Origin: Rhodoferax sp.
GTDB lineage: Bacteria > Pseudomonadota > Gammaproteobacteria > Burkholderiales > Burkholderiaceae_C
NCBI RefSeq assembly: GCF_010365055.1
Contig: NZ_JAAFHA010000005.1
Coordinates: 27,867-91,866 of the forward strand
Direction: 5' to 3'
Length of the DNA stretch: 64,000 bases
Part shown: positions 1-64,000 of the stretch, piece by piece
Layout of the letters: every line of letters begins with the position of its first letter
Position numbering within the stretch: position 1 is the stretch's first letter
The notes under the pieces: generated by a model
The model's database searches: none
What the model was told of the DNA's origin: nothing
Seen by the model: only the letters and a program-made list of their open reading frames with translations
Program-made: the position numbers and the translations under genes

Positions 1-715
1 TCACCACCAGCGCCTGCCTGCCCGGCGACCCGGCACCTGCCGCCACCGGCGCCACCAGGCGCCCGCCCATGGCCAGCTGGTCCACCCAGGCCTGGGGCAC
101 GGCCTCGCCCCCTGCAGCGGCGATGATGGCGGCATAGGGTGCGCCTTTGGCATAGCCCACCATGCCATCCCCGAACAGCAGATGCAGGTTGGGCAGCGCC
201 AGATGCCGCAGATTGTCACGCGCCTTGTCATGCAAACCGCGCAGGCGCTCAATGCTGTAGACCTCACGCGCGAGCTGGCTGAGCACGGCGGCCTGGTATC
301 CGCAGCCGGTGCCGATCTCCAGCACGCGCCCCAGTTTGCCGGTCGCGCCGTTGCGCAGCAATTCCAGCATGCGCGACACGACACCGGGCTTGGAGATGGT
401 CTGCCCCAGGCCAATCGGCAGACTGGTGTCTTCATAGGCCTGGTTCACCAGCGCCGTATCGACAAAGCGGTGGCGCTCAATCGCCTGCATCGCCGCCAGC
501 ACCAGCGGGTCGCTGACGCCTTGCTGAGCCAGCTTGCGCACCATGCTGGCACGAACCGCACTCGAGTCCATGCCCAGGCCTCTTGAGAGCGGGTTGGCCA
601 ACGGCTTGGCACCCGAGCTCTGACTCAAGCCAGCGTACCTCGGGACGGAGCGTCTGTCGGTCGGCCCGCCCGAGGAGAAATCCAGCCGGACCGGAAAAGG
701 GGGGCGCTCCTTCAT
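1..715 (-). CDS. pcm: protein-L-isoaspartate O-methyltransferase, C-terminus cut by window edge
   Basis: Frame read on the minus strand from ATG at 715: [18 protein letters not shown]...[28 protein letters not shown]...[29 protein letters not shown] (SAM-binding motif). Its ATG overlaps the surE stop (ATGA). The supplied track lists only wrong-frame ORFs here. Confidence 0.9.
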
Positions 716-1473
716 GCGCCGGTCAACTTGGCGGCGGTCTGAGCCCAATAGCCCAAATTGTCATGGTCGGTCAAATCCACCTTCAGCGGCGTCATCGCCA
801 CATGGCCCTGGCTGGTGGCGTGAAAATCCGTCCCCTCGGCCTCGTCTTTGGCCGGGCCGGCAGCACCGATCCAGTACATGGTCTCGCCGCGTGGGCTGAG
901 CTGGGTGATCACGGCCTCGGCCGCATGGCGCCGCCCGAGCCGGCACAGCTTCACATGGGCGATTTCGTCATAAGGCAGGTTGGGAATATTCACATTGAGC
1001 AGCCAGGGGTTGGCGCCAATCAGGTTTTGCTGCGCCATCTGCAGGACCAGGTCACGGGCTTTGCGCGCGGCCGATTCCAAGTGGCTCCAGTTTTTCTCCA
1101 CCTGGGAAAAGGCGATGGCCGGTATGCCAAACAGATAACCTTCCATCGCTGCACCCACGGTGCCCGAATAAATCGTGTCGTCGCCCATATTGGCGCCATT
1201 GTTGATGCCGGCGAGCACCAGGTCGGGCCGGTAGCCCAGCAAACCGGTCAGCGCAATGTGCACGCAGTCGGCCGGCGTGCCGTTGATGTAGCGAAAGCCG
1301 TTGCTGGCCTTGCAGACATACATGGGGGTGTGCAGCGTCAAGGCGTTGGATTTGGCGCTGTTGTTTTGCTCCGGCGCGACCACCTCGACCTGCGCCACGT
1401 CTTTCAGGGCCTCATACAGCGCCACCAGGCCCGGCGCCTGGTAACCATCGTCATTGCAAATAAGAATTTTCAT
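712..1473 (-). CDS. surE: 5'/3'-nucleotidase SurE
   Basis: [16 protein letters not shown]...[14 protein letters not shown]...[16 protein letters not shown]: SurE family signature; adjacent to pcm as commonly seen. Confidence 0.96.
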
Positions 1474-1597
1474 GTTGGAGCCCAGTTGATATTTATTGTA
1501 GGTGGCACAGGGCCCCGGTCGGCCCGGTCACGCGAGCGACATTTTCAGAAGTTGCGAGCCACTATCATCTACGCAACTATTTAGGAGACTCCCCCTC

Positions 1598-2572
1598 ATG
1601 CATGCCTGGCTTTGTGAAAACCCCGTGGGCGTTGATGCCCTGACCTGGAAAGAATTGCCCACCCCGAGCCCCAAGCCGGGTGAAGTCCTGATCGAGATCA
1701 AGGCGGCGAGCCTGAACTTCCCCGATCTCCTGATCGTGCAGAACAAATACCAGATGAAACCGCCGCTGCCCTTTGTGCCGGGCTCCGAATATGCGGGCGT
1801 GGTACAGGCCGTAGGCGATGGCGTCACCCACCTCAAGGTTGGCCAGCACGTGGCTTGCCTGTCCGGCACCGGCGGCTTTGGCACGCACACGGTGGCGCCG
1901 GCAGCGCTGTGCCTGCCGCTGCCCGATGGATTCCCGTTTGTGGATGCCGCCGCTTTCATCATGATCTACGCCACCTCGCACCACGCGCTGGTGGACCGGG
2001 CGCAACTCAAAGCCGGGGAGACCGTGCTGGTGCTCGGTGCTGCCGGCGGCGTCGGCACCGCAGCGATCCAGATTGCCAAAGCCTGCGGGGCGAAAGTGAT
2101 TGCGGCGGCCTCGACCGATGAGAAATGCGCGCTGTGCCAATCCATTGGCGCCGATGCCACCATCAACTACAGCCGTGAAAATCTGCGCGAGGCGGTCAAG
2201 ACGCTCACCGATGGCAAGGGCCCGGATGTCATTTACGACCCGGTCGGGGGCGACTTCGCCGAGCCCGCCTTTCGCTCCATTGCCTGGCGCGGGCGCTACC
2301 TGGTGGTGGGTTTTGCCGCCGGGCCGATTCCCGCCCTGCCCTTCAACCTGGCCCTGCTCAAAGGCGCCTCCATCGTCGGCGTGTTCTGGGGCGACTTTGC
2401 CAAGCGTGAACCCAAGGCCAACGCCGCCATGATGATGGAGTTGGCCCAATGGTACGGCCAGGGCAAGATCAAGCCGGTCATCGACAGCACCCTGCCAATG
2501 GCCGAGCTCAAAGCCGCTTTTGCCCACATGGGCTCACGCGGCGTCAAGGGCAAGCTGGTGATGGTGAACTGA
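1598..2572 (+). CDS. NADPH:quinone oxidoreductase / zinc-type alcohol dehydrogenase-like protein
   Basis: MHAWLCENPVGVDALTWKELPTPSPKPGEVLIEIKAASLNFPDLL...VLGAAGGVGTAAIQIAKACGAKVIAA; start after AGGAG at about 1583. Confidence 0.9.
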   Translation: MHAWLCENPVGVDALTWKELPTPSPKPGEVLIEIKAASLNFPDLLIVQNKYQMKPPLPFVPGSEYAGVVQAVGDGVTHLKVGQHVACLSGTGGFGTHTVAPAALCLPLPDGFPFVDAAAFIMIYATSHHALVDRAQLKAGETVLVLGAAGGVGTAAIQIAKACGAKVIAAASTDEKCALCQSIGADATINYSRENLREAVKTLTDGKGPDVIYDPVGGDFAEPAFRSIAWRGRYLVVGFAAGPIPALPFNLALLKGASIVGVFWGDFAKREPKANAAMMMELAQWYGQGKIKPVIDSTLPMAELKAAFAHMGSRGVKGKLVMVN

Positions 2573-2810
2573 CCGGGACACGGATGGGGCTGAGTCGCGA
2601 GTTTTCCCAATATTTCTAGCCACCTGGGTTCCTGGCCCGCGATAGCTGCAATGATGGTTCATGCGCTGATCAGGCGCATCGCATCATTTGGCGCGTCTTA
2701 TTGCTTGATCTCATCCATTCACACGCCACTGATCGGTGGAGCTGTTCAACTTGTGGGACGGATCGCAGCGACACGAAGTGCGCCAGCGCGATGATCAACC
2801 AACATTTATG

Positions 2811-2875
2811 GATTTTGGCCTCTAGCCCCCGTCTTTATTGCTTATACAGCTATAACTTTAGAAGCAAAGAGTCCC
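2811..2875 (+). repeat. dispersed ~55-bp element, copy A
   Basis: GGCCTCTAGCCCCCGTCTTTATTGCTTATACAGCTATAACTTTAGAAGC; aligns with 7 other copies in the window. Confidence 0.8.
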
Positions 2876-2897
2876 GGACCCTTTGCTGCTGACAGGC

Positions 2898-4901
2898 TCA
2901 GGCGGCTCGCAGCCGTGGCCTGGCCCGCTGGCTGGCGTGCAGCCAAGCACGGCGCAGCACGGTCGGCGACTTGGTTTCTTCGGGAATCAGCAGGAAATTT
3001 TGCGCCCGCATCGCCGTCCCCAAGCCGACGCGACTGGTCACGACGGTCATGGGAATGGACAGCAGCAACGGCAGCCCGACGGGCAGCAACCAGACCAGGG
3101 CGCGTGGGTCGATCATGGCGACGCCGCCAGCCAGTACCGCAATCATCAAACTCATGGGGGCGAGTTGCGCCAGTGCATAACGCCACGGCACTGCCGCCGC
3201 TTCGCGCGGGGGCGATTTCCATTCCAGTTTGAGACCAGTGAGCGCCACCACCACAAACAGCGAATGCGCCAGCATGCGAACGGGCGCCTGCAGCAAGGCG
3301 ATGAGAGTTTCTAGCAGGGCGCTGCGCAGCAGGCTGGCCGTGCCGCCATAAGCCTGCTGCTGGCGGCTGAGCAGCACGGCGGCGAGGCCCAGAATGCGCG
3401 GCAAGAACAGCATGCTCAGTGTCCAGACCCAGAGCGCTACCAATTCGCCAGGCAGCAGCATCCAGTTGGCAACCATCGGCGAACCCGACAGCCACAGCGC
3501 CGTGCCCAGCGTCATAAAGCTCAACCACAGAGGCGCTGACAGGTAAGCCATGGCACCGGTGGCAAACATGGAGCGGTGCACCGGGTGAATGCCGGGCTCG
3601 GCAATCAGTCGCGAGTTTTGCAGGTTGCCCTGGCACCAACGGCGGTCGCGTTGCAGTTCGGCCAGCAGATCAGGCGGCTGCTGTTCGTAGCTGCCCACCA
3701 GATCGGCCACCAGCCAGACGTGGTAACCGGCGCGGCGCATCAGTGCCGCTTCGACGAAGTCATGCGACATGATGCTGCCCGACATGCCGCCGGTGCCCGC
3801 AATGCGCGCCAGCGCGCATTGCTGCATGAATGGCGCAACGCGGATGATGGCGTTGTGGCCCCAGTAGTGCGACTCGCCCATTTGCCAGAACTGCATGCCC
3901 AGCGTGAACAGGCGCCCCGTGACGCGTGAGGCAAACTGCTGCGCCCGGGCGTGCAAGGTGACATGGCCGATGGCCTGGGTGGCGGTCTGGATGATGCCAG
4001 CGGTCGGGTTGGCTTCCATCAGCTTGACCATGGAGACCAGGCAGTCGCCGCTCATCACGCTGTCGGCGTCCAGCACCACCATGTAGCGGTAGTCCTTGCC
4101 CCAGCGACGGCAGAAGTCGGCCACGTTGCCGGACTTGCGGTCGGTGCGGCGCTTGCGCAGACGGTAATAGACCTCGATTTGCGGCTGGTCGGGCTGGCTG
4201 GCGAGTTGGGCCCGCAGCTCTTCCCAGGCGGCGCGTTCCGCTTTCTGAATCGCGACGTCGTTGCTGTCAGACAGCACAAACACGTCAAAGGCCTGGACAT
4301 GCTTTGTTAGCGCCACCGATTCACAGGTGGCGCGCAGGCCGGCAAACACCGTGCGCACATCTTCATTGCAGATGGGCATGATGATGGCGGTGCGCGTGGC
4401 GGCATCGAGCGTATGGTGCTGAACCTTTTTGGCCGACAAACTGTGGCTGTCGCCGCGCAGCATCACGTAAAAACCCATCATCGCGGTCATGAAGCCTGTC
4501 ACCACCCAGGCCGACAGCAAGGCAAACAGTGTGGCCTGGCCGTACTGCAAGAAGGCGTTGTCGTAGTCGGGCTGTATGTCCGCAAAGAGACTGGTGGCCA
4601 GTACCGTACTGATCACCGTCAGCAGCAAAAATACGGTGCGCCGGCGTCTGGCGGCCTGCTGCCACGGCTCAGGCTTGTCAGCGATCGAAGCAGTTGGAAG
4701 CGCCTCGGCCTGGACCCTCCCCGTCTGCTTGAGAACGGGCAGCAGGGCCGCACTGGCGAGGCTGTTCCAGAAACCTCGCCATGGCCGCGGCACCATGCTG
4801 CCGCGGTTCACCGGCGGTGCCGTGACTGCGTTGGGGTGACGTTCTTCGCGCAAGACGCTGCGCCCGCTGATGGGGCTCACGGTGTGATCAGGTTGGTCCA
4901 T
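2898..4901 (-). CDS. opgH: glucans biosynthesis glucosyltransferase H
   Basis: 667 aa; family-2 glycosyltransferase motifs (VLDADSVMSGD, QRDRRWCQGN) with multiple TM segments; follows opgG. Confidence 0.93.
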   Translation of the reverse strand: MDQPDHTVSPISGRSVLREERHPNAVTAPPVNRGSMVPRPWRGFWNSLASAALLPVLKQTGRVQAEALPTASIADKPEPWQQAARRRRTVFLLLTVISTVLATSLFADIQPDYDNAFLQYGQATLFALLSAWVVTGFMTAMMGFYVMLRGDSHSLSAKKVQHHTLDAATRTAIIMPICNEDVRTVFAGLRATCESVALTKHVQAFDVFVLSDSNDVAIQKAERAAWEELRAQLASQPDQPQIEVYYRLRKRRTDRKSGNVADFCRRWGKDYRYMVVLDADSVMSGDCLVSMVKLMEANPTAGIIQTATQAIGHVTLHARAQQFASRVTGRLFTLGMQFWQMGESHYWGHNAIIRVAPFMQQCALARIAGTGGMSGSIMSHDFVEAALMRRAGYHVWLVADLVGSYEQQPPDLLAELQRDRRWCQGNLQNSRLIAEPGIHPVHRSMFATGAMAYLSAPLWLSFMTLGTALWLSGSPMVANWMLLPGELVALWVWTLSMLFLPRILGLAAVLLSRQQQAYGGTASLLRSALLETLIALLQAPVRMLAHSLFVVVALTGLKLEWKSPPREAAAVPWRYALAQLAPMSLMIAVLAGGVAMIDPRALVWLLPVGLPLLLSIPMTVVTSRVGLGTAMRAQNFLLIPEETKSPTVLRRAWLHASQRARPRLRAA

Positions 4902-6445
4902 GTTTCGCTCAGTGTTTGGTTGTTGTGTTGCAGGAAGGCGCGCAGCTCGACCGGCTGGGCCGGATTGAGTCGCTGCACGCGCAATGTCATGCGCCAGGCG
5001 CCGGTGGCGGGGTTCTTGTAGGCCAGGCTCTCCAGCACGCGGCCATTGGCATTGGCGGTGGCGATGGCCTTGACCGGCGCGTCCTCGGGCAATGCATCCA
5101 GGGCCGGGCCGGCAAAATCAATCACGAACTGGATTTGCTGACCCAGGGCCTCGGCGCCGATCTTGGTGTAGCCCGTGCCGCGGCGCGATTGCGTGACCCA
5201 GCCGTTGGGTGGCAACTGCTGGTTTTTGCCCTGCCAGTGAATGGTGTAGGCGACATCCAGCGATTGACCAGGTTTCGGTATTTTTTCTGGGACCCAATAG
5301 GCGGCCACGTTGTCGTGGGTTTCGTCGGGTGTTGCAAATTGCAGCAGCTCGACCCGGCCGGCGCCCCAGTCGCCCAAGGGCGTGACCCAGGCGCTGGGTC
5401 GGAGTTCATAGCGGGCTTCGGTGTCCTCAAAGCTGTTAAAGGCACGGTCGCGCTGCATCAGGCCAAAGCCCTTCAAGCTCTTCATGCTGAACGAGGTTGT
5501 GAGCGGTGACGCCGGGTTTTGCAGCGGTCGCCACAGCCATTCGCCTTCGCCGGTGGCCACCATCAAGCCGTCGGAGTCATGCACTTCCGGGCGAAAGTCG
5601 CCGGGACGGGGCTGGTTCTCGCCAAAGAGGAACATGCTGGTCAGCGGCGCCAGACCCAGCGTCGCCACGGGCGTGTCGGTCGGGCGCATGAAGATGCGGG
5701 CATGCACTTCGGTCACGGTCTGCTCGCCGGGCGTGATGTCAAAACGGTAGGCGCCCGTCATGCGCGGCGAATCCATCAGCGCATAGATGGTGAGTTGCTT
5801 GGCATCGGCGGCCGGCTTTTCAAGCCAGAACTCGGTGAAGCGCGGGAACTCTTCCTTGGCGCTGCCCGCCGTGTCAACCGCCAGGCCGCGTGCGGACAGG
5901 CCGTAGCGCTGGCCGCTGCCCAGCGCCCTGAAGTAGCTGGCGCCGGAAAAAACGACAAGTTCGTCCTTGTACGTCGCCGAGTTCAGGTTGTTGAAGGCGC
6001 GCAGGCCACCGAAGCCGAGATTGCCCCAGGTCTGCGGTGACACCTTGTTTTTTCCGAAGTTGAAGTCGGCATGGTTGTAGGGAATTGGCTTGATGCCTTG
6101 CGGCGTGATCTCATGGACACGAACGGAGTCGCCGCTTTTCCCGATGTGAAGAAAATTGGCCTCAAAAGGCAGCTTGTCCGCCCGCCACAAGGTGCTGGCC
6201 GCGTTGAAGCGGATGTCCCGGTAACCGTCGTAATCAAGATTGGCGAGTTCCACCGGAATCGCGTGGCTTGCCGGTTTAAAGGGTGCCTGGGCTTGCTGGC
6301 GAGCGAGCCCGGCGACATCGTCGAGCGTCCACGCCTGTGCCTGACCGGCAACCAAGGCCAGGACGCTGGCAACTATCAGGGTGACAAAGCGGGCCGCAAA
6401 GGTGTGTCCGCGACGATGGTAATAAGGGAGGCAAATAGTGGGCAT
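4877..6445 (-). CDS. opgG: glucan biosynthesis protein G (periplasmic)
   Basis: 522 aa; signal peptide then WTLDDVAGLARQQAQAPFK...LANLDYDGYRDIRFNAASTLW, typical OpgG; overlaps opgH start. Confidence 0.93.
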   Translation of the reverse strand: MPTICLPYYHRRGHTFAARFVTLIVASVLALVAGQAQAWTLDDVAGLARQQAQAPFKPASHAIPVELANLDYDGYRDIRFNAASTLWRADKLPFEANFLHIGKSGDSVRVHEITPQGIKPIPYNHADFNFGKNKVSPQTWGNLGFGGLRAFNNLNSATYKDELVVFSGASYFRALGSGQRYGLSARGLAVDTAGSAKEEFPRFTEFWLEKPAADAKQLTIYALMDSPRMTGAYRFDITPGEQTVTEVHARIFMRPTDTPVATLGLAPLTSMFLFGENQPRPGDFRPEVHDSDGLMVATGEGEWLWRPLQNPASPLTTSFSMKSLKGFGLMQRDRAFNSFEDTEARYELRPSAWVTPLGDWGAGRVELLQFATPDETHDNVAAYWVPEKIPKPGQSLDVAYTIHWQGKNQQLPPNGWVTQSRRGTGYTKIGAEALGQQIQFVIDFAGPALDALPEDAPVKAIATANANGRVLESLAYKNPATGAWRMTLRVQRLNPAQPVELRAFLQHNNQTLSETWTNLITP

Positions 6446-6649
6446 GGCAATACTAGTGCAAACCCTATGCCAACCCTTAAAAATCTATTTAAATCAACAG
6501 CTTGGCAACACTCAGAAAACAACGGCCCGGAAAACTGGACGGAATCCGGCGCAAACCGGCGTTTTTGTCGCCGAATAGCGACAACATCCGGCCTCTTAAG
6601 TTGAAATCCCTTTCAAATCAAGCGCTTAGGGCTGTCGCCTGTGAGCGAC

Positions 6650-8079
<1,430 letters not shown>

Positions 8080-8083
<4 letters not shown>

Positions 8084-8742
8084 GGCGCTGGGGGGCGCGT
8101 GCCACGATTGCCCGGCGCCGGAACGCTGGCTGCGGGCGGACGGCTCGTGAGGCTGCGTTCGATCGCCTTGAGTGCTTCCAGCCGCTCATTGGTCTGATCC
8201 AGCCGGCGCTGCATGTCGCGTGTCTGCTGCGTTTGCTTCTCAAGCTGTTCTTCCACGCGGCGCTGCTCGCCGTAGCGCGCGGCCAGCATGCCGGCCAGCG
8301 GATGCAGCGTCTGCGCCTCGGTATCGGCATTGGCCAGCACGCGTCCCAGCAGTTCCTGGGCACGTAGCAGCTCGCTCAGCTGATGAAGCTGACTCAGGGC
8401 CAAGGCCAGCTGCAGCTGTTGGGTCGGGCCGGCCGCGTCGCCCAGCCGGATCACTTCCTGGCTCAACTCTGCCGGCGCCAGCCGGCGCACCCGGTCCGCA
8501 TAGGCCAGCATGCGTGTGACGGCGTCAGTCGCCAGCGGCGCGGCCGGGCTGGCCGGCGACTCTGGCAGGCAGAGCTGGGGTCTGGGGGCAGCAGACGGCG
8601 TGACTGTTGCGCCCGTCGCGTCGTCACCGCGCTGACCGAAATGGCCAGCGCAGCCGCCCGCCAGCACCGATACAGCGATGGATGCCACCAGACCGAGACG
8701 GACCAGGCGACGGGAATGTCGAAAATCAGGACTTAAAAACAT
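8080..8742 (-). CDS. putative lipoprotein, YfhG/QseG-like
   Basis: MFLSPDFRHSRRLVRLGLVASIAVSVLAGGCAGHF lipobox; sits between histidine kinase and GlrR-like regulator. Confidence 0.7.
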
Positions 8743-10147
8743 GAGGAAACTCGATTCTGAAGTGGGCACCGACTGGATCCGGCAGCAGCTCGATGCGGCC
8801 GCCGTGCGCGGCAATATATTCGTGCACGATGGACAGACCAATGCCGCTGCCTCGCACCACGTCGCTGGGTTGGCGCTCGCCACGGTAAAACGGCTCGAAA
8901 ATCCGCTCGCGATCAGCCGCAGCCACCCCCACACCCTGGTCGTGAATGTCGATGCGGACCAGGCCCGGCAGTGTACTCAGCTCCAGGCGGATCTCGCCTT
9001 TCAGCGGTGAGTAGCGGATGGCATTGGACAACAGGTTGGCCAGCACCGTGCCGATTTTTTCGGGGTCCAGCGCCACCAGGATCGGCTTGCCGACGACGGT
9101 GACCGACAGCTCACGGGCGCGCCATTGCAGACGCTGCGCGTCAACCTGCGCTTCAACCAGCTCCAGCAAGTCGGTGGTCTGGCGGTGCAACTGGCGGGCC
9201 TCAAACGCCGCTGTATTAAAACGCAGCAGGTCTTCAATCTGGCCCTGCAAGACACCGGTGTTGTGCCGCAGGATTTGCGCGATTTCACTCTGTTCATGGC
9301 TCAGTTCGCCGGCCACGCCGTCCTCCAGCAGGGACACGCCTTCACGCAGCGATGCCAGCGGGGTCTTGAGTTCATGGGAAATATGACGCAAAAAGCGTGA
9401 CTTGTCGGCGTCGAGCTCGACCAGTCGCAGGCGCAGCCAGTTCAGCCGCTGCCCCACCATGACCAGGTCGGCCGGCCCCCGAATGGCGATCACCTGATCG
9501 AGCCGGTTCTCACCCAGGCCGACGATGGCGTGTTCCAGCCGCTTCAGGGGCACCGTGAACCAGATGCCGAAAGCCAGCGCCATGGCGACCGCCAGCGCGA
9601 TGGCCCAGGTGACCTGCTGCGCCAGGTGACTTCGGCTTTCTTCGAGCTTGGTTTCCAGCGCCAGGTTGCGTTGCTGGATGGTCTTTTGCACCTGCACCGC
9701 GATGGCCGAATTGACACGATCGAGTGAGCGAAACTTTTGGGCTATCTGGCGTTCCCGCTCCAGCGCGGTCTCGGGCGCGCCGGTCAACAGGACGCCAGCA
9801 GCTTGCAGGTGCGTCTGCCACTGCTGTTTGGGGCCGTCTGGCAGGCCTTGCGCTGTCAGGCTGCCGAGGATGCCGCTGGCCTCGCGTGCCTGGTCGGAAA
9901 AGCGCAGGCGCAGGACGCGGTCGTCCAGCACCACGGACTGGCGCGATGTGCGTTCCATTGAAACGCTGAGCTCGCTCAGTGACTGAGCGAGCCGGCTGAG
10001 CTCCAACGATCGGGACGCGCCGTTGCGGCTTTGCAGCGTGAGGTCTTCCAGCGTGAACAGGGCGCGCAACGAAGCCGCCCCCAGCAAAGCGGCAATCAGC
10101 AAAAAAGCGATCACCAGCAGTTGCCGGAACGAAAATTTCTGCAGCAT
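8726..10147 (-). CDS. glrK: sensor histidine kinase, GlrK/QseE-like
   Basis: N-terminal TM, HAMP, RHISHELKTPLASLREGVSLLEDG H-box, N/G boxes (LLSNAIRYSP, DQGVGV, GSGIGLSI). ATG at 10147; the track uses a TTG at 10153. Confidence 0.88.
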   Translation of the reverse strand: MLQKFSFRQLLVIAFLLIAALLGAASLRALFTLEDLTLQSRNGASRSLELSRLAQSLSELSVSMERTSRQSVVLDDRVLRLRFSDQAREASGILGSLTAQGLPDGPKQQWQTHLQAAGVLLTGAPETALERERQIAQKFRSLDRVNSAIAVQVQKTIQQRNLALETKLEESRSHLAQQVTWAIALAVAMALAFGIWFTVPLKRLEHAIVGLGENRLDQVIAIRGPADLVMVGQRLNWLRLRLVELDADKSRFLRHISHELKTPLASLREGVSLLEDGVAGELSHEQSEIAQILRHNTGVLQGQIEDLLRFNTAAFEARQLHRQTTDLLELVEAQVDAQRLQWRARELSVTVVGKPILVALDPEKIGTVLANLLSNAIRYSPLKGEIRLELSTLPGLVRIDIHDQGVGVAAADRERIFEPFYRGERQPSDVVRGSGIGLSIVHEYIAAHGGRIELLPDPVGAHFRIEFPHVFKS

Positions 10148-10149
10148 TT

Positions 10150-10329
10150 TCAAAGGCCAGGAGGTGAGGTCGTGAAAGTGATGCCGGTCAACGAGGCCGC
10201 TTCATCGATGTTGTCCACTTTGTCGGTGGACTCATCGCCTTGCGCGGCGTGGAGCACGTCGGCTATCTTGTCCGAGCCGTACCCGTTCATCTGGCGGCCG
10301 AAGATTTTGATAAGAACTCTTTTGGACAT
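10150..10329 (-). CDS. small hypothetical ORF
   Basis: 59-aa [29 protein letters not shown]... immediately upstream of glrK; no family recognised. Confidence 0.25.
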
Positions 10330-10348
10330 GGCGGAGATTTCAAATAAG

Positions 10349-10412
10349 TTACTGCTATTTTTATAGCACATTATTCATTATTGACGGGGGCTACAGCCTG
10401 TTTTATTGTGAA
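10349..10412 (-). repeat. dispersed ~55-bp element, copy B
   Basis: Reverse complement AACAGGCTGTAGCCCCCGTCAATAATGAATAATGTGCTATAAAAATAGCAG. Confidence 0.85.
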
Positions 10413-10479
10413 GATTCAACTAAAAAGTGCATCGATTGGTAGTTTAATCGGGCGCATTTCCAAACCCGCAAACCCGCTG

Positions 10480-10503
10480 CCCCTAGTTCTTTAGAACTAG
10501 GGG
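10480..10503. promoter_or_regulatory. perfect 24-bp palindrome upstream of narK1, NarL-like 7-2-7 geometry
   Basis: CCCCTAGTTCT-TT-AGAACTAGGGG: 11-bp perfect arms around a 2-bp centre; inner heptamers TAGTTCT/AGAACTA. Confidence 0.6.
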
Positions 10504-10612
10504 AGTCGCATCGCGCATAGTTCCATTTTCAATAAAAACCTGTTCCATAGAGGGATAGCGTCGCAGGGTCGCAAAACCTAAAGTCATGTCAATCCAAAAA
10601 GGAGTTTTCGAC

Positions 10613-11869
10613 ATGACCAAGAAAGGGCAAGCGCTCTCGGTGCTGATTGTGAGCACATTCGCCTTCACCGTGTGCTTCATGGTGTGGATGATGTTTGCGG
10701 TGATCGGCATTCCGATCAAGAAGGCACTTGACCTCAACTCAACCCAGTTTGGTTTGTTGATGGCCATGCCGGTGCTGACCGGCTCCTTGGTGCGCGTGCC
10801 TCTGGGCATCTGGACTGACAAGTTTGGCGGCCGCATTGTGTTTGCCACTTTGATGGCTTGCACCGTACCCGCCATCTGGCTCATGGCTTACGCCACCGCC
10901 TACTGGCATTACCTGGTCATTGGCCTGTTTGTCGGCTTGGCGGGGGGGTCATTTTCGGTCGGAACCCCCTATGTAGCGCGCTGGTTCCCGAAAAACCAGC
11001 AGGGTTTTGCGATGGGCATCTTTGGCATGGGCAATGCGGGCGCCGCCGTCAACAAGTTTGTGGCACCGGCACTGGTGGTGGGCTTTGGCTGGACCATGGT
11101 GCCGCAGGTGTATGCGGGCATCATGCTCGGCACTGTCATCCTGTTCTGGCTGTTCAGCCACACTGACCCGGAGCACCATGCGGCCAAACAAGTGAGCTTC
11201 ATGAACCAGCTCAAGTCGCTCAAGGACCCCAAAGTTTTCAAATACTGCCAGTACTACAGCATCGTGTTTGGCGGCTATGTCGCCTTGTCGCTGTGGATGG
11301 TGCAGTACTACGTGGGCGAATTCGGGCTTGACATTCGCACCGCCGCCCTGCTGGCCGCTTGCTTTTCCTTGCCCGGGGGCATCCTGCGCGCGGTCGGAGG
11401 CTGGTTGTCGGACAAATACGGCGCCCATTCCATGACCTGGTGGGTGCTGTGGGTGAGTTGGGTCTGCCTGTTCTTGCTCAGCTACCCGCAAACCGACTTG
11501 ACGATCGCCACCACGTCGGGGCCCAAAACCTTTCACATCGGCCTGAACGTCTATATGTTCACGATTTTGATGTTCACGCTGGGCGTTGCCTGGGCTTTTG
11601 GCAAAGCCAGTGTCTTCAAGTACATCAGCGATGACTACACGCACAACATCGGCGCCATCAGCGGCATTGTCGGTCTGGCCGGTGGCATGGGTGGCTTCTT
11701 GCTGCCCATCATGTTCGGCGCCCTGATGGACCTGACGGGCATGCGCTCGAGCGCCTTCATGCTGCTGTACGGCATCGTCTGGGTGTCGCTGATCTGGATG
11801 TACTGGACCGAGGTGCGGGGCAGCGAATACCTGGGCAACAAGGCCAGCCCATCGACCGCGCCGAACTGA
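10613..11869 (+). CDS. narK1: nitrate/nitrite MFS transporter, NarK1 type
   Basis: 12-TM MFS; GIPIKKALDLNSTQFGLLMAMPVLTGSLVRVPLGIWTDKFGGR and GMGNAGAAVNKFVAP; lies upstream of narK2-narGHJI. Confidence 0.92.
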   Translation: MTKKGQALSVLIVSTFAFTVCFMVWMMFAVIGIPIKKALDLNSTQFGLLMAMPVLTGSLVRVPLGIWTDKFGGRIVFATLMACTVPAIWLMAYATAYWHYLVIGLFVGLAGGSFSVGTPYVARWFPKNQQGFAMGIFGMGNAGAAVNKFVAPALVVGFGWTMVPQVYAGIMLGTVILFWLFSHTDPEHHAAKQVSFMNQLKSLKDPKVFKYCQYYSIVFGGYVALSLWMVQYYVGEFGLDIRTAALLAACFSLPGGILRAVGGWLSDKYGAHSMTWWVLWVSWVCLFLLSYPQTDLTIATTSGPKTFHIGLNVYMFTILMFTLGVAWAFGKASVFKYISDDYTHNIGAISGIVGLAGGMGGFLLPIMFGALMDLTGMRSSAFMLLYGIVWVSLIWMYWTEVRGSEYLGNKASPSTAPN

Positions 11870-11893
11870 TTTCCCATTCACTGAAAGAACCCG

Positions 11894-13522
11894 ATGAACA
11901 ATCAAAAGCAATCCGGTGTTGACATTGCCGACTGGCGCCCTGAAGACGAGCAGTTCTGGGAAAGCACCGGCAAGCGCATTGCCAACCGCAATCTGTGGAT
12001 ATCAATCCCCAACCTGTTGTGCGGCTTTGCGGTGTGGGCCATGTGGGGCATCATCACCGTGCAGATGATCAACCTGGGCTTTCCGTTCAAGCCCGCAGAC
12101 ATGTTCACCCTGACCGCCATTGCCGGCCTGATGGGCGCCACGCTGCGCATCCCGGCCTCGTTCTTCATTCGACTCTCGGGCGGGCGCAACACCATCTTCC
12201 TGACCTCTGCGCTGCTGATCATTCCGGCAATCTGGACCGGCATTGCGCTGCAAGACAAGAACACCCCGCTGTGGGTGTTTCAGGCCTGCGCCTTCTTGTC
12301 AGGTATTGGCGGGGGCAACTTTGCCTGCTCCATGTCCAACATCACCGGCTTCTTCCCCAAACGCCTGCAGGGCACGGGACTGGGCCTCAACGCCGGCCTG
12401 GGTAACTTCGGCGTGACCACCATGCAAGTGCTGATTCCGCTGGTGATGACGGTCGGCCTGTTTGGCGCGGTCGGCGGCGGCTCCATGGTGCTGACCAAGG
12501 ACAGCGGCTGGATCATGGGCAAAATCCTGGCGGGTACCCCCACCTTCATCCAGAACGCCGGCTTCATCTGGGCCGCCATCTTGCTGCCGCTGGTCATTGC
12601 TGCCTGGTTTGGCATGAACAACCTGTTGCCGCTGTCACCCAACTACGGCGGCACGGTGAAGGCGTTCAGCAAGATCCTTTACCTGTGGGGCATTACCTTT
12701 GTCATTGGCGGCCTGGGCTTGTACTTGTACCTGCCCGCGCCAACCGGTCTGGGTCTGCTCAACATGTGGATCGCCTTGCCGTTGACCATCGTGGCTACCC
12801 TGGCGGCCATGAAGCTTGCCGCGTTTGGCGAGATGAAGGGCAACATCGCCAAGCAGTTTGAAATCTTCAAGAACAAGCACACTTGGTCGTTGACGCTCTT
12901 GTACATCGTGACCTTCGGTTCCTTCATCGGCTTCTCGATGGCGCTTCCCCTGTCCATCACGGTGATCTTCGGCGTCAGCCACATCCCTGATGCCGCTGGC
13001 GTGATGCAGCATGCACTGAAAAATCCGAATGCCCCCTCGGCATTGACCTACGCCTGGATCGGTCCCTTCGTCGGCGCCCTGATTCGCCCGGTCGGCGGCT
13101 GGATCGCTGACAAGGTTGGCGGCTCGATCGTGACGCAGGTGATCTCGGCGGTGATGGTCGGGGCCTCCGGCTCGGTTGGCTACGTGATGATGCAAGCCTA
13201 TGCCTCGGCCACGCCCGAGCAGTATTTCTCCACCTTCATGTGGCTCTTTGTACTCTTGTTCGCTGCCAGCGGCATCGGCAACGGTTCCACCTTCCGCACC
13301 ATTGGCGTCATTTTTGACCGCCAGCAGGCGGGCCCGGTGTTGGGCTGGACTTCCGCCGTGGCCGCTTACGGCGCCTTTATCGCCCCCGTGGTGATTGGCG
13401 CCCAGATCAAGGCCGGCACACCGCAGATGGCGATGTATGGCTTTGCCGTGTTCTACGCGCTGTGCCTGGTGCTCAACTGGTGGTTCTACCTGCGTGCAGG
13501 CTCGGAGATCAAGAACCCCTAA
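11894..13522 (+). CDS. narK2: nitrate/nitrite MFS transporter, NarK2 type
   Basis: 542 aa MFS with LSGGRNTIF, GIGGGNFACSMSNITGFFPKRLQGTGLGLNAGLGNFGV nitrate-porter motifs. Confidence 0.92.
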   Translation: MNNQKQSGVDIADWRPEDEQFWESTGKRIANRNLWISIPNLLCGFAVWAMWGIITVQMINLGFPFKPADMFTLTAIAGLMGATLRIPASFFIRLSGGRNTIFLTSALLIIPAIWTGIALQDKNTPLWVFQACAFLSGIGGGNFACSMSNITGFFPKRLQGTGLGLNAGLGNFGVTTMQVLIPLVMTVGLFGAVGGGSMVLTKDSGWIMGKILAGTPTFIQNAGFIWAAILLPLVIAAWFGMNNLLPLSPNYGGTVKAFSKILYLWGITFVIGGLGLYLYLPAPTGLGLLNMWIALPLTIVATLAAMKLAAFGEMKGNIAKQFEIFKNKHTWSLTLLYIVTFGSFIGFSMALPLSITVIFGVSHIPDAAGVMQHALKNPNAPSALTYAWIGPFVGALIRPVGGWIADKVGGSIVTQVISAVMVGASGSVGYVMMQAYASATPEQYFSTFMWLFVLLFAASGIGNGSTFRTIGVIFDRQQAGPVLGWTSAVAAYGAFIAPVVIGAQIKAGTPQMAMYGFAVFYALCLVLNWWFYLRAGSEIKNP

Positions 13523-13550
13523 GCCAGCAAGCCCGCCATTCATCGCATCA

Positions 13551-13611
13551 TTTAGCTATTGATTTAATAGCTACATGCGCATGATAGACGGGGGATAGAG
13601 CCTGTTTTTAT
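13551..13611 (-). repeat. dispersed ~55-bp element, copy C
   Basis: Reverse complement AAACAGGCTCTATCCCCCGTCTATCATGCGCATGTAGCTATTAAATCAATAGCTAAA; intergenic narK2-narG. Confidence 0.85.
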
Positions 13612-13643
13612 ATAAATTTTTTCTTTTTTTGACGAGGTATCCC

Positions 13644-16600
13644 ATGAGCCATTTTCTGGATCGACTCAGTTACTTTTCACAAGCCCGGGAGTCCTTCTCC
13701 GGCGACCACGGCGTCACCACGGGTGAAGACCGCACCTGGGAGGACGCTTACCGCGACCGCTGGGCGCACGACAAGATCGTGCGCTCCACCCACGGCGTGA
13801 ACTGCACCGGTTCCTGCTCCTGGAAGATTTACGTCAAAGGCGGCATCGTCACCTGGGAAACCCAGCAGACCGACTACCCGCGCACGCGCTGGGACATGCC
13901 CAACCACGAGCCGCGCGGTTGCTCGCGCGGCGCCAGCTACAGCTGGTACCTGTACAGCGCCAACCGGGTCAAATACCCGATGGTGCGCGGGCGTTTGCTC
14001 AAACTCTGGCGCGAAGCGCGCACCGCCAATGACCCGGTCGATGCCTGGGCCTCGATTGCCCAGTCCGACGCCAAGCGCAAGGAATACCAGAGCGTGCGCG
14101 GCCTGGGCGGCTTTGTGCGCTCCAGCTGGGATGAAGTCAATGAGATGGTGGCGGCAGCCAACGTCTACACCATCAAGCAGCACGGGCCGGACCGCATCAT
14201 CGGCTTCTCGCCCATTCCCGCCATGTCGATGGTCTCTTATGCGGCCGGCAGCCGTTATTTGAGCCTGATCGGCGGCGTCAGCATGAGCTTTTATGACTGG
14301 TACTGCGACTTGCCACCGGCTTCTCCCCAAGTCTGGGGTGAACAGACCGACGTGCCCGAATCGGCCGACTGGTACAACTCGAGCTACATCATTGCTTGGG
14401 GCTCGAACGTGCCGCAAACCCGCACACCCGATGCGCACTTTTTCACCGAGGTTCGCTACAAAGGCACCAAAACAGTGGCGGTGACACCCGACTACTCCGA
14501 AGTCGCCAAGCTGTCCGACATCTGGATGAAGCCCAAGCAGGGCACCGACGCTGCGGTGGCGATGGCGATGGGCCATGTCATCCTGAAGGAGTTTTACTTT
14601 CCCGACGGCGGCAAGCCACGCAGCGCCTACTTCGACGACTACGTGCGCCGCTACACCGATATGCCGATGCTGGTGATGCTCAAAGAACATCAGTTGCCCG
14701 GTGGTGAGACCGTCATGGTGCCGGATCGCTATGTGCGCGCCTCTGATTTCAATGGAAAGCTCGGGCAAGCCAACAACCCCGAGTGGAAAACCGTCGCTTT
14801 TGACGACACCGGCAAAGTCGTTCTACCCAACGGCGCCATCGGTTTCCGCTGGGGCCCGGACGGCCGGGCCGACGAAGGCCAGTGGAATCTGCAGGCCAAG
14901 GAAGCACGCCACGGCGGCGAGGTGAAGCTCAAACTGTCGGTGATGGAAGGTGAAAACCCCAGCCTAGAGACCGCGAAGGTGGGCTTCCCCTACTTTGGCG
15001 GCATCGTCAGCGAACACTTCCCGAACAACGCCACCGGTGCGGGGGCCAACAATGTGCTGGTGCGCACGGTGCCGGTGCAGCGCATTTCCCTGGGCAAGGA
15101 AGGCGACCAGCGTGAGGCGCTGGTCGCCACCGTGTTTGACCTGCAGGTCGCCAACTATGGTGTCGCCCGCGGCCTTCCCGGCGAACTCGCTGCCAAGGAC
15201 TTCAACGACGACACGCCTTACACGCCGGCCTGGCAAGAGCGCATCACCGGCACACCGCGCGAACAGCTCATCACCGTGGCGCGCCAGTTTGCCGACAACG
15301 CCGACAGGACGCATGGCAAGTCGATGGTCATCATCGGTGCTGCCATGAACCATTGGTACCACGCCGACATGAATTACCGTGGTGTCATCAACATGCTGAT
15401 GATGTGCGGCTGCATTGGCCAAAGCGGTGGCGGCTGGGCGCACTATGTGGGCCAGGAAAAGCTGCGGCCCCAGACCGGCTGGACCGCACTGGCCTTTGCG
15501 CTGGACTGGATTCGTCCACCGCGGCAGATGAACTCCACCAGCTTCTTCTACGCCCACACCGACCAGTGGCGCTATGAGAAGCTGGGCATGGAAGAAGTGC
15601 TGTCACCGCTGGCCGACAAAAAACTGTACGCCGGCAGCATGATCGACTACAACGTGCGCGCCGAGCGCATGGGCTGGCTGCCGTCTGCGCCGCAACTCAA
15701 GACCAACCCGTTGCAAGTGGTGCGCGATGCGACCGCCGCCGGCATGGATGCTAAAGACTACGCCGTCAAGGGCCTCAAAGACGGCTCGCTCAAGATGAGC
15801 TGCGAAGACCCCGACCATCCCGCCAACTGGCCACGCAATATGTTTGTCTGGCGCTCCAACATCATCGGCTCCAGCGGCAAGGGCCACGAGTACTTCCTGA
15901 AGCACCTGCTGGGCACCAGCCATGGCGTGCAGGGTAAAGACCTGGGCAAGGATGAAGCCAAGCCAACCGAAGTGGTGTGGCACGACCAGGCGCCCGAAGG
16001 CAAGCTGGACTTGCTGGTGACGCTGGACTTCCGCATGAGCACGACCTGCCTGTACTCCGACATCGTGCTGCCCACGGCCACTTGGTACGAGAAGAACGAC
16101 CTCAACACCAGCGACATGCATCCCTTTATCCACCCGCTGTCCACCGCGGTGGACCCGGCCTGGCAATCACGCAGCGACTGGGATATCTACAAGGGCTTTG
16201 CCAAGAAGTTCAGCGAAGTGTGTATTGGCCATCTGGGTGTCGAGCGCGAAATGGTGCTCACCCCCCTGATGCACGACTCTCCCGCTGAATTGGCACAACC
16301 CTTTGGCGTGCAGGACTGGAAACGTGGCGAGATTGACCTGATCCCCGGCAAGACCGGCCCCAACATGACGGTGGTGGAGCGCGACTACCCCAATGTCTAC
16401 AAGCGATTCACGGCCCTGGGGCCACTGATGAACAAGGTCGGCAATGGCGGCAAGGGCATCAACTGGAACACCCAGATCGAGGTCAAGCAGCTGGGCGAGC
16501 TCAATGGTCTGGTGACGGACGAAGGCGTTACCTGCGGCATGCCAAAAATCGACACCGACATCGACGCCTGCGAAGTCGTGCTGCAACTGGCACCCGAGAC

Positions 16601-17453
16601 CAATGGCCACGTCGCCGTCAAGGCCTGGGCAGCACTGAGCAAACAAACCGGGCTGGACCACACCCATTTGGCGATCCACCGAGAGGACGAGAAGATCCGC
16701 TTCCGCGACATTCAGGCGCAGCCGCGCAAGATCATCAGCTCGCCGACCTGGAGCGGCATCGAGAGTGAAACCGTGTCGTACAACGCCGGCTACACCAACG
16801 TGCATGAGTACATCCCATGGCGCACCCTCACCGGGCGCCAGCAGTTCTACATGGACCACCCGTGGATGACCGCCTTTGGCGAGGGTTTCAGCAGCTACCG
16901 GCCACCAGTGGACCTGAAAACAACGTCCGAAATTCAGGGCATCAAGCCCAACGGCAACAAGGAAATTGCGCTGAATTTCATCACGCCGCACCAGAAGTGG
17001 GGCATCCACTCCACTTACACTGATAACCTGATGATGCTCACGCTCAGCCGCGGCGGCCCGGTGGTCTGGCTCAGCGAAGACGACGCCAAGAGCGCCGGCA
17101 TTGTCGACAACGACTGGATCGAGTTGTTCAACATCAACGGCGCCATCGCGGCGCGCGCTATCGTCAGCCAGCGCGTGAATCCCGGCATGGTGATGATGTA
17201 CCACGCGCAGGAAAAGATCATCAACACCCCCGGCTCCGAGATTACCGGTGCCCGCGGCGGCATTCACAACTCGGTGACGCGCATTGTGCTCAAACCCACC
17301 CACATGATCGGCGGCTACGCCCAGTTCAGCTACGGCTTCAACTACTACGGAACCATCGGCACCAACCGCGACGAGTTCGTGGTGGTGCGCAAGATGAACA
17401 AGATTGATTGGCTGGACGATGAATCCAGTGCTACCACCACCGCCCACAACTAA
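13644..17453 (+). CDS. narG: respiratory nitrate reductase alpha subunit
   Basis: 1270 aa; MSHFLDRLSYFSQARESFSGDHGVTTGEDRTWEDAYRDRW...HGVNCTGSCSWKIYVKGGIVTWETQQTDYP. Confidence 0.98.
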   Translation: MSHFLDRLSYFSQARESFSGDHGVTTGEDRTWEDAYRDRWAHDKIVRSTHGVNCTGSCSWKIYVKGGIVTWETQQTDYPRTRWDMPNHEPRGCSRGASYSWYLYSANRVKYPMVRGRLLKLWREARTANDPVDAWASIAQSDAKRKEYQSVRGLGGFVRSSWDEVNEMVAAANVYTIKQHGPDRIIGFSPIPAMSMVSYAAGSRYLSLIGGVSMSFYDWYCDLPPASPQVWGEQTDVPESADWYNSSYIIAWGSNVPQTRTPDAHFFTEVRYKGTKTVAVTPDYSEVAKLSDIWMKPKQGTDAAVAMAMGHVILKEFYFPDGGKPRSAYFDDYVRRYTDMPMLVMLKEHQLPGGETVMVPDRYVRASDFNGKLGQANNPEWKTVAFDDTGKVVLPNGAIGFRWGPDGRADEGQWNLQAKEARHGGEVKLKLSVMEGENPSLETAKVGFPYFGGIVSEHFPNNATGAGANNVLVRTVPVQRISLGKEGDQREALVATVFDLQVANYGVARGLPGELAAKDFNDDTPYTPAWQERITGTPREQLITVARQFADNADRTHGKSMVIIGAAMNHWYHADMNYRGVINMLMMCGCIGQSGGGWAHYVGQEKLRPQTGWTALAFALDWIRPPRQMNSTSFFYAHTDQWRYEKLGMEEVLSPLADKKLYAGSMIDYNVRAERMGWLPSAPQLKTNPLQVVRDATAAGMDAKDYAVKGLKDGSLKMSCEDPDHPANWPRNMFVWRSNIIGSSGKGHEYFLKHLLGTSHGVQGKDLGKDEAKPTEVVWHDQAPEGKLDLLVTLDFRMSTTCLYSDIVLPTATWYEKNDLNTSDMHPFIHPLSTAVDPAWQSRSDWDIYKGFAKKFSEVCIGHLGVEREMVLTPLMHDSPAELAQPFGVQDWKRGEIDLIPGKTGPNMTVVERDYPNVYKRFTALGPLMNKVGNGGKGINWNTQIEVKQLGELNGLVTDEGVTCGMPKIDTDIDACEVVLQLAPETNGHVAVKAWAALSKQTGLDHTHLAIHREDEKIRFRDIQAQPRKIISSPTWSGIESETVSYNAGYTNVHEYIPWRTLTGRQQFYMDHPWMTAFGEGFSSYRPPVDLKTTSEIQGIKPNGNKEIALNFITPHQKWGIHSTYTDNLMMLTLSRGGPVVWLSEDDAKSAGIVDNDWIELFNINGAIAARAIVSQRVNPGMVMMYHAQEKIINTPGSEITGARGGIHNSVTRIVLKPTHMIGGYAQFSYGFNYYGTIGTNRDEFVVVRKMNKIDWLDDESSATTTAHN

Positions 17454-17523
17454 TCAGTTTGAGGACAGAGCTGGCTCGCTTCGCGTAGCTGCGGTCTGTC
17501 CCACAAAGATCTGGAGAATCAAT

Positions 17524-19047
17524 ATGAAAATACGCGCGCAAATCGGCATGGTGTTGAACCTGGACAAGTGCATTGGTTGCCACACCTGTTCCGTCACCTG
17601 CAAAAACGTCTGGACCAGCCGCCCCGGCATGGAGTACGCCTGGTTCAACAACGTTGAAACCAAGCCCGGCATCGGCTACCCCAAGGAATGGGAAAACCAG
17701 GACAAGTGGAACGGCGGTTGGGTACGCAAGGCGAACGGCAAGATCGAGCCACGCCAGGGACCGAAGTGGAAGCTGCTGATGCGCATCTTCGCCAACCCCA
17801 ACATGCCCGAGATTGACGATTACTACGAGCCCTTCACCTTCGACTACGACCATCTGCAATCGGCACCGGAGTCCAAAGCGGTGCCGACAGCGCGCCCGCG
17901 CAGCCTGATCACCGGCCAGCGCATGGAAAAAATCGAGTGGGGTCCGAACTGGGAAGAAATCCTCGGCGGCGAATTCTCCAAGCGCAGCAAGGACAAGAAT
18001 TTCGACGACATCCAGAAGGACATTTACGGCCAGTTTGAAAACACCTTCATGATGTACCTGCCCAGGCTGTGCGAGCACTGCCTGAACCCGGCCTGCGTCG
18101 CGTCCTGCCCCTCGGGCTCGATCTACAAGCGCGAGGAAGACGGCATTGTGCTGATCGACCAGGACAAATGCCGTGGCTGGCGCATGTGCGTGAGCGGCTG
18201 CCCCTACAAGAAAATTTACTACAACTGGAAAAGCGGCAAGGCCGAGAAATGCATCTTCTGCTATCCGCGCATTGAAGCCGGCCAGCCGACCGTGTGTTCG
18301 GAGACCTGCGTCGGGCGTATTCGTTACCTGGGCGTGCTGCTCTATGACGCCGACCGCATTCAGGAAGCCGCGAGCGTCGAGCATGACCGTGACCTGTACC
18401 AGGCGCAGCTTGATATCTTCCTCGACCCGAACGACCCGAAGGTGATCGAGCAGGCCCGTATCGACGGTATTCCCGACAAATGGATGGAAGCCGCACGCAA
18501 GAGCCCGGTGTACAAGATGGCGGTCGACTGGAAGGTCGCGCTGCCGCTGCACCCCGAGTACCGCACCTTGCCGATGGTCTGGTATGTACCACCGCTCTCC
18601 CCGATCAGCGCGGCGGCCAATGCCGGACACCTCGGCACCAACGGTGAGATTCCGGATGTCAAGCAGTTGCGCATTCCGGTCAAGTACTTGGCCAATATGC
18701 TGACCGCGGGCGACACCCAGCCGGTGGAACGCGCCCTGGAGCGCATGCTCGCCATGCGCGCCTACCAGCGCGAAAAGCACGTGGATGGCCGCATCAACAC
18801 CGCGGCGCTGGACCAAGTCCAGATGACCCAGGCGGAGGTGGAAGAGATGTACCACGTGATGGCAATTGCCAATTACGAAGACCGCTTCGTGATCCCAACC
18901 AGCCACCGTGAATACGCCGAAAACACCTTTGACATGCGGGGCGGCTGCGGCTTCTCGTTCGGCAATGGCTGTTCGGACGGCGCCAGCGACACCAGTCTCT
19001 TTGGCAGCGGCAAGCGCCGCACCATTCCCATCAAGGCGGAGGTCTGA
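17524..19047 (+). CDS. narH: respiratory nitrate reductase beta subunit
   Basis: MKIRAQIGMVLNLDKCIGCHTCSVTCKNVWTSRPGMEYAWFNNVETKPG; Fe-S cysteine clusters. Confidence 0.98.
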   Translation: MKIRAQIGMVLNLDKCIGCHTCSVTCKNVWTSRPGMEYAWFNNVETKPGIGYPKEWENQDKWNGGWVRKANGKIEPRQGPKWKLLMRIFANPNMPEIDDYYEPFTFDYDHLQSAPESKAVPTARPRSLITGQRMEKIEWGPNWEEILGGEFSKRSKDKNFDDIQKDIYGQFENTFMMYLPRLCEHCLNPACVASCPSGSIYKREEDGIVLIDQDKCRGWRMCVSGCPYKKIYYNWKSGKAEKCIFCYPRIEAGQPTVCSETCVGRIRYLGVLLYDADRIQEAASVEHDRDLYQAQLDIFLDPNDPKVIEQARIDGIPDKWMEAARKSPVYKMAVDWKVALPLHPEYRTLPMVWYVPPLSPISAAANAGHLGTNGEIPDVKQLRIPVKYLANMLTAGDTQPVERALERMLAMRAYQREKHVDGRINTAALDQVQMTQAEVEEMYHVMAIANYEDRFVIPTSHREYAENTFDMRGGCGFSFGNGCSDGASDTSLFGSGKRRTIPIKAEV

Positions 19048-19050
19048 ATC

Positions 19051-19770
19051 ATGGGACTGCTATCGAACCTACCCAACGCGTCTATCAGCCTGCGAGTCCT
19101 GGCTCGTCTGCTGTCTTACCCTGACGCCCAGTTGCGCAGCCAACTCGGCGACTTGCGCGCCGCGCTGCACGCCGACCGAACGGTCCCGGCTGAGCGCCTG
19201 GCCGAGCTGGAGGCACTGATGACGACACTGGCATGCAGCGATGCGCTGGAGATCGAAGCGCAGTACGTGGAGATTTTCGACCGGGGCCGCGCCACCTCGC
19301 TGCACCTGTTCGAGCATGTGCACGGTGATTCACGCGACCGCGGGCCGGCCATGATCGACCTGGCACAGACCTATGAAAAGGCTGGCTTGTACCTGGGTCC
19401 CGATGAAATGCCGGACTACCTGCCGGTGGTGCTTGAGTTTGTCTCCACCCAGCCGCCCAAAGAGGCGCGCGCCTTCCTGGGCGAAATGGCCCATATCTTC
19501 AACGCCATTTTCAATGCCTTGCAGCAACGCAGCAGCGCCTACGCCAGCGTGCTGGGTGCGTTGCTGGAACTGGCCGGAGAGAAAGCCCATGCCGTCAAGG
19601 TCGTCCCCGATGAAGCCCTTGACGCGGCTTGGGAAGAGCCGGTGGTCTTCGGCGGCTGCTCATCCAAAGGACAGGCCGCGCCGGGACAAAGCCAACCCAT
19701 TCACTTTGTCAAAAAAAATGCGGCTCACACCAGCGCGAAGACCGCAACGCCACAAGGAGTTTCACTATGA
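19051..19770 (+). CDS. narJ: nitrate reductase molybdenum cofactor assembly chaperone
   Basis: 239 aa; LLSYPDAQLRSQL...EIEAQYVEIFDRGRATSLHLFEHVHGDSRDRGPAMIDL. Confidence 0.96.
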   Translation: MGLLSNLPNASISLRVLARLLSYPDAQLRSQLGDLRAALHADRTVPAERLAELEALMTTLACSDALEIEAQYVEIFDRGRATSLHLFEHVHGDSRDRGPAMIDLAQTYEKAGLYLGPDEMPDYLPVVLEFVSTQPPKEARAFLGEMAHIFNAIFNALQQRSSAYASVLGALLELAGEKAHAVKVVPDEALDAAWEEPVVFGGCSSKGQAAPGQSQPIHFVKKNAAHTSAKTATPQGVSL

Positions 19771-20501
19771 ATGCACTCGACAATTTTCTGTTTGGCTTGT
19801 ATCCGTACATCTGCCTGACAGTTTTCCTGCTCGGTAGCCTGATCCGCTTTGACCGGGACCAATACACCTGGAAGAGCGACTCATCGCAGTTGCTCAAAGC
19901 CGGTCAGTTGCGCTGGGGCAGCAACCTGTTTCACATTGGTATCTTGTTTCTCTTCTTCGGTCACTTCGCGGGCCTGCTGACGCCACACTTTGTCTATGAG
20001 CGCTTTGTCAGCGCTGGTGACAAACAATTGATGGCCATGATCACCGGTGGCATCGCAGGAGCGTTGGGCTTTATCGGTGTGAGCTTGCTGCTGCACCGCC
20101 GCTTGTTCGAGCCGCGTATTCGCATCAACTCCAAGACCAGTGACATTGTGTTGCTGCTCCTGTTGTGGCTCCAGTTTGCGCTGGGTCTGGCGACCATTGC
20201 CGTGTCGGCTAATCACATGGACGGCGGCTTGATGATGGCATTTGGCGAATGGGCGCAACACATCGTGACCTTGCGTCCCGGCGCAGTCGAGTTTCTGGCC
20301 GGGGCTGGCATGCTCTTCAAGATTCACCTGTTCCTGGGCATGAGCATTTTCCTGATCTTTCCGTTCACCCGGCTGGTGCACGTCTGGAGTGGCTTTGCGG
20401 TTGTCGGCTACTTGGTCCGCCCCTACCAGGTGGTTCGCGCCCGTCGCCTGAACGTGCCGGCAGGCCATAACCAGCCGCGTCGTCCCGACGCTGGCGTCTA
20501 A
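19767..20501 (+). CDS. narI: respiratory nitrate reductase gamma subunit
   Basis: MNALDNFLFGLYPYICLTVFLLGSLIRFDRDQYTWKSDSSQLL...HIGILFLFFGHFAGLLTPH; the track extends the start upstream. Confidence 0.97.
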   Translation: MNALDNFLFGLYPYICLTVFLLGSLIRFDRDQYTWKSDSSQLLKAGQLRWGSNLFHIGILFLFFGHFAGLLTPHFVYERFVSAGDKQLMAMITGGIAGALGFIGVSLLLHRRLFEPRIRINSKTSDIVLLLLLWLQFALGLATIAVSANHMDGGLMMAFGEWAQHIVTLRPGAVEFLAGAGMLFKIHLFLGMSIFLIFPFTRLVHVWSGFAVVGYLVRPYQVVRARRLNVPAGHNQPRRPDAGV

Positions 20502-20511
20502 GGAGTCAATC

Positions 20512-21303
20512 ATGCCCACCAACACGCTTGATACACCCGAAGTTGCCAGCATCAACGGCTTTGCATTGCACGCGGCTGGCGAAAATCTCTCGGCCGACGA
20601 ACTGCGACAACGCGCCTGCTCCGAATTGCTGCGCCAAGCGGCTATTGCGAAGGGCCTGTTGCCGACCGGCGACAGCTTGTCCACCAACGGCGTGCTCAGC
20701 GAAGACGCCAGCAGCGCGATTGAAGCCCTGCTGGAGCAGAGCCTGGCCATGCCAGAGCCCTCCGAGCAGGCGTGCCGGCGCCATTACGCCGCACACATGA
20801 GCCTCTACAGCACCGGCGAGCGCGTCGAGGTGAGGCACATTCTGTTCGCCGTGACCCAAGGCGTCGATGTGGTGGCCCTGCGCAACCGGGCCGAGACCAC
20901 TTTGCTCGACGTGCGTTGTCATGACGGCAGCGCCGCTGAAGACAGATTTGCGAAGGCCGCCAGCACGCTGTCCAATTGCCCCAGCGGGGCGCAGGGCGGC
21001 CAACTGGGATGGCTTGGCACAGCAGACTGTGCCCCAGAGTTTGCCAAGGAGATTTTTGGGAACAAAGAGGTGGGCGTGCTGCCGCGACTGGTGCACAGCC
21101 GTTTTGGCTTGCACGTGGTTGAAGTGCTAGCACGCGAGCCGGGGCAGGAGCGGCCGTTCGAGGCTGTCAGCGGCGCGGTCGCGATGTCACTCAAGAAAAC
21201 GACCTATGTCACCGCCTTGCGTCAATACTTGCAGCTATTGGCTGGGCAAGCGCTCATCAACGGCGTCGACCTGGAGGCGTCCAGCACGCCCCTGGTGCAA
21301 TAG
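20512..21303 (+). CDS. PpiC/NifM-like peptidylprolyl isomerase at the end of the nar operon
   Basis: VRHILFAVTQGVD...CPSGAQGGQLGWLGTADCAPEFAKEIFG...GVLPRLVHSRFGLHVVEVLAREPGQ: parvulin motif. Confidence 0.85.
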   Translation: MPTNTLDTPEVASINGFALHAAGENLSADELRQRACSELLRQAAIAKGLLPTGDSLSTNGVLSEDASSAIEALLEQSLAMPEPSEQACRRHYAAHMSLYSTGERVEVRHILFAVTQGVDVVALRNRAETTLLDVRCHDGSAAEDRFAKAASTLSNCPSGAQGGQLGWLGTADCAPEFAKEIFGNKEVGVLPRLVHSRFGLHVVEVLAREPGQERPFEAVSGAVAMSLKKTTYVTALRQYLQLLAGQALINGVDLEASSTPLVQ

Positions 21304-21325
21304 GGGCTTGTCCGTGAACAAGCCC
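21304..21325. terminator. hairpin after nar operon (no clear T-run)
   Basis: GGGCTTGT-ccgtga-ACAAGCCC, 8-bp perfect stem directly after the ppiC stop. Confidence 0.4.
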
Positions 21326-21349
21326 TAAGCGTGACGAAAAAACGGCCCT

Positions 21350-21790
21350 CTAACCCAGGGCGTCGTTGACCTGATCATTGAACTCGGCCAGGCTGACGGC
21401 ATTGCCAAGCTCGCGCGGCATGGCGTCGCGAATCGAGAAGACGCCAAGAATCTTGCCCGCCGCATTGATGATCGGCAAATGCCGAAAGCCACGCTCGATC
21501 ATGATCACCACGGCCTCGGCCACTTTCATTTCAGGAACGATGCTGATGGGGTTGCGCGTCATCACCTCCGACGCAGGCGTGGACTTCGGGTCGAGCGCCT
21601 TGGCCAACACGCGGGTCATCAAGTCACGTTCGGTCAGGATGCCTTGCAGCGTCCCGGCCGCATCGATAACCAAAATACTGCCGCAGTTGGCCTTGGTCAT
21701 GATGCAAGCGGCATCCCACACGCTGGCCTGCGGCAAAAGACTCACGACATGGCGTTGTGGAATTGATTGAAACACAGTGCGTTCAGTCAT
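21350..21790 (-). CDS. CBS-domain pair protein
   Basis: MTERTVFQSIPQRHVVSLLPQASVWDAACIMTKANCGSILVID...GILTERDLMTRVL...VMTRNPISIVPEMKVAEAV. Confidence 0.85.
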   Translation of the reverse strand: MTERTVFQSIPQRHVVSLLPQASVWDAACIMTKANCGSILVIDAAGTLQGILTERDLMTRVLAKALDPKSTPASEVMTRNPISIVPEMKVAEAVVIMIERGFRHLPIINAAGKILGVFSIRDAMPRELGNAVSLAEFNDQVNDALG

Positions 21791-21836
21791 GATTTGCGTC
21801 CTGTTCAAAAAGTAGAGGGGAAAGTGCGGACCAGCA

Positions 21837-22892
21837 TCAGCGCAGGGCTGCGTTGATCTTGTCGAGCGCCTGAGCTCCCGGGCACAGTTGCTTGGCACCA
21901 AACTTGTTCAGGGGCGTGTCGCTGGTGTTTTGTGACACATGCAGATCAACGGCCAGCGGATCGATGTATAGCAGGCCTGTGACCACTTCGCCGCGTTCCT
22001 GGTGCGCGTTGATGTAGCTGAGCGCCGCATAACGGTCAGTCGGATCGTAGTCGGTGTGCAGCTTGCGCAGACGCAACGTGGAGCCGTCGTGTTGCTCGAC
22101 ATCGACCACCTCGCCCGGCGCGTACTGGGTCGTGATGGGACTGTGCTGCGGGATGAAATCAATGCGGCTGACCGCTTCATTGTGCGCACGCACATAGTCG
22201 TAGCTCTTGGTGCTGCCACCATGGTTGTTGAAGGTCACGCAAGGACTGATCACGTCAATGAACGCCGCACCACCGTGCTCGATCGCACCCTTGATCAGGG
22301 GCACCAGCTGCGCCTTGTCGCCCGAGAAGCTGCGCGCCACATAAGTTGCGCCCAGTTGCAGGGCCAAGCCAACCAGATCGACGGGGCTGTCACGGTTGAT
22401 GGCCCCTTTCTTACTCTTGGAGCCGCGGTCGGCCGTGGGCGAAAACTGCCCCTTGGTCAGCCCATAAACACCGTTGTTCTCGACAATGTAGGCCATGCGC
22501 ACGCCGCGCCGCATGGCATTGGCGAACTGTCCTAAACCAATGGAGGCAGAGTCGCCATCGCCCGACACGCCCAGGTAGAGCAAGTCGCGGTTAGCCAGAT
22601 TGGCACCCGTCAACACGGAGGGCATGCGCCCGTGCACGGTATTGAAGCCATGCGAAGCGCCCAGAAAATAAGTAGGCGTCTTGGAACTGCAGCCAATGCC
22701 CGACAACTTGGCCACCCGATGCGGCTCAATGTCCAATTCAAAACAGGCTTGAATAATGGCCGCGGAGATGGAGTCGTGGCCGCAGCCGGCACACAGTGTA
22801 GAAACCGGGCCTTCGTAGTCGCGACGGGTGTAACCGACCTTGTTCTTGGTCAGTTCTGGATGATGCATCCGCGGTTTGGCAATGTAGGTCAT
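21837..22892 (-). CDS. korB: 2-oxoacid:ferredoxin oxidoreductase beta subunit (KorB-like)
   Basis: TLCAGCGHDSISAAIIQA...GIGCSSKTPTYFLGASHGFNTVHGRMPSVLTGANLANRDLLYLGVSGDGDSASIG: TPP-binding motif. Confidence 0.88.
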   Translation of the reverse strand: MTYIAKPRMHHPELTKNKVGYTRRDYEGPVSTLCAGCGHDSISAAIIQACFELDIEPHRVAKLSGIGCSSKTPTYFLGASHGFNTVHGRMPSVLTGANLANRDLLYLGVSGDGDSASIGLGQFANAMRRGVRMAYIVENNGVYGLTKGQFSPTADRGSKSKKGAINRDSPVDLVGLALQLGATYVARSFSGDKAQLVPLIKGAIEHGGAAFIDVISPCVTFNNHGGSTKSYDYVRAHNEAVSRIDFIPQHSPITTQYAPGEVVDVEQHDGSTLRLRKLHTDYDPTDRYAALSYINAHQERGEVVTGLLYIDPLAVDLHVSQNTSDTPLNKFGAKQLCPGAQALDKINAALR

Positions 22893-24739
22893 GCGACCTC
22901 CTTTTGCAGGGAAGTAATGGAAGAATCTGAGACCAGCGCGTTCAGGTTCTTGCTGATGGCCTGGGTGATAAAGCGCGCCGTGATCGGCGTGCCGTCGTAA
23001 TGCAGCACCTTGACCAGGCGCTTGGGATCAACCTCCAACTCGTTGACCAGCAGCGAGCGCATTTGCGCATCACGGTTTTGCTCGACCACAAACACCTTGT
23101 CATGCTCCGCAATGAAGCGATCCACCGAGGCCGGGAACGGAAATGCCAGCAGGCGCATGGCATCCAGATGCACGCCCTGCTCTTCAAGCACATCCAGCGC
23201 TTCGCGCATGGCCGGGCTGGTGGAGCCAAAGTAGATCACACCAAAACGGGTGGCCTGAGGTGCCTTGCGCAGCAAAGGCTGCGGCACCAGATCGGCGGCG
23301 GTTTTGAACTTCTTGAGCAGACGTTCCATGTTGTAGATGTAATCCGGCCCCTTCTCGGAGTAGCGGGCGTAGGCATCCTTGGACGTGCCGCGCGTAAAGT
23401 AGGAACCCTTACTTGGATGCGTACCCGGCAGCGTGCGCCAAGGAATGCCGTCGCCGTCAACGTCTTTATACCGACCAAAATCTTTGCCGGCTTCAAGTTC
23501 TTCAGCGGTCATGACCTTGCCGCGATCGTACTCACGCGCGTCGTCCCAGACAAAAGGCTTGCACAGACGCTGATTCATGCCAATGTCCAGATCGGACATC
23601 ACAAAAATTGGCGTTTGCAGTCGGTCTGCCAAGTCAAGTGCCGTTGCTGCATGCTCAAAACACTCATGCGGGTCTTGCGGAAACAACATCACATGCTTGG
23701 TGTCGCCATGCGACGCATAGGCGCAAGCGAGCAGATCAGACTGCTGCGTGCGCGTGGGCATGCCGGTGGAAGGGCCGCCGCGCTGCACATTGATGAGCGT
23801 GACCGGAATCTCGGCAAAATAAGCCAGGCCAAGGAACTCGGTCATCAGCGATATGCCGGCGCCAGAGGTGGCGGTAAAAGAGCGTGCCCCATTCCAACCT
23901 GCGCCAATCGCCATGCCGATCGACGCCAGTTCGTCCTCACACTGCACAATCGCGTAGTTGTGTTGGCCGGTTTCCGGATCAATACGGTACTTGTCGCAGT
24001 ATTTCTGGAACGCCTCAGGCACCGAGGACGATGGCGTGATCGGGTACCAGGCCGCGACTGTGGCGCCGCCGTAGACGCAACCCAAACCGAGCGCGCTGTT
24101 GCCATCGGTAAAAATCTGGTCGCCCACTTTGTCAGACCGGCGCACCCGAATGCCCAGCGGCGCCTCCATATGCTGTTTGACGTAGTCGCGGCCCAGATGG
24201 ATCGCGCGCACATTGGACTCAAGCAGCCGCTCCTTGCCCTTGAACTGCTCGGCAAAGAGCTTTTCAAAGACACTGGCGTCGAGGTCGAGCAGCACCGACA
24301 GTGCGCCCACATAAATGATGTTCTTGAACAACTGGCGTTGCCGGGGTTCGGTATACGCCGCATTGCTGATTTCGGTCAGGGGAACGCCGATGACCTGCAC
24401 GTCCTTGCGAAACTTGGACTCGGGAATGGGCCGCGTGCTATCGTAAAAAAGATAGCCACCGGGCTCGATTTCGGCCACGTCCGCGTCCCAGGTCTGGGGA
24501 TTCATGGCGACCATCATGTCGACGCCACCGCGACGTCCGTGATAGCCCTTTTCGCAGACCCGCGCTTCGTACCAGGTTGGCATGCCCTGAATGTTGCTGG
24601 GGAAAATGTTGCGCGGACTGACCGGCACGCCCATGCGCATCACGGCCTTGGCAAACAGCTCATTGGCAGACGCCGAGCCAGACCCGTTGATATTGGCAAA
24701 TTTAATGACGAAATCGTTAATGGCTTCAATGCGCTTCAT
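22889..24739 (-). CDS. korA: 2-oxoacid:ferredoxin oxidoreductase, fused gamma-alpha subunit (KorA-like)
   Basis: GSGSASANELFAKAVMRMGVPVSPRNIFPSNIQGMPTWYE...GNSALGLGCVYGGATVAAWYPITPSSSVPEAFQ. Confidence 0.88.
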   Translation of the reverse strand: MKRIEAINDFVIKFANINGSGSASANELFAKAVMRMGVPVSPRNIFPSNIQGMPTWYEARVCEKGYHGRRGGVDMMVAMNPQTWDADVAEIEPGGYLFYDSTRPIPESKFRKDVQVIGVPLTEISNAAYTEPRQRQLFKNIIYVGALSVLLDLDASVFEKLFAEQFKGKERLLESNVRAIHLGRDYVKQHMEAPLGIRVRRSDKVGDQIFTDGNSALGLGCVYGGATVAAWYPITPSSSVPEAFQKYCDKYRIDPETGQHNYAIVQCEDELASIGMAIGAGWNGARSFTATSGAGISLMTEFLGLAYFAEIPVTLINVQRGGPSTGMPTRTQQSDLLACAYASHGDTKHVMLFPQDPHECFEHAATALDLADRLQTPIFVMSDLDIGMNQRLCKPFVWDDAREYDRGKVMTAEELEAGKDFGRYKDVDGDGIPWRTLPGTHPSKGSYFTRGTSKDAYARYSEKGPDYIYNMERLLKKFKTAADLVPQPLLRKAPQATRFGVIYFGSTSPAMREALDVLEEQGVHLDAMRLLAFPFPASVDRFIAEHDKVFVVEQNRDAQMRSLLVNELEVDPKRLVKVLHYDGTPITARFITQAISKNLNALVSDSSITSLQKEVA

Positions 24740-26562
24740 GCGGCCTCCGTTTGTACTTTGCGGCTGTCACGACACCCGGAACCGGCCTGGGTCGTGTTCA
24801 GCAAGAATTTCTGCATGTCCCAGGCGCCGGTTGGGCAACGTTCGGCACACAAACCACAGTGCAGGCAGACGTCTTCGTCCTTTACCATGACGCGCCCGGT
24901 CTTGAGCTCGCCCGAGACATACAGGTCTTGCGACGTATGGTGCGCCGGGGCTTTCAGCCGCGTACGCAAATCGGCCTCGTCACCATTGCTGGTGAAGGTG
25001 ATGCAGTCCATGGGGCAGATATCGACACAGGCATCACACTCGATGCAGGTGTCGCGGTTGAACACGGTCTGCACATCGCAGTTCAGACAACGACTGGCTT
25101 CCTTGAATGCCGTCGCCGCATCAAAGCCCAACTCCACTTCCACGCGGATGCTGGCCAGCGCCACTTCGGCCTTGGCCCAAGGCACGACAAAACGTTTGTC
25201 GCCCGAGACATCGTTGCTGTAGCTCCACTCGTGAATGCCCATCTTCTGGGACATCAGGTTGGTGCGCGGTGCCGGGCGCACATCAACCGCCTCGCCATTG
25301 AGAAACCGGTCAATCGACACCGCGGCTTCGTGCCCATGCGCCACAGCCGTGATGATGTTTTTGGGTCCGTAGGCCGCGTCGCCGCCGAAGAAAACCTTGG
25401 GCATCCCGGACTGGAAGGTGTTCTCTCCCAGCACCGGCAAGCCCCAGCGGTCAAATTCAATGCCGCAATCGCGCTCAATCCAGTGGAACGAGTTTTCTTG
25501 ACCGACCGCCACGAGGACGGTGTCACACTCGAAAAACACATCGGGTGCGCCCGTTGGAACCAGAGAGCGACGACCCTTTTCGTCATAGACAGCGCTCACG
25601 ATCTCGAAAGTCATACCGACAAGCTTGCCATCCTTGTGTTCATAAGCCTTGGGAACGTGGTAGTTGATGATCGGGATGCCTTCATGCACCGCGTCTTCTT
25701 TCTCCCAAGGCGAGGCTTTCATTTCCTCGAACCCGCTGCGCACGATCACTTTGACATCGGTGCCGCCGAGACGCCGCGCAGAGCGGCAGCAGTCCATGGC
25801 CGTGTTACCACCGCCCAGCACGATGACACGTGGTCCCACACTGGTGACGTGGCCAAATGAAACCGAAGCCAGCCAGTCGATGCCGAGGTGGATGTTGGCA
25901 GCAGCCTCTTTGCGGCCAGGGGCATCCAGATCGCGCCCGCGAGGCGCGCCGCAGCCGACAAACACCGCGTCATAGCCCTGCGTCAACAAGTCCTTCATGG
26001 AGTCGATGCGCTGGTTATTCTTGAACTGGACGCCCAGGTCAAAGATGTAGCCGGTTTCTTCGTCAATGACAGACTCCGGCAGCCGAAAACGGGGGATTTG
26101 GGTGCGCACAAAGCCGCCGGCCTTGGCTTCGCCTTCAAACACGGTCACCTGGTAGCCCAGCGGCGCGAGGTCGCGTGCCACGGTGAGCGATGCCGGCCCG
26201 GCGCCAACACAGGCAATACGCTTGCCATTGGACGGCGCCACCTGCGGCATGCGTGCCTTGACATCATCCTTGTTGTCCGCAGCCACGCGCTTGAGGCGAC
26301 AAATCGCCACCGGCTCGGGCTTGACACCATTGTTTTCCTCGACCCGACCACGACGGCAGGCGGGCTCGCAAGGACGGTCGCAGGTGCGCCCGAGAATGCC
26401 TGGAAACACGTTGGACACCCAGTTGATCATGTAGGCGTCGGTATAACGCCCTTGACCAATCAGACGAATGTATTCAGGAACGGGGGTGTGAGCCGGACAG
26501 GCCCATTGACAGTCAACGACTTTGTGAAAATAAGCCGGATTGCCCAGATTGGTAGCTTGCAA
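24736..26562 (-). CDS. FAD/NAD(P)-binding oxidoreductase with ferredoxin-type clusters (GltD-like; KorC-like partner)
   Basis: WACPAHTPVPEYIRLIGQGRYTDAY...GAGPASLTVARDLAPLGYQVTVFE...VLGGGNTAMDCCRSARRLGG...CIECDACVDICPMDCI, CLHCGLCAERCPTGAW. Confidence 0.82.
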   Translation of the reverse strand: MQATNLGNPAYFHKVVDCQWACPAHTPVPEYIRLIGQGRYTDAYMINWVSNVFPGILGRTCDRPCEPACRRGRVEENNGVKPEPVAICRLKRVAADNKDDVKARMPQVAPSNGKRIACVGAGPASLTVARDLAPLGYQVTVFEGEAKAGGFVRTQIPRFRLPESVIDEETGYIFDLGVQFKNNQRIDSMKDLLTQGYDAVFVGCGAPRGRDLDAPGRKEAAANIHLGIDWLASVSFGHVTSVGPRVIVLGGGNTAMDCCRSARRLGGTDVKVIVRSGFEEMKASPWEKEDAVHEGIPIINYHVPKAYEHKDGKLVGMTFEIVSAVYDEKGRRSLVPTGAPDVFFECDTVLVAVGQENSFHWIERDCGIEFDRWGLPVLGENTFQSGMPKVFFGGDAAYGPKNIITAVAHGHEAAVSIDRFLNGEAVDVRPAPRTNLMSQKMGIHEWSYSNDVSGDKRFVVPWAKAEVALASIRVEVELGFDAATAFKEASRCLNCDVQTVFNRDTCIECDACVDICPMDCITFTSNGDEADLRTRLKAPAHHTSQDLYVSGELKTGRVMVKDEDVCLHCGLCAERCPTGAWDMQKFLLNTTQAGSGCRDSRKVQTEAA

Positions 26563-26634
26563 TTTTGTCTCCTATACCCTTGATACACCGCTGCTGCGAG
26601 GGTGCTTGAAAAAGTGTACACGGGTAGGACTGTA

Positions 26635-26652
26635 ATTCACTCTCAAGTGAAT
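26635..26652. promoter_or_regulatory. inverted repeat upstream of the kor operon
   Basis: ATTCACT-ctca-AGTGAAT, 7-bp perfect arms, about 75 bp upstream of the korC-like start. Confidence 0.35.
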
Positions 26653-26726
26653 CCGGCAGTCGTGAGCCACAAAGGCGTTAGTTTTTGACCCAACGCAAAT
26701 AGCTGACATTGACCCGCATCCAAAGG

Positions 26727-27260
26727 TCAGGCGGCCCCTGTCAAAAGGTTTCCAAACGCAACAACAACCTCTGCCGGGGCCTGCACCAACTCAATCAAGA
26801 CGCCCTCGCCACTGATTGGAAATTCGTCATTCGATTTGGGATGCAGGAAACAGATGTCAAAACCAGCGGCACCCTGGCGGATGCCCCCGGGCGCAAAGCG
26901 AACACCTTGGGCCGTGAGCCATTGCACGGCAGCTGGCAGGTCGTCTATCCAGAGTCCGATGTGGTTCAGCGGTGTGCTTTGCACGGCAGGCTTCTTATCG
27001 GGGTCGACTGGCTGCATCAGGTCAACCTCGACCTTGAACGGGCCGCTACCCATGGCGCAAATATCTTCATCCACGTTTTCGCGCTCGCTCCTGAAAGTAC
27101 CGGTCACCTCCAGACCCAGCATGTCAACCCAGAGCCTTTGCAGTCTGGTTTTGTCTGTTCCACCAATGGCAACTTGCTGGATACCCAGCACCTTAAAGGG
27201 CCGCTCCTGCGCCTGGTCGGTGCTGAGCTTGACGAAAGGTCCAAGCGATTGGCTGCTCAT
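26727..27260 (-). CDS. mce: VOC-family protein, probable methylmalonyl-CoA epimerase
   Basis: [35 protein letters not shown]...[25 protein letters not shown]; next to pccA/mcm. Confidence 0.8.
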
Positions 27261-29311
27261 GCAAACTCCACAATCGCCTGATCCACGGTCAGACTCTCTC
27301 CCTTGGCCGCCAACACTTTGGCCACCACACCATCGGCTGTCGCAAACAACACGTTTTCCATCTTCATCGCCTCAATCACCGCCACGCGCTCACCCGCGAG
27401 CACCTTCTGCCCGGGTACCACCGCCACTTCCACCAGCAAGCCTGGCATCGGCGACAGCACAAAGCGACTCATGTCGGGCGGCGCCTTGTAGGGCATCAGG
27501 GTATAGAGTTCGGCCGCACGCTTGGACAGCACCAGCGTGTCGATTTGCGTGCCGTTGTGCGAGACCCGGATCGCCAGCGGATTTTTGCCCGCCAAGCTGC
27601 CGCGCTCGACCTGAGCGGTGAACGGATCGCCGTTGCAAGTGCCCTCCACACGCACTTGACCGAGATGATAATTGCTACAAATTTTGTAGCTTCTGGCACC
27701 CACCCTGACTAGGCTGGAGCCTGTTTTACCTTCAAAATCTGTGACCACAACCGGGGTCGGCTTGGAGACGCCTTGCTGACCGAGGGTCACCACCACAAAG
27801 TCTTCGCCCACCTCGACCTCATGACCCTCCATCTGCCCGCTGATAAAGGTGGCGCGGTTGCGGTACATGCGGTTAACAAAGGCAGCCAGCGCAATCAACC
27901 AGTCAGCATCAGCGTGCGGCACATCTTCGGCGCGGAAACCTTTTGAATAATTTTCCGCGATGAAGCCGGTGTTGAAGTCCCCGGCCACAAACTTGGGATG
28001 CGCCAGCAGAGCGGCCTGAAACGGGATGTTGCTGCTGATACCCCGAATCACAAAACCATTGAGCGCTTCGCGCATTTTGGCAATGGCATCCAGGCGGTCC
28101 TTGCCGTGCACTATCAGCTTGCCGATCATCGAGTCGTAAAACATGGGAATCTCGCCGCCGTCCTGCACCCCGGTATCGACCCGCACGCCGAACCAATGGT
28201 CAGTGTCGGCGGCAAACATGGTCTGCGCCGGTGGTTGGAATCGCACTAAACGTCCGGTGGAGGGCAAGAAGCTTCGGAACGGATCTTCTGCGTTGATGCG
28301 GCACTCAATCGCCCAGCCATCGCGCTTCACTTCGGCCTGTGTCAAAGGCAACTTTTCACCGGCGGCGACGCGAATCATCAACTCCACCAGGTCCAGGCCG
28401 GTGATGCACTCAGTCACCGGGTGCTCGACCTGCAAGCGGGTATTCATCTCCAGAAAGTAAAAACTCTGGTCCTTGCCGACCACAAACTCGACCGTGCCGG
28501 CACTCTGGTAGTTCACCGCTTTGGCCAAGGCCACGGCCTGCTCGCCCATCGCTTTGCGGGTCGCCTCGCTGATGAAGGATGAGGGCGCTTCTTCCAGCAC
28601 CTTTTGATGACGGCGCTGCAGCGAGCATTCCCGCTCATTGAGATACACCACGTTGCCAAAGCTGTCGCCAATCAACTGGATTTCAATGTGGCGCGGCTCC
28701 TCGACATACTTCTCGACGAATACCCGGTCGTCACCAAAGCTGCTGCGCGCTTCGTTGCGGCAGCTGGTATAGCCCTCAAACGCCTCCTTGTCGTTGTAGG
28801 CGACGCGCAGGCCTTTGCCGCCGCCGCCCGCGCTGGCTTTGATCATGACGGGGTAGCCAATGCCCTGGGCAATTTCAACCGCGCTTTCAGCCGTTTCTAT
28901 TGCGCTGTTGACGCCCGGAATGCAGTTCACCCCGGCCGCGCCAGCCAGCTTCTTCGACTCAATCTTGTCGCCCATGGCGGCCATCGAGTAGTGCTTGGGG
29001 CCGATGAAGACAATGCCTTCTTCTTCCACTTTTTTTGCAAACGCGGCGTTCTCGCTCAAGAAACCATAGCCAGGATGCAGTGCCTGGGCGCCGGTCTGCT
29101 TGCAAGCGGCGATGATTTTGTCGCCCTGCAAATAACTGTCGCGGCTCGGCGCCGGGCCGATGTTGACGGCCTCGTCGGCCAGCAGCACATGGCGCGCGTC
29201 CTTGTCGGCGTCGGAATACACCGCCACCGTTTTTATTCCCATCTTGCGGGCAGTGACGATGACGCGACAGGCGATTTCGCCACGGTTGGCGATCAGGATT
29301 TTGGTAAACAT
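27257..29311 (-). CDS. pccA: acetyl/propionyl-CoA carboxylase alpha subunit (biotin carboxylase + BCCP)
   Basis: [52 protein letters not shown]...[13 protein letters not shown] biotin site; true start at 29311. Confidence 0.93.
27666..27738 (-). repeat. dispersed ~55-bp element, copy D, inside pccA reading frame
   Basis: Sense strand AAAACAGGCTCCAGCCTAGTCAGGGTGGGTGCCAGAAGCTACAAAATTTGTAGCAATTATC, encoding [20 protein letters not shown]. Confidence 0.65.
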
Positions 29312-29385
29312 TTCAATACTCCTAACAATTTCTAGAGAGCCAGCGTTGGCTTTCGTTCTGGTTGTGGTGCGTCGTGTCTGAGCCC

Positions 29386-29605
29386 GCAATGGGCACGGCG
29401 TATCTACCTCCGCTCATGTCCCCCGCCCGCCGAAGCGGGCTCCTCCTTTACTTCGCTGCGGCAGATACGCCATGCCCATTGCTGCGAAGGAAGTTTGGCT
29501 AGGGACAGAGCAATACCCAACACCCAGGATCGGGCTTCCTGGGCGTTTTGCGCAGGTAAAGGAGGAGGCCGAAGGCCGGGGGACACGGAGCAAAACGTCC
29601 GGGTG
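29386..29605. repeat. composite intergenic inverted-repeat element between pccB and pccA
   Basis: 20-bp arms GCAATGGGCAcGGCGTATCT/AGATACGCCaTGCCCATTGC (29386-29405/29463-29482, 1 mismatch); second pair TGTCCCCCGCCCGCCGAAGCGGGCTCCTCCTTTAC/GTAAAGGAGGAGGCCGAAGGCCGGGGGACA (29417-29451/29556-29585); further CGTTTTGC/GCAAAACG and CCAGGA/TCCTGG. Confidence 0.8.
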
Positions 29606-29649
29606 GCCCGATCCAGCGCGGCACGAGTTGGTATTCATACCGGTGCAAA

Positions 29650-31182
29650 TCACAGCGGAATATTGCCGTGCTTGCGCCACGGGTTCTCAACCTTCTTGTC
29701 GCGCAGCATCACCAACGAACGGCAAATGCGTTTGCGGGTTTCGTGTGGCAGGATCACGTCGTCGATGAAGCCGCGCGCGCCGGCCACAAAGGGGTTGGCA
29801 AAGCGGGCTTTGTACTCGGCCTCTTTGGCCGCGATCTTGGCGGGGTCGCTCTTGTCTTCACGGAAGATGATTTCCACCGCGCCCTTGGCCCCCATCACCG
29901 CAATCTCAGCATTGGGCCAGGCAAAGTTCACATCGCCGCGCAGGTGCTTGGAGCTCATCACGTCATAAGCGCCACCATAGGCTTTACGCGTGATGACGGT
30001 GATCTTGGGCACCGTGCACTCGGCAAAGGCATAGAGCAGCTTGGCGCCATGCTTGATGATGCCGCCGTACTCTTGCGCCGTGCCGGGCATGAAGCCGGGC
30101 ACATCGACAAAGGTGATGACCGGAATATTGAACGCATCGCAAAAGCGCACAAAGCGCGCCGCCTTGATGGAGCTCTTGATGTCCAGGCAACCAGCCAGCA
30201 CCAGCGGCTGATTGGCCACGATGCCCACGGTCTGTCCTTCCATGCGGCCAAAGCCGATCAGGATGTTTTTGGCGTACTCGGGCTGCAGCTCAAAAAAGTC
30301 ACCGTCGTCGACGGTCTTGACGATCAGCTCTTTCATGTCATAGGGCTTGTTCGCGTTATCGGGCACCAGCGAGTCCAGGCTCAGGTCCATGCGCTCGGCC
30401 GGGTCACCGCTGCGGCGCACTGGCGCTCTCTCGCGGTTGTTGAGCGGCAGGTAGTTGTAGAGGCGGCGCAGCATCAAGAGCGCTTCCACATCGTTCTCAA
30501 ACGCCAGATCGGCCACACCACTTTTGGTCGTGTGGCTGATGGCGCCACCGAGTTCCTCGGCGGTCACCTCTTCATGGGTCACGGTCTTCACCACCTCGGG
30601 GCCGGTCACGAACATGTAGGAGCTGTCTTTGACCATGAAGATGAAGTCGGTCATGGCCGGCGAGTACACGGCACCACCGGCACACGGGCCCATGATCATG
30701 CTGATCTGCGGCACCACGCCGCTGGCCATCACGTTGCGCTGAAACACGTCGGCGTAACCGCCCAGAGACGCCACACCCTCCTGAATGCGGGCACCGCCCG
30801 AGTCGTTGAGACCAATCACGGGGGCACCGACCTTCATGGCCTGATCCATCACTTTGCAAATTTTTTCCGCGTGCGCCTCACTCAAGGCACCACCAAACAC
30901 GGTGAAATCCTGGCTGAACACAAACACCAGGCGGCCATTGATCATGCCGTAGCCTGTCACCACACCATCGCCCGGAATCTTCTGGTCCTGCATGCCGAAA
31001 TCGACGCAGCGGTGCTCCACGAACATGTCCCACTCTTCAAACGTGCCCTCGTCGAGCAGCAACTCCAGGCGTTCACGGGCGGTGAGCTTGCCCTTTTTGT
31101 GTTGCGCGTCAATGCGCTTTTGGCCACCCCCCAAGCGCGCAAGCTCGCGTTTGGCTTCAAGTTGTTCAAGGATGTCGTGCAT
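29650..31182 (-). CDS. pccB: propionyl-CoA carboxylase beta subunit
   Basis: 510 aa carboxyltransferase: [58 protein letters not shown]...[20 protein letters not shown]. Confidence 0.94.
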
Positions 31183-31224
31183 GGTTTTCTCTTTCTTAAG
31201 GTGTGATCGTCTCGGTCGATTTAT

Positions 31225-31275
31225 ACTATTACTTTTATAGCTAACTATGCCCTATTTACCTGGGCTAGAAGCATA
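31225..31275 (-). repeat. dispersed ~55-bp element, copy E, overlapping the 3' end of meaB
   Basis: Reverse complement GCTTCTAGCCCAGGTAAATAGGGCATAGTTAGCTATAAAAGTAATAGTA; contains the meaB stop codon. Confidence 0.7.
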
Positions 31276-32336
31276 TTTCGTGCTGCAGTGGAGGCCGCCA
31301 TACGGCCCTCCAGCACTTGCTTTGTAAACTGCGGCAGCAATTGATTGACTTGCGGATGCTCACGAAACGCCTGTTTCAAGCCGGCATCAATGCGCTCCCA
31401 CATCCAGGCCAGCGATTGCTGCTGGCGCCGCGCGCCAAACCTGCCGCTATCAAGCTGCAAGGATCTGAATTGCAGCACTGCGGCCCAGAAAGTGTCAACG
31501 CCCTGCCCCTGCAGCGCGCTAAGCTGGATCACCTGCGGGTGCCAGATTTTTTCGTCATGGTGCATGTGCTGCGGGTTGCCGTGCAGCCCCAGCAAGCGCA
31601 GTGACGAGGTGATCTGGGCGCGCGCGCGCGTCGCGGCGTTGGGGTCGATGTCGGCCTTGTTGATGACGACCAGGTCGGCCAGTTCCATCACGCCTTTCTT
31701 GATGGCCTGCAGATCGTCACCCGCGTTGGGCAACTGCATCAGCACGAACATGTCGGTCATGTTGGCCACCGCCGTCTCGGACTGGCCGACGCCCACGGTT
31801 TCGACAATCACCACGTCATAACCGGCGGCCTCGCACACCAGCATTGCCTCGCGCGTTTTCTCGGCCACGCCCCCCAAAGTGCCGCTGCTGGGGCTGGGGC
31901 GAATGTAGGCGTGCTCGTGCACCGAGAGCCTTTCCATGCGCGTCTTGTCGCCCAGGATGGAGCCGCCCGAGACGGTGCTGGAGGGGTCAATGGTGAGAAC
32001 GGCGACGCGGTGGCCCTGCGCAATCAGGTACAGGCCCAGAGCCTCAATAAAGGTCGACTTGCCGACGCCCGGAACGCCGCTGATGCCCAGACGAAACGAC
32101 TTGCCGGTGTGAGGCAGCAAGGCGGTCAAAAGCTCGTCAGCCTGCAGCCGGTGGTCGGCGCGGGTCGATTCCAGCAAGGTGATGGCTTTGGCGATGGCGC
32201 GGCGTTGCTGCGGCGGCGTGCCCTGCAAAATCGCTTCATGCAAGCGGTTCCAAGGCGTACCCTGCGATGCCGAGCCCGCTATTAAATAAGAAGCTGCTTG
32301 TGCAGTCTGGACGGGGGCTACAGGCTTATTTCTCAT
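31245..32336 (-). CDS. meaB: methylmalonyl-CoA mutase-associated GTPase MeaB (ArgK family)
   Basis: [18 protein letters not shown]...[24 protein letters not shown]...[20 protein letters not shown]. Confidence 0.93.
32278..32332 (-). repeat. dispersed ~55-bp element, copy F, forming the meaB N-terminal codons
   Basis: Sense strand AATAAGCCTGTAGCCCCCGTCCAGACTGCACAAGCAGCTTCTTATTTAATAGC = [18 protein letters not shown]. Confidence 0.8.
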
Positions 32337-32773
32337 AAAATTTCAAACGAGCGACCATCAGGCAGCCGATAGCGCGAGAAGTCGCGCACATCCAGCGTCA
32401 TGATGCGAGTGACACCCGTTTGCTCGGCCAACCACAGCAGCGAGGCATCGGCCAGATCCATTTCAGAGCGTGGTGCTTGCGTATAGCGGTGCATGAGATC
32501 GGCAAAATCAATCAGTTCCTCTTGTTCAAATGGATACACCGAAATGGCGCCATGGCCCAACCAACGCAACAAGGTGTAACGCTGCGGCGGTGCCACCATG
32601 TAACTGGCCTCAGTCACGCAGGGCCAGGTCGTTGACAGAGACCAACGTTGCTCTGACGCGCTTTGAAACAAGGTCTGGTAATGCTGCCCTTTGGGCTGGT
32701 CAGTGCCAAAAACAGCCACCAGCGCGCTGGCATCAATCAGTGCTGCTGGCATGCTTGGCCTTGAGTCGTTCAA
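32333..32773 (-). CDS. PIN-domain toxin, VapC-like
   Basis: [13 protein letters not shown]...[35 protein letters not shown]-domain acidic residues; downstream of and overlapping an RHH antitoxin gene. Confidence 0.85.
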
Positions 32774-33020
32774 TCAGTTGCGCTCTGGATGCATCGGTGT
32801 CATAAGGCTGTTCCCACCCCTGGTAGGCCAGCGTGACCGATTGGTATTCAGGTCGACTTTCTTCCGCCTTGAGAGCTGTCATCAATTCAAACGGATTTTT
32901 TCGCCCCAGCGCACGCTCGACGGCATCGATGATGAACTGCGACTTAGTCAGGCCCTTGCGCTTGGCGGCAAGTTCCAACTCTTTCTCAAGCAAGGGATCC
33001 ATGCGAACAGACACAGCCAT
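32733..33020 (-). CDS. ribbon-helix-helix antitoxin, VapB/CopG-like
   Basis: MAVSVRMDPLLEKELELAAKRKGLTKSQFIIDAVERALGRKNPFELM. Confidence 0.85.
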   Translation of the reverse strand: MAVSVRMDPLLEKELELAAKRKGLTKSQFIIDAVERALGRKNPFELMTALKAEESRPEYQSVTLAYQGWEQPYDTDASRAQLIERLKAKHASSTD

Positions 33021-33042
33021 GATCGGCTCCGGGTGAAATACG

Positions 33043-33058
33043 GTATTACAGTATAACA
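33043..33058. promoter_or_regulatory. tandem 8-bp repeat upstream of the antitoxin gene, candidate RHH operator
   Basis: GTATTACA-GTATAACA, 23 bp upstream of the antitoxin ATG. Confidence 0.4.
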
Positions 33059-33067
33059 ACGGTCAAT

Positions 33068-35248
<2,181 letters not shown>

Positions 35249-35403
35249 GACAGAGGCCGCTCGCAATGGGTTGATCGAAGTCAATCGTGTACCGAATCGC
35301 ACCGGACCCCTGCGGCCCTGTGCATGCCTCGGCAAACCAATTGTAGTTCACGTTATTTATAATTATTGATTCAGAATATTGTTTCAAGCTTACAATTCGC
35401 CCC

Positions 35404-36051
35404 ATGGCAGCGCTTTCCCTTTCTCCTCGCGCACTCTATGAAGAGGTGGCTGAGCTCCTGCGTCAGCGCATTTTCACGCGTGAACTGGCGCCCGGCAGCT
35501 GGATTGACGAACTGAAAATTGCCGAAGCCTATGGCATCAGCCGCACACCGCTGCGTGAAGCGCTCAAAGTGCTGGCGGCCGAAGGGCTGGTCACCATGAA
35601 GGTGCGCCGTGGCGCTTATGTGACCGAGGTATCCGAGCGCGACTTGTCAGATGTGTACCACCTGCTCAGCCTGCTGGAATCTGATGGTGCCGGCGTGGTG
35701 GCAACCACGGCCACGGCACCCCAAATCGAAGAGCTGCAGGCGCTGCACCTTGAACTGGAAGCGGCTGCCGCCCCGGACGGCCAAAACCGGGAACTCTTTT
35801 TTGAGATTAACGAACGCTTCCACATGCGCTTGCTGGAGATTGCCAACAACCGCTGGCGCAACCAGATGGTGGCCGACTTGCGCAAGGTGATGAAGCTCAA
35901 CCGCCACAACTCGCTGCTGAAATCCGGGCGCATCGAGGAATCATTGAATGAACACCGTGCCCTGATGGCGGCCCTTGCGGCACGGGACGCGGCGCTGTCC
36001 GTGCGGCGGATGCAGGAGCACTTCAAGAACGGGCTGGAAGCCGCCAACTGA
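35404..36051 (+). CDS. GntR-family transcriptional regulator (FCD domain)
   Basis: LAPGSWIDELKIAEAYGISRTPLREALKVLAAEGLVTMKVRRGAYV; divergent from mcm. Confidence 0.92.
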   Translation: MAALSLSPRALYEEVAELLRQRIFTRELAPGSWIDELKIAEAYGISRTPLREALKVLAAEGLVTMKVRRGAYVTEVSERDLSDVYHLLSLLESDGAGVVATTATAPQIEELQALHLELEAAAAPDGQNRELFFEINERFHMRLLEIANNRWRNQMVADLRKVMKLNRHNSLLKSGRIEESLNEHRALMAALAARDAALSVRRMQEHFKNGLEAAN

Positions 36052-36059
36052 ACCGTGGT

Positions 36060-37346
36060 TCAGAAGGCGTAAAACGGGCCGGTTCCCAGCATCGATGCCT
36101 GCCCCTCGATGCCAAAAAACACCCGTCGGCCGTAAAAGAAGGGTAAACCCCAATCAAAGGTAGACGGATGGCCTGGGATGTCACCAATGCCGCCCGCCAA
36201 GGTGGGCAGCACGTGATTGACGCCACCGGCAAACAAGTCGGTCGCTTTGTCAACGGAAAACGAGATGGCACTTGTCGCCCGATTGGCCCCCACCAATGTG
36301 GCCGACAAATTGACAGGCGACGTTGGACAATAAAACCCGTCAGCACTGGTCCCACATTTTGTGATCGTGGAATCAAAGAACAAGCCATTGGAGCCCGAGT
36401 CGAAAAAGCTGTTGGTAAAGCTGCTGGGCAGGTTTTGCCCTGCCAGCAAGGTAGTGACATAGCCCACAGAATCGGTTGTCAGAACCGCGCCGGGGGTCCA
36501 TCGGTTATTGGGCTGTGTGCCGATGCCGAAAATCAGCGATCCGTTCAGACTGGGTGCACCGGCCGCACTCACACCTGGCAAGTCGATCAGCACGCCATTG
36601 CTGTCAGATGCGAACAAGGGCACCGGGTTCTTCACCTGTTGGGCGATACTGGTTTTCGCACCGGTGGTGGCGGTGCAGTTGGCGTCAGTGCAGGTGTAAT
36701 AAGAACCGTTGTTGACAATTTGGTTGCAGCGTTCCCCACAGTCTTCCTTGAACAGGCCAATCCCAAGGATGCCGTTCGCGCCAAGTACCGTTGCGTTGGT
36801 GATCGCCGTACCGCCGACCGAACATGCAGCCGCCAGGCCGTTGAACGCCGGGTCTGCGATGACTTGAATCGGCACACTGGCGGCCGTCATGCCGCCCATC
36901 ACCACATCGGCCTTCACCACCGGGCCCCAGGCAAAGCTGTCGTCGACAAACTTCGCACAATTGAGCAGAGGAGAACCGTTGGCGCCGGTCGACTGCTTCA
37001 GGTTCAAGGTGGGATCCATCGCGCTGGCCAACAGCCGCACGCCAAAGGAGCCGGTATCCACCAGCACGTGCTCAATGGTCTTGCATTGCGTGCTGTCGGG
37101 ACTGCAGACCTTGACCGTGGTGTACAGGCGGTTGACGTTGTAGCCCGTGCCGGAGGGGCCAGCGTCTACCGTCAGTTGGCTCACGTTGGCCGCCGCGGGC
37201 ACAGGCTGTACCACAGGTGCACTCGGCGCTTCAGGCGTAACGGACACAGGCGTCGAGTCGCCGCCACCGCCGCCACCGCACGCCGTGACGAGCGTCGCAA
37301 CCAGCGCCAGCGCGAGGGCGCGATTCAAGAATTTATTGCAGTACAT
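36060..37346 (-). CDS. DUF3443-family lipoprotein
   Basis: VTACGGGGGG lipobox; GYNVNRLYTTVKVCSPDSTQCKTIEHVLVDTGSFGVRLLASAM; paired with DUF2844 gene. Confidence 0.75.
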   Translation of the reverse strand: MYCNKFLNRALALALVATLVTACGGGGGGDSTPVSVTPEAPSAPVVQPVPAAANVSQLTVDAGPSGTGYNVNRLYTTVKVCSPDSTQCKTIEHVLVDTGSFGVRLLASAMDPTLNLKQSTGANGSPLLNCAKFVDDSFAWGPVVKADVVMGGMTAASVPIQVIADPAFNGLAAACSVGGTAITNATVLGANGILGIGLFKEDCGERCNQIVNNGSYYTCTDANCTATTGAKTSIAQQVKNPVPLFASDSNGVLIDLPGVSAAGAPSLNGSLIFGIGTQPNNRWTPGAVLTTDSVGYVTTLLAGQNLPSSFTNSFFDSGSNGLFFDSTITKCGTSADGFYCPTSPVNLSATLVGANRATSAISFSVDKATDLFAGGVNHVLPTLAGGIGDIPGHPSTFDWGLPFFYGRRVFFGIEGQASMLGTGPFYAF

Positions 37347-37833
37347 CTTTGATATTGAGACCGGTCGGGATCAGGGCCGGCGCATAGGCATGTCCAAAAA
37401 AATTTCGCATCCGGCCGCCCGATTGAATGACAAGATTGGGATGCTCAATGCTCACCGGTCCTCCGCGTCGTCCCGCAGCGCGAAGCCGTTCAGTTTCCTG
37501 CTTGAAGGTGTTGAAATAAGTGCCCAGCAGCGCGCTCAGATCGGGCAACACCGGCCCCTGCCACGACACCGCAAAAACAATTCCGGCAGGCGTCGCATAT
37601 TCGCGAACGGTGGTTCCATTTTCAAGCTGAATCTCGTGAAGCGTGTAAAGACTGCTTGGGGCCACGGGCGTGACAGCCTGCATTTTTGCAGCGGGCACCG
37701 CAGACGACGCTGCAGTAGCCCCGGCTGCCCAGGGTGACTGCCCCAAAGTGGCAGTCGCCGCGCCGGCGCTGACTGTCAACACCAAGCCGAGCAGCAGCCG
37801 AAGCTGATTGAGCAAGTGGTTCAGGCTCATCAT
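37333..37833 (-). CDS. DUF2844-family protein
   Basis: YTLHEIQLENGTTVREYATPAGIVFAVSWQGPVLPDLSALLGTYF. Confidence 0.75.
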   Translation of the reverse strand: MMSLNHLLNQLRLLLGLVLTVSAGAATATLGQSPWAAGATAASSAVPAAKMQAVTPVAPSSLYTLHEIQLENGTTVREYATPAGIVFAVSWQGPVLPDLSALLGTYFNTFKQETERLRAAGRRGGPVSIEHPNLVIQSGGRMRNFFGHAYAPALIPTGLNIKDVLQ

Positions 37834-38057
37834 TGATCCGGCGACTCGGGCCGCTTCTGTTGCATCGCCTCTTCAACCGATTTTTTGACTTGGTCCTGCA
37901 ACTGCTGGCTTTGTTGCTGCGGCGTGCCCACTGGAGCCGAAACGCCAGACTGGGTTGCGGGTGCTGTGCCTGCCACCGCGCCCAACTGTTTTTTGGCCAG
38001 CAGCCCAACGACGACCAGCGCCAACAACAAACCCAAAATACCCATACCTGCTCTCAT
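37830..38057 (-). CDS. small membrane-anchored hypothetical protein
   Basis: 75 aa MRAGMGILGLLLALVVVGLLAKKQLGAVAG...; overlaps the DUF2844 start (ATGA). Confidence 0.6.
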   Translation of the reverse strand: MRAGMGILGLLLALVVVGLLAKKQLGAVAGTAPATQSGVSAPVGTPQQQSQQLQDQVKKSVEEAMQQKRPESPDQ

Positions 38058-38201
38058 TTCTCACCTCTTTCTGGTCTTGCGCTGAACAACTCATCCTCAT
38101 GCCACCCCTCTGCGATGCCACTGGGCGACCCCCTGAATTTCGATTATTACCAAGGTCGAGCATCAATAACGCAATATCGCGAGTCAACTAGACATCTACA
38201 C

Positions 38202-38260
38202 GTTTTAAGCCTCTAGCCCCCGTGTATATTGCATACATAGCTATTAATATGAAAGCAAAC
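38202..38260 (+). repeat. dispersed ~55-bp element, copy G
   Basis: AGCCTCTAGCCCCCGTGTATATTGCATACATAGCTATTAATATGAAAGC. Confidence 0.85.
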
Positions 38261-38358
38261 AGCCTCTGACATGGCAAGCGCCTCGGGCATTGTCGGGGCA
38301 GTCGGGACAACATCCGCGTTGGCGTTGCCATTTGAAATATTCATTTACAACTTTTTTC

Positions 38359-38386
38359 GGCCGCCCACCGCACGCGGCGGGCGGCC
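38359..38386. other. strong stem-loop downstream of livK-like gene
   Basis: GGCCGCCCACCG-cacg-CGGCGGGCGGCC, 12-bp arms with one mismatch; T-run lies on the wrong side for a minus-strand intrinsic terminator. Confidence 0.45.
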
Positions 38387-38418
38387 TCAAATGACCAAGG
38401 GTCTAACCTAATTCAATA

Positions 38419-39552
38419 TCAATAACTTGCCAGTGGCACTGGCAAGGCGTTCTTGAAGGTGTAGACCGTGATCGGCGCCTGCTTCATGTTGCCCTTGTCG
38501 TCATAGCTGTAGGTGCCAGCGACGCCCTTGTAACTCGACTTGTAGATTTCTGCGCCGACCTTGTTCGGGTCGATGGAGTTGGCCTTTTGCATGGACTCGC
38601 CAATGAACATGGTCTGGTCATAAAAAGGCGCGGCGTACACATCGGGGTCCAGGCCAAAGCGCTTCTTGAACTTCGCCTTGAAGGCCGGGCCGTTGGCGGC
38701 CTTGTCCAGAATCGAACCACCCTGGGCACAAAAGACCACGTCATTGACCGCTTCACCACCGAGTTTTCCCATTTCAGGGCTGCACAACGTGTCGCCGCCC
38801 AGCAACTTGGTCTTGAGCGCGAGCTGCTGCATCTGACGCGCCATAGGTCCGGCCTGCGGTGCATAGCCGCCGAAGAAGATGGCTTCTGGCTTCTTGGCCT
38901 TCAAGCTGGTCAGGATGGCGGTGAAATCGGTCGCTTTGTCGGTCGTGAATTCCTGACCCACCACGCTCAGCCCCAACTTCTTGGCTTCTTTGGTGAATTC
39001 TTCGGCCACGCCCTGGCCAAAGGCGGTGCGGTCGTCAATCACGGCCACCGATTTGAGCTTGAGCACATTGTCCGCATAAGCGGCCATGCTGGCGCCAATC
39101 TGGTTGTCGCTGGCAATGATCCGGAACAGGTTCTTGTAGCCGCCCAGCGTGACTTTGGGGTTGGTGCCCACGGTTGACAGCATGGCGCCGCCCTGGCTGT
39201 ACAGGCGCGATGCCGGCACCGCCACGCCCGAGCAATACGGACCCATGACAAATTTGACGCCGCTGTCGACCAGCTTTTGCGCCACCATGACGCCGGCTCT
39301 GGGGTCGCATTGGTCGTCTTCGGACAACAGTTCAAATTTAAGGGTCTTGCCCCCGACGCTGATCTTTTTGCTGTTGAGGTCTTCAATCGCCAGGCGCACG
39401 CCGTTTTCGTTGTCCTTGCCGGCAAAGGCGTTGGCGCCTGACAAGGGGCCGCTCAGGCCGATGACGACCTTTTGTTCCTGCGCATAAGCCTGGCTGGCAA
39501 AGGCCAGCGCCAGAGCGCCAACCAGGGGAAGGAGTGTGCTTTTGAGTTTCAT
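38419..39552 (-). CDS. branched-chain amino acid-type ABC transporter substrate-binding protein
   Basis: Signal peptide MKLKSTLLPLVGALALAFASQAYA; VVIGLSGPLSGANAFAGKDNENGVRLAIEDLN; LivK family. Confidence 0.9.
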   Translation of the reverse strand: MKLKSTLLPLVGALALAFASQAYAQEQKVVIGLSGPLSGANAFAGKDNENGVRLAIEDLNSKKISVGGKTLKFELLSEDDQCDPRAGVMVAQKLVDSGVKFVMGPYCSGVAVPASRLYSQGGAMLSTVGTNPKVTLGGYKNLFRIIASDNQIGASMAAYADNVLKLKSVAVIDDRTAFGQGVAEEFTKEAKKLGLSVVGQEFTTDKATDFTAILTSLKAKKPEAIFFGGYAPQAGPMARQMQQLALKTKLLGGDTLCSPEMGKLGGEAVNDVVFCAQGGSILDKAANGPAFKAKFKKRFGLDPDVYAAPFYDQTMFIGESMQKANSIDPNKVGAEIYKSSYKGVAGTYSYDDKGNMKQAPITVYTFKNALPVPLASY

Positions 39553-39731
39553 GTGTGTTTCCTGAAAGTAAGGGGGCCGGTTTTGGGGCCTGGGTTTTGA
39601 TTTGGATTGGATTGGATTGGGGTCGATCCGGTCGTCACGGCGGTGTCTTGAATTTCATTGAGGTCTCCTCGTTGTGGGTTCTTTTGAATCAGCTCAGGGT
39701 GCCGCTCTGGCACCTGAACCTGCTGCACGGC

Positions 39732-42700
39732 TCAGTCCATCGTCATGAGTTGCGCGTTGCCACCGGCGGCGGCCGTGTTGGTGCTGATGCTTTGCTCATG
39801 CATCAGGGCGCTCAAGTCGTAGCAGGCACCTGATGCCAACTGCGCGGGCGACAAGCTTTCAATGCGCACGAGGGCTCCCGCCTGCTGCGCCACGGTCGGG
39901 GCCAGGGCTTGCAGCGCATCGCCATCACCTTCAAACAACATGGCGCTCACGTGCTGCTCGCTGCGCAACTGATCAAAGCTGCGCTGTTGCACAAAGCGCT
40001 GCACCTCGGGCGGCAAGGTGCTCAGCACATGGGCCACGGCGCTGTCGCTGGCGGGGGTCTCGATCCAGCACGGGTTGCCACTGGCCAAGGCAGCTGCCAC
40101 CTGGTGGATCAGCCCAAGCGCCGTCTGTGGCACGGCCCAGACCGCGCCCCGCGCCAGCAGCTGGTAGCGGTTCGACTCCCCCGTGGGGCCCGGCAGCAGA
40201 AAGACCTGGCCAAGCACGCTGGCGGCCCGATACCTTGCGCACGCGGCCGTGGCCTGCGCCATGTCCAGGCCGCTTAAGCCCCCTTGCCCTGCCGCCACCA
40301 GCGTTGGCCCTTGCAGGCTCGCCATCAAACTCTGCAGCGCCAGCAAAGCGGGATGCGCGTTGAGGTGACGCTCGGCGCTGGCCAGCGGCAGCGCGCGACT
40401 GGCAGGCGAGGCCGCCAGGGCACTCAAAGCCGGGTTGCATTGGGCATCATCTTGCTGTAAGAGCCGGTACAGATAGAGCGGCCCGCCCGCTTTGGGCCCA
40501 GTGCCCGACAGGCCCATGCCGCCAAAAGGCTGCACTCCCACCACCGCGCCGATCACATTGCGGTTGACGTATATATTGCCCGCCTGCACCTTTTGCGTGA
40601 CCTGGGCGATGGTCTCGTCAATGCGGCTGTGCACCCCAAAGGTCAGGCCGTAGCCGGTGGCGTTAATGGCATTGAGCACACTGGCGAGGTCGTCGCGCCG
40701 GTAGCGCAGCACATGCAGCACCGGGCCGAACACCTCGCGCTGCAGGCGCTCGATGCGGTCGATCTCAATCAGCGTGGGCATCACAAAATGACCTTGGCCT
40801 GCGCTCTCGTCGCGCGCCATGCGGGTCACCGCTTGGCCGTCTGAGCGCATCGCCTCAATGTGCTGCTCAATCTGCACCCTTGCCTCCTCGTCGATCACCG
40901 GACCCACATCGGTGTGCATGCGGTCCGGGTTGCCCATGACCCACTCGCGCATCGCGTCCTTGATCATGCCAATGACCCGGTCGGCCACGTCTTCCTGGAT
41001 GCACAGCAATCGAAGCGCCGAGCAGCGCTGGCCGGCCGAGTCGAAAGCTGAAGACAACACATCGCCCACCACCTGCTCAGCCAATGCCGATGAATCGACC
41101 ACCATGGCATTTTGGCCCCCGGTCTCGGCAATCAAGGGGATGCAGTGGCCCTGCCGGCTCAGGCGCTGTGACAAGGTTTGCGCAATCAGCCGCGCCACCT
41201 CGGTCGAGCCGGTAAACATCACGCCCGCCACCTGCGCGTGCGCCACCAGCGCGGTGCCCACGACCTCACCGGTGCCGGGAACCAGTTGCACCGCATCCAG
41301 CGGCACGCCGGCTTCGTGCAGCAGGCGCACCATCAGATCAGCGACCAGCGGCGTTTGCTCTGCCGGCTTGGCCAGCACACAGTTGCCGCTGGCCAGCGCG
41401 GCGGCAACCTGGCCGGCAAAGATCGCCAGCGGGAAATTCCACGGGCTGATGCACAGCACCACACCGAGCGAGCGCTGCGTCTGATTGTCAAAGGTGGCTT
41501 CTGCCTGGGCCGCGTAATAGCGCAAGAAGTCCACCGCCTCGCGGATTTCGGAAATGGCGTTGGGCAGCGACTTGCCCGCTTCGCGCACGATCAGGCCCAG
41601 GATGCTTTGCGTGCGCTGCTCCAGCAAGTCGGCGGCGCGCTTGAGGCAGGCGGCGCGTTCTTGGGGTGGTGTCACTTGCCAGATTTGGGTCGCGCGAGCG
41701 GCGCGCTCAACTGCGAGCTCAAGCTCGGCCACCGAAGCCGGTCGCACCCAGCCGACCTGGTCGCGCGTGTCGGCCGGGTTGCAGACCGCTTGCCAGCCCT
41801 GCGCCACGGCAGTGGACGCACTGACTGGCGCCACCTGCGCCACCGTGGCGCAAGCGGCATGGATCACTTGCGTGCTGCGCAGCAAGCCCGCGGCGAGCGA
41901 GGCCAGCTGTTGTTCGTTGGCCAGATTCAGGCCCGATGAGTTCAAGCGCGACTGGGCGCCCAGGGCGGCAAACAGCTGGCGCGGCAGCGCAATCTTGGGG
42001 TGCGGCGCGCCCAGCTGGCCCGCCTGCGCCTCAATCGCCTGCGCCTCCAGCACCGGGTCGGCCACCAGGTCATCGACCTGCACCTTGAGGTCGCCAATGC
42101 GGTTGACAAAGGATGAGTTGGAGCCGTTCTCCAGCAGCCGGCGCACCAGATACGCCAAGAGCGTCTCGTGCGTGCCCACCGGCGCGTAAATGCGGCATGG
42201 GCGCCCCAGCTTGCCGTCGGCCACCGTGCCGGTGACCTGCTCGTACAGCGGCTCGCCCATGCCATGCAGGCACTGAAACTCGTACTGCCCGGCGTAGTAG
42301 TTGTTGCCCGCCATCTGGTAAATCGACGCCACGGTTTGCGCGTTGTGGGTGGCAAATTGCGGGTAAACCGCCTCGGGTGCGGCGAGCAACTTGCGCGCGC
42401 AAGCGAGGTAAGCCACATCGGTATGCACCTTGCGGGTGTAGACCGGGTAGCCGTCCAGGCCGTCGAGCTGGGCGCGCTTGATCTCTGCGTCCCAGTAAGC
42501 GCCTTTGACCAGGCGGATCATCAGGCGGTGGCCGCTGCGCCTTGCCAGGTCAATCACATGGTCGATCACATAAGGGCAGCGCTTGAGGTAGGACTGCACC
42601 ACGAAGCCGATGCCGTTCCAGCCTTTGAGCCTGGGGTCGAAACACAGGTTCTCTAACAGGTCCAGGGAGAGTTCCAGGCGGTCAGACTCTTCAGCGTCGA

Positions 42701-43820
42701 TGTTGATGGCGATGTCGTACTTGCGCGCCAGCAGCGCCAGCTTGGTCAGTCGCGGCAGCAGCTCATCCATGACACGATCGCGCTGGGCGCGGCTGTAGCG
42801 CGTGTGCAGCGCCGACAGCTTCACCGAAATGCCCGGGCCTTCAAAGATGCCACGGCCGTTGGACGCCATGCCGATGGCGCGGATCGATTGCTCGTAGGAG
42901 GCGACATAGCGCTCCGCATCCGCCTCGGTGGTGGCCGCCTCGCCCAGCATATCGTAGGAATAGCGAAAGCCTTTTTTCTCCAGCGCGCGGCTGTTGGCCA
43001 GCGCCTCGGAGATGGTCTGCCCGGTGACGAACTGCTCGCCCATCAGCTTCATGGCGCGGTGCACGCCCTGGCGGATCAGCGGCTCGCCACCCTTGCCGAT
43101 CATGCGGGTCAGCGCGTTGCCCATGCTCTTCTCGCTGGCGGTGGCGGTGAGCTTGCCGGTCAGCATCAGGCCCCAGACGGCGGCGTTGACGAACAGCGAG
43201 GGCGAGTTGCCCAGGTGCGAATGCCAGTCACCGTGACTGATTTTGTCGCGAATCAGCGCGTCGCGCGTGGCGTTGTCGGGAATGCGCAGGAGCGCCTCGG
43301 CCATGCACATCAGCGCCACGCCTTCCTGGCTGGAGAGCGAAAACTCCTGCACCAACGCCTCCACGCCGCCGCCGGTCTTGTTGCTGCGCAGGCCTTCAAC
43401 CAACCGGGTCGCGACTTCTTCAATCGCGGCGCGCTGGTCCGCGTCGCTCACATGCGCCAATTGCACCAGCATCGGCAGGCATTCAGGCTCGGGACGGTGC
43501 CAGGCGGCGGTGATGGCAGCGCGCATCTCGGTCTGCGGCAGCACGTTTTGGGCCCAGTCCAGGAAGGGCTGGGGTGCTGAAGACGGTGCACTGGGCGGCG
43601 GCGCCACGTCTTCCTCTTCGTCAGTCTCGACGCCGGAGAGGGTGTTGGTTGCGCCTTGGTTTGCACCAAGCGGAACATGTCCGCGTTCGATGCTCTCAAC
43701 GTAGTGCAGAACCGCCTGCTTGATAAGCCAGTGGGACGTCCGCCCTTGGGCTATTGCGGCCTCCTTGATGCGCGTTCGCAGCGCCTCATCAACCTTGATA
43801 CCGAGTGTGACTGTGGCCAT
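39732..43820 (-). CDS. putA: trifunctional PutA: RHH DNA-binding, proline dehydrogenase, P5C dehydrogenase
   Basis: N-terminal RHH MATVTLGIKVDEALRTRIKEAAIAQGRTSHWLIKQAVLHYVE; PRODH RLVKGAYWDAEIK; ALDH ETGGQNAMVVDSSA; about 1362 aa. Confidence 0.96.
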   Translation of the reverse strand: MATVTLGIKVDEALRTRIKEAAIAQGRTSHWLIKQAVLHYVESIERGHVPLGANQGATNTLSGVETDEEEDVAPPPSAPSSAPQPFLDWAQNVLPQTEMRAAITAAWHRPEPECLPMLVQLAHVSDADQRAAIEEVATRLVEGLRSNKTGGGVEALVQEFSLSSQEGVALMCMAEALLRIPDNATRDALIRDKISHGDWHSHLGNSPSLFVNAAVWGLMLTGKLTATASEKSMGNALTRMIGKGGEPLIRQGVHRAMKLMGEQFVTGQTISEALANSRALEKKGFRYSYDMLGEAATTEADAERYVASYEQSIRAIGMASNGRGIFEGPGISVKLSALHTRYSRAQRDRVMDELLPRLTKLALLARKYDIAINIDAEESDRLELSLDLLENLCFDPRLKGWNGIGFVVQSYLKRCPYVIDHVIDLARRSGHRLMIRLVKGAYWDAEIKRAQLDGLDGYPVYTRKVHTDVAYLACARKLLAAPEAVYPQFATHNAQTVASIYQMAGNNYYAGQYEFQCLHGMGEPLYEQVTGTVADGKLGRPCRIYAPVGTHETLLAYLVRRLLENGSNSSFVNRIGDLKVQVDDLVADPVLEAQAIEAQAGQLGAPHPKIALPRQLFAALGAQSRLNSSGLNLANEQQLASLAAGLLRSTQVIHAACATVAQVAPVSASTAVAQGWQAVCNPADTRDQVGWVRPASVAELELAVERAARATQIWQVTPPQERAACLKRAADLLEQRTQSILGLIVREAGKSLPNAISEIREAVDFLRYYAAQAEATFDNQTQRSLGVVLCISPWNFPLAIFAGQVAAALASGNCVLAKPAEQTPLVADLMVRLLHEAGVPLDAVQLVPGTGEVVGTALVAHAQVAGVMFTGSTEVARLIAQTLSQRLSRQGHCIPLIAETGGQNAMVVDSSALAEQVVGDVLSSAFDSAGQRCSALRLLCIQEDVADRVIGMIKDAMREWVMGNPDRMHTDVGPVIDEEARVQIEQHIEAMRSDGQAVTRMARDESAGQGHFVMPTLIEIDRIERLQREVFGPVLHVLRYRRDDLASVLNAINATGYGLTFGVHSRIDETIAQVTQKVQAGNIYVNRNVIGAVVGVQPFGGMGLSGTGPKAGGPLYLYRLLQQDDAQCNPALSALAASPASRALPLASAERHLNAHPALLALQSLMASLQGPTLVAAGQGGLSGLDMAQATAACARYRAASVLGQVFLLPGPTGESNRYQLLARGAVWAVPQTALGLIHQVAAALASGNPCWIETPASDSAVAHVLSTLPPEVQRFVQQRSFDQLRSEQHVSAMLFEGDGDALQALAPTVAQQAGALVRIESLSPAQLASGACYDLSALMHEQSISTNTAAAGGNAQLMTMD

Positions 43821-43873
43821 GGTTGCACCTATTTCCAAAATGAGTTGCACCTATTTTAATTTGGGTGCAACCC
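43821..43873. promoter_or_regulatory. three GTTGCA operator-like sites at the putA start
   Basis: GTTGCA at 43822-43827 and 43844-43849, and the inverted form TGCAAC at 43866-43871, each offset by exactly 22 bp. Confidence 0.7.
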
Positions 43874-44002
43874 ATATTTAATCAGGGTTAACCCTCGTCG
43901 CTTGCGAAGCTTGCGCTACCCATGCCATGGCACCGCTCCGGCAATTGGGTAGCACGAGGTAGTGGTGCATTACCTGCCCAATACGTCAATGCTGATTCAC
44001 CC

Positions 44003-46072
44003 CTAAAACGCAATGAACCTTGCCCCCAACGTATGCCGAAGGTTCCACTTCATGGTGGTGTCGAGCGCAGCCTCCAGCAAAATAACGCGGCCTGTTTGCG
44101 CTTTGAACCAGTCCAGGGTGACGGCCGTCAATTGCGTGTCAAAACACACCACAGCGGTACGCGGCGTGGCCTGGCTATCACTCACTCGCCAGACCTCGTT
44201 GCCCGTTAATTCCGTCACGCGTTCCAACTGATAGTCCAGCTGAAAACCGCACTTGAGAAAAACCTCATCCTGAATCAATTCACGCGGCAGGACGTTGAAT
44301 AGACTGGCCTCTTTGGCTTGAATGTAGGCCTTGAGTGCGATCAAATTCTCTGCTTCAGTCTTGTCAGGGTCAGGCGCAAATTCAACACGCGGAAAGTTGG
44401 ACTTGACCAGGCTGAACACTTTGAAGCCCGCGTCCAGCGGCTGCGGCTTGTCACCCGTGCCGGCGATCACACGCTTGACGCGGTCGATGGTGATGTCGCT
44501 GATTTTCCGATAACCCTGTTTGTAAGCGGCCTCTTTGGGTTTGATTTCCTCGGGGAGTTGAACCGTTACAAACTGCCGGTTACCGCCATCTTCCCTGTTG
44601 AGCTTGAGCACCGCATGGGCCGTGCTGCCACTGCCGCCAAAAAAATCCAACACCAGCGCGCAGGGGTCGCCGCCCGTCACGTACTGAATCAGTTTGGCCA
44701 ACTCTTCATAGTCTTTGGGATTGGGGAACACCTTGGCGCCCATCAGCTTGCGCAGCGCCTTGACGGCCACTTGCGATTGCTTGTAAATGCACGATCCACG
44801 CACCTGCATTGCCAATCCAGCGTCATCCGGGTCGGCCGTTGCGTTTTCATCCTCTTCATCGAGACCGTTCTCTGGGTCCAGCTCATCCGCCACCGGGCGC
44901 AAATGTGCTTTACGGAATGGCGGTTCGGTGTGATCAGCGCGAAACACAATCAGGTCGAGATCAATCTGCCGTTGCATTTCGTCCGGTGCCGAAATACCCC
45001 AACCACGCTCAGGCACTTTGCAGGGAAGCCCTGTGTCTTTATGCAGCACGTCGTAGCGTGGCCCGCCGCCACCCGGCCATGAGATATCACGGTCGCGCCA
45101 TGGCCCATTGCTGTCCACCCGCCGATAGCGCGCAAGCCTCTTGGAAGCATGGCCCGCAGGCAGATTGCGAAACCACTCCGTCAGGTCGGCCTCAATCGCC
45201 AAGTCGCTTTCACCATGGGTTTTGCGCAGACGCACATACTCATCCCAAATCTCCTTGGCGCCGGGCTTGGCTTCGCGCCAGATGGTTTTGGCGTCTTTCA
45301 GGGCCTGCAAGTCTTTGGCGTAGACCGCCATGTACTCATGTCCGACTGAAAATAATTTGGCGTCGTTTTTGCGTCCCTTCTCCCAAACCAAGGTGGCAAC
45401 GTGGTTTTCTTCCCCAAACGCCTCGTCCATGGTGCGGCGCAGGTTGTCAATTTCGTAATCGTCAATCGACACCATAACCACGCCATCCTCACGCAGCAGT
45501 TGGCGCGCCACCAGCAGGCGGGGGTAGATCATGTTGAGCCAGTTGGAGTGGTAGCGGCCATCAGCCTGTGCATTGGTGTCGACCTTCACGCCGCCTTCGG
45601 TGACCCCGGTTTGCTCCCAGTAGGGGCGCTTGTCTTGGGTGTAGTTGTCGCTGTAAACAAAGTCTTTGCCCGTGTTGTAGGGTGGGTCAATGTAGATGCA
45701 CTTGACCTGGCCCCGGTAGCTGGAGAGCAACAACTTCAAAACTTCGAGGTTTTCACCTTCGATGATGAGGTTGCCGCGGGCTTGGTCCGGGTTCATGCTG
45801 CGGGATGCGTCATAGTTCAGCGCCGCCGTGGTCGGCATGAAGGCGCGTCGCTTGGCTTCGCCTTTGCCGTGCCAGCGAAACTCGTAGCGCTCGCTTTCGC
45901 CTTCGCCCACCAAGCGTTGCAGTTCGGCTGGGTTCAGTCGGCCTTCATCGGTGAACAGGTCGGGAAAGTCGCTTTTCAAACGGGCCAAGCGTTCGGCCAG
46001 CAGGTCCGGGCTCTGAGGCATACGAGGCGCTTCAACAGCGGCAGTGGCGGGAGGGGTGGGTATGGTGCTCAT
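44003..46072 (-). CDS. Type III restriction-modification system methyltransferase (Mod), beta-class adenine/cytosine-N MTase
   Basis: VKCIYIDPPYNTGKDFVYSDNY (DPPY), then VLDFFGGSGSTAHAVLKLN downstream; next to Res. Confidence 0.93.
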   Translation of the reverse strand: MSTIPTPPATAAVEAPRMPQSPDLLAERLARLKSDFPDLFTDEGRLNPAELQRLVGEGESERYEFRWHGKGEAKRRAFMPTTAALNYDASRSMNPDQARGNLIIEGENLEVLKLLLSSYRGQVKCIYIDPPYNTGKDFVYSDNYTQDKRPYWEQTGVTEGGVKVDTNAQADGRYHSNWLNMIYPRLLVARQLLREDGVVMVSIDDYEIDNLRRTMDEAFGEENHVATLVWEKGRKNDAKLFSVGHEYMAVYAKDLQALKDAKTIWREAKPGAKEIWDEYVRLRKTHGESDLAIEADLTEWFRNLPAGHASKRLARYRRVDSNGPWRDRDISWPGGGGPRYDVLHKDTGLPCKVPERGWGISAPDEMQRQIDLDLIVFRADHTEPPFRKAHLRPVADELDPENGLDEEDENATADPDDAGLAMQVRGSCIYKQSQVAVKALRKLMGAKVFPNPKDYEELAKLIQYVTGGDPCALVLDFFGGSGSTAHAVLKLNREDGGNRQFVTVQLPEEIKPKEAAYKQGYRKISDITIDRVKRVIAGTGDKPQPLDAGFKVFSLVKSNFPRVEFAPDPDKTEAENLIALKAYIQAKEASLFNVLPRELIQDEVFLKCGFQLDYQLERVTELTGNEVWRVSDSQATPRTAVVCFDTQLTAVTLDWFKAQTGRVILLEAALDTTMKWNLRHTLGARFIAF

Positions 46073-46073
46073 C

Positions 46074-48935
46074 TCAGGTGCTGGGGTTGCCCAGCGTCAA
46101 GCCGGTTTTGAAGTGGTCGTAAGTGGCGTGGGGCGCGCTGTAGGCACCTTGGCCGGGCAGCAGCGTCAGGGCGCGGCCGTTGCGCCGGGTTTCAAACCCC
46201 AAGGCTTTGAAGTGCTTTTCGGCGCACAAAATTTTCAGGCGTTCGTCCTCTGTTAGGGCCGCGCGGTCGTCCAGGTCGTTGGTGCCTTTGACTTCGACCA
46301 CAAAGATGAAGCTGTTGTCGTCAAGCGCTCGTGTGTCATCGAAACTCATTTGGCTGCCGGGCATGGCAGCGCGGTTGCCAGCCTTGAAAACCAGGCCAAA
46401 GTCGGGGGTGTAGGTGGTGCCAATGGGCGTGGCAATTTTGTAGCCATCCGGCAGTTTGAGCAGACACAGCAACTGCGGGTCGTAGTCCGCCTGCCTGGCA
46501 AACTCGATTTCTTTGCCGCTGTCGCACATCGCCTGGTCGTACAAGCCGGTTTTTGGGGTGCCCACCACGGATTTATAAGTGTTGATGCTGGCTTGCAGTG
46601 TTGCCAGAGGGAGGGTGCCGCCGTCCAGCTCGTAACGCAGGCCGCGCAGCATGGCTTCGGTTTCGGCATTTTTCACAATGGTGGTGGCTTGCTGCAAAAA
46701 ACGCTGGGGGTTGTGCAGCAGGTTGGCCGCGCGAACCGGGTCTTGCAGCACGCCGGCCAGCAGCCGGTGCGTGGCGCGCAGTGACAGGCTGGTGCCTTCC
46801 GATAACTCTTCGACCAGATCGAGCGGCGCAAAGCGGGCTTTAAGAGTTTCGGTCGCGCTGCCTTGCCATTCACCGTTCAAAACGTATTCATCTTTGCTTT
46901 GTGCGCCCGCCCCGTTCGGGTTGTCGCCCAGGCTTTTGATGCGGGTGAGGGTTGCTTCTGCCTCGTACACCGCCATGGCGATTTCGTCGATTTTCGGGGC
47001 TGCATCCGTCACAATCTCGTCTTCGTTGAAGCTGACGGTGTAGCGGGTAGTGCGCGCAATGCGCTGCCAGAAGCTCTTGAACGCCGCACTGTTAAACAGC
47101 TTGTCGTTGCGGTTGATGGTGTTGTGTTTGCGCTGGCCTTTGTGGTTTTCGCGCAGTTTGGCACCCGCGCTGGCATCGCCATAGTCGTCTTGTACTTGCT
47201 GCTGGTATTGGCGGGCAAAGGTGGCGTAGGTCTCGTTGGGGATGACGGTGAGCAGGTTGGTTTCTTCACCTTCAACCACATCGATGGCGTCATAAACACG
47301 TTGGCCATTTTGGTTAACGCAGATGCGCAAGCCGCGTCCGATTTCTTGCCGCTTCTTGCTTTCGCTGTAGCTCTGGTTCAACGTGGCGATGTTGAAGATG
47401 TTGGGGTTGTCCCAACCCACGCCCAGCGCCGAATGCGAAAAGATGAATTCAATTGGGTCACCTAGTTTGAGCAGACCTTCTTTGTCGTGGAGAATGCGTC
47501 GGTAAATTTCAGCGTTGGCCGCCATGGAGTCGGCCCGGTCGGTGTAGTCACCTGATTTTGTGCGTGAAAAATAAGACCCTTGGGCTGCATGAACCTCTTG
47601 CGGCGTTGGCGTACGACCCGTTCGCTCGCCGACGATGCGGCTGTATTCCTCTTCAAACAGGGTTTTGATGAGGGGTGCCGCAGTGGCATCGCTGGCCAGG
47701 TAGTTGTCGACTTTGTCAATGAACACCAGTGACAGGCATTTAATGCCTTTACTTACCAGCTTTGCCTTTTTCTCAAAGTGGGTTTGAATTAGCCAGCTCA
47801 GTTGAGCTCGGAATAATCCGGCCATGTCACCCGAGCGTTGATTGAGCTGCATTTCAATGCCGTTGGTGAAAAGCACGGTCCAGATGCCATTGCGCAGGCC
47901 TTTTTTGTAGATACGCTCAATCGTGAAGTCGCCATAGCTGATGTTGTTGCTGACTTTTGCCAGTGCATCGTCTTTTTTGAGCCAGCGGCTCTCTTTCCAG
48001 ATAAATTCACCTTTGGCATTGCGAATCCACAGGCGTAGCTTGGCTTTGGGGGCGCTCACATCCGTGGCCTGTATCTCAATCAGTTCAATCTTGAGGGTGG
48101 CTTCGTCGTTTTTCTCGGAAACGGACAAGACTTCAATTTTTTTGACCAAACCTTGCGCGTAAGCGTCAGCGGGCGCAAGGCGAAAGATGCGGTTCTTGAC
48201 CACGGCATGCGTTGCCGAAAACCGGAGTTTGGCCAGAGGCTTGAGGCTGGCAAGGCGTTCAACGGCGTTGTCTGTGTCCATGCCTTCTTGTGGCTCGTCC
48301 ATGAGCACCACGGGGTGGCAGTCAGCCAGTGCTGCGAACCAAGTTTTGCCGTCGATAGCGTCGTCGCGTCCGGCGCGGTTGATGACGCGGTCATCGGCGC
48401 TGAACGACTGCAAGGTCATCACCATGATTTGCGGCTCTGTGTTGGTGATGAATTGCTTGAGCCGTGTGAGTTTGGCGCTGTCGTATTCAAAGTGGCTGAT
48501 AGGGGAATTGAGCTGATGCTCATCGGCCAATTGACTGCCAAAGCTTTTCAGGGTGCTCAGAACCCCCGCGCGAATAGCGACGGACGGCACAACGATGATG
48601 AACTTGCTCCATCCGTAATGTTTGTGTAGCGCGTAGACGCTTTTCAGATAGACCAGCGTTTTGCCCGTGCCCGTTTCCATTTCAACGCACAGCTCAAGCG
48701 GAAATGGCTGCGCAGGTGCGACACTCTTTTCAAGCGAGGTGGGGTCTTTCAGGTACTTGCGGGCCACAACATCGAGATTGCGGGAAAGGTCCTCGCCGCT
48801 CAAAGGACAGCGGTTTGGCAAAACGGACGTGCCTTGCCAAAAATCAGGTGTCTGACGCGGAGTGCCAGCGAACACCTTCACAATCGCTCCGACTGCCTGG
48901 TTTTGATATTGGAGTGATTCGAGTAAAAATGACAT
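46074..48935 (-). CDS. Type III restriction enzyme, Res subunit
   Basis: VEMETGTGKTLVYLKSVYALHKHYGWSKFIIVVPS; VVLMDEPQEGMDT; EIGRGLRICVNQ; C-terminal TPDFGL...FIFVVEVKG nuclease motif. Confidence 0.93.
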   Translation of the reverse strand: MSFLLESLQYQNQAVGAIVKVFAGTPRQTPDFWQGTSVLPNRCPLSGEDLSRNLDVVARKYLKDPTSLEKSVAPAQPFPLELCVEMETGTGKTLVYLKSVYALHKHYGWSKFIIVVPSVAIRAGVLSTLKSFGSQLADEHQLNSPISHFEYDSAKLTRLKQFITNTEPQIMVMTLQSFSADDRVINRAGRDDAIDGKTWFAALADCHPVVLMDEPQEGMDTDNAVERLASLKPLAKLRFSATHAVVKNRIFRLAPADAYAQGLVKKIEVLSVSEKNDEATLKIELIEIQATDVSAPKAKLRLWIRNAKGEFIWKESRWLKKDDALAKVSNNISYGDFTIERIYKKGLRNGIWTVLFTNGIEMQLNQRSGDMAGLFRAQLSWLIQTHFEKKAKLVSKGIKCLSLVFIDKVDNYLASDATAAPLIKTLFEEEYSRIVGERTGRTPTPQEVHAAQGSYFSRTKSGDYTDRADSMAANAEIYRRILHDKEGLLKLGDPIEFIFSHSALGVGWDNPNIFNIATLNQSYSESKKRQEIGRGLRICVNQNGQRVYDAIDVVEGEETNLLTVIPNETYATFARQYQQQVQDDYGDASAGAKLRENHKGQRKHNTINRNDKLFNSAAFKSFWQRIARTTRYTVSFNEDEIVTDAAPKIDEIAMAVYEAEATLTRIKSLGDNPNGAGAQSKDEYVLNGEWQGSATETLKARFAPLDLVEELSEGTSLSLRATHRLLAGVLQDPVRAANLLHNPQRFLQQATTIVKNAETEAMLRGLRYELDGGTLPLATLQASINTYKSVVGTPKTGLYDQAMCDSGKEIEFARQADYDPQLLCLLKLPDGYKIATPIGTTYTPDFGLVFKAGNRAAMPGSQMSFDDTRALDDNSFIFVVEVKGTNDLDDRAALTEDERLKILCAEKHFKALGFETRRNGRALTLLPGQGAYSAPHATYDHFKTGLTLGNPST

Positions 48936-49284
48936 AGAGCGACTTAGGGACGACGGCCGCAATCTTACCCGGCGGGCTAGGACTACTGCACCGTCCGGCT
49001 AGGGTGGGATTAAGAGGCTAGTCGTCGAGTTTGTGTTCCAGCCGCTCGGCCAACCGGCGTTCGCCCGGTGTCATGCGCGAAGCGCAAGCACCAAATGCTG
49101 GTAGCAGTGTTGCCATTTGTCACCTCGGCCCTGAATTTGTTTTGAGCCCATTATGAGCTGGGTCAAAACTTGCGCAGATTGATGTGGGTCAACTGGTATG
49201 GCGGCATTGCGGCTGCGGCAGAGAAAGCGCAGAGATCAACAGCGTTCGATAGGGATCGGAACTGTTTGATGTGGTGGATTGTGC

Positions 49285-49361
49285 TGGTCTGCCCGGAGGG
49301 GATTGAACCCCCGACCCACAGCTTAGAAGGCTGTTGCTCTATCCAACTGAGCTACGGGCAG
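49285..49361 (-). tRNA. tRNA-Arg(TCT)
   Basis: CTGCCCGTAGCTCAGTTGGATAGAGCAACAGCCTTCTAAGCTGTGGGTCGGGGGTTCAATCCCCTCCGGGCAGACCA: full cloverleaf, anticodon TCT, encoded CCA. Confidence 0.96.
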
Positions 49362-51213
49362 CCGCATGAGGACTATACCCGACGGGCTCAGCCGACATAT
49401 ACATCTTCTCGACCACATCGCGGTGGCGATCCAGCACCGCTTTGCGCTTGATCTTCATGGTTGCCGTCAATGCGCCAGTGTCAATCGACAAGGGCTCAGT
49501 CAGCACACTGAACTTGCGAATCCACGCAACGTGGGCCTGACTCTGATTGATCGCGTCAACGCCCTTCTGCAACTCAGCCAGCACCAGCGGATGCTGGCAG
49601 GCGTCTGCGCCGCCAACATCAGAGACATCACTGGCCGCCAGAAGCGACTTCAGCACATCGGGCTTGAGCGTCAGCAGCGCAGTCAAAAAATGGCGCCCAT
49701 CACCGCATACAACTGCATGCTCGACCAAAGGAAGACTCATCAACTGCGCTTCAATATTTGCCGGCGATATGTTCTTGCCACCGGAGGTAATCAGCAGGTC
49801 TTTTTTCCGACCCGTCACGTAAAGGTAGCCATCCTCATCAAAGCGACCCAGGTCACCGGAATGCAGCCAGCCAGCCACCAGCGTTTGCGCGGTATCTTCG
49901 GGTCGCCCCATGTAGCCCTGAAAAACATGCGGTCCACGCACCAATATTTCGCCATCGTCAGCAATTCGCACCTGACTGCCCGCCAGTGGCTTGCCCACCG
50001 CACCGATACGGGTACTGCCGACCAGGCTGATGGAGGTCGGGCCGCAATCTTCGGACTGCCCGTAAACCTCGCGGATCAACAAGTCAAGGCCAGTGAAGAA
50101 CCGCAGATTCTCGGGCGCAATCGGCGCGGCGGCCGAGATCATCAAGCGCGCCTGGTCCAGGCCCAACGCCTTCTGCACCTTTTGATGAATCAATCTTGAC
50201 GCTAGCGCCTTCTGCATCCGCAGCAACACGCCCGGCGACTTGCCGGCCAGCTCGCTGGCGTGCCAGCGCTGACCAACCGTCAGCGCCCAGCGCGCCAACA
50301 CCGCCTTGGCTCCGGTGGCGCCCGCCAGTTTGGCGGCGATGCCGGCGTGCATCTTCTCCCAGACACGTGGCACACCAAAGAAAATCGTCGGATGTACTTC
50401 TTTGAGATGATCGCCCAAGGATTCAATACTCCGGGCGAAATAGAGCGCGTAACCGATGGTCACATGGTTATGAATACCACCGAGCTGTTCGGCAACGTGC
50501 GCCAGCGGCAGGTACGAGATCAGGCGATCAGTCGGCTTGCAGTCAAAGGCAGCAGACAGGGTCACTGCGGTCCAGGCCAGATTGCCATGCGACAACATCA
50601 CGGCCTTGGGCGCACCGGTCGTGCCTGAGGTGTAGATCAGGGTACCCAGATCATCGGGGCCCAACGCCGCCAGGCGGCGTTCCACCTCGGCCTGATGCCT
50701 TTGCTCGCCCAACGCCAAAAAGTCATGCCAGGTAATTTGCCAGTCACTGTCTGCCTTGGCACCGCGCATCAGCACCACGCGTTGCAAACGTGGCAGTGCC
50801 GCGCGGCGATCTGCCACCTTGGCCCATTGCGTCTCGTTTTCTACGAGCAGCACCGTGCAATGCGAATGGTCAATGATGTACTCAACCTCGCTGGCCGCAC
50901 TGGTCCAGTAGACGCCCGCCGCGACCGCACCAATCATCATCGCGGCCAGATCCATGATCACCCACTCGGGGCGATTGAAGCCCAAAATACACACAGCCTC
51001 GCCCGGCTTGACGCCCAGCGCGACCAGTGCCCGCGCTGCGCACTGCACCTGCTCCGCATAAGACGTCCAACTGGTCGGTTGCCATGCGGTGTCGCCGCGT
51101 TCATAGTAGGCCGGTGCCGCGCCGCGCTGCTGCGCGGTGGCCAAAAAACGCGCCGGCGCCGCAACAAAGGGAACGCCCGCGACCAGGGTGGGGTGGGTGG
51201 GTGCAGCGTTCAT
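49339..51213 (-). CDS. long-chain acyl-CoA synthetase (AMP-binding, FadD15-like)
   Basis: LIYTSGTTGAPKAVMLSHGNLAWT; GYLYVTGRKKDLLITSGGKNISPANIE; 3' end runs 23 bp into the tRNA-Arg gene. Confidence 0.9.
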   Translation of the reverse strand: MNAAPTHPTLVAGVPFVAAPARFLATAQQRGAAPAYYERGDTAWQPTSWTSYAEQVQCAARALVALGVKPGEAVCILGFNRPEWVIMDLAAMMIGAVAAGVYWTSAASEVEYIIDHSHCTVLLVENETQWAKVADRRAALPRLQRVVLMRGAKADSDWQITWHDFLALGEQRHQAEVERRLAALGPDDLGTLIYTSGTTGAPKAVMLSHGNLAWTAVTLSAAFDCKPTDRLISYLPLAHVAEQLGGIHNHVTIGYALYFARSIESLGDHLKEVHPTIFFGVPRVWEKMHAGIAAKLAGATGAKAVLARWALTVGQRWHASELAGKSPGVLLRMQKALASRLIHQKVQKALGLDQARLMISAAAPIAPENLRFFTGLDLLIREVYGQSEDCGPTSISLVGSTRIGAVGKPLAGSQVRIADDGEILVRGPHVFQGYMGRPEDTAQTLVAGWLHSGDLGRFDEDGYLYVTGRKKDLLITSGGKNISPANIEAQLMSLPLVEHAVVCGDGRHFLTALLTLKPDVLKSLLAASDVSDVGGADACQHPLVLAELQKGVDAINQSQAHVAWIRKFSVLTEPLSIDTGALTATMKIKRKAVLDRHRDVVEKMYMSAEPVGYSPHAAARSSVG

Positions 51214-52085
51214 CAGCGCGCCAGTCCGAGCAAGGCCCTGGCTTCCGCCGGGCTAGCCACCGAGCGACCGGCGTTGCGGGCGCAGGCGGCTAAGGCAGTG
51301 ATCAGTTCACCGTTGCCGCTGGCGCGTTCGCCATTGGGCAGATAGAAGGTGTCTTCCAGGCCAGTGCGCAGCATGCCGCCCAGATCGGCGGTTTTTTGAT
51401 GCACCGGCCAGATTTCAGTGCGGCCAATCAGCGTGGCCTGCCAGACGCTGTTGGTCACCATCCACTGGGGCAGCAAGGCCAGTAGATCGGCATCGCACGG
51501 CATGCCAGAGGCCACGCCCATCACCAGGTTGTATTCAGGGCGGCCCATCTCGGGTTTGAGCATGCCGTTTTTCACGAACATGCCCACGGCACGAACGATG
51601 CCCACGTCAAAGCACTCAAACTCGGGGTGGGTGCCGCATTCGGCCATCACATCCAGAAACTGCTGCACCTTGGCCACCGGGTTGTCAAACACCATGGGCG
51701 GCCAGGCCCAGTTGCCGTCTTCCTTGATCTTCAGGTAGTTCAGGCTGCCCGCGTTGCAGGCGGCAATCTCGGGTTTGACGCGGCGGATGCAGGCCAAGGG
51801 GCCCGAAATGTCCTTGCCGACCACACCGGTGGTCAGGTTGATGATGACGCCGGGGCAGGCTTCGCGGATGGCATTGACCACCGACTCCATCACATCCGGG
51901 TCCCACGACGGCATATGGCCCATGCCCTCTTCCTGGTTGCGCACATGCACATGCATGATGGAGGCGCCCGCGTTGAAGGCATCGCGCGCCTCGGCCGCCA
52001 TCTGGGCTGGGGTCACCGGCACCGGGTGCTGCTTCGGGTTGGTCAGAACGCCGGTCAGGGCGCAAGTCAAAATTGCTTTTTCCAT
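51213..52085 (-). CDS. BKACE-family (DUF849) beta-keto acid cleavage enzyme
   Basis: MEKAILTCALTGVLTNPKQHPVPVTPAQMAAEARDAFNAGASIMHVHVRN (HxH metal motif). Confidence 0.88.
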   Translation of the reverse strand: MEKAILTCALTGVLTNPKQHPVPVTPAQMAAEARDAFNAGASIMHVHVRNQEEGMGHMPSWDPDVMESVVNAIREACPGVIINLTTGVVGKDISGPLACIRRVKPEIAACNAGSLNYLKIKEDGNWAWPPMVFDNPVAKVQQFLDVMAECGTHPEFECFDVGIVRAVGMFVKNGMLKPEMGRPEYNLVMGVASGMPCDADLLALLPQWMVTNSVWQATLIGRTEIWPVHQKTADLGGMLRTGLEDTFYLPNGERASGNGELITALAACARNAGRSVASPAEARALLGLAR

Positions 52086-54049
52086 TAGGCTTCCTCTTTG
52101 TCTTGCAGCTCAATTTCGATCAGCAAGGCACCCGATTCGACTTGCTCGCCAACTTTCACATGCAGCGCCACCACCGTGCCGGCGGCCTGCGCCGTCAGCC
52201 ACATTTCCATCTTCATCGCCTCAACGCACACGAGTGCCTGCCCTTCTTTGACGCCCTCGCCCACCGCAAACTGAATTTGCGTGACCTTGCCCGCCACCGG
52301 GGACAACGCCCGCGTGGCGTCCAGCGCAGCGTCCTTGCTCGGGAACGGCGACACCTCGTGCAAGACAAAGGAGCTGCCTCCCAACGCGATGTGCAGCTCC
52401 TGCTGATGCCGCACCGCGATGGCGCTGCGCGTGACCCCGTCGATCTCATAGCGCAGATGGCCGTCCTTAAAGTCAATGATCCGCACCCGATGCTGTTGAC
52501 CTGCCAACGTCACCGTGACCTGCCCGCTGCGATCCGGATGCACGCGCAGTGTTTTTGTGAGTTCATCGCAGCGCAGGGGAATATCAAAGGCTGCCACGCT
52601 GTCAGCACGCCAGTTGGCGCCGCTTTGCATGGCAAGGGCTGATGCCGCCACACACCAGGCCTGGTCGTCCGCAAGCGGACGTTGTAACAGCGCCTCGCCC
52701 GCCTCTTGCCACTGGTCGATCAGGGTGGTGGTCATGGCGGCGGCGCGAAAGGCCGGGTGATTCACCAGGTCCGCCAGGAAACGAGCGTTGTTGCGCAGTC
52801 CGAGCAGGGGCGCGTTCTCCAGGGCGGCGCGCAGGCGCCGGATCGCGTCATCGCGGTCACGGCCGTGCACGATGACTTTGGCCACCATCGGGTCGTAATA
52901 GGGAGAAACTTCGCTGCCCTCTTCAATGCCGGCGTCAATGCGCACACCGTCAAACAGGGCCTGCTGCGGGCGCCAAAAGCGCACCGTGCCGGTTTGCGGC
53001 GCAAAACCGGCGTATGGGTCTTCCACATACAGGCGTGCTTCGATCGCATGGCCCGTCAGCTTGATGTCGGCTTGAATTGCTGGCAGCGGCTGGCCCGCCG
53101 CCACCCGCAGCTGCCACTCCACCAGATCAAAGCCCGTCACCAGTTCGGTCACCGGGTGCTCGACCTGCAAGCGCGTGTTCATTTCCAGAAAGTAGTGCTT
53201 GAGGTCGGCATCCACGATGAATTCCACTGTGCCCGCGCCGCGGTAGCCCACGGCCAAGGCGGCAGCCACGGCGTCCTTGCCCATGGCTTCGCGCATTGCC
53301 GCATTGACGACAGGCGACGGCGCCTCTTCGATCACTTTTTGCCGCCTGCGCTGGGCCGTGCAGTCGCGCTCACCCAGGTACACGGCGTTGCCGTGGTCAT
53401 CGGCAAAGACCTGAATTTCAATATGCCGGCCGTTGTCAATCAGGCGCTCCAGCATCAGGGTGCCGTCGCCAAAGGCGCCCTGCGCCTCGCGCCGCGCGCC
53501 GACGATCGCCTGCGCAATCTCCTTGGCCGAGCGTACCAGGCGCATACCACGGCCACCGCCACCGGCCACCGCTTTGACCAGCAAGGGAAACCCCAGTTTC
53601 AGCGCTTCCTCGGTTAGGCGCGCATCGTCCTGCGCCTCGCCCAGGTAGCCCGGCGCACAGGGCACGCCCGCCAGCAGCATGCGACGCTTGGCCCGTGCCT
53701 TGTCACCCATGGCCAGCATGGCGGCAGGCGGCGGGCCGATAAATACCAAAGCAGCGTCCAGGCAGGCCTGGGCGAAGCCCGCGTTTTCGCTCAGGAATCC
53801 GTAACCGGGGTGAATCGCGTCAGCACCGGTCTTGCGCGCCGCTTCCAGCAAGGCATCCACCCGCAGGTACGAATCCGCTGCCGCTGAGCCCCCAATATGC
53901 ACGGCTTCGTCGGCCAGGCGCACATGCGGCGCGTCTCTGTCAACATCACTGTAGACGGCGACGGTTCTATAGCCCAGGTTGCGCGCGGTGCGCATGACTC
54001 GGCAGGCGATCTCGCCCCGGTTGGCGATCAGTATTTTTGAGAAGGTCAT
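52085..54049 (-). CDS. acyl-CoA carboxylase alpha subunit (methylcrotonyl- or geranyl-CoA carboxylase type)
   Basis: [54 protein letters not shown]...VEAMKMEMWLTA biotin site. Confidence 0.9.
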   Translation of the reverse strand: MTFSKILIANRGEIACRVMRTARNLGYRTVAVYSDVDRDAPHVRLADEAVHIGGSAAADSYLRVDALLEAARKTGADAIHPGYGFLSENAGFAQACLDAALVFIGPPPAAMLAMGDKARAKRRMLLAGVPCAPGYLGEAQDDARLTEEALKLGFPLLVKAVAGGGGRGMRLVRSAKEIAQAIVGARREAQGAFGDGTLMLERLIDNGRHIEIQVFADDHGNAVYLGERDCTAQRRRQKVIEEAPSPVVNAAMREAMGKDAVAAALAVGYRGAGTVEFIVDADLKHYFLEMNTRLQVEHPVTELVTGFDLVEWQLRVAAGQPLPAIQADIKLTGHAIEARLYVEDPYAGFAPQTGTVRFWRPQQALFDGVRIDAGIEEGSEVSPYYDPMVAKVIVHGRDRDDAIRRLRAALENAPLLGLRNNARFLADLVNHPAFRAAAMTTTLIDQWQEAGEALLQRPLADDQAWCVAASALAMQSGANWRADSVAAFDIPLRCDELTKTLRVHPDRSGQVTVTLAGQQHRVRIIDFKDGHLRYEIDGVTRSAIAVRHQQELHIALGGSSFVLHEVSPFPSKDAALDATRALSPVAGKVTQIQFAVGEGVKEGQALVCVEAMKMEMWLTAQAAGTVVALHVKVGEQVESGALLIEIELQDKEEA

Positions 54050-54882
54050 TGCAAGGCCCAGCTTGGTTTGCGCTTTTGAAAAAAGGCGGTGGTGCCCTCC
54101 AGCCCCTCGGGGCCTTGTGCGGCGCGGGAAAAAATGCGGGCAGCCTCCTGCACCAGGGTGGCGGGCTCGGCAAAACGTGCTTTCGCCATCAAAGCCTTGG
54201 TGGCCGCAACAGCACCAGGCGCGCAGGCCTGGATGTCGGTCAGCACGGCCGCAACGGCGGCGTCAATCTGCTCGGGCGTATGCACCGCGTGCACCAGGCC
54301 AATCGCCAGGGCATTGGCCGCGCTCAAGCGCCCGCCCGTCACCGCCAGCCGCTTGGCCTGGGAGTAGCCCAGCCGCTCGACCAGGAACGGTGCAATCTGG
54401 GCCGGCACCACGCCCAAAGCGGTTTCCGGCAATCGAAATACCGCCGACTCGCTCGCCAGCGCCACATCCGCCACGCAGGCCAAGCCCAGGCCACCGCCCA
54501 TGACGCTGCCCTCTAACACCACCACCAGCGCCAGCGGCGTGTTGGCGTAGGCGACACACAGTTCGCCGAACTGCGCGTTGGCCTGCGCCACAGCATCCAG
54601 CGCGGCGCCCGCTTGGGCCGACGCGGGCGGGTTCTGCATCGCCCGCATGCGCGCGGCTGCCATGTCCTGCAAATCAGCGCCAGCGCAAAAATGCCCGCCT
54701 GCCCCACGCAACACCACGATGCGCACGCTGCCATCGGCCTCCAGGGTGATGAGCGCGGCGCGCAACTCAGCCACCATCTGCAGCGACATGGCGTTACGCA
54801 ATGCCGGTCGGTTCAAGGTAATATGAGCCGTAGCCCCCGTCTGATCTACCTTTATAGCTTCGTAATTCATAGCAACTGTCAT
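54046..54882 (-). CDS. enoyl-CoA hydratase/isomerase family (methylglutaconyl-CoA hydratase-like)
   Basis: TAHITLNRPALRNAMSLQMVAELRAAL...GAGGHFCAGADLQDM...GSVMGGGLGLACVADVALA. Confidence 0.88.
   Translation of the reverse strand: MTVAMNYEAIKVDQTGATAHITLNRPALRNAMSLQMVAELRAALITLEADGSVRIVVLRGAGGHFCAGADLQDMAAARMRAMQNPPASAQAGAALDAVAQANAQFGELCVAYANTPLALVVVLEGSVMGGGLGLACVADVALASESAVFRLPETALGVVPAQIAPFLVERLGYSQAKRLAVTGGRLSAANALAIGLVHAVHTPEQIDAAVAAVLTDIQACAPGAVAATKALMAKARFAEPATLVQEAARIFSRAAQGPEGLEGTTAFFQKRKPSWALQ
54823..54882 (+). repeat. dispersed ~55-bp element, copy H, antisense to and overlapping the enoyl-CoA hydratase 5' end
   Basis: ATGAGCCGTAGCCCCCGTCTGATCTACCTTTATAGCTTCGTAATTCATAGCAA; minus-strand translation MTVAMNYEAIKVDQTGATAH. 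Confidence 0.8.
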
Positions 54883-56033
54883 TGCCCTTTGCCCGGCAGG
54901 GTGCCCTCTAACTTGCAGATGATGCCCAGCATGATCTCGTCAGCACCGCCCCCAATCGAGATCAAACGCCCGTCACGGTAAGCCTGCGCAATCGGGTTGT
55001 CCCAGGTGTAGCCCATGCCGCCCCAGTACTGCATGCAACTGTCGGCCACCTCGCGGCTCAGGCGTCCGGCCTTGAGCTTAGCCATGGACGCCAGTTTGGT
55101 CACGTCTTTGCCCGAAATATAGGATTCAACCGCCCGGTAGGTCAAGGCGCGCAAGGCCTCCACTTCGGTGCGCAACTCGGCCAACCGGAAGTGCACCACC
55201 TGGTTGTGCAGAATCGGCTTGCCAAAGGTCTGGCGCTGACGTGTGTAGTCAATGGTCTGGTCAATCAAACGGTCCAGCGAGCGCAGGCAGCCGGCGGCGC
55301 CATACAGCCGCTCCTCCTGAAACTGCAACATCTGGAACATGAAACCCATGCCCTCCTGCCCGATCAGGTTGCGCTGGGGCACCCGCACGTTGTCAAAAAA
55401 CAGCTGCGCCGTGTCGCTTGAATCCATGCCGATCTTGTGGATCTTTTGCCGCGTGACGCCGGGGCTGTCCAGCCGCACCATGATCAACGACTTGTTCTTG
55501 TGCACCGCCCCTTCCGAGGTGTTGGCCAGCAGACAACACCAGTCGGCCTGCATGCCATTGGTGATCCACATCTTGGAGCCGTTGATGAGGTAGTCAGCGC
55601 CGTCCTTTTTGGCTGTGGTCTTGAGGGCCGCCACATCCGAGCCACCGCCAACCTCACTCACGCCAATACAACCGACCATGTCCCCGGCGATGCTGGGGGC
55701 CAAAAACTCGCGCTTGAGTTCATCGGAACCAAAGCGCGCCAAGGCCGGCGTACACATATCGGTCTGCACCCCGATGGCCATCGGCACGCCGCCTGCGTTG
55801 CATTCGCCCAGCGCTTCGGCCATCACCATGGAGTAGCTGAAGTCCAGCCCCATGCCGCCGTACTCCGCCGGGTACTTGATGCCCAGCAGCCCCAGGTCGC
55901 CCATTTTCTTGAACAATTCATGCGCCGGGAAGTGCTGTGCTGCCTCCCACTGCGGCAGATTCGGATTGATCTCTTTGGCAACGAATTTGCGCACCGTGTC
56001 GGCAATTTGTTCGTGTTCGGGGGTGAATTTCAT
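54879..56033 (-). CDS. acyl-CoA dehydrogenase (isovaleryl-/citronellyl-CoA dehydrogenase-like)
   Basis: MKFTPEHEQIADTVRKFVAKEINPNLPQWE...CIGVSEVGGGSDVAALKTTAKKDG...YTRQRQTFGKPI...MQYWGGMGYTWDNPIAQAYRDGRLISIGGGADEIML. Confidence 0.9.
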   Translation of the reverse strand: MKFTPEHEQIADTVRKFVAKEINPNLPQWEAAQHFPAHELFKKMGDLGLLGIKYPAEYGGMGLDFSYSMVMAEALGECNAGGVPMAIGVQTDMCTPALARFGSDELKREFLAPSIAGDMVGCIGVSEVGGGSDVAALKTTAKKDGADYLINGSKMWITNGMQADWCCLLANTSEGAVHKNKSLIMVRLDSPGVTRQKIHKIGMDSSDTAQLFFDNVRVPQRNLIGQEGMGFMFQMLQFQEERLYGAAGCLRSLDRLIDQTIDYTRQRQTFGKPILHNQVVHFRLAELRTEVEALRALTYRAVESYISGKDVTKLASMAKLKAGRLSREVADSCMQYWGGMGYTWDNPIAQAYRDGRLISIGGGADEIMLGIICKLEGTLPGKGQ

Positions 56034-56082
56034 GAAAACCTCGCTGTTGAATAGGCAAATAGAAGGTAGAGAAAGAGTTGCT

Positions 56083-57693
56083 TTAAAAGCGCGCCACACC
56101 AAAAGTATTGCCGTGCAACTGGCGGCTTTGCGCCTCGTGCGCCAGGCCCAAGCACAGGCCAAGCAGCCGGCGCGTATCACGCGGATCGATGATGCCGTCG
56201 TCCCACAAGCGTGCGGTGCCAAACAGGACGGCAGACTCCTTGTCCAGCCGCAGCCGCAAGCCGTCCGACATGGCCTTCAGGGCTTCTTCATTGGCGGCCA
56301 TGCCAGTGCGCTCGATCTTGGCGCGGTTGACGATGTCCATCACCTTGGCCGCCTGCGCGCCACCCATCACCGCGGTGCGGGCCGTGGGCCAGGAGAAGAT
56401 GAAATTCGGGTCAAAACCGCGACCGCACATGCCATAGTTGCCAGCGCCATAGGAGCCGCCCAGCACCACCGTGAACTTGGGCACGCGCGCATTCGCGACC
56501 GCCTGAATCATCTTGGAGCCATGCTTGATGGCACCGCTGCGCTCGGCCACCGAGCCCACCATGTAGCCGGTCGTGTTTTGCAGAAAGATCAGCGGCGTGC
56601 CGGTTTGGTCACACAGCTGGATGAACTGCCCGGCCTTGGTGGAACCGCTGGGCTGAATCGGGCCGTTGTTGCCCAAAATACCCACCAGCCGACCCTGCAC
56701 GCGGGCATGGCCGCACATCATCTCGCTGGCGTACTCGGCCTTGAACTCCAGAAAGTCCGAGCCATCGACCAGCCGGGCAATCACTTCGCGCACGTCATAG
56801 GGCTCGCGCTCGTCAAACGGCACGATGCCCAGCAACTCCTGCTCATCAAACAGCGGTTCCGAAAAATTTGCCGCAGCCGGTGCCAGGTCCCACTGCAACT
56901 TGTCCAGCACTTCGCGCGCCATGCCAATGGCGTGCGCGTCGTCTTCACACAGGTACTCACCCAGGCCCGTCACCTGCGCGTGGGTCTCGGCGCCGCCCAG
57001 TTCGTCCTCGGTGCAGTCCTCGCCAATAGCGGCCTTGACCAGCGGCGGGCCCGCCAGAAAGATGTTGGAGCGCCCGCGCACCAGAATCACGTAGTCCGAC
57101 AAGCCCGGCAGGTAGGCGCCACCGGCCGTGGAAGACCCGTGCACCACGGCGATTTGCGGCAGACCTGCAGCCGACATCCGGGCCTGATTCGCAAAACTGC
57201 GCCCACCTTCAATGAAGATTTCGCTCTGGTACATCAGGTTGGCGCCACCGCTTTCCACCAGGTAGATCACCGGCAACTTGTTTTCACGTGCGATTTCCTG
57301 GGCTCGCAAGGCCTTGCGCAAGCCCATCGGCGCCACGGTCCCGCCCTTGACCGCGCTGTCACTCGCAGAAATCAGGCAACGCTTGCCGGCGACCACGCCA
57401 ATGCCGACGATGGAGCCCCCGCCCAGAACCGACTTTTTGCCATCGTCGTCGTGCATATTGAGCCCGGCCAGGCGGCTGAGTTCCAGAAACGGCGAACCGC
57501 GATCGAGCAAGCGCGCGACCCGCTCGCGCGGCAGCAGCTGGCCACGCTTTTCGAACTTCTCGCGTTTGGACTCCGACTCTGCAATGACCATCTGCTCCAG
57601 GCGCTGGACCTCCGAGAGCAGTTCACGCATGCGCTGCGCGTTGGCGCCGAACGCATCGGATTTGGCATTGATCTTGGTACGAATGACTGGCAT
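56083..57693 (-). CDS. acyl-CoA carboxylase beta (carboxyltransferase) subunit
   Basis: MPVIRTKINAKSDAFGANAQRMRELL...RGQLLPRERVARLLDRGSPFLELS...GSSTAGGAYLPGLSDYVILV. Confidence 0.9.
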   Translation of the reverse strand: MPVIRTKINAKSDAFGANAQRMRELLSEVQRLEQMVIAESESKREKFEKRGQLLPRERVARLLDRGSPFLELSRLAGLNMHDDDGKKSVLGGGSIVGIGVVAGKRCLISASDSAVKGGTVAPMGLRKALRAQEIARENKLPVIYLVESGGANLMYQSEIFIEGGRSFANQARMSAAGLPQIAVVHGSSTAGGAYLPGLSDYVILVRGRSNIFLAGPPLVKAAIGEDCTEDELGGAETHAQVTGLGEYLCEDDAHAIGMAREVLDKLQWDLAPAAANFSEPLFDEQELLGIVPFDEREPYDVREVIARLVDGSDFLEFKAEYASEMMCGHARVQGRLVGILGNNGPIQPSGSTKAGQFIQLCDQTGTPLIFLQNTTGYMVGSVAERSGAIKHGSKMIQAVANARVPKFTVVLGGSYGAGNYGMCGRGFDPNFIFSWPTARTAVMGGAQAAKVMDIVNRAKIERTGMAANEEALKAMSDGLRLRLDKESAVLFGTARLWDDGIIDPRDTRRLLGLCLGLAHEAQSRQLHGNTFGVARF

Positions 57694-57736
57694 TGAATTG
57701 AACCCTCTTGATTGCTCCGCATTAGACATAAAGGTA

Positions 57737-57746
57737 ACGTTAACGT
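57737..57746. promoter_or_regulatory. palindromic core ACGTTAACGT in divergent promoter region
   Basis: AAGGTAACGTTAACGTCAACC between the carboxyltransferase and SCP2 genes; MerR-family regulator nearby. Confidence 0.5.
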
Positions 57747-57758
57747 CAACCAGATTTC

Positions 57759-57779
57759 GTATAGGTATTTCCCCTATAC
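57759..57779. promoter_or_regulatory. second inverted repeat in same divergent region
   Basis: GTATAGG-tatttcc-CCTATAC, 7-bp perfect arms. Confidence 0.4.
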
Positions 57780-57860
57780 TTTAGGTGATGCGGCTCTGAT
57801 AGCATTCGGTCGCAGTCAATGCAAGCGCATTGCTTGCCCACTTTTTTTAATAGGAAACCC

Positions 57861-58157
57861 ATGAACATTGAAGCCTGCACCGAAGCCATTCGCACCAAAG
57901 TTGGTGCCGACAGCGGCCTGGAAGCCACCCTGAAATTTGACTGTGGCGACGATGGCGTGATCTACATTGACGGAAAGTCCGCGCCCAACTCGGTCAGCAA
58001 TAGCAATACGGATGCCGACTGCACGGTCGGCATCACGCTGGAGAATCTCAACGCCATGCTGGCAGGCGACCTGGAACCGGCCACCGGCTTCATGATGGGC
58101 AAGCTCAAGGTGACAGGCGACATGAGCGTCGCCATGCGGCTGCAACGCGTCATCTGA
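57861..58157 (+). CDS. SCP2 sterol-binding-domain protein
   Basis: 99 aa; LKFDCGDDGVIYIDGK...ADCTVGITLENLNAMLAGDLEPATGFMMGKLKVTGDMSVAMRLQ. Confidence 0.9.
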   Translation: MNIEACTEAIRTKVGADSGLEATLKFDCGDDGVIYIDGKSAPNSVSNSNTDADCTVGITLENLNAMLAGDLEPATGFMMGKLKVTGDMSVAMRLQRVI

Positions 58158-58251
58158 CTTCCCCCTTTTTGGCACGGTCGTGGCGTCAAGTACTTCAACA
58201 GCGAATGCAGCGCGAACGCGCAGCAAGCCTGTTGGCGCGGTTGCTGCGGTC

Positions 58252-58800
58252 ATGAGCGACGCGCAGGCCTTTGTCGACGCGCATCGCGACGAGGGAACCA
58301 CCGAGTTGTTTGGCATTACCGAGTTATGCCAGCAGTTCGGCATCACCTTGCGTGCGCTGCGCTTCTATGAAGACAAGGGCCTGCTGTCACCCAGGCGCAT
58401 CAACGGTGCGCGCGTGTATACGCGGCGCGACCGGGCCCGGCTGGCCCTGATTCTTCGGGCCAAAGACATTGGCTCGCCGCTGTCAGAAATCAAACGCTAC
58501 CTGGATTTGTATGGCGACCATGGCGAGGGCCGCGCGCAGCAACTCGGCTTCGTGATTGAGCGCACCGACACCGCCATTGCAGAACTGGAGCAAAAACGCG
58601 CCCAGATCGATGAAACGCTTGCCGAACTGCAGCTCATCAATGCAACGTGCCGCAAACATCTGCAGGAACGCCGACAAGTTGAGGGCCATTCAGTGTCGGC
58701 AGAGACAGGCGTCAGTCCTCCACCCTCTGCACAGACGCCTACCAAGAAGCGTCTGCCCCAGACTCCTGCGCAGGCCAAACAGCGAAAAGTCGCTATTTGA
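58252..58800 (+). CDS. MerR-family transcriptional regulator (LiuR-like)
   Basis: MSDAQAFVDAHRDEGTTELFGITELCQQFGITLRALRFYEDKGLLSPRRINGARVYTRRDRARLALILRAKDIG; the track start is 24 codons upstream. Confidence 0.85.
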   Translation: MSDAQAFVDAHRDEGTTELFGITELCQQFGITLRALRFYEDKGLLSPRRINGARVYTRRDRARLALILRAKDIGSPLSEIKRYLDLYGDHGEGRAQQLGFVIERTDTAIAELEQKRAQIDETLAELQLINATCRKHLQERRQVEGHSVSAETGVSPPPSAQTPTKKRLPQTPAQAKQRKVAI

Positions 58801-58940
58801 AGCCATGTGCTCGTGGCCATATTGCGCAGTAGCGCCGTTCTCCAACTAACAGGCAAGGATTCGACTTTGAAACGGTCAAAAAAATGACGCTATAATTTGC
58901 GGCTTTGCAGCGTATCGAAAGCTTCGATTCAAAGCAAGAA

Positions 58941-59016
58941 GGGATGTTAGCTCAGTTGGTAGAGCAGCGGACTTTTAATCCGTTTGTCGTGGGTTCGACC
59001 CCCGCACATCCCACCA
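58941..59016 (+). tRNA. tRNA-Lys(TTT)
   Basis: GGGATGTTAGCTCAGTTGGTAGAGCAGCGGACTTTTAATCCGTTTGTCGTGGGTTCGACCCCCGCACATCCCACCA; anticodon TTT. Confidence 0.97.
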
Positions 59017-59038
59017 ATTAGCCCGTATGGGCATTGAA

Positions 59039-59073
59039 AGCCTGCTATGTATCAAATAGCAGGCTTTTTTTTT
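59039..59073 (+). terminator. intrinsic terminator after tRNA-Lys
   Basis: AGCCTGCTAT-gtatcaa-ATAGCAGGCT followed by a T-run. Confidence 0.85.
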
Positions 59074-59161
59074 GGCTTCGGCGCTGATTGGACTTTTCAG
59101 AAAAACATCAAGAGCACCCACAAAGTCCTCTTACAGACACCATTTTGCGGATAATCGCTCC

Positions 59162-59884
59162 ATGACTTCAACCCTGAACGCTGATCCGGCCGAACTGGCC
59201 AAGTTTTCTGATCTTGCCCACCGCTGGTGGGATATGGATGGCGAGTTTCGTCCATTGCATCAAATCAACCCCCTGCGCCTGGAGTGGATCAACCATCTTT
59301 GTCCGCTCACGGGCCAGCAAGTCCTTGATGTGGGCTGCGGCGGTGGCATCCTAGCAGACTCGATGGCGAGGCTGGGTGCCCAGGTGACCGGGATTGATCT
59401 GGCCAGCAAGGCGCTCAGAGTAGCGCAGTTGCACGCCCTTGAAACGCAAACCCCCAACTTGCAGTACCAGGAAGTCAGCGTTGAAGCCTTGGCCGCACAG
59501 CAACCAGGCAGCTTTGATGTTGTGACTTGCATGGAAATGCTGGAGCATGTCCCCGATCCAGCCTCGGTGGTTCGGGCCTGCGCCACTCTGGTCAAGCCCG
59601 GTGGCTGGGTATTTTTTTCCACGCTGAACCGCAGCCCCAAGTCGTTTATTCTGGCCGTTGTGGGTGCCGAGTACGTACTCAACCTTCTGCCACGCGGAAC
59701 CCACGAATACGCCAAGATGATTCGCCCCAGTGAGTTGGCAGGTCACTGTCGATCGGTGGAACTTGACCTGCGCCACACGCGCGGCATGCAGTACAACCCG
59801 CTGACCCGGCGCTACTGGATGAGCGACGACACCAGCGTGAACTATCTTTTTGCCACGCAAAAGTCGCAGGCACCCATCCTGTGA
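59162..59884 (+). CDS. ubiG: ubiquinone biosynthesis 3-O-methyltransferase
   Basis: ELAKFSDLAHRWWDMDGEFRPLHQINPLRLEWI...VLDVGCGGGILADSMARLGAQVTGIDLA. Confidence 0.96.
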   Translation: MTSTLNADPAELAKFSDLAHRWWDMDGEFRPLHQINPLRLEWINHLCPLTGQQVLDVGCGGGILADSMARLGAQVTGIDLASKALRVAQLHALETQTPNLQYQEVSVEALAAQQPGSFDVVTCMEMLEHVPDPASVVRACATLVKPGGWVFFSTLNRSPKSFILAVVGAEYVLNLLPRGTHEYAKMIRPSELAGHCRSVELDLRHTRGMQYNPLTRRYWMSDDTSVNYLFATQKSQAPIL

Positions 59885-60564
59885 CAAGCAGTCGCGGCAT
59901 GTTTGCCGACATACAGGCGGTACTTTTTGACCTGGATGGCACTTTGATTGACAGTGCCCCGGATTTGGGTGCTGCTGCCGACAAAATGCGTGTGGTTCGT
60001 GGTCTGCCTTCACTGCCGATGGCCCACTATCGTCCCATGGCTGGCGCCGGGGCAAGAGGAATGATTGAGGTCGCATTGGGGGTGACGCCTGATCAAGCAA
60101 ATTTCGACGTTTTGCGCGAAGAGTTTTTCGTAAATTACGAACAATGCATGACAGAGACAACCTATGCTTTTGACGGCGTCCACGAATTGATCAGTTGCTT
60201 GGTGAGGCGAGGTCTGCCGTGGGGTGTTGTCACCAACAAATCCAGGCGATTTACGGATCCCCTGACCGGCAGCATGCCGCTGTTTGACTCAGCCAGGGTG
60301 GTGATAAGTGGTGACACTACGCCCCACGCCAAGCCGCATCCCGAACCCCTGTTTGAGGCCGCCAGGCGACTCGCCATTGCCCCAGCGCGTTGCCTTTATG
60401 TTGGAGATGATGAACGCGATATTGTGGCGGGACGGGCGGCGGGCATGGGTACGGTGGCTGCGACCTATGGCTATCTGGGCCAAAAGGCCGATCCACGCCA
60501 GTGGGGCGCGCACGCAATCATCAATTTTCCACCTGACCTCTTGCAATTTCTGCAAAAGGCTTAA
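59881..60564 (+). CDS. gph: phosphoglycolate phosphatase (HAD family)
   Basis: IQAVLFDLDGTLIDSAPDLGAAADKMRV...VGDDERDIVAGRAAGM; overlaps the ubiG stop (GTG start). Confidence 0.92.
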   Translation: MTSSRGMFADIQAVLFDLDGTLIDSAPDLGAAADKMRVVRGLPSLPMAHYRPMAGAGARGMIEVALGVTPDQANFDVLREEFFVNYEQCMTETTYAFDGVHELISCLVRRGLPWGVVTNKSRRFTDPLTGSMPLFDSARVVISGDTTPHAKPHPEPLFEAARRLAIAPARCLYVGDDERDIVAGRAAGMGTVAATYGYLGQKADPRQWGAHAIINFPPDLLQFLQKA

Positions 60565-60576
60565 AATAGCGAGCTT

Positions 60577-60963
60577 GGGGCTGCACTGGTTTCGACGTGG
60601 GTACGGAATCGCTGTGGTGCATGTCGAGCTGAATGCGCTCGTAAAACTGATTCAAAAAAACTAACTGCAAACGACGAACGTTTCGCACTCGCTGCTTAAA
60701 CACCAGTGAGCCTTACAACAGCAGGCCGATGGGCTGGGCAAGGGGTCTTTAGCGCAAGCTAGGGATTCCAGGCTGTAAGGTCATGCACATCGGCTGGCGC
60801 TGAACCGGGTACCTTGGTTTGGAGCAAGACAATAGGGTGCTGGCGACTGTGAAAGCGTGTGGCTGCGCGTTCACAAGGGCGAGACCTAAATCAGACCACT
60901 AAACATGTAGATCTGCTCGAAGATGGCTTGCGGACGCGGGTTCAAATCCCGCCAGCTCCACCA
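60577..60963 (+). ncRNA. ssrA: transfer-messenger RNA (tmRNA), tag ANDERFALAA
   Basis: GGGGCTGCACTGGTTTCGACGTGGGTACGGAA 5' end; tag ORF GCAAACGACGAACGTTTCGCACTCGCTGCTTAA at 60667-60699; 3' GGGTTCAAATCCCGCCAGCTCCACCA. Confidence 0.97.
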
Positions 60964-60971
60964 TATATGGA

Positions 60972-61003
60972 AATCCCAACTCTTATCGGTTGGGATTTTT
61001 TTT
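60972..61003 (+). terminator. intrinsic terminator of ssrA
   Basis: AATCCCAAC-tcttatcg-GTTGGGATT followed by a T-run. Confidence 0.88.
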
Positions 61004-61355
61004 GCCTATTCCCCCAGTGAAACGGCACTTTCTCTCGCGAGCGTCCACCACCCCGGGTACCTGGTTTTGGGGCCATTCCCGGCCATTTTCTCTCTCTGTT
61101 CTCTGTTTGCCTCGCGAGCGTTCGCGACCTACTTTCCAGCATTCATGCGGGTTTGCGCGTAATGGGTTCGAAAAGTAAGTTGGTCAGGCGCAGGCGACAG
61201 AGAGCGAAGAATAGGGTCTGGAGTGCATTAGAACGTTGAGTGACTGTTCATGGCAGGAAGCTGCTCCTCAGTTTGGTTTGTCTATAGCAGTCATTAATTG
61301 CCAAAAATGGTTCGAAATCAACATTTAAAGTAAGTTAAGTTCAAACCATCATCGA

Positions 61356-61790
61356 TTACGCCGCGCCTGCGGGATGAAGTGCTTTCTCCGCTTGCAGCGA
61401 CTCGATCAACGGACAGGAGACGTTGCCTTTCGTTGCACGGCAGGCACACACCAAATCGGACAGCGCTGACGCCATGCGTGCCAAGTCCGCTTGCTTCTCT
61501 CGGACATCCTTGAGCTTTTGCTCGGCCAGGCTGCTGGCTTCCTCACAGTGGGTCCCATCCTCCAGCCGCAGCAACTCGGCAATCTCGTCTAGGCTGAATC
61601 CAAGCCGCTGAGCGGATTTCACGAAGCGCACCCGCGTCACATCCGCCTTGCCATAACGGCGAATGCTGCCTTGTGGCTTGTCTGGCTCTGGCAACAAGCC
61701 CTTGCGCTGATAGAACCGAATGGTTTCCACATTGACCCCAGCCTCTCTCGCAAAGACGCCAATGGTCAGGTTTTCAAAATTGTTTTCCAT
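61356..61790 (-). CDS. merR: mercuric resistance regulator MerR
   Basis: 144 aa; [41 protein letters not shown]; conserved cysteines in DGTHCEEA and [14 protein letters not shown]. Confidence 0.95.
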
Positions 61791-61795
61791 ACCGC

Positions 61796-61830
61796 TTGAC
61801 TCCGTACATGACTACGTAAGTAAGCTTACG
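61796..61830 (+). promoter_or_regulatory. mer operator/promoter with 19-bp spacer
   Basis: TTGACT (61796-61801) - 19 bp - TAAGCT (61821-61826), with GTACATGACTACGTAAG between; the long spacer is typical of MerR-activated promoters. Confidence 0.85.
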
Positions 61831-61861
61831 CTATTCACAAAAGGATTCGAAAGAAAAGCGC

Positions 61862-62212
61862 ATGTCTGAGCTACAAAATGGGCGCGGCGCCCTTGTCACC
61901 GGCGGGCTGGCCGCCATCCTTGCTTCTACCTGCTGCCTGGGGCCGTTGGTTCTTGTCGGCCTTGGCGTGAGCGGAGCCTGGATCGGTAATCTGACCGTGT
62001 TGGAGCCGTACCGGCCGATTTTCATCGGCGCGGCACTGATCGCCCTTTTCTTCGCCTGGCGGCGCATCTTCCGCCCGGTGGAAGCGTGCAAACCGGGCGA
62101 GGTCTGCGCCATCCCCCGGGTGCGCCACACCTACAAACTCATCTTTGGGGTCGTGGTCGTGTTGGTTTTGATCGCGCTCGGATTTCCTTATGTCCTTCCC
62201 TTGTTTTACTAA
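61862..62212 (+). CDS. merT: mercuric transport protein MerT
   Basis: GGLAAILASTCCLGPLVLVGLGVSGAWIGNLTVLEPYRPIFIG with vicinal Cys pair. Confidence 0.96.
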   Translation: MSELQNGRGALVTGGLAAILASTCCLGPLVLVGLGVSGAWIGNLTVLEPYRPIFIGAALIALFFAWRRIFRPVEACKPGEVCAIPRVRHTYKLIFGVVVVLVLIALGFPYVLPLFY

Positions 62213-62225
62213 CCCAGAGTTCACT

Positions 62226-62501
62226 ATGAAAAAACTGTTTGCCATCCTCGCACTCGCTGCCATTTCCAATCCAATTTGGGCCGCCATGCAAACCGTCACG
62301 CTGTCGGTGCCCGGCATGACCTGTGCTGCCTGTCCAATCACTGTCAAGAAAGCGCTCTCCAAGGTTGAGGGCGTAAGCAAGACTAGTGTGACGTATGACA
62401 GTCGCGAAGCCGTTGTCACTTTCGATGATGGCAAAACAAGTGTCCAGAAGCTGACCCAAGCGACCGAAAACGCGGGCTATCCGTCAAGTGTCAAACGCTG
62501 A
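62226..62501 (+). CDS. merP: periplasmic mercuric-binding protein MerP
   Basis: MKKLFAILALAAISNPIWAAMQTVTLSVPGMTCAACPITVKKALSKVEGVS; GMTCAAC motif. Confidence 0.96.
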   Translation: MKKLFAILALAAISNPIWAAMQTVTLSVPGMTCAACPITVKKALSKVEGVSKTSVTYDSREAVVTFDDGKTSVQKLTQATENAGYPSSVKR

Positions 62502-62530
62502 GTGAATTAATCTCAAACTGGAGATATTCC

Positions 62531-64000
<1,470 letters not shown>

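What the first reader, a model, noticed from the sequence alone, without database searches (positions are those of the whole stretch)
2811..54882. Eight-copy dispersed ~55-bp element with a GGCTSTAGCCCCCGTC block and an AGCTAT...ATAGC hairpin
Aligning by eye, eight segments share the layout [A-rich]-GGCT(S)TAGCCCCCGTC-TAT..TGC-ATA-TAGCTAT-AT-rich-ATAGC: A 2811-2875, B 10349-10412, C 13551-13611, D 27666-27738, E 31225-31275, F 32278-32332, G 38202-38260, H 54823-54882. Both orientations occur. The copies differ in the middle but keep both ends, as expected of a mobile or structured repeat rather than a common promoter. I have seen similar intergenic motifs in Comamonadaceae but know of no functional description.
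Basis: partly seen in the sequence, partly recalled or inferred. Interest (0 to 1): 0.8.

Follow-up and report, generated by a model that had tools for sequence, protein, structure and literature searches.

The report
Repeat family tied to a domesticated transposase
About 500 copies of a 65-base DNA repeat are scattered through this Rhodoferax-like genome, and relatives across the Comamonadaceae family carry their own versions; the repeat also sits just after a single-copy, transposase-like gene that was thought to have no such partner, so that gene probably spreads it.

Summary
In detail: all eight segments, plus a ninth at 33703-33768, belong to one gapless ~65-bp dispersed repeat, with roughly 530 copies in the genome. 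It is not shown to be a structured RNA: neither the AGCTAT/ATAGC stem nor the middle stem covaries significantly. It behaves like a non-autonomous mobile element: abundant in 76 of 251 family genomes, present or cleanly absent at orthologous sites, with a core homogenised within each genome. A likely mobiliser was found: a single-copy REP-associated tyrosine transposase (RAYT) beside gltB. In 41 of 109 RAYT loci an element follows the stop codon, antisense, at about 79 times the density elsewhere in those loci. Core variants read from the RAYT flanks of one genus correctly predicted 150-365 copies in three of its genomes. By motifs this RAYT falls in subclass 2.1, for which a published survey found no REP (PMC6006769). 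Many copies lie in frame inside protein genes. I file it as a new variant of the RAYT/REP kind: no GTAG tag, no pairs, no demonstrated hairpin. Transposition is inferred; 21 of 76 element-rich genomes lack a close RAYT orthologue.

The parts
2802..2867 (-). copy A
   Evidence: score 58.7 with a matrix built outside the window; downstream of a glycosyltransferase gene
10349..10414 (+). copy B, exact core
   Evidence: score 58.7; core with 0 mismatches; between a histidine kinase gene and an MFS transporter gene
13553..13618 (+). copy C, just upstream of the nitrate reductase alpha (narG) gene
   Evidence: score 74.8; element at the same place in seven or more relatives, absent in two
27672..27737 (+). 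copy D (weak), inside a carboxylase alpha-subunit gene
   Evidence: score 21.9; gapless in 14 relatives, so insertion not demonstrated
31223..31288 (+). copy E (weak, degenerate), at the 3' end of the meaB gene
   Evidence: score 24.9
32276..32341 (+). copy F, overlapping the start of the meaB open reading frame
   Evidence: score 71.1; the MeaB domain begins only at residue 48
   Evidence: score 30.1; E = 0.0018
38193..38258 (-). copy G, between a DUF2844 gene and a periplasmic binding-protein gene
   Evidence: score 54.6; neighbours
54810..54875 (-). copy H, in the N-terminal coding region of an enoyl-CoA hydratase gene
   Evidence: score 38.8; ORF and Pfam domain

Best explanation
The repeat is a short non-autonomous mobile element of Comamonadaceae whose partner is a domesticated, single-copy, vertically inherited HUH tyrosine transposase of the RAYT family (subclass 2.1 by its motifs) next to gltB. 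The transposase probably recognises the element as single-stranded DNA, most likely through the conserved TAGC and ACGGGGGCTA blocks, cuts with its catalytic tyrosine and helps copy the element to new sites. In each lineage the recognised core drifts together with the transposase, so each genome has its own core type. Some inserts land in frame in protein loops and linkers and are kept. Shown here: the repeat family, its fixed position at the RAYT 3' end, agreement between flank variant and genome-wide copies in a lineage, presence/absence at orthologous sites. Inferred: binding, cleavage, the single-stranded intermediate, and that the RAYT is what moves it.
For: RAYT in 238 of 251 family genomes, mostly single copy. 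In the genome of the window the RAYT is flanked on both sides by the element. In 41 of 109 RAYT loci an element lies within 150 bp of the stop codon, nearly all at 6-35 bp and 41 of 42 antisense; 1.83 per kb against 0.023 per kb elsewhere in the same loci. Cores read from the RAYT flanks of genus g33 (L052, L054) predicted TACGCNGGCTANAGNC; three g33 genomes hold 150-365 copies, with reversed-pattern controls of 2-5, against at most 10 in ten of the other eleven genomes tested (the window's genome has 56, control 20). Core identity is higher between different sites of one genome (0.672) than between the same site of different genomes (0.595) or unrelated pairs (0.532), 0 of 2000 permutations. 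Clean empty sites upstream of the homoserine dehydrogenase gene in eight relatives, filled in about fifteen. Element-rich genomes are enriched for close RAYT orthologues: 55 of 85 against 21 of 166. The protein passes NCBIfam REP_Tyr_transpos and its only PDB match is E. coli TnpA-REP, 4er8.
Against: 21 of 76 element-rich genomes lack a close RAYT orthologue, and none of the six Y1-transposase loci fetched from a sample of eight such genomes shows an adjacent element. Many genomes with the RAYT have no detectable element. No target-site duplication or exact end was established. The hairpin expected of a RAYT substrate is not supported in this genome. The enrichment is confounded by phylogeny.
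Confidence: 0.68

Rival explanations
1. A mobile repeat moved by some other enzyme (a MITE of an unidentified transposase), with the RAYT 3' copy merely an ancient insertion inherited vertically.
For: Element-rich genomes without a close RAYT orthologue; the 3' copy is often decayed; no RAYT chemistry was tested.
Against: An inherited dead copy would not be expected to share the genome-wide core of each lineage. The element ends are not inverted repeats as in MITEs. The other Y1 transposase of the genome has no flanking element.
Confidence: 0.17
2. A protein-binding or regulatory site (nucleoid protein, promoter or terminator part) that evolves in concert with its binding protein and is not mobile.
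For: Gapless spacing of two blocks in 173 distinct copies from other genomes; a TTGACG-like box with an AT-rich stretch downstream; one copy is part of a conserved terminator in 21 relatives.
Against: Both orientations; 12 of 30 exact-core copies in coding sequence; clean absence at some orthologous sites; association with a transposase gene.
Confidence: 0.1
3. A structured RNA element (processing site or small RNA).
For: In some lineages the middle arms pair (CGCTT with AAGCG, CCCTT with AAGGG) and one copy folds strongly (L206, z -4.8).
Against: No significant covariation, no Rfam match at the copies, copies in both orientations inside genes.
Confidence: 0.03

Closest known systems
RAYT/REP systems (REPtrons, REPINs; E. 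coli TnpA-REP, PMC8266576, PMC3116915)
   Same: Single-copy domesticated HUH tyrosine transposase, hundreds of short repeats, repeats next to the transposase gene, agreement of the two within a lineage.
   Different: No conserved GTAG tag, no demonstrated hairpin, no head-to-head pairs seen, ~65 bp instead of 20-40, and a RAYT subclass reported to have no REP.
TIRYTs, subclass 2.1 RAYTs (PMC3733652, PMC6006769)
   Same: The RAYT here has NHFH, YIDLNP and 241 residues, and flanking inverted repeats AATTGGGGTCAGATTCC with the published GGGGWSAS motif.
   Different: The repeat described here is a different, additional sequence at the 3' end; the survey reports no REP-like repeats for this subclass.
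Rickettsia palindromic elements (RPE)
   Same: Short repeats found in frame in protein genes.
   Different: Different bacteria and sequence; no 8-9 bp CGTC-tagged stem.
BRE of Bordetella and other Betaproteobacteria (PMC3110155)
   Same: Dispersed short repeat, also reported in Comamonadaceae, sometimes within genes.
   Different: BRE (Bordetella copies) is ~90 bp, 64-79% G+C and often in tandem; these copies are mostly 28-56% G+C and dispersed. BRE letters were not available for a direct comparison.

Membership tests
RAYT/REP (REPtron) | transposase with HUH and catalytic Tyr of the REP-associated family | tested here: met
   NF047646 81.4 bits, just over cut-off 80; 4er8 alignment keeps HUH and Tyr
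RAYT/REP (REPtron) | repeat lies next to the transposase gene | tested here: met
   41 of 109 loci at the 3' end, ~79-fold enriched; both sides in the window's genome
RAYT/REP (REPtron) | tens to hundreds of copies genome-wide | tested here: met
   ~530 copies by extrapolation
RAYT/REP (REPtron) | GTAG tetranucleotide beside the palindrome | tested here: not met
   first base of the [A/G]TAGC block is A in 16 and G in 12 of 30 copies
RAYT/REP (REPtron) | stable imperfect palindrome | tested here: inconclusive
   not supported in this genome; arms pair in some other lineages
RAYT/REP (REPtron) | head-to-head or tail-to-tail pairs | tested here: not met
   strong copies in 464 kb are single
RAYT/REP (REPtron) | cleavage by the transposase | not testable with these tools
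   needs a biochemical assay
MITE | terminal inverted repeats and target-site duplication | tested here: inconclusive
   no inverted repeat at the ends; no duplication evident at filled and empty sites, but relatives are too distant to fix exact junctions
Rickettsia palindromic element | in-frame location inside protein genes | tested here: met
   12 of 30 exact-core copies; RlmD and DapE sites
Rickettsia palindromic element | CGTC-tagged 8-9 bp stem | tested here: not met
   no such stem in the copies
Structured RNA | compensatory changes | tested here: not met

The most novel reading that the evidence does not exclude
Subclass 2.1 RAYTs, a large RAYT group regarded as lacking REP partners, do have a cognate repeat family: a hairpin-poor ~65-nt element recognised by sequence, which diversifies together with the transposase across Comamonadaceae and supplies in-frame peptide inserts to housekeeping proteins.
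Probability: 0.55. Interest if true: 0.75.

Novelty: new variant of a known kind. Interest (0 to 1): 0.62.

Why it matters
It offers a substrate for a widespread class of domesticated transposases with no known partner, so binding and cleavage can be tested directly. It also gives a natural set of in-frame repeat copies in DapE, RlmD, MiaA, YidC and other proteins outside Rickettsia, and explains a repeat that will recur in Comamonadaceae genome annotation.

Tried and rejected
Structured RNA: RNAalifold gave no pairs; named stems did not exceed shuffled or slid controls. Rfam found only tmRNA and two tRNAs. sigma-70 promoter: considered because of the TTGAC-like box and an AT-rich -10-like stretch; rejected as the main reading because of copies inside genes and in both orientations. 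BRE: different length and G+C. The intragenic copy in PriA shows no extra residues against PDB homologues, so insertion was not shown there; copy D likewise. Y1-transposase loci of element-rich genomes with a weak or absent RAYT match showed no flanking element.

Full report
Observation. Read in the orientation GCTAY-N7-RTAGC-TGCTTGCGCA-N5-GACGGGGGCTASAGCC-TNATTT-N6-ATAAA, the segments align without gaps with copies from the rest of the genome. A matrix built only from copies outside the window recovers all eight and a ninth (33703-33768), while 12 random windows give nothing above zero. The core occurs 236 times in the genome against 24 for the reversed control at up to two mismatches. A sequence model finds 57 copies at E<=0.001 in 464 kb, about 530 per 4.33-Mb genome; my notebook's earlier figures of ~580 copies and 13 of 30 in ORFs were slips, corrected here.

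Structure. Neither the left hairpin nor the middle arms show significant covariation in the 34 copies of A1 or in 124 diverse copies (the middle stem reached z 1.9, but a slid control reached 2.2). DNA folding is near shuffles for most copies. Only in lineages with AAGCG or AAGGG cores do the arms pair.

Distribution. With a model from 57 diverse copies, 76 of 251 family genomes give at least 10 hits among the 18 candidates scored, and most others give none to a few. The exact core of this genome is abundant in only a handful, because each lineage has its own core. A gapless scan of other genomes' loci found 180 matches (173 distinct) against 0 in shuffled sequence.

Mobility. Upstream of the homoserine dehydrogenase gene the element is present in about 15 same-genus genomes and absent without trace in 8, the intergenic gap being about 50 bp shorter. 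Just upstream of narG (site of copy C) it is present in seven or more, absent in two, and a different repeat is found there in five. Other sites show similar patterns. Core identity is higher between sites within a genome than between orthologous sites. Some loci in that test (L312-L314, L316) were fetched by similarity to this genome's core, a bias that works against the result.

Partner. The genome has two Y1 transposases. One, a 241-aa RAYT, carries the element on both sides. Its orthologue or homologue is found in 238 of 251 family genomes, mostly single copy; in the 30 closest loci examined it usually lies before a gltB-like gene and is bounded by inverted AATTGGGGTCAGATTCC repeats (gltB named from the start of the encoded protein). 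In 41 of 109 loci the element follows the stop codon, nearly always by 6-35 bp and antisense. Core variants read off these flanks in genus g33 predicted the genome-wide family there: 273, 365 and 150 copies against controls of 2-5. The protein passes NCBIfam REP_Tyr_transpos and resembles E. coli TnpA-REP. Motifs NHFH, WE, YIDLNP, its length and the GGGGWSAS-type TIR match subclass 2.1, for which neither automatic nor manual search found REP-like sequences (PMC6006769; TIRYT, PMC3733652). Assignment to 2.1 is by motif, not by tree.

Limits. 55 of 85 genomes with a close RAYT orthologue are element-rich against 21 of 166 without, but phylogeny confounds this and 21 element-rich genomes remain unexplained. 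Two of them (G041, G164) are only 70-74% complete. Many genomes with the RAYT show no element.

Coding copies. Of 30 exact- or near-exact-core copies, 12 lie in open reading frames with coding character on both sides, among them DapE, a lipoyl-domain dehydrogenase, a biotin-carrier/carboxyltransferase fusion, MiaA, PriA, RlmD, YidC and a T2SS L-type protein; several fall in linkers between Pfam domains. In an unselected set of 50 copies about six do. In RlmD and DapE the same codons hold the element in many relatives, often with the core type of their genome, so these are old residents that have been homogenised or re-targeted. MiaA has extra residues there against E. coli; PriA and copy D show none, so insertion is not shown for them.

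Verdict. A real, abundant, mobile-type repeat; the RAYT link is the strongest new claim and is inferential at the biochemical level.

Noticed in passing
loci L172, L167, L170, L168, L173 (same-genus genomes), just upstream of narG: A different repeat (CATTGCGGGCTTGACCCGCAATCCATGG-like) occupies the place where other relatives carry this element.
   Followed up: no
L210:11785-11849 and 21 relatives: A copy is fused to a conserved terminator-like hairpin AAGGGCTAGAGC...GCACTAGCCCTTTTT in the relatives, an apparent co-option.
   Followed up: partly
L210:5136-5204 and L258: A copy appears to encode most of a signal-peptide-like N-terminus; two relatives without it have an unrelated N-terminus of equal length.
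   Followed up: no
L031 (G000:C86:6620-6982): A second, IS200-like Y1 transposase of the genome, without flanking elements.
   Followed up: partly
window 27257-32336: Propionyl-CoA carboxylase alpha-type, carboxyltransferase and meaB genes in a row, with copies D, E and F among them.
   Followed up: no
window 60577-60963, 58941-59013, 49288-49361: tmRNA and two tRNA genes.
   Followed up: no
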